In this document: one piece after another, positions 1 to 34,630 of the stretch
How positions within the stretch are numbered: position 1 is the stretch's first letter
Layout of the letters: every line of letters starts with the position of its first letter
DNA from: a virus
DNA: 34,630 nucleotides
Virus record (IMG/VR): IMGVR_UViG_3300047557_001760
Span: 1 to 34,630 of that record
Strand: one strand, 5' to 3'
Made by a program: the position numbers and the translations under genes
Notes under the pieces: model-generated
The model's database searches: none
Told to the model about the DNA's origin: nothing
Seen by the model: the letters and a program-made list of their open reading frames with translations, nothing else

Positions 1-1317
1 GCTAATGGGCTGACCTGGACAGACTGGCTCATGACTGCAGCCGAGGAGATACTCGTCATAGATGCATGGGCTGTATATCCACAGCCATCAGTCGGTGGCG
101 ACCTCTATGGCTTTCAGATACTAGACGGCTCGACTATCAAGCCACTCATAGATGACAGAGGCATGAGGCCGATGCCACCTAACGCTGCATATCAACAAAT
201 CCTCTACGGCTTTCCACGCTCAGAGTTTTCAGCTAACGATGATGATCCGAAGGCAGACGGCGAGTTCACCGCAGACGATCTCGCATACATGGTGCGCAAT
301 CGCCGGTCTATCTCGGTCTATGGCTTCTCTCCTGTAGAGCGAGCCCTACCGCTAGCTGATATCTACCTGCGCAGACAGCAATGGCTACGAGCTGAGTACA
401 CCGATGGTGTCCTTCCAGAGCTCATGTTCACTACTGACGAGGACTGGGGCAACAACCCTGACCTCCTACGCGCCTACGAGAACATCCTCAATGACGATCT
501 AGCCGGTCAAACAGAGCAGCGAAAGCGAGCGCGCCTACTACCTAAGGGTCTATCCCCTGTGGTCAATGAGGGCTATGGCGAGAAGTTCAAAGACACACTA
601 GATGACTACCTCATCACCTCAATCTGCGGTCACTTCGGTGTTCAGCCAGCCGAGATTGGCTTCGCCCCTAAGGGCGGTCTAGGTGGGGCAGGTTTTGAGG
701 AGGGCAGAGCTGAGACAGCCGAGGCTCTTGGCATTCAGCCTCTCGCTAACTGGATCAGCAAGATGGTCACGAATCTCAGCTACACATATCTCGGTATGCC
801 ACGCGAACTAGAGTTTCGCCTGATGACATCAAAGCGGATGGATAACGAGTCGAGTGCTCGCAAAGCACAGATCGAGGTCACATCTGCAGGTAAGACCATC
901 AACGAGCGCAGATCAGAGCTAGGACTACCCCTACTCGATACACCTCAGGCCGATATGCCTATGCTCGTGACCGGCGCAGACATCTTCCTGTTCTCACCTG
1001 ATGGCATCATCAACGCCAAAGAGGTCGTTTCAGCTCCGACACTAGAGGGCGAGAACGCGACACCGACTGCACCTACCACCCCTGATACGAGTGATGAGAC
1101 ACCGGAGCAGGAGGCAGTACCTGACAATGATGATGAGATATCTGATGAGACTGTCTCAGAGGTCAAAGCGTTCATGAAGTGGGCATCTAAAGGCAGGAGA
1201 GCCCGTCTATTCGAGTTCAAAGCCCTAGACCCTATCGTGGCTGATGCCCTCAACAAGTGCGCAGTAGAAGGAGACTTCGATACGGCTAGAGCCCTAGCCA
1301 AAGCGTACCTAGCATGA
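1..1317 (+). CDS. Portal protein, 5' end cut by the window
   Basis: The reading frame is open to the first base, so the gene starts upstream and the ATG at 31 is probably internal. The portal forms the dodecameric ring at the capsid vertex through which DNA is packaged and which holds the neck. The visible part has typical siphophage portal features: a D-A-x-A-V-Y-P segment, a 'DGSTIKPLIDD' stretch, 'AYQQILYGFP', and a later helical part containing 'ITSICGHFGVQPAEIGF'. The C-terminal 90 residues are acidic and Thr/Pro-rich, as in many portals. The stop overlaps the next start (ATGA at 1314-1317), so translation is coupled to the MuF-like gene. Portal then minor head protein then protease is the classic order. 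Confidence 0.9.
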   Translation, partial: ANGLTWTDWLMTAAEEILVIDAWAVYPQPSVGGDLYGFQILDGSTIKPLIDDRGMRPMPPNAAYQQILYGFPRSEFSANDDDPKADGEFTADDLAYMVRNRRSISVYGFSPVERALPLADIYLRRQQWLRAEYTDGVLPELMFTTDEDWGNNPDLLRAYENILNDDLAGQTEQRKRARLLPKGLSPVVNEGYGEKFKDTLDDYLITSICGHFGVQPAEIGFAPKGGLGGAGFEEGRAETAEALGIQPLANWISKMVTNLSYTYLGMPRELEFRLMTSKRMDNESSARKAQIEVTSAGKTINERRSELGLPLLDTPQADMPMLVTGADIFLFSPDGIINAKEVVSAPTLEGENATPTAPTTPDTSDETPEQEAVPDNDDEISDETVSEVKAFMKWASKGRRARLFEFKALDPIVADALNKCAVEGDFDTARALAKAYLA

Positions 1318-2240
1318 CATGGCAGAAGGCTATGGAGGCCGATGCTCGGCTAGTCGCTAGAAACGCGGTCAAGATACGCGCTGCTCTGAAACAGAGCATC
1401 AACAGCAAGACCATGTTTGAGGCATACCTAGCTACACAGCCACAGTCCACTGGCAACATCGCTCAGGATCGAGCTCGCGCTCGCGCATGGGCAATCATCA
1501 ATGTCAGAGTCAATATGGAGGCTCTCAAGACTGTGCTGCTCAGAGTCTGGGCTACTGGATATCTACTAGGTGATCTCGCTGCTCAGGAGCTCATCGCAGA
1601 GGCAGAGCGTAGAGAGTCAAAGAGCGCAGATATCACTAAGGCGGATATTGAGGTCGCTATCGACTGGGCATCCTGGGAGCCAGGAGATCAGATATCGGCA
1701 CTCATACTCAAGCCCACACGAGCATTCCGCAGACTACTAGAGGCACAGGGCATCACACTCAAAGAGCTGACGAACACAGAGCTACGAGATATCGGCAACG
1801 CTATCGGTGAGGCTATATCACTCGGTCTATCACCTAAACAGGCAGCGAAACTCATCAGCCAGACAGTCGCGAGCCCTATGCGCGCCCTCATGATTGCTAT
1901 CACCGAGTCAAACAGAGCAGTATCGGCGGCGACAGTCGCTCGATATCAGGATGCAGGTCTAGCTGAGATGGAGTGGACTACCTTTGATCCATGTCCTATC
2001 TGCGCACAGAATGATGGACAGACTGTAGGTATCGGCGCACCTTTCCCATCGGGTCATACACAGCCACCTGCACATCCCAACTGCAGATGCGCACTACTAC
2101 CGGTCATCCCTGACTTTGATGCACCTAACTACACAGGTGGATCAGTCATACAGATGTCATCCACACCATCACCGAAGCCCGAACCTGTTATCGTTAGACA
2201 TATCAATCCCTATGCATCACAGATCGAACGGGTGGACTAA
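1314..2240 (+). CDS. MuF-like minor head (head morphogenesis) protein
   Basis: This 308-residue protein is largely helical. It ends in the diagnostic C-terminal motif of the phage Mu gpF / SPP1 gp7 family: 'CPICAQNDGQ', then 'PFPSGHTQPPAHPNCRCALLP', with Cys and His residues that probably bind a metal (about residues 225-265). Family members bind the portal, enter the capsid in a few copies and help head assembly or DNA ejection. It starts in a 4-nt overlap with the portal, and its TAA shares its last base with the following ATG (TAATG). No toxin or ADP-ribosyltransferase domain is visible after the MuF motif; the last 40 residues are proline-rich. Confidence 0.85.
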   Translation: MTWQKAMEADARLVARNAVKIRAALKQSINSKTMFEAYLATQPQSTGNIAQDRARARAWAIINVRVNMEALKTVLLRVWATGYLLGDLAAQELIAEAERRESKSADITKADIEVAIDWASWEPGDQISALILKPTRAFRRLLEAQGITLKELTNTELRDIGNAIGEAISLGLSPKQAAKLISQTVASPMRALMIAITESNRAVSAATVARYQDAGLAEMEWTTFDPCPICAQNDGQTVGIGAPFPSGHTQPPAHPNCRCALLPVIPDFDAPNYTGGSVIQMSSTPSPKPEPVIVRHINPYASQIERVD

Positions 2241-4288
2241 TGGCTGATGGTTTCGTTCCTCCACAGGCGGTACGCAATAACGCCAAGCGTGGTCTAGAGC
2301 TCAGAGAAAAACATGGGCGCGGAGGTACGGCTGTAGGTGTAGCACGAGCCAGAGATTTATCAAACGGCGCATCTATCAGCTACGACACCATCAAGCGTAT
2401 GAACAGCTACTTCGCTCGTCATGAGGTAGATAAGAAGGGCGAGGGTTGGGGAAAAGACTCGGCAGGATACATCGCATGGCTACTATGGGGTGGCGATGCA
2501 GGATGGTCATGGGCTAGAGGCATCATCAGATCACAAGAAAGCAAGGAGAAGTCCACTATGAGCAATCTGACTACCTCGTACTTTGGTATCGAGAAGGCGG
2601 ATAGAAACTCTGACGGCACTCTGACTGTCTATGGCAAGGCAACAGATGACTCAGTAGATATAGACCAACAGATATGCGATGGCGACTGGCTAGATCGAGC
2701 CATGCCAGCATGGTTCAAGTCCGGTGGAAACATCCGAGAGCAGCACAGCAACATCGCTGCAGGTGTAGCCAAAGAGTATGAGCTCAAGCGCGATGGACAC
2801 TACATCACAGCCCTAGTAGTCGATCCTGTATCGGTCAAAAAGGTAGAGACAGGTGTGCTCAAAGGCTTCTCCATCGGTATCAAAAACCCACGCGTGACAC
2901 GAGACAAAGTGGCTGCGAATGGGCGCATCGTAGATGGTCAGATTGTCGAGGTGTCTCTGGTGGATAGACCTGCCAATCCGAACTGCCAGCTAGTCCTAGC
3001 GAAGTCTGCGATGGGCGAGGACTCTATGATCCAGGTCGAGGAGCTCATTGAGAAGGCTGATGAAAAGCCTGACTATGAGAGCATCAACGAGGGTGGAGAG
3101 GGCTCAGAACCTGCGGATATGGAGCTCTATAACCGAGTCAAGCGCGAGGCTAAGGAGAAGTTTGATGTATATCCATCGGCTGTCGCGAATGCCTGGGTGG
3201 TACGCGAGTACAAGAAGCGTGGGGGCAAGTACAAACGCAAAACGAAAAAGACCGCGAATACTTTAGACTTATCGCACACATCTGAGGAGGATGCCATGAC
3301 AGCACTAGCTAACGAAATCGTTGAGCTATCCAAAGCGTATCGAGGTACAGACCTCCTCAAGTTTGACCAGAAAACATACGACTCTGCTCGACAGGCGTTA
3401 GCACAGCTCATCGCTATCGAGGCAGAGGAACTAGGCGAGGGACATGACGAACAGATGTCTATCGCTCATCTACTACAGGCAGTACACCACCTCTTTGCAT
3501 GGTTCGAAGGGGAGAAAGCAGAGGGAGAAGTGGAAGAAGTACTAGAGGATATCGAACTCGCAGCGAAGAAAGATGATGCTGAGGAGACAAAAGCAGAGCA
3601 CGATGATGAGGACATGAAGAAGTTCGCCCCTAAGAAGGATGAGTCCAAAGAGTCATTCATGAAGCGATGCAAAGAGGCTGGCATGAAAGATGATGCCATC
3701 AAGAGTATGTGCGACAAGTACTACAAGGCAGATGCTGATGCAGAGAAGTCTGCAGAGGTTACAAAGTGCCTAGAGTGCGGATGCGGTCAGCCAGGATCAG
3801 ATCATGGACTCACCCAAACAAACGATTTTGCAAATGTAGCGAAGCCATCTCATGTGACAACAGCAGAGATGTACACACCTGACCAGACACCTAAGAGTGC
3901 AGAGCCAGATGATGCTGAGACAAAAGAAGAAGATGAAGTTTCTACAGATGAGCCTAAGTCTGTAGATGTAGAAGCCATCGTTGAACAAGCGATAAAGAGC
4001 GCAACACAGTCCATCAGAACGGAGATCGAGGCACTCATGTCTGCAAAAGAGGCAGCAGAGGGTCGTGCGATGAGTTTGGAAACTGAGTTAGCTACGGCTA
4101 AATCTCTCGCGGCAGCAGGAGGCCCAAAGCGCACAGCGAAACCTGTGGCTGAAACCTCTAGCGACCTTCTAGTGAAGGCTGCTATGTATAACGCGAAAGC
4201 AAAGGCAACAACTGACCCAACACTTGCAAAGGGATATCGCGTTCTAGCTGAGAAGTTTGCAGCAGAGCATGACACCCTGAACAAGTAA
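2240..4288 (+). CDS. Capsid maturation protease fused to scaffold-like domains
   Basis: This 682-residue multidomain protein appears to combine protease and scaffold. Residues 1-106 form a conserved phage module ('GGTAVGVARARDLSN', 'SYFARHEVDKKG', 'IAWLLWGGDAG'). Residues 107-255 resemble an XkdF/HK97-type serine prohead protease with candidate His169 in 'REQHS', Ser211 in 'GVLKGFSIGI' and an acidic partner near Glu237 before 'VSLVDRPANP'. About 294-332 is a DUF5872-like motif ('AVANAWVVREYKKRGG'). Residues 353-680 are acidic and helical, with a Cys cluster near 510-523 ('CLECGCGQPG') and a C-terminal coiled coil typical of scaffolds. No separate scaffold gene precedes the capsid gene. Internal in-frame ATGs with good ribosome sites occur at 2558 (AAGGAG) and 3296 (GAGGAGG). 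Confidence 0.8.
   Translation: MADGFVPPQAVRNNAKRGLELREKHGRGGTAVGVARARDLSNGASISYDTIKRMNSYFARHEVDKKGEGWGKDSAGYIAWLLWGGDAGWSWARGIIRSQESKEKSTMSNLTTSYFGIEKADRNSDGTLTVYGKATDDSVDIDQQICDGDWLDRAMPAWFKSGGNIREQHSNIAAGVAKEYELKRDGHYITALVVDPVSVKKVETGVLKGFSIGIKNPRVTRDKVAANGRIVDGQIVEVSLVDRPANPNCQLVLAKSAMGEDSMIQVEELIEKADEKPDYESINEGGEGSEPADMELYNRVKREAKEKFDVYPSAVANAWVVREYKKRGGKYKRKTKKTANTLDLSHTSEEDAMTALANEIVELSKAYRGTDLLKFDQKTYDSARQALAQLIAIEAEELGEGHDEQMSIAHLLQAVHHLFAWFEGEKAEGEVEEVLEDIELAAKKDDAEETKAEHDDEDMKKFAPKKDESKESFMKRCKEAGMKDDAIKSMCDKYYKADADAEKSAEVTKCLECGCGQPGSDHGLTQTNDFANVAKPSHVTTAEMYTPDQTPKSAEPDDAETKEEDEVSTDEPKSVDVEAIVEQAIKSATQSIRTEIEALMSAKEAAEGRAMSLETELATAKSLAAAGGPKRTAKPVAETSSDLLVKAAMYNAKAKATTDPTLAKGYRVLAEKFAAEHDTLNK
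3296..4288 (+). other. Possible nested scaffold protein from an internal start
   Basis: An in-frame ATG at 3296 follows GAGGAGG (3284-3290) with a 5-nt spacer, a better ribosome site than the one in front of the full-length gene. It would yield a 330-residue acidic, coiled-coil protein lacking the protease. This is the arrangement of lambda C/Nu3, where the scaffold is made from inside the protease gene. The GAGGAG also encodes Glu-Glu, so the match could be chance. Inference only. Confidence 0.3.
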
Positions 4289-4314
4289 AACCCAAACAAC
4301 GAAAGGAACACGCA

Positions 4315-5979
4315 ATGGCTGAAATGCCTCGCGCTACTGATCTCTTCGGTGATGTATCACCGGTAGAGGCTGCGCAACGCCACGATGAGTACCTCGGTGC
4401 TCTCAACAAGTCATTGGGTAATGCCTCATCTGTCCCAGGACAAGCACCTGTTGATGCCACAGCGACTCTAGAGTCACTCGTAGCAAACAAGTCCCTTGCT
4501 CCTGATGCAGTAGCTGGACTACAGAATGCACTCGCCGCACAACGCATGGCGATGCAGGATATCCAGAAGGACATCACCCTTACATCTCCATTGAGCACAT
4601 CTTTCGCAGCCTTCGATCTCGAAGCACCTGCAAAACTGCTCACACCACGCCCAACCCCACTACGCAACCGCATCCCTCGTAAGAAGGGTGTCGGTACATC
4701 TCACCGTGTCAAGAGAATCCTCGGATACACAGGTACAGGTACAGGCGGAGTCGGAAACCTATGGCCTGGTATCACAGAAACTTCAACCGCTACTTTTGGT
4801 TCTATCAACTACGAGCGCGGCCCAGTTATCTCCTATGCTGCTGACGACCTAGTGTTGCCATACAACAGCTACTCACTATCCGACAGCGTTTCGTTCGATG
4901 CTAACTTCTCAGGTCTTGGATATCAAGATCTTCGTCAGCTCTCATCTACATCTACGCTATATGCAACGATGTTGATGGAAGAACGCATGATGCTCATGGC
5001 TCGTGGTACTGCATCTGGCTACTCAGGCGCACTATCAGCACCTACATTCACACTCGCATCACCTGTTGCATCAGGATCACAAACAGCTCTCGCAGCGACT
5101 ACTTACTATGTAAATGTCACCGCAGATGCTGGTATTTCAGGCAACGGCTTTGGCGAGTCAATCCTCGGTACTGAGGCAAACACCGCAGTCGCATCTGGCG
5201 ATGTTCTTACTGTCACAGTAAGCACCGCAGTCGCAGGTGCTCTTGGCTACAACATCTATGTTGGTACAGCTACAGGCGCAGCGAACCTCAAGTATCAGGG
5301 AACACTTCGTGGAACAGGCACATTTACCATCCAGGGTGCAAGTGCATCAGGTTTGACCGGCAACAACGCAGCGTTCAGCACATCAGGCGCAGCAGCATCT
5401 CGCGCATCTGCAGACACTTCTGCATACGCAACAGGTTATGACGGCATCCTTCCAACTGTTCTCGGCCCAAATACAGGCTTCAACAACAGCATCAACAGCA
5501 CCTTCTCCACCTCTAATCCAGGTGCAGAGTTCCAGACTGTGTTCGCACAGCTCTATCAGAATGTGAAGGCTGATCCTGACATGGTGCTTCTCAACGGAAA
5601 TGACCGTAAGCAACTCTCTGATGCAATCAAGAGTGGCTCTACAGCTAACTATCGTTTGACTATCCAGGAGCCAGGTAAGGATGGAATCACCTATGGTTCT
5701 ATCGTCACCGGTATCCAGAACGAAGTCACCGGTAAGGCTGTCGATCTCATGGTTCATCCTTGGCTCAATCAGGGTGTAGCCCCTGTCCTCTCATTCACAC
5801 TTCCTATCCCAGATACCGAAGTGTCAGATGTATGGGCAAACTTCATGGTTCAGGACTACATGGGCATCCAATGGCCTGTGACTCAGTTCAGCTATGACTT
5901 CTCAACCTACTTCCGAGGTACTTTCTTCTGCACAGCTCCAGCATGGAACGGCGCAGTATCAGGTATCGTCTCTGCGTAG
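4315..5979 (+). CDS. Major capsid protein (HK97 fold) with inserted beta domain
   Basis: At 554 residues this is the shell subunit, identified from position and architecture: it follows the protease/scaffold gene, has an N-terminal helical arm rich in Ala/Leu (1-95), a central fold, and a C-terminal part with 'DPDMVLLNGNDRKQLSDAI' and a conserved ending. Residues about 243-346 are a Thr/Ala/Gly-rich segment of short beta strands ('TTYYVNVTADAG', 'LGYNIYVGTATG') resembling a fibronectin/Ig-like insertion, likely exposed on the capsid. The start follows AAAGGA. Codon choice differs from neighbours: CTA and AGA are scarce and CTC, CGC and CGT dominate, as expected for the most highly expressed gene. 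A hairpin follows the stop. Confidence 0.88.
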   Translation: MAEMPRATDLFGDVSPVEAAQRHDEYLGALNKSLGNASSVPGQAPVDATATLESLVANKSLAPDAVAGLQNALAAQRMAMQDIQKDITLTSPLSTSFAAFDLEAPAKLLTPRPTPLRNRIPRKKGVGTSHRVKRILGYTGTGTGGVGNLWPGITETSTATFGSINYERGPVISYAADDLVLPYNSYSLSDSVSFDANFSGLGYQDLRQLSSTSTLYATMLMEERMMLMARGTASGYSGALSAPTFTLASPVASGSQTALAATTYYVNVTADAGISGNGFGESILGTEANTAVASGDVLTVTVSTAVAGALGYNIYVGTATGAANLKYQGTLRGTGTFTIQGASASGLTGNNAAFSTSGAAASRASADTSAYATGYDGILPTVLGPNTGFNNSINSTFSTSNPGAEFQTVFAQLYQNVKADPDMVLLNGNDRKQLSDAIKSGSTANYRLTIQEPGKDGITYGSIVTGIQNEVTGKAVDLMVHPWLNQGVAPVLSFTLPIPDTEVSDVWANFMVQDYMGIQWPVTQFSYDFSTYFRGTFFCTAPAWNGAVSGIVSA

Positions 5980-6000
5980 TAGTAAAACTGAATAAGGCGA

Positions 6001-6030
6001 GGAGGGTGCGGTGTAATAGCCGCACTCTCC
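6001..6030 (+). terminator. Stem-loop after the capsid gene, partial terminator or mRNA stabiliser
   Basis: GGAGGGTGCGG (6001-6011) pairs with CCGCACTCTCC (6020-6030): 11 pairs including one G-U, with an 8-nt loop. It lies 22 nt after the capsid stop. No T run follows, so it may be a weak terminator or a 3'-end stabiliser of capsid mRNA that lets some transcription continue into the neck genes. Confidence 0.55.
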
Positions 6031-6049
6031 ATCAGTTATAGGAGGCAAA

Positions 6050-6325
6050 ATGCCAAGATATGTAGCTCCAGATAGAGGCGTGAAAGAGACTGTCATTGGC
6101 GGTGTGAAGTACAACCCTGACAGGGGTGGTCTTTACAATGTAGAAAGTCGAGCACACGGCGAGGCGATGAAGCGTGAGGGTTTCTTTGAGGCATCACTCA
6201 ACCCGATCTCACGAGGCGATATGAGTCGAGGCTTCACCTGTACAGCCTGTGGCTTTGATGGATGGTTTCGTAAGTGTGGTCGCTGTGGAGTAGAGGCGAC
6301 AGATATAGCTAGAGATGGGGAATAG
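6050..6325 (+). CDS. Small zinc-ribbon protein after the capsid gene
   Basis: This 91-residue protein is of unknown function. The N-terminal half is basic and polar ('GGVKYNPDRGGLYNVES'). Residues 64-80 carry two CxxC pairs ('CTACGFDGW' and 'CGRCG') that would fold as a zinc ribbon. The ribosome site TAGGAGGCAAAATG is one of the strongest in the window and is nearly identical to that of the tail chaperone at 9008. Its place between capsid and connector suggests a head-decoration or neck role, but a small regulatory role is equally possible. It stops two bases before the next start. Confidence 0.7.
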   Translation: MPRYVAPDRGVKETVIGGVKYNPDRGGLYNVESRAHGEAMKREGFFEASLNPISRGDMSRGFTCTACGFDGWFRKCGRCGVEATDIARDGE

Positions 6326-6327
6326 TC

Positions 6328-7215
6328 ATGGCAGTAGGTATCACGCCCGATACGCTTCAAGAGAATCCCTACCTCACAGTCCAGGAGTACAAAGATGCCC
6401 CTACCTCTATTGACTACAACAACCTCGTAGTCGGAGGCAATCAGGCGGCGCAGGATGCCGAGCTCGCTAATGTGATCCTACGAGCATCCTCATATATGAA
6501 CGAGTACCTGAATCAGTCCCTCGTGGCAGATCAGTACACAGAAACACAGCGAGTCAGGGTCAATGGACAGGGCATGATAGCTCTGCATCCAAACAACTCA
6601 CCCATCATCTCGCTCTCTAGTTTTCAGTATGGGGCAGACCCCAACAACCTAGTAGCCCTACCTGACTGCTCGACAGCATGGTTCGAGGCTCAACAGCTCA
6701 TCATTCCACTATCAAACCTCGGCCTGAACTACAGTTCTCAGGGGCCGTTGGGTTTTGGCTTTGGCTATAGCCCTCGCCAGCAACTGTTCACCGAGTACAC
6801 CTATGTCTCAGGCTTCGTGAACACCACTATCGCTACGGCTACCGCAGGAGCGACCTCTCTGACAGTCGCCGATGGCACAGGCATCATCGCCGGTCAGCCA
6901 TACCGCATCTACGATGGATCAAAGAGCGAGCGCATCACAGTAGCTAGCACATATACGAACGGCTCTACGACTGTACCTCTCACGAGCGCGCTCGCCTTCA
7001 CCCATGCTGCAGGGGTGGCTATCGGCAATATGCCAAACGCCATCAAGGAGGCTTGCATCCTCATCACCACCGCCTTCCTCAAGGTGCGTGGAGATAACAG
7101 CATGACGATGAACCTCACCACTCAGCCTACGGTCAATATCGGCAACAACGCTAGGTACTCAGGCGAGATTGCGCTCGCCCTAGACATGGTGAACAAGTAC
7201 CGCAGGATCAGGTAA
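6328..7215 (+). CDS. Head-tail connector (adaptor) protein with beta insertion
   Basis: At 295 residues it is in the adaptor slot directly downstream of the capsid region. The N-terminal helical part ('LTVQEYKDAPTSIDYNN', 'ANVILRASSYMNEYLNQSL') and a C-terminal 'IKEACILITTAFLKVRGD' helix match the gp6/Ad1-type connectors that bind the portal ring and extend the neck. Between them, about residues 165-230, sits a Thr/Gly-rich beta segment ('ATAGATSLTVADGTG', 'GQPYRIYDGSKSERITV') that makes the protein roughly twice the usual adaptor length. It ends in a TAATG overlap with the next gene, consistent with coupled neck-gene translation. Confidence 0.7.
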   Translation: MAVGITPDTLQENPYLTVQEYKDAPTSIDYNNLVVGGNQAAQDAELANVILRASSYMNEYLNQSLVADQYTETQRVRVNGQGMIALHPNNSPIISLSSFQYGADPNNLVALPDCSTAWFEAQQLIIPLSNLGLNYSSQGPLGFGFGYSPRQQLFTEYTYVSGFVNTTIATATAGATSLTVADGTGIIAGQPYRIYDGSKSERITVASTYTNGSTTVPLTSALAFTHAAGVAIGNMPNAIKEACILITTAFLKVRGDNSMTMNLTTQPTVNIGNNARYSGEIALALDMVNKYRRIR

Positions 7216-7703
7216 TGGCAGGGCGCACAGGGGTACGAGCTACCCTCTCATCTTTTATATCCAACCCACCTATACCTACGCTCAATCAGGTGTTCACATC
7301 TTTCCCGAAGCGCATCAACTACCAGGTGAACGCACAGCCAGGTCAGATGACTCGATCTGCTGCTGTCATCTTTATCGCGGCGGAGAACGAGACTCGTCTA
7401 GCCATAGGCGGAGCGCATAGCGGTTGGAAGCGTGTGGATTACGCGGTAGTCATACAGGTCTATACACACTCTATGCACACAAACGCCGAGAGTGCGATGA
7501 CAGATTTTGATACCCTCATAGACAACATCAAAGATAGGCTTCGGTCTGACCATAACTTCGGCGACCCCACAGGTGTCCTTGTATGGCAAGGCGCAGAGCC
7601 AATCATCAGAGCTCGGTATGGAGAACCTGCGACTAGCAATGAGGGCGCAACAGAGACATACGCTGAGTTAGAATTCGATGTGACAGAGATGATCCAGGCA
7701 TAA
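7215..7703 (+). CDS. Tail terminator-like neck protein
   Basis: A 162-residue protein between the connector and the tail tube, the usual slot of the tail terminator that caps the tube and joins it to the neck. Secondary-structure pattern is alpha/beta: an N-terminal helix, then strands ('SAAVIFIAAENETRLA', 'RVDYAVVIQVYTH'), a long helix ('SAMTDFDTLIDNIKDRL') and a C-terminal strand ('TYAELEFDVTEM'), as in terminator folds. I see no diagnostic motif, so the assignment rests on gene order, size and pattern. Start overlaps the previous stop as TAATG. Confidence 0.6.
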   Translation: MAGRTGVRATLSSFISNPPIPTLNQVFTSFPKRINYQVNAQPGQMTRSAAVIFIAAENETRLAIGGAHSGWKRVDYAVVIQVYTHSMHTNAESAMTDFDTLIDNIKDRLRSDHNFGDPTGVLVWQGAEPIIRARYGEPATSNEGATETYAELEFDVTEMIQA

Positions 7704-7711
7704 GGAGCACT

Positions 7712-7906
7712 ATGAAACTGAAATATAACGGCACAGATGAACGAGTGTTCCCTGCTATTGGGATCACAGTCAAGCCAGGTGATGAGTTTGATGCGCCGGA
7801 GGGATTTGCACATCCTGACTGCGCACCTGCAGGTTCAGCACCACGCGCAGTACCAACAGCACCAATCAAGCAGTCTGTCCCTACAGACGAGAAAGCAGGA
7901 GAGTGA
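7712..7906 (+). CDS. Small protein before the tail tube, unknown function
   Basis: This 64-residue protein has a good ribosome site (AAGGAG, 6 nt before ATG). It begins with a short beta-rich segment ('MKLKYNGTDERVFPAIGITV') followed by 'KPGDEFDAPEGFAHPDC' and a Pro/Ala-rich tail. Small proteins of this shape often precede the tail tube gene in actinophages, sometimes as head-to-tail joining accessories. It is in the same cluster as the tube gene, only 4 nt upstream. I do not assign a function. Confidence 0.65.
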   Translation: MKLKYNGTDERVFPAIGITVKPGDEFDAPEGFAHPDCAPAGSAPRAVPTAPIKQSVPTDEKAGE

Positions 7907-7910
7907 ATAG

Positions 7911-8897
7911 ATGACCGTACAACAATCGGTACGCTCGTACCTCGGTATCGCAAAAGAAGCAACAAAGGGTACGGTTGTAGCACCAACTGACTTCATCCCT
8001 GTCGCTAAGGACAGTTTGAAGCCTGTAGATATCGTTGATCCTTTATACGACACAGGGCTTCGTGGCTCAAATGTTGTGAACTACAACTACCTACAAGGTC
8101 GCACAAGATCGACTGTGGACTTCGGTGGAGCTGTATTCGCAGACACCATCGGATACTCCATCGCAGGTCTGCTCGGAGATGTATCCACATCAGGCGCATC
8201 CGCCCCTTACACACACACCATCTCGCTCAAAAACAGCTTCACCGCAGGAGCAGATGACCAGCCAATCAGCTATACGCTGACAGATTTCTACGCAGCAGGT
8301 AATCGCTCATACCCAGGATGTCAGTTCTCTGACTTCTCCCTCCGCTTCAACGCTGATGGGATGCTTGAGTACGATGCAAAGACGACAGGATGGGCATCTA
8401 GCACACAGTCTGCTACATCTCCTTCCTTCTCTACCCTGCTCCCTACCCCTGTATGGCGCGGTACTGTGACCATCGGTGGCGTAGCAGTATCCAACGCTAT
8501 GACCGGAAACATTGACATGAAGCGCAATGTCACTCCTGTCTATGGCATCTCATCCACACAGAACCCATATCAGGTGTTCCTCGGCCCTATCGAGGTCACA
8601 GGCAAAATCACCTTCATCATGGAAAACGACACAGAGCTCACACGCTTCCTCAACAACACTCAGCCAGCAATCGTTCTGAACTGGAACTATGGCTCAGGTG
8701 CGAGTGAGGTACAGGTACAGGCGACCATCACGAAGGGCGCATATACCGCAGCAGTTATCGAGCGTGGCGAGGACTATGTACAGGTCACAATCGATCTGAA
8801 CGGACAGGGCAACACCACAGATGCAGGATCATCAGGTGGCTTCGCTCCTATCAAGTGGGTGCTCAAGAACGCAAAAGCATCAGGCACATACGCCTAA
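7911..8897 (+). CDS. Major tail tube protein
   Basis: This 328-residue protein is the tube subunit that stacks as hexameric rings around the tape measure. It has the beta-rich, Thr/Ser/Gly-rich composition of tail tubes, an N-terminal 'YLGIAKEATKGTVVAPTDF' that is typical of the siphophage tube family, and later strands 'IEVTGKITFIMENDTELTRF' and 'EDYVQVTIDLNGQG'. It precedes the tail chaperone pair, as expected. Like the capsid gene it uses few CTA and AGA codons, in line with high expression, and it is followed by a strong hairpin. No separate Ig-like C-terminal domain is evident. Confidence 0.85.
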   Translation: MTVQQSVRSYLGIAKEATKGTVVAPTDFIPVAKDSLKPVDIVDPLYDTGLRGSNVVNYNYLQGRTRSTVDFGGAVFADTIGYSIAGLLGDVSTSGASAPYTHTISLKNSFTAGADDQPISYTLTDFYAAGNRSYPGCQFSDFSLRFNADGMLEYDAKTTGWASSTQSATSPSFSTLLPTPVWRGTVTIGGVAVSNAMTGNIDMKRNVTPVYGISSTQNPYQVFLGPIEVTGKITFIMENDTELTRFLNNTQPAIVLNWNYGSGASEVQVQATITKGAYTAAVIERGEDYVQVTIDLNGQGNTTDAGSSGGFAPIKWVLKNAKASGTYA

Positions 8898-8905
8898 CAG
8901 TTCCA

Positions 8906-8967
8906 GAACAGGGGCGTTGGTTGATAGCGGTACGCCTTCCCCGCTATTCCGCGCCCCTGTTCCTTTT
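8906..8967 (+). terminator. Two-tier hairpin with short T run after the tail tube gene
   Basis: The outer stem is GAACAGGGGCG (8906-8916) with CGCCCCTGTTC (8952-8962), 11 perfect pairs. An inner stem ATAGCGG (8924-8930) pairs with CCGCTAT (8941-8947) around a 10-nt loop. The outer stem is followed by CTTTT. This is a good intrinsic terminator or attenuator, placed to separate abundant tube mRNA from the rest of the tail operon. Confidence 0.75.
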
Positions 8968-8971
8968 CAGT

Positions 8972-8977
8972 TATGAT
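8972..8977 (+). promoter_or_regulatory. Possible -10 element before the tail chaperone gene
   Basis: TATGAT, in the context CAGTTATGATGCGCG, lies just after the terminator and 30 nt before the chaperone ATG. No convincing -35 is seen 16-18 nt upstream, because that stretch is the hairpin arm. It resembles the TTATCAT and TTATCGT elements at 19641 and 20680, so restart of transcription here is possible but weakly supported. Confidence 0.3.
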
Positions 8978-9007
8978 GCGCGAAGGCATATTTTCTAAGG
9001 AGGCAAA

Positions 9008-9370
9008 ATGTCAAAACAGATCAAACTCCCATCGGGTGCTACAGCTACTCTCAAAGACCCAAAGACTCTCAAGGTCAAGGATCGTAAGCGTGTACTCAGA
9101 GCATCAGAGGTAGATGGCGGAGATTTATCAAAGGCGATGGCACTATCAGACTCACTCATCGCTATGTTGGTCGAGGACTGGTCGTTCGATCTCGTCATCC
9201 CATCAGTCAAACTAGAGACACTAGATGAGCTAGATATGGCTGACTACGATGCACTTGTCGAGCAGACCAAAGAGGCACAGGAAGTGCTGTTCCCATCTCT
9301 AGCAAAGACTGATGAGACAGAGAAAGACCCAAAAGCGACTACCGCCGACTCGAACGGCTCAAATGGCTGA
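9008..9370 (+). CDS. Tail assembly chaperone, short (gpG-like) form
   Basis: A 120-residue protein directly between the tail tube and tape measure regions, the universal position of the gpG-like chaperone. It coats the tape measure during tail assembly and is not kept in the virion. It starts with basic 'KQIKLPSGATATLKDPKTLK' and has an acidic middle typical of the family. The ribosome site is AAGGAGGCAAAATG. A CCCAAAA slippery heptamer near its end (9328-9334) lets some ribosomes enter the -1 frame and make the longer GT form. Confidence 0.85.
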   Translation: MSKQIKLPSGATATLKDPKTLKVKDRKRVLRASEVDGGDLSKAMALSDSLIAMLVEDWSFDLVIPSVKLETLDELDMADYDALVEQTKEAQEVLFPSLAKTDETEKDPKATTADSNGSNG

Positions 9371-9558
9371 TTCAGGGTGGACAACGCCACGAGGCGTTTG
9401 ACTATCCCGATGATGAGTGGGTGTACTACATCGCAGCCGACAGGTTTGGATGGACACCTGACCAGGTAGATGATCTACCGGCTAATACGGCGGATTGGCT
9501 CTGGGCTATAGCCGCAGTAGTAGATGAGGTGAAGGCAGAGAGGATGGAGAGATCGTGA
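9008..9558 (+). CDS. Tail assembly chaperone, frameshifted (gpGT-like) form
   Basis: The product has residues 1-109 from the short chaperone frame, then a -1 shift at 9328-9334 adds about 74 residues read from 9334 to the TGA at 9556. The added T-like domain contains 'RRLERLKWLIQGG', 'DYPDDEWVYYIAADRFGW' and 'NTADWLWAIAAVVDEVKAE', an acidic, aromatic region of the type that binds the tail tube subunit in lambda GT. Coordinates are continuous here, but the coding sequence rereads one base. The stop overlaps the next start as GTGA. Confidence 0.8.
9328..9334 (+). promoter_or_regulatory. Programmed -1 frameshift site, CCCAAAA
   Basis: The heptamer C CCA AAA is in the correct register of the chaperone frame (codons CCA at 9329, AAA at 9332) and fits the X-XXY-YYZ rule. 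Slippage gives CCC AAA and then a frame open to 9558. The -1 frame downstream reads as sensible, tryptophan-rich protein, and no other gene covers 9371-9554, which supports real frameshifting. Confidence 0.85.
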
Positions 9559-9959
9559 CCGCACGAGTGACGATACCCAACCTGTCTGAGGTCATCTCAG
9601 GCGTACAAAGAAAAGCCGAGCAGATAGATATGGCTGTTGCTCAGGCTATACAGATCACAGGTCTAGCTGTAGAGCGACAGGCAAAACAAAACGCATCGGG
9701 CAGACCAGGGCCGAATGTGCGCACAGGTAATCTGCGCAGAAGTATCACTACATCCATGCCTATCAAAGGATTTGGAGATAGCTACTCAGTAGTCGTATCT
9801 GCCACGATGGTCTATGCACGAGCTGTGGAACTAGGACATCCAAGATGGAAGCCAGGGGTAAAATATCCTTATCTAGGGCCAGCAGCGAGAAATCTCTCAG
9901 CTAACGGCACTTTGAACAGAGTATTCACTAGCGCGTTTGCATCACGAGTCAGGGGTTGA
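9555..9959 (+). CDS. HK97 gp10-like tail/neck completion protein
   Basis: A 134-residue basic protein. 'GLAVERQAKQNA', then 'GPNVRTGNLRRSITT', 'SYSVVVSATMVYARAVELGH' and 'PYLGPAARNLS' is the signature of the HK97 gp10 family, which joins head and tail. It starts with GTG inside the stop of the frameshifted chaperone (GTGA), so its translation may depend on ribosomes that shift into the -1 frame. This family normally sits between connector and terminator, before the tube gene; here it lies after the chaperones and just before the tape measure. A tail role cannot be excluded. Confidence 0.72.
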   Translation: MTARVTIPNLSEVISGVQRKAEQIDMAVAQAIQITGLAVERQAKQNASGRPGPNVRTGNLRRSITTSMPIKGFGDSYSVVVSATMVYARAVELGHPRWKPGVKYPYLGPAARNLSANGTLNRVFTSAFASRVRG

Positions 9960-9960
9960 T

Positions 9961-12900
9961 ATGACAGCGATACCTCCAATCCTCGTACAGATACAGGCTG
10001 ATGTCACTAGCCTCAAACAGGGTCTAGCTCAGGCACAAGCGGCTATCAAAGGCGTAGATGACAATGTGAAAGTCGCCGATACTGGCATGAAGAACTTCAC
10101 GAGCAGACTCAAAAATGTAGCCTCGACTCTCGGTGTCGCCTTTGCAGGTACACAGATTGCAGCGTTTGCCAAAGACACAGTTATGGCTGCCTCTAACATG
10201 GCAGAGTCACTATCAAAGGTGCGCGTGGTCTTTGGAGAGGGCGCAGCAGCAGTAGAGGCGTGGGGCAAAACCGCAGCAGACAGCATGGGTATCAGTAATC
10301 AGGCTGCTCTAGAGGCTGCAGGTACATATGGCAACCTGTTCCAAGCATTCGGGCTAGGACAGGGACAGGCACAGGATATGTCCATGTCTCTCGTACAGCT
10401 CGCATCTGACATGGCATCGTTCAACAACACCTCGATAGATGATGCGATTACAGCTCTGAGATCAGGTCTATCCGGTGAGACTGAGCCACTCAAGAAGTTC
10501 GGTGTGGCGATGAACGAGGCTCGACTCAAGACTGAGGCTCTATCACTCGGACTCATCAAGTCCACATCTGATGCGCTAACTCCTGCAGCAAAGGCTCAGG
10601 CGGCATATGCACTCATCATGAAGGACACAGCCCTAGCGCAGGGTGACTACGCTCGTACCGCAGATGGCACAGCGAACACCATGAAAACGCTACAGGCAAA
10701 GATGGAGGATGCGAAGGTCGCGCTCGGCGATGCACTCATGCCAGCGTTCCAGGGACTACTAGCTGTCCTCAAGGTGGGCATTCCACTCCTACAGAAACTA
10801 GGCAACTTCTTCAAGAACAATCAGGATGAGATCAAAGCGTTCGCCATCGTGCTCGGCATCGGTGCTACTGCATGGGGTGTCTATACCCTCGCTGTGAAGC
10901 GCGCAGAGATAGCACAGAAACTACTCAACCTCGCTCAGAAGGCTAACCCTATCGGGCTCATTATCACCGCAGTAGCTCTGCTCGCAGCAGGTATGGTCAA
11001 ACTGTGGAAGAACAGCGAGACTTTCAGAAATGTTGTGATCTCAGTAGGTAAGGCAGGTCTGACCGCTTTTGCATCTATCATCCCGATGGTAGGTAAGGTG
11101 GGCGAGGCAGTCCTCAAGTTTCTGATGACTCCACTCAAGACTGTACTCACAGCTCTATCCAAACTCCCAGGCGTAGGCAAGTACGCAAAGACCGGACTCG
11201 ATCTACTGAACAAAGGTCTAGATGGAGTCAGCGACTTTGCAGACAAAGCGGCAGCGAAAGCAAACAGCCTCATCAAGACTCTAGACAATGTGGGCAAGGC
11301 TAAAGCCAAAGCTGAGAAAGATGTAACGACCACTACGAAGGGTGGCAAGACCACTACTACCGCGACTGTTGATGCTAAAACCCTAGAAAAGGCTGCGAAA
11401 GAGGAGCAGAAACGCCTAGACAAACTCAAAGACTATGCAAAAGATGTCGAGGATATCTACAAAGATATGAACGATGTCATCACAGAGGCTCAGGAGAGAG
11501 GGCAGGAGGCTCTAGAGACTCGTAATGAGCGTATGGCTGAGGCTCAGGAGAGATACAACGAGACTGTTGCTGATCTCAACAAGAGGTATGCAGAGGCTAT
11601 CGCTGATGCTGAGGAGCGCGCAGCCGAGGCTAGAGCTGATGCTCAGGATAACTATCGCAAGGCTGAGACTGAGGCGCGCAAGCGTTTTGCCGCACAACAG
11701 ATACAGATAGCAAAACAGTACAACGACAAGGTGGCTGACCTAGAGAAAGCCCTACAGAACAAACTGCGCGATATCCAAGAGTCTGCTAACAGTAAGCGCG
11801 CCGAGCTGACACAGAAGGCTGCGGAGAAACAGGCAGGGATAGTCCAACAGTCTATGGATCGACTACGCTCCGCGTTCGCATCCAAGACAGGTTTCAATCT
11901 CGGTGAGGCTATGGCAGGTGGCAAGTCTGCCGATGCCCTACTAGCTGACCTCAAATCAAAACTTGCGGCAGCCAAAGAGCTACAGGCTAACGCTGCTGCG
12001 CTCGCAGGTATGGGCTACAGCCAGACCTTCATCGAGCAGGTAGTCAAGAACGGCCCTGAGGCTGGCAACAAAATCGCCGAGGCACTCAAGGCTGCATCAC
12101 CGGATGCGACCAAAGAACTACAGCTCCTCTATGGACAGGTCGAGACTGTCTCAGAGACAGGGCTAGATGCACTCGCTAAGACCATGAACGAGGGTGGCAA
12201 GTTAGCCACATCGGAGCTCATGGAGGCATATACCCAGGTCGCTACCGATCTCAGAGTTTCTCTGACTGAGGTAGATCGACAGATGCAAGATGGTCTAGCC
12301 GAGGCTCAGGCTGCCTACGCATCTGCCATGACTGAGGCTAAGGCAGAGCGTGATGCTCGTATGACTGAGGCTATGACTCAGATGAACGAGTCCATCGCCG
12401 AGGCTAAAGCCGCACTTGAGGCTGCGCTCGCAGAGGCTGAGAAAACACTCGCCAAGTCTCGTGCTGAGGCACAGAAGCGACTCAATGAGGGTCTAGCTGA
12501 GGCGCAAAAGACTCTACAGAAATCCCTAGAGGATGCTCAGAAAGCCTACGAGAAGGCTATAGATGAGATCAACAAGAGCACACAGAAGAAACTAGCTGAC
12601 CTCAAAGCCAAACTAGCTGAGGTCGCTGCACAGATGGCTGCTCTACAGGCTGCTCAGGCTGCTCAGGCTGCGATGGCTTCTGCACCGGTCTATACACCTA
12701 TCGTGCCTAGAGGTGCATATGTCGAGCCATCGGGTAGCGGTAGCAAAACAGGAACGACTACCAATGTGACACAGAACTTCACAGCCACCGCAGTAGATAC
12801 TCAGCTCGTCAGCACAGCGACAGTATCAGCTATCAGATTTGGCAATGTCATCGTACCTACATCTCCTACGGCTTTAGCCTCTAGAGAGAGTGGTGCTATC

Positions 12901-12984
12901 GGTGCTGCCTCTATCGCATCGCGTACTACACAAGTCAAAACCGCAAGCGGAGGCGGAGCAGCTAGAGGATCGGTGATGTTGTAA
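9961..12984 (+). CDS. Tape measure protein
   Basis: The protein has 1007 residues if it starts at ATG 9961, chosen because it directly follows the previous stop and has AGGGG upstream. It spans the tail lumen and sets tail length; at about 1.5 angstroms per residue this implies a tail near 150 nm. The N-terminus ('QADVTSLKQGLAQAQ', 'MAESLSKVRVVFGEG') matches the TP901 tape-measure domain. Two hydrophobic segments lie near 293-310 and 330-347. Two long Ala/Glu/Arg-rich coiled coils follow (about 510-640 and 766-905), built of irregular repeats such as 'AEAQERYNE' and 'AEAQKTLQKS'. The C-terminal 100 residues are Ala/Thr/Ser-rich. No peptidase domain is seen. Confidence 0.9.
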   Translation: MTAIPPILVQIQADVTSLKQGLAQAQAAIKGVDDNVKVADTGMKNFTSRLKNVASTLGVAFAGTQIAAFAKDTVMAASNMAESLSKVRVVFGEGAAAVEAWGKTAADSMGISNQAALEAAGTYGNLFQAFGLGQGQAQDMSMSLVQLASDMASFNNTSIDDAITALRSGLSGETEPLKKFGVAMNEARLKTEALSLGLIKSTSDALTPAAKAQAAYALIMKDTALAQGDYARTADGTANTMKTLQAKMEDAKVALGDALMPAFQGLLAVLKVGIPLLQKLGNFFKNNQDEIKAFAIVLGIGATAWGVYTLAVKRAEIAQKLLNLAQKANPIGLIITAVALLAAGMVKLWKNSETFRNVVISVGKAGLTAFASIIPMVGKVGEAVLKFLMTPLKTVLTALSKLPGVGKYAKTGLDLLNKGLDGVSDFADKAAAKANSLIKTLDNVGKAKAKAEKDVTTTTKGGKTTTTATVDAKTLEKAAKEEQKRLDKLKDYAKDVEDIYKDMNDVITEAQERGQEALETRNERMAEAQERYNETVADLNKRYAEAIADAEERAAEARADAQDNYRKAETEARKRFAAQQIQIAKQYNDKVADLEKALQNKLRDIQESANSKRAELTQKAAEKQAGIVQQSMDRLRSAFASKTGFNLGEAMAGGKSADALLADLKSKLAAAKELQANAAALAGMGYSQTFIEQVVKNGPEAGNKIAEALKAASPDATKELQLLYGQVETVSETGLDALAKTMNEGGKLATSELMEAYTQVATDLRVSLTEVDRQMQDGLAEAQAAYASAMTEAKAERDARMTEAMTQMNESIAEAKAALEAALAEAEKTLAKSRAEAQKRLNEGLAEAQKTLQKSLEDAQKAYEKAIDEINKSTQKKLADLKAKLAEVAAQMAALQAAQAAQAAMASAPVYTPIVPRGAYVEPSGSGSKTGTTTNVTQNFTATAVDTQLVSTATVSAIRFGNVIVPTSPTALASRESGAIGAASIASRTTQVKTASGGGAARGSVML

Positions 12985-13847
12985 TGCCACAAGTCATAGC
13001 CAACTACTCGTTTTCTTTCAACAGTCAGGTATTTGGAGGAGAGGGCTCGCCATATCAGATACTCGCTGTAGATGGTCTAGAAGGTCTGCCAGGTATCCGC
13101 AATCAGGATGACAATCGAGGATATGCCGATGGTATGTTCACAGGTCGCGACTTCCTAGCAGGTCGCAATATCGCTATTACCTTCCAGGTGACAGGCTCTC
13201 CTGGGGCATCAGCTCAGGCTAATTTCAACACATTACAGAGAGCCCTACTGCCACAGACATCAGGCACTACACCTCTCTACTTCCTCCTCTCGAATGCTGA
13301 GGGTGAGCAGGTCATCAACGCTCGCGTGAGAGGTATGCAGGTCACTCTCGATCCTAACTACACCTATGGATATATCCTCGGACAAGTCTCGTTCTTCTGC
13401 CCTGATCCTCGGTACTACGACAGCAATATCCAAACAGCTACCCTCGCATACACCCCACCTGGAGGTCGTACCTATGACCGCGTGTATAACCTCGTATATG
13501 GAGGTGGTAGCGTGGAAATCGTCACCACTATCACCAACAATGGATGGACAGATACATATCCGACTATCACCCTGAATGGGCCGATAGATAACCCGATACT
13601 CGGCAATGACACTCAGGGCAAAGAGCTGAACTTCACCTGCAGTATCACAAACACAGATTTTCTCGTCATAGACCTGTACAACAAACTCATCACGCTGAAT
13701 GGCAATCCTGCTCGCAACCTACTGACAGGTGGCGAGTGGTTCTCTGCATCCCCAGGCAATAACTCTTTCTACCTGACAGGCAATGCAGGTAGTACAGTAG
13801 TGGGTGTGACAGGGGCAGTCGTTACCTGGCAGTCAGCGTATATCTAG
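12984..13847 (+). CDS. Distal tail protein (Dit-like)
   Basis: This 287-residue protein lies immediately after the tape measure (TAATG overlap), the fixed position of Dit, which forms the hexameric hub ring at the tail tip. The N-terminal part has the expected beta pattern and 'GLEGLPGIRNQDDNRGYADG', followed by 'GRNIAITFQVTG' and 'YTYGYILGQVSFFCPDPRYYD', which correspond to the Dit core fold and its end. Residues 160-287 form a second, galectin-like beta domain ('GWTDTYPTITLNGPI', 'NNSFYLTGNAG') of the kind used to carry receptor-binding modules. Confidence 0.8.
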   Translation: MPQVIANYSFSFNSQVFGGEGSPYQILAVDGLEGLPGIRNQDDNRGYADGMFTGRDFLAGRNIAITFQVTGSPGASAQANFNTLQRALLPQTSGTTPLYFLLSNAEGEQVINARVRGMQVTLDPNYTYGYILGQVSFFCPDPRYYDSNIQTATLAYTPPGGRTYDRVYNLVYGGGSVEIVTTITNNGWTDTYPTITLNGPIDNPILGNDTQGKELNFTCSITNTDFLVIDLYNKLITLNGNPARNLLTGGEWFSASPGNNSFYLTGNAGSTVVGVTGAVVTWQSAYI

Positions 13848-13855
13848 GAGCATAG

Positions 13856-14854
13856 ATGACAGTTAGAACACCCCCATCGTGGCTACAAAACGGATCACAC
13901 CCTGCAGAAAATGACCGCCTGACTACACAAGCTCTATGGGCTACGACAGGTATCATCAAGTCTGATTCTTTGCAGGTCACTCAGAACACTCCTGCCGGTA
14001 TGTCTGTCATTGTATCCTCAGGATGGGCAGCCATCGTAGGTACTACCCAGGCAAACATGGGTACATATGTCGGATATAACGATGGCAATGTAGTGCTCGG
14101 TCTGACTACGGCTGATCCTACAAACCCACGCATAGATCGAGTCTGCATGACTGTGAACGATGCGTACTACACAGGCTCGCTCAACAATGTCGTACTACAG
14201 GTAGTAGCAGGTACTCCTGCAGGTAGCCCATCAGCACCTGCGACTCCTGCAAACAGCATCTCTCTAGCGACTATCGCTGTCGCTGCAGGTGCTACTGCTA
14301 TCACTACAGCCAATATCACAGACACGCGTGTACTCGTGACTACGAATATCCCTGAGTCAGGAGATATCAGCTCAGTCACCGCAGGTACAGGTCTATCCGG
14401 TGGAGGCTCATCAGGAGCAGTCACTCTATCTATAGATACTGCAGTCACGGCTGATCTCAGCACAGCACAGACTCTGACCAATAAAACATTGACATCGCCC
14501 ACTATCAACACGCCTAGCATCACAGGTGGATCATGGAACATCGGTATCAACGCTCAGACAGGTACGAGCTACACCACAGTCCTAGCCGATAATGGCAAAC
14601 TCGTCACGCTATCAAACGCTGCTGCTATCGCTGTGACCATCCCACCGAACAGCTCGGTTGTTTATCCTGTCGGAGCACAGATCAACATGGCTCAACTTGG
14701 GGCTGGACAGGTGACAGTATCCGGCGGATCAGGCGTAACCATCGTATCTACAGGTGCTACAGCCGCATCTCCAAAGGCTCGCGCTCAGTACAGCACTTTG
14801 ACTGCAGTACAGACATCTACAGATAACTGGCTAGTCATGGGTGATATCTCGTGA
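13856..14854 (+). CDS. Baseplate/fibre protein with repeated C-terminal module
   Basis: A 332-residue minor tail protein. Residues 1-165 resemble an upper-baseplate anchoring domain ('PPSWLQNGSHPAENDRLT', 'NPRIDRVCMTVNDAYYTG', 'ANITDTRVL'). Residues 175-332 are a Ser/Thr/Gly-rich beta module ('SVTAGTGLSGG', 'STAQTLTNKTLTSPT', 'TVLADNGKLVT', 'QINMAQLGAGQVTV') that recurs in the protein at 15108-15758, so the two are paralogous in their C-terminal halves. Likely a structural adaptor between the Dit hub and the adhesins. Its stop overlaps the following GTG start. Confidence 0.7.
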   Translation: MTVRTPPSWLQNGSHPAENDRLTTQALWATTGIIKSDSLQVTQNTPAGMSVIVSSGWAAIVGTTQANMGTYVGYNDGNVVLGLTTADPTNPRIDRVCMTVNDAYYTGSLNNVVLQVVAGTPAGSPSAPATPANSISLATIAVAAGATAITTANITDTRVLVTTNIPESGDISSVTAGTGLSGGGSSGAVTLSIDTAVTADLSTAQTLTNKTLTSPTINTPSITGGSWNIGINAQTGTSYTTVLADNGKLVTLSNAAAIAVTIPPNSSVVYPVGAQINMAQLGAGQVTVSGGSGVTIVSTGATAASPKARAQYSTLTAVQTSTDNWLVMGDIS

Positions 14855-15108
14855 GTCGTTTAGCTCTAACACCTACAAATGTCCCTGCGAGCGCGACAGC
14901 GATATCAACGCCTACGCTGCGCACAGGTGATCTCTACTTCAACACATCTACAGGTTTGATGGTATGGGATGGCTCTCAATGGGCTGCAGTATCAACAGCA
15001 ACAACACTCACCGATATGGATGGTGGCTCTTTTGATAGCATAGCTCCATATAACGGAGGGTTTCCAGACACCACCGCTACACAGATCGTCAATGGAGGTA
15101 CTCCCTAA
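14851..15108 (+). CDS. Small tail-fibre-associated protein
   Basis: This 85-residue protein starts at GTG in the stop of the preceding gene and ends in a TAATG overlap with the next. It has 'RTGDLYFNTSTGLMVWDG' and 'SQWAAVS', a short beta motif common in phage fibre proteins where it packs at the ends of trimeric stalks (a related 'GDMYYDTDADLLKYWGG' occurs at residues 47-64 of the protein at 19010-19636). The C-terminus is 'GGFPDTTATQIVNGG', a small conserved tail. Function inferred from the fibre block only. Confidence 0.6.
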   Translation: MSRLALTPTNVPASATAISTPTLRTGDLYFNTSTGLMVWDGSQWAAVSTATTLTDMDGGSFDSIAPYNGGFPDTTATQIVNGGTP

Positions 15109-15758
15109 TGGCAGTCGTAACACAGATTCAGATACGCAGAGGTACGGCAGCCCAATGGACATCGGCTAATCCGACACTAGCCTCCGGTGAGTTTGGCTAC
15201 GAGACAGACACAGGCAAGTTCAAAATAGGTGATGGATCGACAGCGTGGAACTCGCTTAGCTATAAAGCAGCAGGTACAGTCACATCTATCACGGCTGGCA
15301 CAGGTTTATCTGGCGGAACTATCACTACATCAGGCACTATCGCAATTGATACTGCTACGACTGTGGATGTATCTACAGCGCAGACTCTGACCAACAAAAC
15401 TCTGACTAGCCCAACGCTCAATGCACCTCTCATCAACCTCTCGCTCAACGCGCAGACAGGTACTACCTACACCTTTGTGCTAGCTGACAACGGCAAACTT
15501 GTCACAGCATCAAACGCATCAGCGCAGACATACTCAATCCCAACAAACGCATCTGTGGCATACCCAATCGGCACACAAATCAACATCATCCAAATCGGCG
15601 CAGGTCAGGTGACTATCAACGCAGTCACATCAGGAACGACCACAGTAGCCTCAACAGGAGCTACATCAACAGCACCTAAACTACGAGCGCAATATTCATC
15701 AGCAACTCTTATCAAAGCCGCTACCGATCTTTGGTATGTAGTGGGAGATATTGCCTGA
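15108..15758 (+). CDS. Receptor-binding/fibre protein with MTD-like N-terminus
   Basis: In this 216-residue protein, residues 1-52 ('IQIRRGTAAQWTSANPTLA', 'GEFGYETDTGKFKIGDGS', 'WNSLSYK') match the N-terminal domain shared by phage hyaluronidase-like fibres and major tropism determinants, which attaches fibres to the baseplate. Residues 57-216 repeat the C-terminal module of the protein at 13856-14854 almost block for block ('TAGTGLSGG', 'STAQTLTNKTLTSPT', 'FVLADNGKLVT', 'QINIIQIGAGQVTI'). It probably forms a trimeric stalk carrying the glycine-rich adhesin encoded next, whose ATG shares its stop (TGATG). Confidence 0.72.
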   Translation: MAVVTQIQIRRGTAAQWTSANPTLASGEFGYETDTGKFKIGDGSTAWNSLSYKAAGTVTSITAGTGLSGGTITTSGTIAIDTATTVDVSTAQTLTNKTLTSPTLNAPLINLSLNAQTGTTYTFVLADNGKLVTASNASAQTYSIPTNASVAYPIGTQINIIQIGAGQVTINAVTSGTTTVASTGATSTAPKLRAQYSSATLIKAATDLWYVVGDIA

Positions 15759-17356
15759 TGCCTATCCTCGGAACTATTGACTCTGCAAAAACTGGTCGGT
15801 TGGGACTAGCTGTTGATTATCTAGTTATCGCCGGTGGTGGTGGCGGTGGATCGTATGCTGGTGGCGGTGGTGGTGCTGGTGGATATCGCACAAGTATCGG
15901 GGGAGCATCTCTAACACTCGCCCTCAATACATCTTTTACTGTGACTGTTGGTGCTGGTGGTAGTGGCGGTGCTAGCTCAAATGGTTCAACAGGCTCTAAT
16001 AGCGTATTCGATACCATCACATCCGCAGGTGGCGGTGGTGGTGGTGGTGGAAGTTTTAGCGGTAATGGTGTTGCTGGCGGTTCAGGTGGTGGTAGTGCCG
16101 CGTCTTTCAATGGAACTACAAATACAGGTGGTTCTGCAACTCCTTCAGGACAAGGTAACGCTGGCGGTAGTTCAAGTGGTAATCCTTCTACTACTACGCC
16201 TTGGGGCGGTGCAGGTGGTGGCGGTGCTAGCGCAGCAGGAGCAAACACAACAAGTACAACAGGTGGAAATGGTGGTGCTGGTTTAGCATCATCTATAACA
16301 GGCACTTCTGTCACTCGCGCTGGCGGTGGGGGCGGTGCTGCTGATGGTGCTAGTGCTGGCTCAGGCGGTTCAGGCGGTGGTGGTGCTGGTGGTGTTGGCT
16401 CATCGAATGGAACAGCAGGAACGACAAATACTGGAAGCGGTGGTGGTGGTGCTTGGAATCCTGCAAACACGGGAGGTGCTGGTGGATCAGGGATAGTTAT
16501 CGCTCGCTATTCAGGTACAACACAACTAGCAACAGGTGGAACTGTCACTACATCAGGTGGCAACACCATCCATACCTTCACATCCTCAGGTAATTTCATA
16601 ACATCTGTAGCAAAAGCAACAGGTGGCACTATCACATATGCAGGTGGTTATTGGATTCACTCCTTTACATCATCAGGCACTTTCACTCCTACTTCTGCTA
16701 TCACAAACGCAGAGTTTCTTGTCATCGCAGGTGGTGGATCAGGTGGTGTCAATCAGGGTGCAGGTGGTGGAGCAGGTGGATATCGCAGCTCAGTCGTAGG
16801 CGAATCATCAGGTGGTGGAGCGAGCGCGCAGAGCAGAGTGAACTTCTCAAGCGGAGTGAACTACACAGTCACAGTCGGTGCAGGTGGCGCAGGTGGCTTC
16901 AATGACCAACCTCGTCAGGGTACGAGTGGTAGCTCATCCTCGATCTCAGGTAGCGGTTTCACAACTATCACTACTACAGGCGGTGGCGGTGGCGGTTCAT
17001 TTGGAACTGCCGGTCTCAATGGTGGATCAGGTGGTGGTTCAGGAACTGCTATAGGACAAGGTACTGCCAATGAAGGTTTCAATGGTGGCCCTGCTTCAGG
17101 AGGCGGTGCTGGCGGTGCTGGCGTATCTGGCTCTGTCGGTGGTGCTGGTTTGAACTCATCCATCACAGGCACATCAGTAGGTCGCGCAGGTGGTTCTTCC
17201 TATCAGACTTCTTCATCGTTCGGTGCTGGCATCACAGGTGCTGGAGCTGCTGCGATGAGTGGTGAGGCAAATAAGGGTGGCGGTGGATGTCCTTGGGATG
17301 GAGTCCAGAACTCAGGATCAGGTGGCTCAGGTGTAGTCATCATCAGGTACGCATAA
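15758..17356 (+). CDS. Glycine-rich adhesin with two tandem modules
   Basis: This 532-residue protein is dominated by polyglycine tracts. The start is the ATG at 15758 overlapping the upstream stop. Two modules share one plan: 'DYLVIAGGGGGG' or 'AEFLVIAGGGSGG', a 'GAGGYR(T/S)S' turn, a 'FTVTVGAGG' or 'YTVTVGAGG' strand, poly-Gly loops, a 'SSITGTSV(T/G)RAGG' strand, and an end 'SGIVIARYSG' or 'SGVVIIRYA'. Such sandwiches of polyglycine helices are known from phage receptor-binding tips (T-even gp38 type), where the loops determine host range. A short Thr-rich linker with two 'GGTxT' repeats joins the modules. DNA is simple-repeat-like (GGTGGTGGC runs), which favours recombination between loops. 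Confidence 0.8.
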   Translation: MPILGTIDSAKTGRLGLAVDYLVIAGGGGGGSYAGGGGGAGGYRTSIGGASLTLALNTSFTVTVGAGGSGGASSNGSTGSNSVFDTITSAGGGGGGGGSFSGNGVAGGSGGGSAASFNGTTNTGGSATPSGQGNAGGSSSGNPSTTTPWGGAGGGGASAAGANTTSTTGGNGGAGLASSITGTSVTRAGGGGGAADGASAGSGGSGGGGAGGVGSSNGTAGTTNTGSGGGGAWNPANTGGAGGSGIVIARYSGTTQLATGGTVTTSGGNTIHTFTSSGNFITSVAKATGGTITYAGGYWIHSFTSSGTFTPTSAITNAEFLVIAGGGSGGVNQGAGGGAGGYRSSVVGESSGGGASAQSRVNFSSGVNYTVTVGAGGAGGFNDQPRQGTSGSSSSISGSGFTTITTTGGGGGGSFGTAGLNGGSGGGSGTAIGQGTANEGFNGGPASGGGAGGAGVSGSVGGAGLNSSITGTSVGRAGGSSYQTSSSFGAGITGAGAAAMSGEANKGGGGCPWDGVQNSGSGGSGVVIIRYA

Positions 17357-17367
17357 GGAGAAGGCAA

Positions 17368-17553
17368 ATGACAGAGAAAAACGAAAAACAAACGACTATT
17401 TATAGTTATCAGGTAAATATGCTCGTTCATGTAGTGGCTGATACGCCCGATGAGGCGCGCAAGAAACTAGATGACCAGGGCGGTATCATGACCAAGAGAG
17501 ATGTAGAGCTCGTGAACTCAGCGACTCTGTATGGAGAAAAGGAGAGCGACTAA
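17368..17553 (+). CDS. Small tail-region protein, unknown function
   Basis: This is a 61-residue protein. ATG 17368 is chosen because AAGGAG lies 8 nt upstream; in-frame sequence further upstream overlaps the adhesin gene. It is a charged alpha/beta miniprotein: two strands ('TIYSYQVNMLVHVVA'), then a helix 'TPDEARKKLDDQGG' and a strand 'RDVELVNSATL'. The pattern resembles small beta-alpha-beta phage proteins found next to fibre genes, but I recognise no family. TAATG overlap with the following gene. Confidence 0.65.
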   Translation: MTEKNEKQTTIYSYQVNMLVHVVADTPDEARKKLDDQGGIMTKRDVELVNSATLYGEKESD

Positions 17554-17900
17554 TGGCGCACTTTGCAGAGATAGATGATGATGGCATCGTAGTCAGAGTC
17601 ATCGTGGCTGACACTAAAGAATGGTGTGAGGCTAACCTCGGCGGTACATGGGTACAGACCTCATATAACACTCATGGCAACGAGCACAAACTAGGCGGAA
17701 CTCCACTTCATAAGAACTATGCCGGTATCGGCTACACATGGGATGGCACAGGCTTCCATGCTCCACAGCCCTATCCATCATGGACACTCAACAGCGATAC
17801 ATATCTGTGGGAAGCACCAACGCCATATCCTGCTAGTGGTGTACATGAGTGGGATGAAGATGCCCTTGCATGGGTGGAGATACCTACGGCAGATGAGTAG
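17553..17900 (+). CDS. Conserved phage protein linked to tail fibres
   Basis: In this 115-residue protein, 'MAHFAEIDDDGIVVRVIVAD', then 'GTWVQTSYNTHGNEHKLGG', 'HKNYAGIGYTWDGTGF' and 'PYPSWTLNSDTYLWEAPTPYP' is a widely distributed phage family, common in cyanophages and marine or freshwater phages, often beside tail fibre genes. Function is not established. High Trp, Tyr and Pro suggest a compact, possibly surface-exposed fold. Its place between adhesin and hub genes fits a structural or chaperone role in fibre assembly. Confidence 0.7.
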   Translation: MAHFAEIDDDGIVVRVIVADTKEWCEANLGGTWVQTSYNTHGNEHKLGGTPLHKNYAGIGYTWDGTGFHAPQPYPSWTLNSDTYLWEAPTPYPASGVHEWDEDALAWVEIPTADE

Positions 17901-17905
17901 TCCAC

Positions 17906-19003
17906 ATGACTACCACCTATCGGTATTTGTTTGCTGATCTCCTAACAAACGACATCCTTGCAGAGCTCCCTCTCACAGGAGTCTCGTTCACGCAACAGCT
18001 CAATCAGGCTGGAGCACTACAGGGTCATCTTCTGCTCTCAGGCATGGCTACTGCGCAGTTCAATGTCAATGCCTCGACTATCCCTGGTCGCACCGGTCTA
18101 TATGTAGATCGAAATGGCATTCTGATATGGGGTGGAGTCATCTGGGGGCGTACATATAACAGCGCGGATCAGACCCTCAACCTCGTAGCTCGTGAGTTTG
18201 AGTCATACTTTGAGCGTAGGCGCATCACCACCACTATAGATTTCAGCAACATAGACCAGCTAGTCATCGCTCGTACCATCATGAATACGGCGCAGTCTGT
18301 ACCTGAGGGTGATATTGGAGTCATCGTAGGATCAGAAACATCGGGCGTACTGCTTTCTCGTACCTACTACAACTACGAGCTCAAGGGTGTCTATAACGCT
18401 ATCCAAGACCTGTCTAGAGGTGAGGATGGCTTTGATTTCAACATCCAGGTGTCCTACGACCCCATCACGAATGAGCCACTCAAGACCCTGATACTCGGCT
18501 ACCCACGCACAGGTACTGTCTATGATCCGACTGACCCTGAGGCTCTCGTCTTTGAGTTCCCTGCAGGGAACATCGTGGAGTATGAGTATCCTGAGGATGG
18601 AGCTATAGCAGCCAATACTGTCTATGCGCTCGGAGCAGGATCGAACGAGGGCAAACTGATAGAGACTGCGCAAGATGCAGTCCTCCTAGCAGATGGATGG
18701 CCGTTGCTAGAGGAACAGGCCAACTACTCAGATGTCACCGATGCGACCTATCTACAGGAGCTCGCTACCGGTCAAGTACTCGCAGTCGCCTATCCACCTA
18801 CGACCATCAAGATAGTCGTACCGGCATATGCAACACCTCAGCTAGGTGACTATCAGATAGGTGATGATGCTCGACTCGTCATTCAGGATGAGCGATTCCC
18901 TGGGACACTAGATGCTATCTACCGCATAGTCGGACTCTCAGTACAGCCAGGCGAGGATGGGCCTGAGCGTGTGACCCTGACCCTGACTACGACTACGAAC
19001 TGA
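17906..19003 (+). CDS. Tail hub / minor tail protein, Gp37-like (Tal-type)
   Basis: In this 365-residue protein, 'LPLTGVSFTQQLNQAGALQG', 'GRTGLYVDRNGILIWGGVIWG', 'LNLVAREFESYFERRRI' and the long alpha/beta body resemble the siphovirus Gp37-like minor tail family, related to the phage hub fold (gp27/Tal) that closes the tail tube below Dit. The C-terminal 'LGDYQIGDDARLVIQDERFP' and 'IYRIVGLSVQPGEDGPERV' strands are typical of that family's last domain. There is no peptidoglycan-hydrolase extension. Unusually it lies after the fibre genes and not directly after Dit. No clear Shine-Dalgarno precedes the ATG, which is 5 nt after the upstream stop. Confidence 0.68.
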   Translation: MTTTYRYLFADLLTNDILAELPLTGVSFTQQLNQAGALQGHLLLSGMATAQFNVNASTIPGRTGLYVDRNGILIWGGVIWGRTYNSADQTLNLVAREFESYFERRRITTTIDFSNIDQLVIARTIMNTAQSVPEGDIGVIVGSETSGVLLSRTYYNYELKGVYNAIQDLSRGEDGFDFNIQVSYDPITNEPLKTLILGYPRTGTVYDPTDPEALVFEFPAGNIVEYEYPEDGAIAANTVYALGAGSNEGKLIETAQDAVLLADGWPLLEEQANYSDVTDATYLQELATGQVLAVAYPPTTIKIVVPAYATPQLGDYQIGDDARLVIQDERFPGTLDAIYRIVGLSVQPGEDGPERVTLTLTTTTN

Positions 19004-19009
19004 GGACAC

Positions 19010-19636
19010 ATGGCATATATCAATCAGCCCTTTGATCTGCGCATGATTATGTCCGACCTAGATCAGAGACTGCGCAAACTAGAGACAGCGCAGAGACTCA
19101 CAGCTCCAAATGTGGACTTCGCGACTAGCACCCCTACAAATCCACGCGTGGGAGATATGTACTACGACACCGATGCTGACCTGCTCAAGTACTGGGGTGG
19201 CTCGGCATGGTACGAGATAGCTGACAACAATCTGAGTACGACTGTGTACAACTACCCAACGACCATACAGAGCACAAACAACAACATGGTCTATACCGGT
19301 CAGCCATGCGATATCGAGGTACAGCGCATTGGCAAAATGATTACAGCTAACGCGACTATCACCTGTACGAATATCACCAACTTCGGCACAGGTCAGATAT
19401 ACATAGATATGCCAGGGGCTATCCCTGCTCGATCTCACGATCTCTCTACTGGTGGATTTCTTACAGACGGCGGTGCTACCTATACCATCTTCGGCACACT
19501 CGGAGCGAGCGCGAACAAGATGTATCTATGGCATCCGACTAGCAACGGAGCATCAGACATCCTCGACTATAACTCACCGGCAGTCCTAGATGCCACATCA
19601 GTCCTCAACATCACAGGCGTAGCACTTCTAGCGTAA
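19010..19636 (+). CDS. Minor tail protein, probable fibre tip
   Basis: The last gene of the tail block encodes 208 residues, with GAGGA before the ATG. Residues 1-40 are helical and may form a coiled-coil trimer ('RMIMSDLDQRLRKLETAQRL'). Residues 47-70 contain the fibre-linker motif 'GDMYYDTDADLLKYWGG'. The rest is a beta-rich domain ('DIEVQRIGKMITANATITCT', 'GQIYIDMPGAIPA') ending in a hydrophobic strand 'LNITGVALLA', reminiscent of C1q-like or lower-baseplate receptor domains. Receptor binding is inferred from architecture and position. Confidence 0.62.
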   Translation: MAYINQPFDLRMIMSDLDQRLRKLETAQRLTAPNVDFATSTPTNPRVGDMYYDTDADLLKYWGGSAWYEIADNNLSTTVYNYPTTIQSTNNNMVYTGQPCDIEVQRIGKMITANATITCTNITNFGTGQIYIDMPGAIPARSHDLSTGGFLTDGGATYTIFGTLGASANKMYLWHPTSNGASDILDYNSPAVLDATSVLNITGVALLA

Positions 19637-19637
19637 C

Positions 19638-19646
19638 TGTTATCAT
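19638..19646 (+). promoter_or_regulatory. Extended -10 promoter candidate, probably leaderless
   Basis: TGTTATCAT (TG at 19638-19639, TATCAT 19641-19646) lies 7 nt before the ATG at 19654, exactly where a -10 element sits in leaderless transcripts, which are common in Actinobacteria. No Shine-Dalgarno is present between 19637 and 19653. No good -35 is visible. It would drive the lysis cassette separately from the tail operon. Confidence 0.45.
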
Positions 19647-19653
19647 CTGACAC

Positions 19654-19881
19654 ATGACACCCAACGATTACACAGCCCTCATCCTCGCGTTCACATCGCT
19701 AGTAGGGTCGCTCGCAGTAGCTGTGAGATTTCTAGTGAAGCACTATCTCTCTGAGCTAAAGCCAAACGGAGGCTCATCCATGAAGGATCGAGTCGGAGAA
19801 ATAGAGAAAAAGATAGACAAACTAGAGGATCGAGTGGATGAGATATATGCTCTACTCGTAGCCAAAAAGACAAAGAGGTAG
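19654..19881 (+). CDS. Holin-like membrane protein
   Basis: This 75-residue protein has one transmembrane segment near residues 8-28 ('ALILAFTSLVGSLAVAVRF') with a short outside N-terminus, followed by a charged coiled coil ('DRVGEIEKKIDKLEDRVDEI') and a basic C-terminus 'KKTKR'. Single-pass small membrane proteins of this design directly before an endolysin gene are usual holin or holin-accessory candidates in actinophages. The endolysin starts 4 nt downstream. Holin function is inferred from context. The start lacks a Shine-Dalgarno (see the promoter entry at 19638). Confidence 0.6.
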   Translation: MTPNDYTALILAFTSLVGSLAVAVRFLVKHYLSELKPNGGSSMKDRVGEIEKKIDKLEDRVDEIYALLVAKKTKR

Positions 19882-19885
19882 GCAT

Positions 19886-20341
19886 ATGAGCGTTGTAGAG
19901 ATAGCACGAGCAGAGCTCGGATATCAGGAGACAGGCAACAACGATACGAAGTATGGCAAATGGTATGGACTGAACAACAATCCCTGGTGCGCAATGTTTG
20001 TATCCTGGTGTTTTACACAGGCAGGGCAGTCAGCATCAGTAGCCGCTAGTGGCAAGAAGGGCTTCGCATCATGCGATGCAGGGCTCAAATGGTTTTCTAA
20101 AAAAGGCAAACTCATCCCTATTGGACAGGCACAGCCAGGGGACATCGCCTTCTTTCAGTTTGATGATGATGCACAACCTGACCATGTAGGTATCGTGGTC
20201 AAAAATGATGGCAAAAAGTTCCTATGGTGTATCGAGGGAAACACCTCAGGCAACACAAGAGGCTCACAGTCAAATGGGGATGGCGTATATCGAAAGAAGC
20301 GCGCCTACTCTCTAGTCATGGCTGTAGCTCGACCTAACTAG
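19886..20341 (+). CDS. Endolysin, CHAP domain
   Basis: In this 151-residue protein, 'VVEIARAELGYQETGNNDTK', then 'NNPWCAMFVSWCF', 'AQPGDIAFFQFD', 'PDHVGIVV' and 'IEGNTSG' is a complete CHAP fold, with catalytic Cys35, His100 and Glu117/Asn119. CHAP enzymes cut peptidoglycan as amidases or endopeptidases. There is no signal peptide, so release depends on a holin. No separate wall-binding domain is present, making it a minimal single-domain endolysin. The site GAGGTAGGCAT precedes the ATG. It is flanked by membrane proteins on both sides. Confidence 0.9.
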   Translation: MSVVEIARAELGYQETGNNDTKYGKWYGLNNNPWCAMFVSWCFTQAGQSASVAASGKKGFASCDAGLKWFSKKGKLIPIGQAQPGDIAFFQFDDDAQPDHVGIVVKNDGKKFLWCIEGNTSGNTRGSQSNGDGVYRKKRAYSLVMAVARPN

Positions 20342-20348
20342 GAGAAAT

Positions 20349-20591
20349 ATGAAACCGCAACACTTACAAGCACTCAAGTCAGCACTACGGCACTTCGTTC
20401 TAACTGCGGCTAGCCTTTATGCCGCAGGAGTCACCGATATCAAGGCTCTAGGTTTTGCTACTGCAGCAGCCATCGTTGGGCCTGCTATCCGAGGTATTGA
20501 CAAGTCTGATCCTGTATTCGGGCGTATCGCTGATGTAGTAGATATAGAGCTAGACAAACTCGCAAAGAAGTCACGAAAGAAGAAGGCATAG
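20349..20591 (+). CDS. Second small lysis-cassette membrane protein (holin candidate)
   Basis: This 80-residue protein has a ribosome site AGGAG. Two weakly hydrophobic helices ('LRHFVLTAASLYAAGVTD' and 'ALGFATAAAIVGPAIRGI') are separated by a turn, followed by an acidic helix and a strongly basic C-terminus 'KLAKKSRKKKA', a usual holin layout. It immediately follows the endolysin and is the last gene before the terminator at 20618. Which of the two membrane proteins acts as holin and which as partner or antiholin cannot be told from sequence. Confidence 0.65.
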   Translation: MKPQHLQALKSALRHFVLTAASLYAAGVTDIKALGFATAAAIVGPAIRGIDKSDPVFGRIADVVDIELDKLAKKSRKKKA

Positions 20592-20617
20592 ACTTCCCTA
20601 CCTCCATTGGGAAACTA

Positions 20618-20649
20618 GAGGGGTCGGACACGAAATCCGATCCCTCTTT
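20618..20649 (+). terminator. Intrinsic terminator closing the late region
   Basis: GAGGGGTCGGA (20618-20628) pairs with TCCGATCCCTC (20636-20646): 11 pairs with one G-U and a 7-nt loop, followed by TTT. It lies 27 nt after the last lysis gene and separates the structural/lysis operon from the next cluster. Confidence 0.8.
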
Positions 20650-20676
20650 CCATATCTAAAGTCCAACATGAGAGTG

Positions 20677-20685
20677 TGTTATCGT
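20677..20685 (+). promoter_or_regulatory. Extended -10 promoter candidate after the late terminator
   Basis: TGTTATCGT (TG 20677-20678, TATCGT 20680-20685) sits between the terminator and the ribosome site of the HTH gene. It shares the TGTTATC core with the element at 19638-19646. There is no recognisable -35 at 16-18 nt. A restart promoter is logically needed here, which raises its likelihood slightly. Confidence 0.4.
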
Positions 20686-20702
20686 ATGCGCGGAGGTGGG
20701 AT

Positions 20703-20942
20703 ATGACATTAGGCGAGACACTAGAAACAATGGCGAGTCGCGCTCGCAGATCATCATCAGGATGCCCATATATGGCTCTATATGTATCGCTATCCAAAGA
20801 GGATCAGAAGGCACTAGATAAGGCGTGGGAGAAACAGATGCCACTCAGCCTGATAGTGAAAGCACTCAGGCAGGAGGGACATAAGACCTCGAACGATGCC
20901 CTGAGAGCTCACCGCAAGGGTGAGTGTAAATGTCCAAAGTAG
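20703..20942 (+). CDS. Small HTH DNA-binding protein
   Basis: This is a 79-residue protein. ATG 20703 is chosen because GGAGGT lies 5 nt upstream; an earlier in-frame GTG at 20676 would overlap the promoter. The C-terminal half ('QMPLSLIVKALRQEGHK', 'DALRAHRKGECKC') matches a common actinophage helix-turn-helix family ending in a basic RAHRKGECxC tail. Such proteins are annotated as HTH or terminase-small-like. As first gene after the late terminator it may regulate this cluster. It overlaps the next gene by 13 nt. Confidence 0.65.
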   Translation: MTLGETLETMASRARRSSSGCPYMALYVSLSKEDQKALDKAWEKQMPLSLIVKALRQEGHKTSNDALRAHRKGECKCPK

Positions 20943-21175
20943 AGGCGATACTTGCAGAGCGTGAGGCTGACTATGGCGATGCCGGTGAGAACTTTGAGAA
21001 AATCGGCAGAGTGTGGGGAGCTCTACTAGATATAGATGATATCCCTGCCTATCAGGTAGCCCTGATGATGGATGCTCTGAAAACAGTCAGGCTGATGCGT
21101 AATCCTGAGCATGAGGATAGCTGGCTAGACAAAGAGGGCTATACAGCGCATGGGAAAGAGATAGCCACGCGATGA
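20930..21175 (+). CDS. DUF6378-like phage protein
   Basis: In this 81-residue protein, 'ILAEREADYGDAGENFEKIG' followed by 'ALMMDALKTVRLMRNPEHED' and 'SWLDKEGYTAHGKEIA' is the signature of the phage family DUF6378, all-alpha and possibly related to MazG-like folds. Biochemical function is unknown; if MazG-like it might act on nucleotides. It is coupled at both ends (13-nt overlap upstream, ATGA overlap with the metallophosphoesterase). Confidence 0.75.
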   Translation: MSKVEAILAEREADYGDAGENFEKIGRVWGALLDIDDIPAYQVALMMDALKTVRLMRNPEHEDSWLDKEGYTAHGKEIATR

Positions 21176-22206
21176 GCTTAGAGGACAAACTCAACAGCCT
21201 CCCTGAGGGGATCGAGTCCTCCGATGTGAGAGAACTACGATCTGTGATATTTAGGCTGCAGAAACAGCTACTGAAAGCAAAAACAAAGACAGACGATCTC
21301 GTAGAGGCGACCCATCAGGCTGCCTACGATGCGATGCTGACCTATGGGCCTGTCAAAGATGTGACACCTCCGCCGGTGGATAAGCGCAAGACGAAGGTAG
21401 AGGTAGCCCTATGGCATATGACCGACTGGCAGGGGGCAAAACGCACCACGAGCTATGACTCTCAGGTCATGCGCCGCAGAGTCATGCAGTTTGCCGAACG
21501 AGCTGTACGCATCACCGAGATACAGAGAGCTGACCATCCTGTGAAGGACTGCACCATCCTGTTCGGTGGCGATATGGTCGAGGGACTATTCAACTTCCCT
21601 ACCCAGGCATTTGAGATAGATGCGACCCTGTTTGAGCAGTATGTGACTGTATCTAGACTCTGTGTGGATGTAGTGCGCTATGCGCTCGCCCACTATGAGA
21701 GGGTGACAGTCGTACCTGAGTGGGGTAATCATGGGCGCATCGGATCAAAGCGTGACAATGTGCCTCGATCCGACAACTTTGACCGGATGTGCTACGAGCT
21801 CGCTCGTCAGCTACTCCAGGGTGAGAAACGCCTGACCTGGCAGGAGTGTCCAGAGGACTGGCAGAAGGTCGAGATAGGCAACTACCGAGCTATCGTCATA
21901 CATGGAGATGAGATAGGGCGAAATGGCTACGCAAGCCCAGGAGCTATAGTCCAACACATGAATAGATGGAGATCAGGGTCGCTGCCTTTCGAGTTCCGCG
22001 ATGTGTATGTTGGTCACTATCACACACACGCTGAGTGGCCGATGGCTAACGGGCAGGGTGCTGTATATCAAACAGGATCAACGGAGAGCGATAACAGGTA
22101 TGCAGGGATTATGCTCGCAGCCTCAGCTACTCCATCACAGCGACTACATTTCATAGACCCTGTGAAGGGGCGTGTCACGGCTGGCTACAAGGTCTGGCTG
22201 GACTAG
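21172..22206 (+). CDS. Metallophosphoesterase (calcineurin-like)
   Basis: This is a 344-residue protein. After a helical, Lys-rich N-terminus come the metal-site motifs in order: 'WHMTDWQG' (a D-x-Q variant of the usual D-x-H), 'LFGGDMVEG', 'PEWGNHGRIG', 'IVIHGDEIG' and 'VGHYHTH'. This arrangement, with 'ITEIQRADHPVKDCTI', matches a phage family annotated as DNA-repair exonuclease-like phosphoesterase. It may process DNA ends or nucleotides; substrate is unknown. It lies between DUF6378 and the cytosine methyltransferase, consistent with a DNA-metabolism cluster. Confidence 0.8.
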   Translation: MSLEDKLNSLPEGIESSDVRELRSVIFRLQKQLLKAKTKTDDLVEATHQAAYDAMLTYGPVKDVTPPPVDKRKTKVEVALWHMTDWQGAKRTTSYDSQVMRRRVMQFAERAVRITEIQRADHPVKDCTILFGGDMVEGLFNFPTQAFEIDATLFEQYVTVSRLCVDVVRYALAHYERVTVVPEWGNHGRIGSKRDNVPRSDNFDRMCYELARQLLQGEKRLTWQECPEDWQKVEIGNYRAIVIHGDEIGRNGYASPGAIVQHMNRWRSGSLPFEFRDVYVGHYHTHAEWPMANGQGAVYQTGSTESDNRYAGIMLAASATPSQRLHFIDPVKGRVTAGYKVWLD

Positions 22207-22229
22207 GTTAGGTCATCGGAGGAGGCGTT

Positions 22230-23081
22230 ATGACACAGATGACTGCAGTATCCCTGTTCGCAGGTATCGGAGGCTTTGATCTAGCTCTAGAGCGTAATGG
22301 GGTCAAGGTCGTAGCATCGGTAGAAATAGACAAACACGCGCAGGGTGTACTGCGCAAACAGTTCCCAAACAGTCAGATACTAGGTGATATCCAGGAGGTA
22401 TCAGGTGAGCAACTCATTAGCGCAGGATTTACTCCGCAACACGGAGTCATCGTTGGAGGCTTTCCATGCCAAGACTTGTCTGTGGCAGGGAAACGAGCAG
22501 GGCTCGCAGGAGCTCGGTCTGGACTTTTCTGGGAAATCTGCAGACTCCTTGATGAAACGAAAGCGCGGTATTTCATCCTTGAAAATGTCCCTGGTTTGCT
22601 CACATCAAGTGGAGGAAGGGATATGGGAGTCGTCATCGGGGCGTTGGCTGAAAGGGGGTATAGCATCGCGTGGCGTGTGCTTGATGCTCAATACTTCGGA
22701 GTCCCCCAAAGACGGCGCAGAGTGTTCATTGTCGGATGTCTTGGAGACGACTGGAGAACACCTGCAGAAGTACTCGATCTCGCCGAAGGCAGCGCAGGGG
22801 ATACTCCGCCGAGCAGGGCGAAGGGGCAAGACTCTGCCGGAACAACTGAACAGAGCGTTGGAACAGGTGGCAGGGCTGGAAACTTCGAGCTCTACGATTT
22901 CCCAGATGGAGAAGTGAGCCCATCTCTCAACGCATCGCGAGCGCATGACACGATGACATGGTGGGATGGATCAACAACGGCACAGTCTCTGACTACCACC
23001 TCGAATGAACAACGGATGCCTGATAAGGGCAGGATGCAGATGGTGTTGATAGATGAACCTGTTGTGGGCAGTCAAGACTAG
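22230..23081 (+). CDS. C5 cytosine DNA methyltransferase, N-terminal part
   Basis: The first 283 residues hold the catalytic half: motif I 'SLFAGIGGFDLALERNG', motif II near 'ASVEIDK', motif IV 'GGFPCQDLSVAGK' with catalytic Cys80, motif VI 'ENVPGLL' and motif VIII 'QRRRRVFIVG'. The frame stops at 23079-23081 inside the region before motif IX, which continues in the +1 frame from 23053. A strong ribosome site (GGAGGAGG) precedes it. The enzyme would transfer a methyl group from SAM to cytosine, protecting phage DNA from restriction. Either a 1-nt insertion broke one gene, or the two pieces assemble as a split enzyme, as known for AquI. Confidence 0.85.
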   Translation: MTQMTAVSLFAGIGGFDLALERNGVKVVASVEIDKHAQGVLRKQFPNSQILGDIQEVSGEQLISAGFTPQHGVIVGGFPCQDLSVAGKRAGLAGARSGLFWEICRLLDETKARYFILENVPGLLTSSGGRDMGVVIGALAERGYSIAWRVLDAQYFGVPQRRRRVFIVGCLGDDWRTPAEVLDLAEGSAGDTPPSRAKGQDSAGTTEQSVGTGGRAGNFELYDFPDGEVSPSLNASRAHDTMTWWDGSTTAQSLTTTSNEQRMPDKGRMQMVLIDEPVVGSQD

Positions 23082-23832
23082 ACGAGCTCAGACTGTTGAG
23101 GATAACGAGTCATGGGCGATGGGGGGGGTAGTACCGACCTTGAATGTATTTGATAACGCACACGAGACACGAGCTACTGTCATCGTTTTCTATGGGAATC
23201 GCGTAGATGACATACGCATCCAGGATGACAAAATCAACACGCTACAGGCGCGTATGGGAACAGGTGGGAACAATATGCCGATGGTCTATCAGGAGGGCGA
23301 GGATGAGACAGTCGCCTACTCGATACGAGAGGATGCTCAGGCCGATACTTTCTCAGCTACACCTACAGATACTGCCTTAGCACTACAGGCGCATCAGCCA
23401 TCAGTACAGAGCCATCATGCGCAGTTATTCGTAGCTCAGACATTCGATACCTATAACCAAACGACTAGCGATATCGCACAGACTCTGAGATCAGGAACAG
23501 ACATGGACAAGATGGGAGTGGTGCATATGGATCAACCTATGGTGATGCAGGATCGAGAGGGCAAGCCTGGGGGCGGTAAGGGGCCGTTGGTATCCGACAC
23601 ATCGTTCTCGCTGCGCACTTCTAACTTTCAGACCCTGTTCACATCTACTGTCAGGCGACTGACTCCTACAGAGTGTGAGCGACTACAGGGCTTCCCTGAT
23701 GGATGGACTGAGGGACAGGCAGATAGCCATCGCTACAAACAGCTCGGCAACGCTGTGGCTGTACCGGTGGTGGATTTTCTCATCAGTAGATTGGTAGCCT
23801 CAGCTACATCTATGGAGTCATCTACCGAGTAG
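23053..23832 (+). CDS. C5 cytosine DNA methyltransferase, C-terminal part
   Basis: In the frame shifted +1 from the catalytic half, this part carries the target-recognition region with repeated 'VPTLN', 'SFSLRT' type strands, then motif IX 'VRRLTPTECERLQGFPDGWT' and motif X 'YKQLGNAVAVPVVDF'. The frame opens just after a TAG at 23050, so ATG 23053 is the first possible start, but no Shine-Dalgarno precedes it. It overlaps the N-terminal frame by 29 nt. Joining the frames near GTTGTGGGCAG (one G fewer) gives 'DEPVVAVKTRRAQTV', a natural methyltransferase sequence. Function as a separate peptide is uncertain. Confidence 0.75.
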   Translation: MNLLWAVKTRRAQTVEDNESWAMGGVVPTLNVFDNAHETRATVIVFYGNRVDDIRIQDDKINTLQARMGTGGNNMPMVYQEGEDETVAYSIREDAQADTFSATPTDTALALQAHQPSVQSHHAQLFVAQTFDTYNQTTSDIAQTLRSGTDMDKMGVVHMDQPMVMQDREGKPGGGKGPLVSDTSFSLRTSNFQTLFTSTVRRLTPTECERLQGFPDGWTEGQADSHRYKQLGNAVAVPVVDFLISRLVASATSMESSTE

Positions 23833-23870
23833 GTGTGCTCTCTAGAGCAGTCTCCACAGGATAGGCACAC
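23833..23870. terminator. Weak stem-loop between convergent genes
   Basis: GTGTGC (23833-23838) can pair with GCACAC (23865-23870) around a 26-nt loop that itself contains the palindrome CTCTAGAG. It lies exactly between the plus-strand methyltransferase and the minus-strand gene, where a bidirectional terminator is expected. No T run is visible on either strand. Confidence 0.3.
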
Positions 23871-24067
23871 TAGCCCTCATCCTCATCTATAAAGTCATCC
23901 ACATCATCGGTGCGGATATCTAGATTGTTGGCTTTACAGAACTCGATAGCACCCATGAACAGAGCCATAGCTCTATTGCTCATATCTTGCATCTGATCTG
24001 GATATTTGAAGTCTGACTCCACCTCGATGATGAGGTTGAACAGGCTCATATGTACTCTGGCTGACAT
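23870..24067 (-). CDS. Small acidic protein, the only minus-strand gene
   Basis: This 65-residue protein is read on the minus strand from ATG 24067 (an earlier GTG at 24097 is possible). The sequence GGGGGTGGG 4-12 nt upstream can serve as ribosome site. Product: a hydrophobic N-terminal strand ('HMSLFNLIIEVESDF'), a helix 'MSNRAMALFMGAIEFCKANN' and a very acidic C-terminus ('TDDVDDFIDEDEG'). Codon use looks normal for this genome, including CTA and AGA, and the plus strand offers no gene here. The acidic tail could mimic DNA. Function unknown; divergent orientation suggests separate, perhaps early or regulatory, expression. Confidence 0.65.
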   Translation of the reverse strand: MSARVHMSLFNLIIEVESDFKYPDQMQDMSNRAMALFMGAIEFCKANNLDIRTDDVDDFIDEDEG

Positions 24068-24074
24068 AGCCCAC

Positions 24075-24180
24075 CCCCTGACCCCTGAGTATGCCACTCA
24101 TTACATCGGGGGCGTGGCGGTACTTCCATATGTCAGGGGTGTCCCCTAAAGTCGCTCCTGACCCTGGGCGCGTTGCGCCC
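24075..24180. promoter_or_regulatory. Divergent control region with operator-like repeats and hairpins
   Basis: Between the minus-strand gene and the annealing-like gene. It holds a tandem repeat CCCCTGA-CCCCTGA (24075-24088), an inverted copy ACCCCTGA (24081-24088) versus TCAGGGGT (24133-24140) with centres 52 bp apart, a hairpin AGGGG-TGT-CCCCT (24135-24147) and a perfect hairpin GGGCGC-GTT-GCGCCC (24166-24180). On the minus strand TGTAAT (24105-24100) could be a -10. The repeats overlap the minus gene's ribosome site, as an autoregulatory operator would. Confidence 0.5.
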
Positions 24181-24201
24181 CCTACAGAAAGAAGGCACAT
24201 C

Positions 24202-24771
24202 ATGGCGTTCGACCTGAATGCATATGAGACAGTCGCGGAAAGATTACAGCGAGCTCACTCAGACCACGCTGACCTCCGCATCATTACAGAAATCGTGGAC
24301 ATCGTTCGCGATCCGAGCACACTCCGACCTCTGCAGTACATCGTGAAGGCATCGGTGTACTACGGCGACATCCTCAAGGCTGTGGACTTTGCCGAGGAGA
24401 TGGTGGGCTCTAGCCCTGTGAACAAATACTCAGCTCTAGAAAACTGCTCGACCTCGGCTGCAGGTCGCGCACTCAGCATGGCTGGATACCTCGGTGTCGA
24501 TCCGAACAGCAAGAAGCCAACACGCCCTACTCGTAATGAGATGGAAAAGGTAGAGCGAGCCAAGACTGCAGAGGCGAAACCTGCACTCACAGTCAAAGTA
24601 CCGACACCTGAGGAGATAGCGAAGGCTGCAATCCTCATCCCTACAGTCGCTCACATCACTACAAAAGCTGAACTCAAAGACATCTACAAAGCGAACGAGA
24701 GCATCCTAGAAGTACGAGTAGATGGAGTGACTCTGCTAGATGCCATCAACAAGAGACTCGTGCAACTGTGA
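24202..24771 (+). CDS. Putative single-strand annealing / recombination protein
   Basis: This is a 189-residue protein. ATG 24202 is chosen because AGAAGG lies upstream and the in-frame sequence before it is the hairpin region. Residues 10-110 contain 'IVKASVYYGDILKAVDFAEE' and 'KYSALENCSTSAAGRALSMA', a pattern typical of ERF-like phage recombination proteins that anneal single strands; an Ala/Lys/Pro-rich linker and a small C-terminal domain follow. The nearby Cas4-like nuclease, RusA and SSB support a recombination role. Other phage ssDNA-binding families share this motif, so the exact family is uncertain. Confidence 0.6.
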   Translation: MAFDLNAYETVAERLQRAHSDHADLRIITEIVDIVRDPSTLRPLQYIVKASVYYGDILKAVDFAEEMVGSSPVNKYSALENCSTSAAGRALSMAGYLGVDPNSKKPTRPTRNEMEKVERAKTAEAKPALTVKVPTPEEIAKAAILIPTVAHITTKAELKDIYKANESILEVRVDGVTLLDAINKRLVQL

Positions 24772-25079
24772 TAGACCGCAACCGAGTCAAAGTAGCGAGT
24801 AATGCACAGCGCACCTCGATATTTGCAGCAGAGAAAGCCCTGCCGAGATCAGGAACAAAACGGCGCAGAGTGTATGACTACATCGTCAATCGTGGACTAC
24901 ATGGAGCGACTGATGATGAGATACAGGATGCACTAGGGATAGACGGCAACACAGTCAGACCTACTCGTGGCGGTCTAGTCGAGGATGGACACATCATAGA
25001 TACTGGCACTACACGCAAAAACAAACACGGAAACGAGTGCATCGTATGGCGATGTGCAGAACAGGGGATGCTCCTATGA
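24768..25079 (+). CDS. Winged-helix DNA-binding protein
   Basis: This 103-residue protein starts at GTG in a GTGA overlap. 'SGTKRRRVYDYIVNRGLHGA' and 'TDDEIQDALGIDGNTVRPTR' followed by 'GGLVEDGHIIDTG' is a typical winged helix-turn-helix: two helices, a recognition helix and a wing, close to a small actinophage family found beside recombination genes. The C-terminus is short with 'ECIVWRC'. It may regulate this operon or assist replication. It ends in an ATGA overlap with the next gene. Confidence 0.7.
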   Translation: MIDRNRVKVASNAQRTSIFAAEKALPRSGTKRRRVYDYIVNRGLHGATDDEIQDALGIDGNTVRPTRGGLVEDGHIIDTGTTRKNKHGNECIVWRCAEQGMLL

Positions 25080-25357
25080 GTGACAAACAGAACAAGTTCA
25101 AACCGAGTCAGGGCTTCGTCATCGCTGTCATACAGAATGCACAGGCGATACGACTGCTAGCTGAGGCTCTAGAAAGTTTCCCTGAGACTGTCGGTGAGGC
25201 TTTAGAAAAGATTGGGTTTCAGCTCGTTGCTGATCCTTTTGATCTCTCCGCAGATGCGACAAAACTCATCGTTGCACAGGAGAAACAGGCAACACAGGGA
25301 CTACGAGTAGTGAAGGAGGCTGATGATGAGTCAGGTAGTAACACCTCAACAGATTGA
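25076..25357 (+). CDS. Small helical protein, unknown function
   Basis: This is a 93-residue protein. ATG 25076 overlaps the previous stop as ATGA and is preferred over an upstream in-frame ATG at 25037 buried in the preceding gene. Mostly helical ('SQGFVIAVIQNAQAIRLLAE', 'ESFPETVGEALEKIG'), with a polar acidic C-terminus ('DDESGSNTSTD'). No recognised motif. The next gene starts 35 nt before its stop, so the two are translated together. Confidence 0.6.
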   Translation: MSDKQNKFKPSQGFVIAVIQNAQAIRLLAEALESFPETVGEALEKIGFQLVADPFDLSADATKLIVAQEKQATQGLRVVKEADDESGSNTSTD

Positions 25358-25694
25358 GGGTCGTCTATATCAACTATCCAAAGAGGTAGATGTGGCGCAT
25401 CAGGAACTCGTATCGTGCGAGATGTCGTACCACACGGCAGTAGCCGAATATGAGATAGGTCTAGCCAAATCGCGACTAGAACTAGCAGGTCGCTCATCAC
25501 CCACCGGCAGGAACTACACAGTAGGTGAGCGCGAGGACATCGCACTCGTGGCTAACGCTGAGAAACACATCGTCATCGCAACAGAGGAGGCGAAGGTCAA
25601 AGCATCTAGAGCAAATGTGCAGCGACTACAGACACAAGTGAAAATCGCGCAGAGCATGAGCGCATCAGTCCGAGCAAGTATGGAGATATCATGA
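25323..25694 (+). CDS. Coiled-coil protein, conserved in phages
   Basis: This 123-residue protein has a good ribosome site AAGGAGG; adjacent ATG codons at 25323 and 25326 both work. It is two long helices ('LSKEVDVAHQELVSCEMSYH' and 'NAEKHIVIATEEAKVKASRA') joined by a conserved 'TGRNYTVGEREDIALVA' turn, giving an antiparallel coiled coil. The conserved turn suggests a specific phage family, but no function is known to me. It ends in an ATGA overlap with the secreted-protein gene. Confidence 0.62.
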   Translation: MMSQVVTPQQIEGRLYQLSKEVDVAHQELVSCEMSYHTAVAEYEIGLAKSRLELAGRSSPTGRNYTVGEREDIALVANAEKHIVIATEEAKVKASRANVQRLQTQVKIAQSMSASVRASMEIS

Positions 25695-26242
25695 AATACA
25701 AACTTCTAGCAGTATGTCTAGCCATTACATCTAGCCTATGGGCATCCCCATCTCACGCAGATGTCTATGTCATCGTGGATGAGAATGGGGTCGCTCAGAG
25801 TGGAGCTATAGTCTGTGACTATGCCACCTGTGGTGATCCGAACAGTCTGTATGCAAAACTGACTCTTGCTCCTGGGCAGAGATACGCGCTACAGGGTACA
25901 GGTCATGCAGGTGTGGGAAACAACAATCCGAACACCGAGGTCAGGGTAGATAGCAACAACACATGGACAGCCACACATACTGACCCTGTGACTACAGAGC
26001 AGACTGTCACTATCATCAACGACCAACCAAGTACACAGCCTGTATCTCCTCGACCTGTCACACCTATCGTGACAGACACAAGTACTGTCACATCAGATAC
26101 CGCGACAGTCACGAGCGATACATCTACAGCGACTGTTTCTAGCGTAGATGTGGGGGACTTTGCATCGCTGAAATGGATGCTGGAGTTCATCTTGACCCAC
26201 TTCCCTGCCTTTCTCGCCTATCTACAGTCTGCGAGGGGCTGA
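25691..26242 (+). CDS. Exported Thr/Ser-rich protein, possible surface factor
   Basis: This 183-residue protein has a clear signal peptide: 'MKYKLLAVCLAITSSLW' with a likely cut after 'SHA' at residue 23. The mature part has a small beta domain with two Cys ('IVCDYATCGD'), a stalk of Thr/Ser/Val repeats ('VTSDTATVTSDTSTATVSS', about 130-150) and a hydrophobic C-terminal helix ('LKWMLEFILTHFPAFLAYLQ') that could anchor it in the membrane. An exported phage protein encoded among recombination genes would act at the infected-cell surface, for example in superinfection exclusion. Function is inferred. Confidence 0.65.
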   Translation: MKYKLLAVCLAITSSLWASPSHADVYVIVDENGVAQSGAIVCDYATCGDPNSLYAKLTLAPGQRYALQGTGHAGVGNNNPNTEVRVDSNNTWTATHTDPVTTEQTVTIINDQPSTQPVSPRPVTPIVTDTSTVTSDTATVTSDTSTATVSSVDVGDFASLKWMLEFILTHFPAFLAYLQSARG

Positions 26243-26243
26243 G

Positions 26244-26399
26244 ATGAGTGAGCAGGAGGTACGCGCAAAAATAGCCGAGGAGATTCGGTCTATAGACCTC
26301 TCTGAGGGTAAAGAAATCTCATCAGATTGGTATGCAGCATCACTCCGAGTACAGATGATCTGTGCTGTGGTAGCCGAGAAGGGACTCAAAAATGATTGA
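26244..26399 (+). CDS. Small protein of 51 residues, unknown function
   Basis: This short gene runs from ATG 26244 to TGA 26397 and fills the gap between the exported-protein gene and the nuclease gene, overlapping the latter by 8 nt. The product is helical: 'EQEVRAKIAEEIRSIDLSEG' then 'SSDWYAASLRVQMICAVVAE'. Codon use and coupling support it as real. No family recognised. Confidence 0.55.
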   Translation: MSEQEVRAKIAEEIRSIDLSEGKEISSDWYAASLRVQMICAVVAEKGLKND

Positions 26400-27060
26400 C
26401 CTACAAGATGTCATAGTGAAATCACTACAGGGCTACGATGCTCAGAGAGATCGAAGTCTGCAGGTGGATATCGGGCCGAGCAGTCTAGGTGGCTGTCGTA
26501 GGCGTGTATGGCACGAGCTCAAACAGGATGAGAAAAGAAATCCGACAGAATCACTCGGAGCTATCCTGGGGACTTTTATCCACTCAGGCATGGAGAAGGT
26601 CATGACTAGACTCGATCCGTTTGGTGATAACTACCTCATTGAGCTAGAGATATCTCACGAGGGTCTGCGCGGTCATTGCGACCTGTTCATCAAAGACCTC
26701 GGACTCGTAGTGGACTTCAAGACCACCACGAAGTCAGGTCTGCGATATCTAAATGACCGGCAGAAGATGTGGCAGATACATACCTATGGGTATCTCCTGT
26801 CTAAGAACGGCTACGATGTCAAAGAGGTATCGCTCGTGGGCATACCTCGCGATGGCAAGATGGCTGATATCCGAGTCGTACAAGAGCCATATAGCGAGCT
26901 GACTGCACTAGAGGCTATCGCCTGGCTAGATGAGATCAAAGACATCGTGAGTAGCGATGCTGAACCTCCTGCCCCTGAGAAGTTCGTGAGTTTCTGTAAG
27001 GACTACTGCCCCTACTTTGACTCATCGGGGGTGCATGGATGCCCAAGTATGGCGAAGTAG
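26392..27060 (+). CDS. PD-(D/E)XK nuclease, Cas4/RecB-like
   Basis: This 222-residue protein has an active site pattern of His64, an acidic pair near Glu84/Glu86, Asp97 in 'RGHCDLFI' and the D-x-K core Asp108-Phe-Lys110 in 'VVDFKTT', then 'QIHTYGYLL' (motif QxxxY-like). Cys35 ('GGCRRRVW') and C-terminal Cys202, Cys206 and Cys217 could hold a 4Fe-4S cluster as in Cas4-type exonucleases. No CRISPR array or other Cas gene is present, so it is a phage recombination exonuclease that would make single strands for the annealing-like protein upstream. It overlaps the WhiB gene by 22 nt. Confidence 0.82.
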   Translation: MIDLQDVIVKSLQGYDAQRDRSLQVDIGPSSLGGCRRRVWHELKQDEKRNPTESLGAILGTFIHSGMEKVMTRLDPFGDNYLIELEISHEGLRGHCDLFIKDLGLVVDFKTTTKSGLRYLNDRQKMWQIHTYGYLLSKNGYDVKEVSLVGIPRDGKMADIRVVQEPYSELTALEAIAWLDEIKDIVSSDAEPPAPEKFVSFCKDYCPYFDSSGVHGCPSMAK

Positions 27061-27368
27061 ATTGGGATCAGGCAGAGTGCAAGGGCAGTATCTACACAGA
27101 CCTGTTCTACACAGTCGAGGAACAACGCTCGATCCTGCAGTATGAGTACATCAACGCGCTGCGCTCGGTCTGCGCTCGCTGTCCCCTATGGGCTACCTGT
27201 CTGACATATGCGATGGAGCATGAGGACTATGGCGTGTGGGGTGGCATGACGAGCGTAGAGCGTGTATCAATGCGTGACCCCAAGCGATACCCCAATCAAA
27301 GGGCGAGGGCGGTGGAGGAACTAGCTCTATATGGCATCACATATGAGCAGATATTGGAGTGTATGTGA
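27039..27368 (+). CDS. WhiB-family iron-sulfur transcription regulator
   Basis: In this 109-residue protein four cysteines in the WhiB spacing (Cys14, then Cys45-x2-Cys48-x5-Cys54, 'CARCPLWATC') bind a 4Fe-4S cluster. The family's 'GVWGGMTSVER' turn follows, with a basic C-terminal region ('PKRYPNQRARAVEEL') that contacts DNA. WhiB proteins occur only in Actinobacteria and their phages; they bind the housekeeping sigma factor and redirect transcription, and phage versions can block host WhiB2 and superinfection. It overlaps the nuclease gene at its start and the initiator at its end (GTGA). Confidence 0.9.
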   Translation: MPKYGEVDWDQAECKGSIYTDLFYTVEEQRSILQYEYINALRSVCARCPLWATCLTYAMEHEDYGVWGGMTSVERVSMRDPKRYPNQRARAVEELALYGITYEQILECM

Positions 27369-28156
27369 GTATCCGGCTGATGGCAGAGGTGTGGCGCACC
27401 GAACTGCCTACTGTAGAGAAGATGGTCTTGCTAGTGATTGCGGATCATGCGAACGATGAGGGTACGCAGTCCTACCCATCACAGGCGACTATCGCGAGCA
27501 AGGCATCTATCTCAGTACGAACTGTCCAGAGAGCTGTGAACAACTTGGTGAGCGAGGGGTACATCAGGATGTTCAAGCACTCTGGCGGTTCGGCAGGATG
27601 CCGAGAGGATCGCAGACCACATCTGTATCAGATAAACATCCACAGATTACGAGGCGACAATGTGACGGGGCGTACCGATGTCGCTGACGGGGCGACAACT
27701 ACGACAGTCACGGGGCGACAATCACGCCCCAAGAACCATCCTTTAGAACCATCATTGAAACACCACTTTGATGTGTTTTGGTCTGTCTATCCGAGGAAGG
27801 TGGCGAAACAGGCAGCCTTCAAAGCGTTCTTGAAAGCCCTAGAGGTAGCTACCGCCGAGGAGATATGTGCAGGGGCTCGTAGGTATGCAGATGATCCGAA
27901 CCGCAGTCCGAGCTATACAGCCCACGCAGCCACATGGCTGAATGCCCACCGGTGGGGCGATGAACCACTACCACCGAGAGAGCTATCTAAAGATGAGAAA
28001 CTCGCGCTAGAGAAGGCTGAGTCAGAGAGGCGCAAACAGATCGAGGAGCAACAGAGGGCTCAGTACTTCAAAGAGTTAGATGAGGCGAGGGCGAGAGCTG
28101 TACCGATGCCTCAGGAAGTGCGCGACATTCTGTACAAACGCTCACGCTCAACTTGA
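27365..28156 (+). CDS. Replication initiator with N-terminal winged helix
   Basis: This is a 263-residue protein. GTG 27365 is chosen because of the GTGA overlap, a GGAG 6 nt upstream, and because the product then begins 'MSIRLMAEVWRTELPTVEKM', the conserved start of this family. Residues 1-90 form a winged helix ('SQATIASKASISVRTVQRAV', 'NNLVSEGYIRMFK'). After a Thr/Arg-rich linker comes a second domain ('FDVFWSVYPRKVAKQAAFKA', 'ATWLNAHRWGDEP') found in phage replisome organisers. It probably binds the phage origin and recruits a host helicase, as no phage helicase or polymerase is seen in the window. Confidence 0.75.
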   Translation: MSIRLMAEVWRTELPTVEKMVLLVIADHANDEGTQSYPSQATIASKASISVRTVQRAVNNLVSEGYIRMFKHSGGSAGCREDRRPHLYQINIHRLRGDNVTGRTDVADGATTTTVTGRQSRPKNHPLEPSLKHHFDVFWSVYPRKVAKQAAFKAFLKALEVATAEEICAGARRYADDPNRSPSYTAHAATWLNAHRWGDEPLPPRELSKDEKLALEKAESERRKQIEEQQRAQYFKELDEARARAVPMPQEVRDILYKRSRST

Positions 28157-28181
28157 GAAATAGTGTTACTCTATCTGTAAT
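28153..28181 (+). promoter_or_regulatory. Sigma-70-type promoter, best match in the window
   Basis: TTGAGA (28153-28158), a 17-nt spacer and TGTAAT (28176-28181) fit the consensus with four and five matches. It overlaps the end of the initiator gene and lies 22 nt before ATG 28204, with the ribosome site GAGGAGG in the leader. It would drive the following small gene, RusA and perhaps the rest of the cluster. Confidence 0.65.
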
Positions 28182-28203
28182 CATTACACCACGAGGAGGT
28201 GTC

Positions 28204-28389
28204 ATGGAACGGATAGTCAGTCCAGGTGAGGTGTCGTTTGGAGATCAGGTAGTCATCAACAAACACACCTATACAGTCAAGAGCACATTCGGCCCTGACC
28301 GGATAGGCACATATGACTTCTATGTCATAGATGAGACAGGTCGAGATCATCTTGAGATTGTGAATGGAGCAGTTACACTCCGAGTGTGA
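28204..28389 (+). CDS. Small beta-rich protein, unknown function
   Basis: This is a 61-residue protein. ATG 28204 follows GAGGAGG with a 7-nt spacer; an in-frame TTG at 28153 is the -35 of the promoter and is rejected as a start. Sequence 'VSPGEVSFGDQVVINKHTYT' and 'VKSTFGPDRIGTYDFYVIDE' suggests a small SH3-like barrel. First gene under its own promoter, so possibly early and well expressed. It ends in GTGA overlapping RusA. Confidence 0.65.
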   Translation: MERIVSPGEVSFGDQVVINKHTYTVKSTFGPDRIGTYDFYVIDETGRDHLEIVNGAVTLRV

Positions 28390-28772
28390 TCTCTTTCTTC
28401 GTTGATGGCAGACCCATACCACAGGGGTCTATGAAGGTCATCAACGGACATATTCTGCACACGCAGGGCTCTGCGCTCGCCGCGTGGCGGTCAGCTATCG
28501 CCCTGGGTGCTCGACACGCAGGAGCTCTACCGAGAGATGGCGCAATAAGTATTGAGATGTCATTCATCATGCCTAAACCTCGGACTGTGACTCGATCTCA
28601 CCCCACAGTAGCCCCTGACCTAGACAAACTTGTGAGGGCAGTCCTAGATGGGCTCACAGCCATCGCCTACAGGGATGATGCGCAGGTCACATCCATCATA
28701 GCTCGCAAGGACTATGGCGAGCGCATAGGGGTGGATATCACCCTATGGACACCGACACCGACACTCCTCTAG
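28386..28772 (+). CDS. RusA-like Holliday junction resolvase
   Basis: This 128-residue protein has a GTG start. 'FFVDGRPIPQGSMKVINGHI' begins the RusA fold and 'PTVAPDLDKLVRAVLDGLT' with 'YRDDAQVTSIIARKDYGE' carries the catalytic acidic residues (Asp78, Asp80, Asp88, Asp97, Asp98). RusA dimers cut four-way DNA junctions and so clear recombination intermediates before packaging. It fits with the annealing-like protein and nuclease upstream. The gene ends before an untranslated stretch with a hairpin. Confidence 0.85.
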   Translation: MISFFVDGRPIPQGSMKVINGHILHTQGSALAAWRSAIALGARHAGALPRDGAISIEMSFIMPKPRTVTRSHPTVAPDLDKLVRAVLDGLTAIAYRDDAQVTSIIARKDYGERIGVDITLWTPTPTLL

Positions 28773-28778
28773 GGGTAC

Positions 28779-28833
28779 TTGTAATTGTTAGGGGGTAGGC
28801 GTACCTTCTTGTCTGCAGGGGGAACAGTCCCCC
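28779..28833 (+). promoter_or_regulatory. Leader region with weak promoter and hairpin
   Basis: The 79-nt gap before 28852 has TTGTAA (28779-28784), a 17-nt spacer and TACCTT (28802-28807), a weak promoter fit, then a hairpin GGGGGA-ACAG-TCCCCC (28818-28833) just before the ribosome site TGGAGG. The hairpin could be a weak terminator for RusA or a 5' stabiliser of the next mRNA. Confidence 0.35.
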
Positions 28834-28851
28834 ACCTAAATGGAGGCAGAT

Positions 28852-29448
28852 ATGAAGTACCAACTCAAAAACATCAAGACCCTCAACACACATGAGGGCA
28901 TGGCATGGACAGCAACTGTGTACAAGGATGGCAAGCGCATCGGTACTGCAGAGGATCGAGGCGATGGTGGTAGCACATGGCTCTATGTATCCAACTATGC
29001 AGAGGAGCTAGAACTCACAGCATGGTGCGCTGAGGCATCAAAGAACTCAGGTCTATGGATGGCTGAGTATGCAAACAAGTATGGAACTGTGCATCATGTA
29101 GGTGGAGAAAAAGATGGCGAGCAGACATGGGAGATGTCGTTCAGCACAGAGATGGCACTTGCATATCTACTAGAGGTCGCTGACCTAGACAAAAAGGCAA
29201 AGAAGAACATCATCTTCCGCGTACCAACAGGTATCACCGAGTTCATCGGGCAGGAGTACGACACATACACACTCACAGGTCAGAGCATGGCTACAGCCAC
29301 ACCATCATCAGTAGCACACGCACTTGTGTACATCACAAAGAAGTATGCGACAGCACAGGTATGGGACTTCCGCGACCACGCATGGATAGATGCATCGGCG
29401 ATGCTCGACACGATGCGCGACTACATCCCTGCACAGGTAGGTGCATAG
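28852..29448 (+). CDS. Unknown protein behind a structured leader
   Basis: This is a 198-residue protein. ATG 28852 is chosen because GGAGG lies 7 nt upstream; an ATG at 28840 overlaps the ribosome site. The start 'MKYQLKNIKTLNTHEGMAWT' followed by 'ATVYKDGKRIGTAEDRGDGG' is a beta-sheet opening shared by a broad class of uncharacterised phage proteins. Later segments are mixed alpha/beta ('SSVAHALVYITKKYATAQVW'). No enzymatic motif is visible. Its own leader and hairpin suggest strong expression, perhaps early takeover of the host. Function unknown. Confidence 0.65.
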   Translation: MKYQLKNIKTLNTHEGMAWTATVYKDGKRIGTAEDRGDGGSTWLYVSNYAEELELTAWCAEASKNSGLWMAEYANKYGTVHHVGGEKDGEQTWEMSFSTEMALAYLLEVADLDKKAKKNIIFRVPTGITEFIGQEYDTYTLTGQSMATATPSSVAHALVYITKKYATAQVWDFRDHAWIDASAMLDTMRDYIPAQVGA

Positions 29449-29450
29449 TC

Positions 29451-29798
29451 ATGACTATCAGACACTACGATGCATCTCTAGGTCGCTTTGTGGCTACAGA
29501 GCCACGCAAACCTCGCCGAGTACGCGTATATCTAGAGAATGGCGAATATGTACTCGTGCCGAAGGATGTCGTATCTGACATGGTAGGTATCACCGAATAT
29601 GGCGACCTCATAGTGAGATGCGAGTATCCATATGACACAAAAGGCAACAACTATCTAGGACTCACATCATGTTGTGGGGCTACTGCAAAAGGATGCGATG
29701 GATATGTCGGATGTAGAGACTGCTATCGCGAAATCGACTCGTTTCTAGGCTCACCGCTAGGCGATAGCGATGTGTATCTGAAAGTGAGGGCATCATGA
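29451..29798 (+). CDS. Cysteine-rich small protein, probable zinc binder (1 of 4)
   Basis: This is a 115-residue protein. ATG 29451 lies 2 nt after the previous stop and is preferred over upstream in-frame starts inside that gene. The N-terminal half is basic ('RKPRRVRVYLENGEYVLVPK'); the C-terminal part has five Cys within 21 residues ('SCCGATAKGCDGYVGCRDC'), enough for a zinc knuckle. It begins a run of four small genes with paired cysteines (to 30699). Function unknown; nucleic-acid binding is plausible. Confidence 0.6.
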   Translation: MTIRHYDASLGRFVATEPRKPRRVRVYLENGEYVLVPKDVVSDMVGITEYGDLIVRCEYPYDTKGNNYLGLTSCCGATAKGCDGYVGCRDCYREIDSFLGSPLGDSDVYLKVRAS

Positions 29799-30019
29799 CG
29801 AGTATCAGAGATGTATATGAGTGGCACATGGAAAATGCCAAAGAGTGTGCAGGTCGCGCTGACCTAGAGACTCAGGCTGTGATGCACCTCGATTTTGCCA
29901 AAGCGTTACAGCCTCACCTGCCACCACCGCCATGCAGTATGTGTCGCGGATCAGGAACGCAAATCATCAGCGATAGCGAGTCATATGAGGTACTGCCCTG
30001 TGACTGTCAGATGCCATGA
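29795..30019 (+). CDS. Small protein with DnaJ-like CxxCxGxG motif (2 of 4)
   Basis: This 74-residue protein starts in an ATGA overlap. A helical N-terminal half ('RDVYEWHMENAKECAGRADL') is followed by a polyproline turn and 'CSMCRGSGT ... CDC', half of a DnaJ-type zinc finger closed by a C-x-C pair. Such fragments occur in small phage proteins of unknown role. Ends in ATGA overlap with the next small gene. Confidence 0.6.
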   Translation: MTSIRDVYEWHMENAKECAGRADLETQAVMHLDFAKALQPHLPPPPCSMCRGSGTQIISDSESYEVLPCDCQMP

Positions 30020-30189
30020 GTGTTGAGGCAAAAGAGCCCACCTGCGCATGGTGTGGCACATCCGGTGGGTTCGCAAACAGACTCATAATCGGACTAGATA
30101 CACGCGGAGAGCTACTCGCAGAGTGCGAGTGGTGCGCATCAACTGAGTATTTTAGGAGGAAGGCTGCAAATGGAAAACAAGACAACTAG
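30016..30189 (+). CDS. 57-residue double-CxxC zinc-finger protein (3 of 4)
   Basis: This gene runs from ATG 30016 (ATGA overlap) to TAG 30187. 'PTCAWCGTSGG' and 'ECEWCASTEYF' place two CxxC pairs 27 residues apart around a short beta hairpin, a classic treble-clef or zinc-ribbon layout, with a basic C-terminus ('RRKAANGKQD'). It overlaps the start of the membrane-protein gene by 20 nt, and its AGGAGG for that gene lies inside it. Function unknown. Confidence 0.6.
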   Translation: MSVEAKEPTCAWCGTSGGFANRLIIGLDTRGELLAECEWCASTEYFRRKAANGKQDN

Positions 30190-30361
30190 GCTGACACGCA
30201 GGGGGTGGATAGTCCTCGTGATTATCCCTGCGATACTGATAGGACTGCTCTTCTCATATGTCACACGAGATGTGTGTTATGTAGGCACAGAGCATGGCAA
30301 CGCGTTCGGATATGGCTCATGCATGGAGCAGATAGATCGAGTTATCGAGGAGGGCAGATGA
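30170..30361 (+). CDS. Small single-pass membrane protein
   Basis: This 63-residue protein has a ribosome site AGGAGGAAGG. A basic N-terminus ('KTTRLTRRGW') precedes one transmembrane helix ('IVLVIIPAILIGLLFSYV', residues 14-31), then an outside segment with two Cys ('DVCYVGTEHGNAFGYGSC') that could form a disulfide. Positive-inside charge predicts the C-terminus outside. It could alter the host membrane or exclude other phages, but is not near the lysis genes. Confidence 0.62.
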   Translation: MENKTTRLTRRGWIVLVIIPAILIGLLFSYVTRDVCYVGTEHGNAFGYGSCMEQIDRVIEEGR

Positions 30362-30594
30362 AGTACGAGTTTCTAGTGCAGGTGATTGAGGATGGCTCTG
30401 TATCTTTCAGTCAGACCTACACATCGGCTGTAGAGGCAGTCAGAGCCTATGACCTGTTCAGAGACTATGGGACTTGCAAGCATTGGCGCGAGATAGTCCT
30501 CGTAGAGCCAAACGGAAAAGGTCACGGCAAAATGTTCGAAGCACCTGAGCTACGCCCATCCGATAAACTAGGGCGAGTCCAAATACCAACCTGA
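30358..30594 (+). CDS. Small alpha/beta protein, unknown function
   Basis: This is a 78-residue protein. ATG 30358 (ATGA overlap, GAGGAGGG upstream) is preferred over in-frame starts inside the preceding gene. It has a strand-helix-strand pattern ('KYEFLVQVIEDGSVSF', 'SAVEAVRAYDLFRDYG', 'WREIVLVEPNGKGHG') resembling small phage proteins of unknown role. No catalytic motif seen. Confidence 0.6.
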   Translation: MKYEFLVQVIEDGSVSFSQTYTSAVEAVRAYDLFRDYGTCKHWREIVLVEPNGKGHGKMFEAPELRPSDKLGRVQIPT

Positions 30595-30606
30595 GAGGGG
30601 CAAGAG

Positions 30607-30699
30607 ATGGACAAGATGATAACTAGATGTACCTGTGGCACATGGAAATATGGTGATGCCACCTGCCAAGTCTGTAAGGCATTGGAGGCTAGGGGCTAG
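30607..30699 (+). CDS. 30-residue cysteine-rich micro-protein (4 of 4)
   Basis: ATG 30607 to TAG 30697, preceded by GAGGGG. The product has 'TRCTCGTWKYGDATCQVCK', a CxC and a CxxC separated by nine residues, a minimal zinc ribbon. It is very short, but the cysteine pattern and coupling to its neighbours support it. Function unknown. Confidence 0.5.
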   Translation: MDKMITRCTCGTWKYGDATCQVCKALEARG

Positions 30700-30701
30700 C
30701 C

Positions 30702-31142
30702 ATACAGCCTCTCAAACGAGCACTTGTAGTAGCCCTGTTAGGGGTTGGGCTCGTTATCCCTGCGCACTCACACGCTCCTGTGATGACCCCTGTTCAAAAT
30801 AAACAGTTTGTGATCTCACAGATGTCTGCCAAAGACTATGCGGCGCACCTGATACGCATGGAGTACAAACAGCCCAAGCGTGAGTTCAAGTGCCTAGCGA
30901 CCCTCTGGGGCAAAGAGTCTGCCTGGAATCACAAGGCAAAGTCGCCTACACATGACTATGGCATCCCTCAAAGGCACATGAGCCACAACACAAAGGCGCA
31001 GATAGCTGACTTCATGAGCCATCCGCATACTCAGATCGAGTGGGGGCTCGGCTATATCAGCCACAGATACGAGACTCCTTGCAAAGCGTTACACTCCTGG
31101 CTATCTAGAGCAGACAAAAACGGCAGAGGAGGCTGGTACTGA
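30702..31142 (+). CDS. Secreted lytic transglycosylase-like protein, start codon unclear
   Basis: The catalytic domain ('CLATLWGKESAWN' with the likely catalytic Glu, 'HDYGIPQRHMS', 'QIEWGLGYISHRYETPCKA') matches the small secreted transglycosylases of Actinobacteria, which cleave glycan strands of peptidoglycan. In frame upstream is a good signal peptide: 'PLKRALVVALLGVGLVIP' then 'AHSHA'. Yet between the in-frame TAG at 30690 and the signal there is no ATG, GTG or TTG; ATA 30702, with AGGGG 6 nt before it, is the best candidate. If translation began at GTG 30780 or ATG 30783 the signal would be lost and no ribosome site exists. A sequence error is possible. Confidence 0.65.
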   Translation: MQPLKRALVVALLGVGLVIPAHSHAPVMTPVQNKQFVISQMSAKDYAAHLIRMEYKQPKREFKCLATLWGKESAWNHKAKSPTHDYGIPQRHMSHNTKAQIADFMSHPHTQIEWGLGYISHRYETPCKALHSWLSRADKNGRGGWY

Positions 31143-31228
31143 TGAGCACAATCATCCCAATCCATATCGAGCGACCTATCCCACATCTAGATGATGACGA
31201 TATCTATGAGGATGATGACGAGGACTAG
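31142..31228 (+). CDS. 28-residue acidic micro-protein, tentative
   Basis: ATG 31142 uses the last base of the preceding stop (TGATG) and the frame ends at TAG 31226. The C-terminal half is nearly all Asp and Glu ('LDDDDIYEDDDED'). Such acidic peptides can mimic DNA, but the shortness makes the call tentative. It fills the gap before the HNH gene. Confidence 0.4.
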   Translation: MSTIIPIHIERPIPHLDDDDIYEDDDED

Positions 31229-31234
31229 GACTAG

Positions 31235-31567
31235 GTGGACAAGAAAATCGTAGCGATGGTAGAGGAGAGGGCAGGTGGGTACTGTGAAGTCTGTGGACTA
31301 CCGGCACACCCATCTATGGCTCTGCATCACAGAAAACTCCGTTCTAGGGGTGGCAAAGACACAGCTAGCAATCTCATCCGAGTGCATCACGGCTGTCACA
31401 ATCTCAAAACAGGGAGCATCCACCACAACCCAGACTATGCGAGTCAAAAGGGCTGGATGGTCGGATCGTGGCAAGAGCCATCCCAAGTCCCATTCTCTCG
31501 ACCAGATGGGTCAGTCGTACTGTTACAAGATGATGGTAGAGTCAGCGTTCTCATGGAAGGTGAGTGA
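31235..31567 (+). CDS. HNH endonuclease
   Basis: This 110-residue protein has a GTG start with no clear ribosome site. 'GGYCEVCG' (Cys17, Cys20), 'ALHHRKLRSRGGKDTASNLI' (His31, His32) and 'VHHGCHNLK' (His51, His52, Cys54) form a full HNH fold with a zinc clamp, followed by 'GSIHHNP'. It may be a homing-type nicking enzyme or one that helps packaging, as HNH proteins beside terminase do in HK97; here the terminase region is 3 kb away. The C-terminal 45 residues are beta-rich. Confidence 0.85.
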   Translation: MDKKIVAMVEERAGGYCEVCGLPAHPSMALHHRKLRSRGGKDTASNLIRVHHGCHNLKTGSIHHNPDYASQKGWMVGSWQEPSQVPFSRPDGSVVLLQDDGRVSVLMEGE

Positions 31568-31570
31568 TAT

Positions 31571-31948
31571 ATGGAAATCAAAGTCAAGGGCAGAGTCGGT
31601 AGTGACCCTGAGATCAAGTTCGTCACGCAGGAGCAGTTACCTCTTGCCACATTCAGCCTCGCATACACACCGCGCAACAGAAAAGGTGGCGAGTGGGTAG
31701 ATGGCGAGACGATGTGGTTCAAGGTAGCTATCTTCGGCAAAAAGGCTGAGGCTATCGCTGACAGCATCAAAAAGGGTGACGAGGTACTTGTGCTCGGTAG
31801 TGTCAAACAGGCGACATTTCAGGGCCGAGATGGATCAGAAAAGACCGCGCTAGAGATTACAGCGAGCGAGGTTGCGCTAGTACCTAGATTACAAAAGGGA
31901 GCACCGCGTACTCAGGCACAGACACAGGCGTATGAGCCAGGATGGTAG
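31571..31948 (+). CDS. ssb: Single-stranded DNA-binding protein
   Basis: In this 125-residue protein, 'EIKVKGRVGSDPEIKF', 'PLATFSLAYTPRNRKGGEWV', 'GETMWFKVAIFGKKAEAIAD' and 'KGDEVLVLGSVKQATFQGRD' form the OB fold of bacterial-type SSB, shorter than the usual 160-180 residues. The C-terminus ends 'TQAYEPGW' and lacks the acidic DDDIPF tip that normally recruits partner proteins, so host-protein contacts may differ. It coats ssDNA during replication and recombination. The next gene starts inside its last codons. Confidence 0.85.
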   Translation: MEIKVKGRVGSDPEIKFVTQEQLPLATFSLAYTPRNRKGGEWVDGETMWFKVAIFGKKAEAIADSIKKGDEVLVLGSVKQATFQGRDGSEKTALEITASEVALVPRLQKGAPRTQAQTQAYEPGW

Positions 31949-32133
31949 ATGAATCTCTGATGACCTCAGTAGAGGTCGCCGAGCTATTAGGTATCACACT
32001 CAACAATCTGAGACAGATACAGCATCGGAAACAACTGACATATGTGTCCAAACTAGGTCGCAAGGTGTACTACAGACGAGAGGATGTGGCGCGCTTCCAG
32101 GCTATCCGACAGGAGAAACATGGCAGACCTTGA
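31942..32133 (+). CDS. MerR/excisionase-like HTH protein
   Basis: In this 63-residue protein, 'MTSVEVAELLGITLNNLRQI' and 'SKLGRKVYYRREDVARFQA' are the helix-turn-helix and wing of the HTH_17 family, used by excisionases and small regulators. An internal ATG at 31960 would give the canonical start. No integrase is seen, so a transcription or replication role is more likely than excision. It overlaps the SSB gene by 7 nt and the next gene by 14 nt. Confidence 0.72.
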   Translation: MVDESLMTSVEVAELLGITLNNLRQIQHRKQLTYVSKLGRKVYYRREDVARFQAIRQEKHGRP

Positions 32134-32299
32134 GACATTACAGACCATGCTTAGAGCCCTACAGCATCAGACTCGAAATCAGATCATCAGAGAGATCGAG
32201 GCATTTGCAGGGGACTACCATCATCATATGGATGGGCGAGATGTGGTCATAGTGGAGCAACTACTAGACTTCCTGAGGGAGATACCGCGTGATAAGTGA
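32120..32299 (+). CDS. Small helical protein, unknown function
   Basis: This is a 59-residue protein. ATG 32120 has AGGAG 4 nt upstream; the in-frame extension to 32084 lies within the preceding gene. Product: 'LETLQTMLRALQHQTRNQII', then 'REIEAFAGDYHHHMDGRDVV' and 'VEQLLDFLREIP', all-helical with a His-rich loop. No family recognised. Confidence 0.55.
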   Translation: MADLETLQTMLRALQHQTRNQIIREIEAFAGDYHHHMDGRDVVIVEQLLDFLREIPRDK

Positions 32300-32447
32300 C
32301 GATCCACAGATAGCAGTCATACTACAGACAGTCGCTGACCGGATACGCGCTCGCGGATACGAGTCCCTAGCCTTCAAAATCGAGAACCTGCTAGACCTCC
32401 ATCGTGAGGAGCTAGAGGAGGAGCTCAAGCGCAAACCGCGTAAGTAG
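32289..32447 (+). CDS. Small helical protein of 52 residues
   Basis: GTG 32289 overlaps the preceding gene by 11 nt, with GAGGGAG about 9 nt upstream; the frame ends at TAG 32445. 'DDPQIAVILQTVADRIRARG' and 'SLAFKIENLLDLHREELEEE' are two charged helices with a basic end ('KRKPRK'). Codons (CTA, CGC) match the genome. No function assigned. Confidence 0.5.
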   Translation: MISDDPQIAVILQTVADRIRARGYESLAFKIENLLDLHREELEEELKRKPRK

Positions 32448-32450
32448 TTC

Positions 32451-32456
32451 TATCAT
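32451..32456 (+). promoter_or_regulatory. -10 element TATCAT, probable leaderless promoter
   Basis: TATCAT lies 6 nt before the ATG at 32463 with no Shine-Dalgarno in between, in a context (GTAAGTAGTTC-TATCAT-CCTCAC-ATGA) similar to that of the holin gene at 19654 (GTAACTGT-TATCAT-CTGACAC-ATGA). No -35 is evident. It may start the ParB/Mom/terminase operon. Confidence 0.45.
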
Positions 32457-32462
32457 CCTCAC

Positions 32463-32663
32463 ATGAGCGTAGTCATCACAGAGGACATCTCGGTAGCCGA
32501 TATAGACGAGGCTATCCGCCATACCTATGCCATGCTCAAAACAGATGAGTTCGGCAACAGGATGAACTGGCGCAAGAAAGAGATGCTGCAGAGCTCTATA
32601 GATGATCTCCTAGATGCTCGACTCAATCTAGTGCAGAGGGGCAACGCTTTCCCTGATGAGTAA
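32463..32663 (+). CDS. Small protein, leaderless start, unknown function
   Basis: This is a 66-residue protein. 'SVADIDEAIRHTYAMLKTDE' and 'NWRKKEMLQSSIDDLLDARL' are two helices of a compact all-alpha fold, with 'TDEFGNRMNW' between them. No ribosome site is visible; the ATG lies 6 nt after a TATCAT element, pointing to leaderless translation. It overlaps the following 45-residue gene by 8 nt (ATGAGTAA). Confidence 0.62.
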   Translation: MSVVITEDISVADIDEAIRHTYAMLKTDEFGNRMNWRKKEMLQSSIDDLLDARLNLVQRGNAFPDE

Positions 32664-32793
32664 AGAGATACGCATATTCAAACGCACCTACATCATCATT
32701 GGCGTTGCGCGTGGTTTTGGTTTAGGCTTCCACATAGATAGATATTCCATCGGCATAGATATCGGCCCGTTCTATATCTGGCTGCAATACTGA
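32656..32793 (+). CDS. Small protein of 45 residues with hydrophobic C-terminus
   Basis: ATG 32656 overlaps the stop of the preceding gene and the frame ends at TGA 32791, just before the GAGGAGG of the ParB-like gene. The sequence 'KEIRIFKRTYIIIGVARGFG' and 'IDRYSIGIDIGPFYIWLQY' forms beta hairpins; similar tiny proteins ending in 'xxxLGPFxxxL' are common in phages. T-richer codon use than its neighbours (TTT, TTC, ATA). Function unknown. Confidence 0.6.
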   Translation: MSKEIRIFKRTYIIIGVARGFGLGFHIDRYSIGIDIGPFYIWLQY

Positions 32794-32803
32794 GGAGGCA
32801 CTC

Positions 32804-33418
32804 ATGGATACGATGACCGTACCCATCAGCTCGCTCACACTCGATCCTGCAAACGCTCGCAAACACTCAGAGGTCAATCTCAGGGCTATCGCGAACAGTC
32901 TGCGGAGATTTGGTCAGCGCAAGCCGATAGTCGTACAGGGCTCTACAGTCCTAGCAGGTAATGGGACACTAGAGGCTGCGAAAAGTATCGGATGGTCGGA
33001 GATAGTCATCGTGCGAGTACCGGATGAGTGGGACAGCGAGACAGCCAAAGCGTATGCGCTCGCCGATAATCGCTCGGCAGAGCTAGCAGAGTGGGATGAG
33101 GTAGTCCTAGCCGCACAGCTCATGGAGCTACAGGATCAGGGATGGGATATCGCAGACATTGGCTTCGAGGCATCAGTAGCAGAGGTACGATCCCTAGAGG
33201 ATGCCTTCGCAGATGTGCCTAGTGGCGAGCGCGATGATGCTACCCAGATGACCTTCACTATGACCCTCGTACAGGCAGAGCTCATCAGCCATGCCATCAA
33301 ACAGTCCAAACAGGCTCATGATTTCACAGACTCAGACAACAAAAACAGCAACGGCAACGCACTATGGGCTATATGTCAGGAGTGGCTAGATGCCATCAGC
33401 CAAAGAGCTCAGGGTTGA
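32804..33418 (+). CDS. ParB-like nuclease-domain protein
   Basis: This 204-residue protein has a strong ribosome site GAGGAGG. 'PISSLTLDPANARKHSEVNL', 'IANSLRRFGQRKPIVVQGST', 'VLAGNGTLEAAKSIGW' and 'KAYALADNRSAELAEW' are the ParB N-terminal domain as found in phages (GNG replaces the usual GxxR motif). These proteins bind or nick DNA, and are often paired with DNA-modifying enzymes or terminase genes. The C-terminal 70 residues ('TFTMTLVQAELISHAIKQSK') form a helical domain. The Mom-like gene starts inside its last 29 nt, so the two are coupled. Confidence 0.82.
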   Translation: MDTMTVPISSLTLDPANARKHSEVNLRAIANSLRRFGQRKPIVVQGSTVLAGNGTLEAAKSIGWSEIVIVRVPDEWDSETAKAYALADNRSAELAEWDEVVLAAQLMELQDQGWDIADIGFEASVAEVRSLEDAFADVPSGERDDATQMTFTMTLVQAELISHAIKQSKQAHDFTDSDNKNSNGNALWAICQEWLDAISQRAQG

Positions 33419-34187
33419 GCCGATAGCCTCTAGCGATGCTATGGCATTCGTGCGGAAGCATCACTACTCAGGCAAAGTCGATCCTCGATCTCAGCTACAT
33501 CTAGGCGTGTTCCTCAAAGGGCGACTAGAGGGCTGTATGCAGTTCGGCCCATCTATAGACAAAAACAAGACCATCGGCCTCGTCAAAGACACACCCTGGA
33601 ACGGCTTCATGGAGCTGAACAGACTCGCATTCTCTGATCTGCTGCCTAAGAACAGCGAGAGCAGAGCCCTATCTATAGCCATGCGCCTGATACGCAAACA
33701 CGCTCCTCATGTGGAGTGGATACTGAGCTATGCAGATGGGACTCAATGTGGCGATGGCACGATCTACCGAGCCTCAGGCTTCAAGCTGATAGGCATCAAA
33801 CAGAACAACTCTATGTGGCGTATGCCTGATGGAGAAGTCGTAGCCAAGATAGTCTTAGAGCCAGGGTTTAGCCCTAACGCAGGGAAGGGCAGTATCAAGG
33901 CTCGATATGGCAAGACCGGCACAGAGACATCCACCTCGTTCCTCAAGAGGATAGGCGCGGAGTGTTTGCCTGGCTTTCAGCTCAGATACTTGTATTCTCT
34001 ACACCCTACAGTTTTGGACAGGCTCACAGTACCTGTCCTCCCTTTTTCTGCGATAGACGAGTATGGGGCTCGTATGTATCGCGGAATACGCCCTGGAAGC
34101 ATTGACAGCGATGCATCTGGCTTCCTGCCAGACCAAGACGGTGCAACTCCGATCTCAGGGCTCGATACCATAGTGAGCGAGGTGTAA
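33390..34187 (+). CDS. Mom-like GNAT DNA-modification enzyme
   Basis: In this 265-residue protein the N-terminal 140 residues are a GNAT fold of the phage Mom type: 'RKHHYSGKV' (His24, His25, Tyr26), 'LGVFLKGRLEGCMQFGPS', 'MELNRLAFSDLLPKNSESRA', 'VEWILSYADGTQCGDGTIYR' and 'ASGFKLIG'. Mu Mom converts adenine in DNA to a methylcarbamoyl form and makes it resistant to many restriction enzymes. The C-terminal half (150-265) has 'CLPGFQLRYLYSLHPTVLDR', often seen in this family. AGGAG lies 7 nt before ATG. The ParB-like gene upstream and terminase downstream fit modification before packaging. GNAT enzymes with other substrates look similar, so biochemical activity is inferred. Confidence 0.7.
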   Translation: MPSAKELRVEPIASSDAMAFVRKHHYSGKVDPRSQLHLGVFLKGRLEGCMQFGPSIDKNKTIGLVKDTPWNGFMELNRLAFSDLLPKNSESRALSIAMRLIRKHAPHVEWILSYADGTQCGDGTIYRASGFKLIGIKQNNSMWRMPDGEVVAKIVLEPGFSPNAGKGSIKARYGKTGTETSTSFLKRIGAECLPGFQLRYLYSLHPTVLDRLTVPVLPFSAIDEYGARMYRGIRPGSIDSDASGFLPDQDGATPISGLDTIVSEV

Positions 34188-34194
34188 TCCCACC

Positions 34195-34630
34195 ATGCCC
34201 ACTCACAATGCAGTCCCAGAGCCAGAACAGCTAGACCGAGAGCTCAAAGTCCTCGAACTACGCAGGGCAGGGCTGACATGGCAGCGTATAGCCGAGCAGG
34301 TCGGATATGCAGACCACTCAGGCGCATACCTAGCCTACAAACGCGCTCTCAAGCGTGTGCTGAAACAGCCAGCCGAGGAGCTACGACAGGCTGAGATAGA
34401 TCGACTAGACCGGCTACAACTAGCGGCGTGGCCGAAGGCTATGCAGGGGGACAACTCAGCTATAGCGACAGTTCTGAGGATCATGGAGCGTAGAGCGAAA
34501 CTCCTGGGACTCGATATGCCGGTCAAAATCGCTCAGGATGTGACCGTATGGGATGGAGGCGAGAGCATTGACAGAGCAGTACGCGACCTTGCCGAGCTAC
34601 TCAGACAAAACTCTGCAGATAGCTCAGTCG
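34195..34630 (+). CDS. Terminase small subunit-like protein, 3' end cut by the window
   Basis: ATG 34195 to the window end, 145 codons without stop. 'LELRRAGLTWQRIAEQVGYA' is a helix-turn-helix, followed by 'SGAYLAYKRALKRVLKQPAE', 'LDRLQLAAWPKAMQGD' and 'RIMERRAKLLGLD', the hallmark of actinophage small-terminase-like proteins. It would recognise the packaging site and hand DNA to the large terminase, expected just beyond the window and followed by the portal gene whose 3' part opens this window. Spacing of 8 nt from the Mom-like gene suggests one operon. Confidence 0.82.
   Translation, partial: MPTHNAVPEPEQLDRELKVLELRRAGLTWQRIAEQVGYADHSGAYLAYKRALKRVLKQPAEELRQAEIDRLDRLQLAAWPKAMQGDNSAIATVLRIMERRAKLLGLDMPVKIAQDVTVWDGGESIDRAVRDLAELLRQNSADSSV

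Follow-up and report, generated by a model that had tools for sequence, protein, structure and literature searches.

Restriction-type palindromes are missing from a probable actinophage record and, in differing sets, from its relatives

The window, that is, the whole stretch of DNA analysed here (1..34630), is a linear viral record of 34.6 kb that lacks TTAA, ACGT and many restriction-type palindromes of 5-6 bases. A few kb are probably missing from it, because its nearest full-length relatives measure ~38.9 kb. All the genes described here lie on the plus strand. The 554-aa product of 4315..5979 is a probable major capsid protein; it falls in PHROG 13692, of unknown function there, has a distant tblastn match annotated as major head protein, and served to find and place the relatives. 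The preliminary description had attributed a cytosine methyltransferase and a Mom-like enzyme to this phage, and Pfam matches bear out both. The C5 cytosine methyltransferase is split into an N-terminal part of 283 aa (22230..23081; PF00145, E 1.6e-56) and a C-terminal part of 259 aa, encoded in a separate frame that overlaps the first (23053..23832; PF00145, E 3.8e-14), the latter also matching the C-terminal part of the HhaI methylase (E about 2e-5), and this two-gene layout is common to the window and the relatives G003, G004, G006, G017, and G020. The Mom-family DNA modification protein (33390..34187; PF25680, E 2.7e-49; E 8.8e-27 against the Mom structure 8bv8) lies within a modification slot, at whose edge a ParB-like protein is encoded (32804..33418; PHROG 620, E 6.1e-33). 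The window also encodes a WhiB-type regulator (27039..27368; PF02467, E 2.9e-13) and a 202-aa protein, fam82 (28840..29448), which gave a weak match to a PHROG of unknown function and none in the Pfam search. No integrase was found among the 31 of 56 ORFs of this probably incomplete window that were scanned with Pfam or PHROGs.

The complete absence of TTAA and ACGT that had been claimed from reading the sequence proved exact, as counting both strands of the 34,630 bases gave zero for each. They are the only zeros among the 256 tetranucleotides, and both are palindromes. Base composition predicts 114 TTAA and 132 ACGT and a first-order Markov model 42.7 and 92.5 (minimum over 200 simulations 26 and 65), far above zero, while a maximal-order Markov model predicts 9.0 and 52.6, the low figure for TTAA reflecting the scarcity of TTA and TAA there. 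This scarcity is what speaks for regarding the absences as a by-product of base composition, codon usage or amino-acid content. However, a synonymous-codon shuffle that keeps proteins and codon usage (run on 44 predicted genes, which cover 89% of the window with 10,298 codons) expects 36.4 TTAA (sd 5.0) and 68.0 ACGT (sd 6.3) and in 200 shuffles never fell below 23 and 49, respectively, so that the absence was not reproduced. The absence of both words is thus independent of codon usage in the window, and the compositional explanation, refuted there, is scarcely credible in general, as relatives with near-identical capsid proteins differ in the same words.

TTAA and ACGT are only a small part of the words missing from the window. 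The preliminary description had stated that other palindromes occur freely, and this holds for the six that it named (GATC, GTAC, AGCT, CGCG, GCGC, and CATG, with 112-175 copies each, near composition), but not for AATT (5 copies against 114 expected from composition), GGCC (31/154) or CCGG (47/154), which are depleted. GATC itself depends on context, YGATCR and RGATCY being nearly gone (0/35.8 and 1/33.5 expected, respectively). Among longer words, we counted 1 CASTG for 60 expected and no copies of RGCGCY (40 expected) or GGWCC (38 expected; both by third-order Markov), GGYRCC (37), RCATGY (32), GTYRAC (24), CYCGRG (21), CTCGAG (16) or CAGCTG (15). Altogether, of the 62 Type II specificities that could be tested, 25, for example GGWCC, RGCGCY, GTYRAC, and CYCGRG, stand below 6% of expectation, on a list whose overlapping entries inflate such counts. 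In the hexamer table of the window, GAGCTC has 30 copies and CAGCTG 0.

At least 598 related stretches were found in the IMG/VR family, and the words missing among these relatives include ACGT, AGCT, CCGG, TCGA, GATC, and ATAT. The nearest full-length relative, G003, has 1 TTAA and 0 ACGT in 38,876 bases. Among 14 near-complete genomes, ACGT is avoided by 11, AGCT by 7, CCGG by 5, TCGA by 4, GATC by 3, and TTAA and ATAT by 2 each. In these genomes 40 of 224 four-base palindrome cells fall below 6% of expectation, against 1 of 1,680 for non-palindromic tetramer pairs, and at removed sites the amino acids are kept about as often as in the background for most words, AGCT being the exception (0.67 vs 0.73 background, 0.44 vs 0.54). 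Word loss is therefore almost confined to palindromes and occurs mostly without protein change. Each near-complete genome (35-41 kb; n = 14) has 9-30 specificities below 6%, with a family median of 20 missing, again on the partly overlapping list.

The missing sets also turn over rapidly. Fifty-three phages gave 29 distinct missing-word sets, on the capsid tree TCGA must have switched at least 14 times and CCGG at least 13 times, and close relatives with an almost identical capsid protein were found in which the same word is absent from one and present in the other. RGCGCY counts are two-peaked across the near-complete genomes, with 0 copies for 38-41 expected in the window, G003, and G004, and 42-82 copies, at least twice the expectation, in 10 of the 11 others. 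The differing sets look like a record of host DNA-cutting defences. A mutational process that erodes words without selection, such as methylation followed by deamination or repair at the words, could draw on the cytosine or adenine methyltransferases encoded by phages of this family, and one missing word contains CpG; but TTAA, AATT, and ATAT have no cytosine, close relatives lose different words, and loss down to the last site would hardly be expected from mutation rate alone. We consider such a process very improbable.

Another origin of the pattern could lie in the phages themselves, if they break down host DNA with sequence-specific nucleases that they encode and each is free of the words cut by its own enzyme. 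Two words have genes that track them, fam82 for TTAA (in 2/2 lacking near-complete genomes and 0/12 others) and fam61, fam78, and fam79 for ATAT (2/2 vs 0/12), but each has only two avoiders, and the fam82 protein would be a weak candidate for such a nuclease. None of the 83 variable gene clusters of the 14 genomes matches the avoiders exactly for AGCT, CCGG, GATC or TCGA, and the sole exact match for the 11 avoiders of ACGT, fam26, seems to encode a small tail protein, an association resting on the 14 near-complete genomes because tblastn in the larger set mixed fam26 with another tail gene, fam68. As 9-30 enzymes would be required per 35-41 kb genome, self-inflicted selection of this kind seems unlikely, if somewhat less so than mutational erosion.

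The modification slot offers a possible counterpart to word loss, since in the relatives it swaps DNA-modification genes, among them Mom and genes for thymine hypermodification. In some of them it contains Tet_JBP, amino acid:DNA transferase, and P-loop kinase families, none of which is present in the slot of the window. In a raw contrast, ACGT is missing from 31/31 phages without a cassette (a class that includes some with a Dam-like or ATPase-GNAT gene) against 4/18 with thymine genes; cassette typing failed for 50 of 104 sequences, 39 of which lack ACGT. Carriers of modification genes lack fewer words, a trend confounded by descent: the capsid tree has just 4 changes of the cassette, and the 26 rows listed contain 1 independent pair with good support, so that the effect of the cassette is inseparable from descent. 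The earlier suggestion that the missing words are those that the phage cannot modify fits this trend, but the trend is not independent of descent. SASNY is the target of Mu Mom, and we asked whether the specificity of Mom could explain the survival of some words. A comparison by eye with the hexamer table revealed no relation, because GAGCTC and CAGCTG both fit the target, and this idea was rejected.

The virus is probably a phage of actinobacteria, as suggested by the WhiB gene, WhiB having been used as an actinophage marker (PMC10202952), and by the two species genomes holding relatives, the only ones in our scan and both Actinomycetota; the link to the candidate order consists of one contig in one MAG. 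For the same reasons a cyanobacterial host, which restriction-rich bloom genera had suggested to us at first (PMC8262939), was dropped. In genomes of the candidate order we found methyltransferase-linked endonucleases of the HaeII, HpaII, MvaI/BcnI, SacI, NgoMIV, and NgoFVII families, and some members of the phage family have erased the sites that these families usually recognise. In one genome a HaeII-family endonuclease (E 5e-60) adjoins a C5 methyltransferase. The 71 methyltransferase neighbours included SacI 6 times, MvaI/BcnI 3 times, and HpaII, NgoMIV, and HaeII once each among the matches listed (the first 25 of 68 Pfam and the first 25 of 44 PADLOC families); they come from 44 loci, a selection of the places found, 9 of which yielded nothing (7 lacked a methyltransferase-like motif in the filter, and for 2 no neighbour fell within range). 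Across the order, the HaeII family occurs in 1/162 genomes and MvaI/BcnI in 2/162, and HincII (0/166), NgoBV (0/162), and SinI (0/162) gave no match, but the control genomes were equally silent, which leaves these zeros without weight. No enzyme specific for ACGT or TTAA was found among the candidate-order genomes searched. The MAG holding a relative (G001) gave no C5 or N6/N4 methyltransferase match, and in it ACGT is no scarcer than its trinucleotides predict. Seven lake Actinobacteria bins have been reported with 0 methylated motifs and 0 methyltransferases (PMC6329791).

The same report describes TTAA, GANTC, and GCWGC as methylated in lake Chloroflexi bins and lists the matching genes without a restriction system (PMC6329791), and GCWGC is reduced to 0-2 copies in G008, G010, and G012. 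The words could thus be bound or methylated by solitary host methyltransferases or regulators, with selection acting against misregulation instead of cutting. However, those bins are Chloroflexi whereas the window has WhiB, and genome-wide removal to zero would suit a lethal cut at each site better than regulation. This possibility is also an improbable one, about on a par with nucleases encoded by the phages.

We therefore think it likely that the missing words reflect the erasure of sites cut by varied host Type II restriction enzymes, an explanation favoured by the palindrome bias, the Type II matches, the turnover, and the methyltransferase-linked endonucleases of the candidate order. Host restriction avoidance, already proposed in the preliminary description, remains the best-supported reading, but a host enzyme for TTAA or ACGT did not emerge. 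Further points against it are the rarity of the HaeII and MvaI/BcnI families in the order, the lack of methyltransferase matches in G001 and in the seven lake bins, the link to the order through a single contig, and the lower amino-acid conservation at removed AGCT sites. We infer host restriction as the selecting force, a host in the candidate order, and a non-integrating phage. An Actinomycetota phage would meet many orthodox Type II enzymes with short palindromic targets across its host population, and selection would delete these targets through point changes, mostly synonymous, to none or almost none. As the enzymes would vary among hosts, each phage lineage would acquire its own missing-word set, with quick turnover. 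In part, erasure could be replaced by masking, through Mom and the cytosine methyltransferase and, in relatives, through the genes for thymine hypermodification. The single slot beside the terminase, holding Mom, a thymine-hypermodification cassette or nothing, would then leave unmaskable words to be erased genome-wide. It is possible, though less likely than not, that erasing and masking are interchangeable, fast-switching modules and that the missing words record the restriction enzymes of uncultured hosts, including a widespread ACGT cutter. Should the missing words indeed reflect the restriction enzymes of the hosts, the metagenomic phage genomes, which number in the hundreds, would form a catalogue of these enzymes, phages could be matched to hosts by phage sequence alone, and the family would provide natural replicates of when a phage erases and when it masks a site.

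Restriction-site avoidance is already known; its extent and turnover are what is unusual here. Elimination of restriction sites has been reported in roughly one viral genome out of ten, more rarely in temperate phages, and is defined there by an observed/expected ratio <0.1 with >15 expected sites (Rusinov et al. 2018, PMC6286503). With estimators that differ from those of that paper, ACGT (0/52.6, maximal-order Markov), RGCGCY (0/40), and GGWCC (0/38, both third-order Markov) fall in this class. The placing of TTAA depends on the model, with 36.4 copies expected by codon shuffle and only 9.0 by maximal-order Markov. As in the viruses of that study, a dsDNA phage has almost eliminated palindromic orthodox Type II sites (40/224 vs 1/1,680 cells in 14 genomes). 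The paper pairs a phage with a host system, whereas here the host is inferred. The present family differs in its many alternative sets of erased words, with 9-30 specificities per near-complete genome, and in its frequent switches. Among seven yardstick phages, scored on the same list of specificities, six miss 6-13 words against the family median of 20, for instance T7 (7/80 testable restriction-type words) and KHP30 (6/46, including ACGT and GTAC), and Anabaena phage A-4L (18/80) comes close to that median. In phage Mu a single four-base palindrome is missing, CTAG, which occurs 204 times in the window, and the window protein that matches the solved Mom structure is assigned to the Mom family by sequence. 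Finally, the relatives carry gene families for thymine hypermodification as in phages M6, ViI, and phiW-14, a likeness seen at the level of genes, and DNA hypermodified in this way has been reported to withstand 48-71% of the Type II enzymes in vitro (PMC6449724).

The total absence of TTAA and ACGT from the window, as claimed in the preliminary description, was borne out, as not one copy of either word was counted while base composition predicts 114 and 132, respectively. A first-order Markov model gave expectations of 42.7 TTAA and 92.5 ACGT (minima of 26 and 65 in 200 runs), and a synonymous-codon shuffle of the 44 predicted genes, in which proteins and codon usage were retained, gave 36.4 and 68.0 (minima of 23 and 49 in 200 shuffles). 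With a maximal-order Markov model 52.6 ACGT are expected and only 9.0 TTAA, the latter because TTA and TAA are rare in the window. Furthermore, the missing words exceed those initially listed. AATT (5 copies), GGCC (31) and CCGG (47) are all far under base-composition expectation, and when degenerate palindromes 4-7 bases long were scanned, further depletions emerged, among them (observed/expected) CASTG 1/60, GGNNCC 4/87, RGCGCY 0/40, GGWCC 0/38, GGYRCC 0/37, RCATGY 0/32, GTYRAC 0/24, CYCGRG 0/21 and CGRYCG 0/21. GATC is present in 144 copies, yet hardly any lie within YGATCR (0/36) or RGATCY (1/34). Among hexamers with an expectation of at least 8, no copy is present for 8 of the 26 palindromic and 27 of the 1,716 non-palindromic ones. 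On a list of Type II specificities with partly overlapping entries, 25 of the 62 testable ones are below 6% of expectation. CTAG, a word scarce in many bacteria, is present in 204 copies where composition predicts 132, and CATC (326 vs 179) and GATG (311 vs 201) are both well above codon-shuffle expectation.

The window is a linear viral contig. Its genes include those for portal, head, tape-measure and tail proteins, an exonuclease, a replication initiator, a CHAP-domain protein, RusA and WhiB. The last points to an actinobacterial host, and it is taken as such a pointer in PMC10202952. The window also encodes Mom and a cytosine methyltransferase (22230-23832) divided between two genes that overlap in different reading frames; this two-gene layout is repeated in five relatives (G003, the nearest near-complete one, G004, G006, G017 and G020) and is therefore not a sequencing error. 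The terminal open-ended ORF (34195-34629) hits a PHROG that carries the label RNase E (E 3.5e-35). A set of 50,697 phage records held no megablast match to bases 1-25,000, and tblastn of the probable major capsid protein against the same records gave only distant matches in 5 of them (23-33% identity). The capsid protein search of IMG/VR revealed at least 598 related stretches, probably from freshwater samples, and 80 were kept. The analysis covered 13 near-complete relatives, between 34.6 and 41.3 kb in length (one truncated at 40 kb), and parts of others. In one scan of species genomes, relatives were found twice, on a contig of the MAG 'Actinomycetota bacterium WB6_1B_195' (90%) and in Actinacidiphila acididurans (50%), with ACGT observed/expected of 0/73 and 69/58, respectively.

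Across the window and the 13 relatives, 40 of 224 four-base palindrome counts were below 6% of expectation (1 to 6 per genome), compared with 1 of 1,680 for non-palindromic complementary pairs. The single case, CCTC/GAGG in G005 (L108, L109), is identical to the sequence recognized by MnlI, a Type IIS enzyme. Word counts across these genomes are two-peaked: RGCGCY is at 0 (38-41 expected) in the window, G003 and G004 and at 42-82, at least twice expectation, in 10 of the 11 others, the remaining one, G015, having 12 against 14 expected, and CCWGG is at 0-3 in five genomes (G005, G006, G008, G011 and G014) and at 142 against 70 expected in G009. Where the capsid gene was usable (53 phages), 29 different missing-word sets were counted. 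On a FastTree capsid tree the minimum numbers of changes, rough because just 20 of 50 inner branches are well supported, were 14 for TCGA, 13 for CCGG, 7 each for AGCT, ATAT and GATC, 4 each for ACGT and GGCC, and 3 each for GTAC, TGCA and TTAA. Two phages with capsid proteins 95.5% identical lack different words, CCGG in L251 and TCGA in L071, and L011, with a capsid protein 94% identical to that of the window, has 34 AATT and 4 TTAA in 14.3 kb.

To follow how sites were lost, positions with a word in non-avoiders were compared in aligned genes with avoiders, the comparisons not being independent. In capsid genes the same amino acids were kept at 74% of ACGT positions (background 74%) and at 85% for CCGG, 79% for GATC, 78% for TCGA, 80% for ATAT and 67% for AGCT (backgrounds 73-74%); therefore most site losses there left the protein unaltered, AGCT being the exception. 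Terminase values against background were 62% vs 58% (ACGT), 57 vs 56 (CCGG), 57 vs 51 (GATC), 54 vs 55 (TCGA), 57 vs 56 (ATAT) and 44 vs 54 (AGCT). If the missing words were the targets of nucleases borne by the phages themselves, a gene should track each word. The 14 near-complete genomes have 83 variable gene clusters, and for AGCT, CCGG, TCGA and GATC no cluster is shared by every avoider while being absent from all other genomes. For TTAA and ATAT, each with just two avoiders, fam82 and three other clusters fit perfectly, which is weak evidence in favour of such nucleases, and ACGT absence is tracked by fam26 alone (11/11 avoiders, 0/3 others). As fam26 looks like a small tail protein, its association with ACGT points to host range, and it may be explained by descent. 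We consider phage-borne nucleases an unlikely explanation.

Mom adjoins a ParB-like gene and the terminase in G003, G004 and G006, and the ParB-like gene in the window. In six relatives (G005, G007, G011, G014, G024 and G029) this slot holds members of a gene set (Tet_JBP, amino acid:DNA transferase, P-loop kinase, and FAD- or PLP-type proteins) of a type implicated in thymine hypermodification, which stand side by side (in G005 at L108 4304-7818); other relatives have neither Mom nor thymine genes. In the slot region of G015 (L128 3110-4240) lies a 376-aa protein with an ABC-type ATPase part fused to an acetyltransferase-like part. In vitro, thymine-hypermodified phage DNA was resistant to 48-71% of Type II enzymes, according to PMC6449724. 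Among 54 typed phages, those with neither type lack 4.39 four-base words on average (n=31), those with thymine genes 2.83 (n=18) and those with Mom 1.8 (n=5); ACGT is missing in 31/31, 4/18 and 3/5, respectively. The T-free word GGCC shows the opposite trend (missing in 3/31 with neither vs 7/18 with thymine genes). This fits with masking replacing erasure where a cassette is present, but the cassette changes just 4 times on the capsid tree, with one supported independent pair.

With regard to host restriction, C5 methyltransferases were found in 36 and N6/N4 methyltransferases in 23 of 162 genomes from the candidate host order, that of the MAG. The 71 proteins adjoining methyltransferases included six SacI-family matches, three MvaI/BcnI (endonucleases found in 2/162 genomes), and one each of NgoMIV, HpaII and HaeII; another neighbour has an NgoFVII C-terminal domain. 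The usual sites are GAGCTC (SacI), CCWGG/CCSGG (MvaI/BcnI), GCCGGC (NgoMIV), CCGG (HpaII), RGCGCY (HaeII) and GCSGC (NgoFVII); all are at zero or close to it in some members of the phage group, GAGCTC and GCCGGC being expected in just 2-11 copies. The HaeII-family endonuclease (E 5e-60), found in one genome of the 162 (G166), belongs to a family whose usual site, RGCGCY, is absent from the window. No ACGT- or TTAA-specific enzyme was found, and the MAG holding the relative showed neither C5 nor N6/N4 methyltransferases nor a shortage of ACGT. Seven lake Actinobacteria bins had neither methylated motifs nor methyltransferases, according to PMC6329791. MAGs probably often lose restriction islands, but these negatives are the chief weakness of the host-restriction case.

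Type II site avoidance as such is well known; according to PMC6286503, elimination affects about a tenth of viral genomes, concerns orthodox Type II enzymes only and is less in temperate phages. In the open-licence literature searched, as far as its text was accessible, we found no account of a phage family in which members erase dozens of different word sets and the modification slot is exchangeable. The unrelated Helicobacter phage KHP30 (L278), with ACGT and GTAC below 6% of expectation, is a separate case of ACGT loss. On the partly overlapping Type II list, the near-complete genomes miss 9 to 30 specificities (median 20), compared with 7 in T7, 6 in KHP30, 10 in phiC31, 18 in A-4L, 7 in HP1, 13 in D29 and 6 in Mu.
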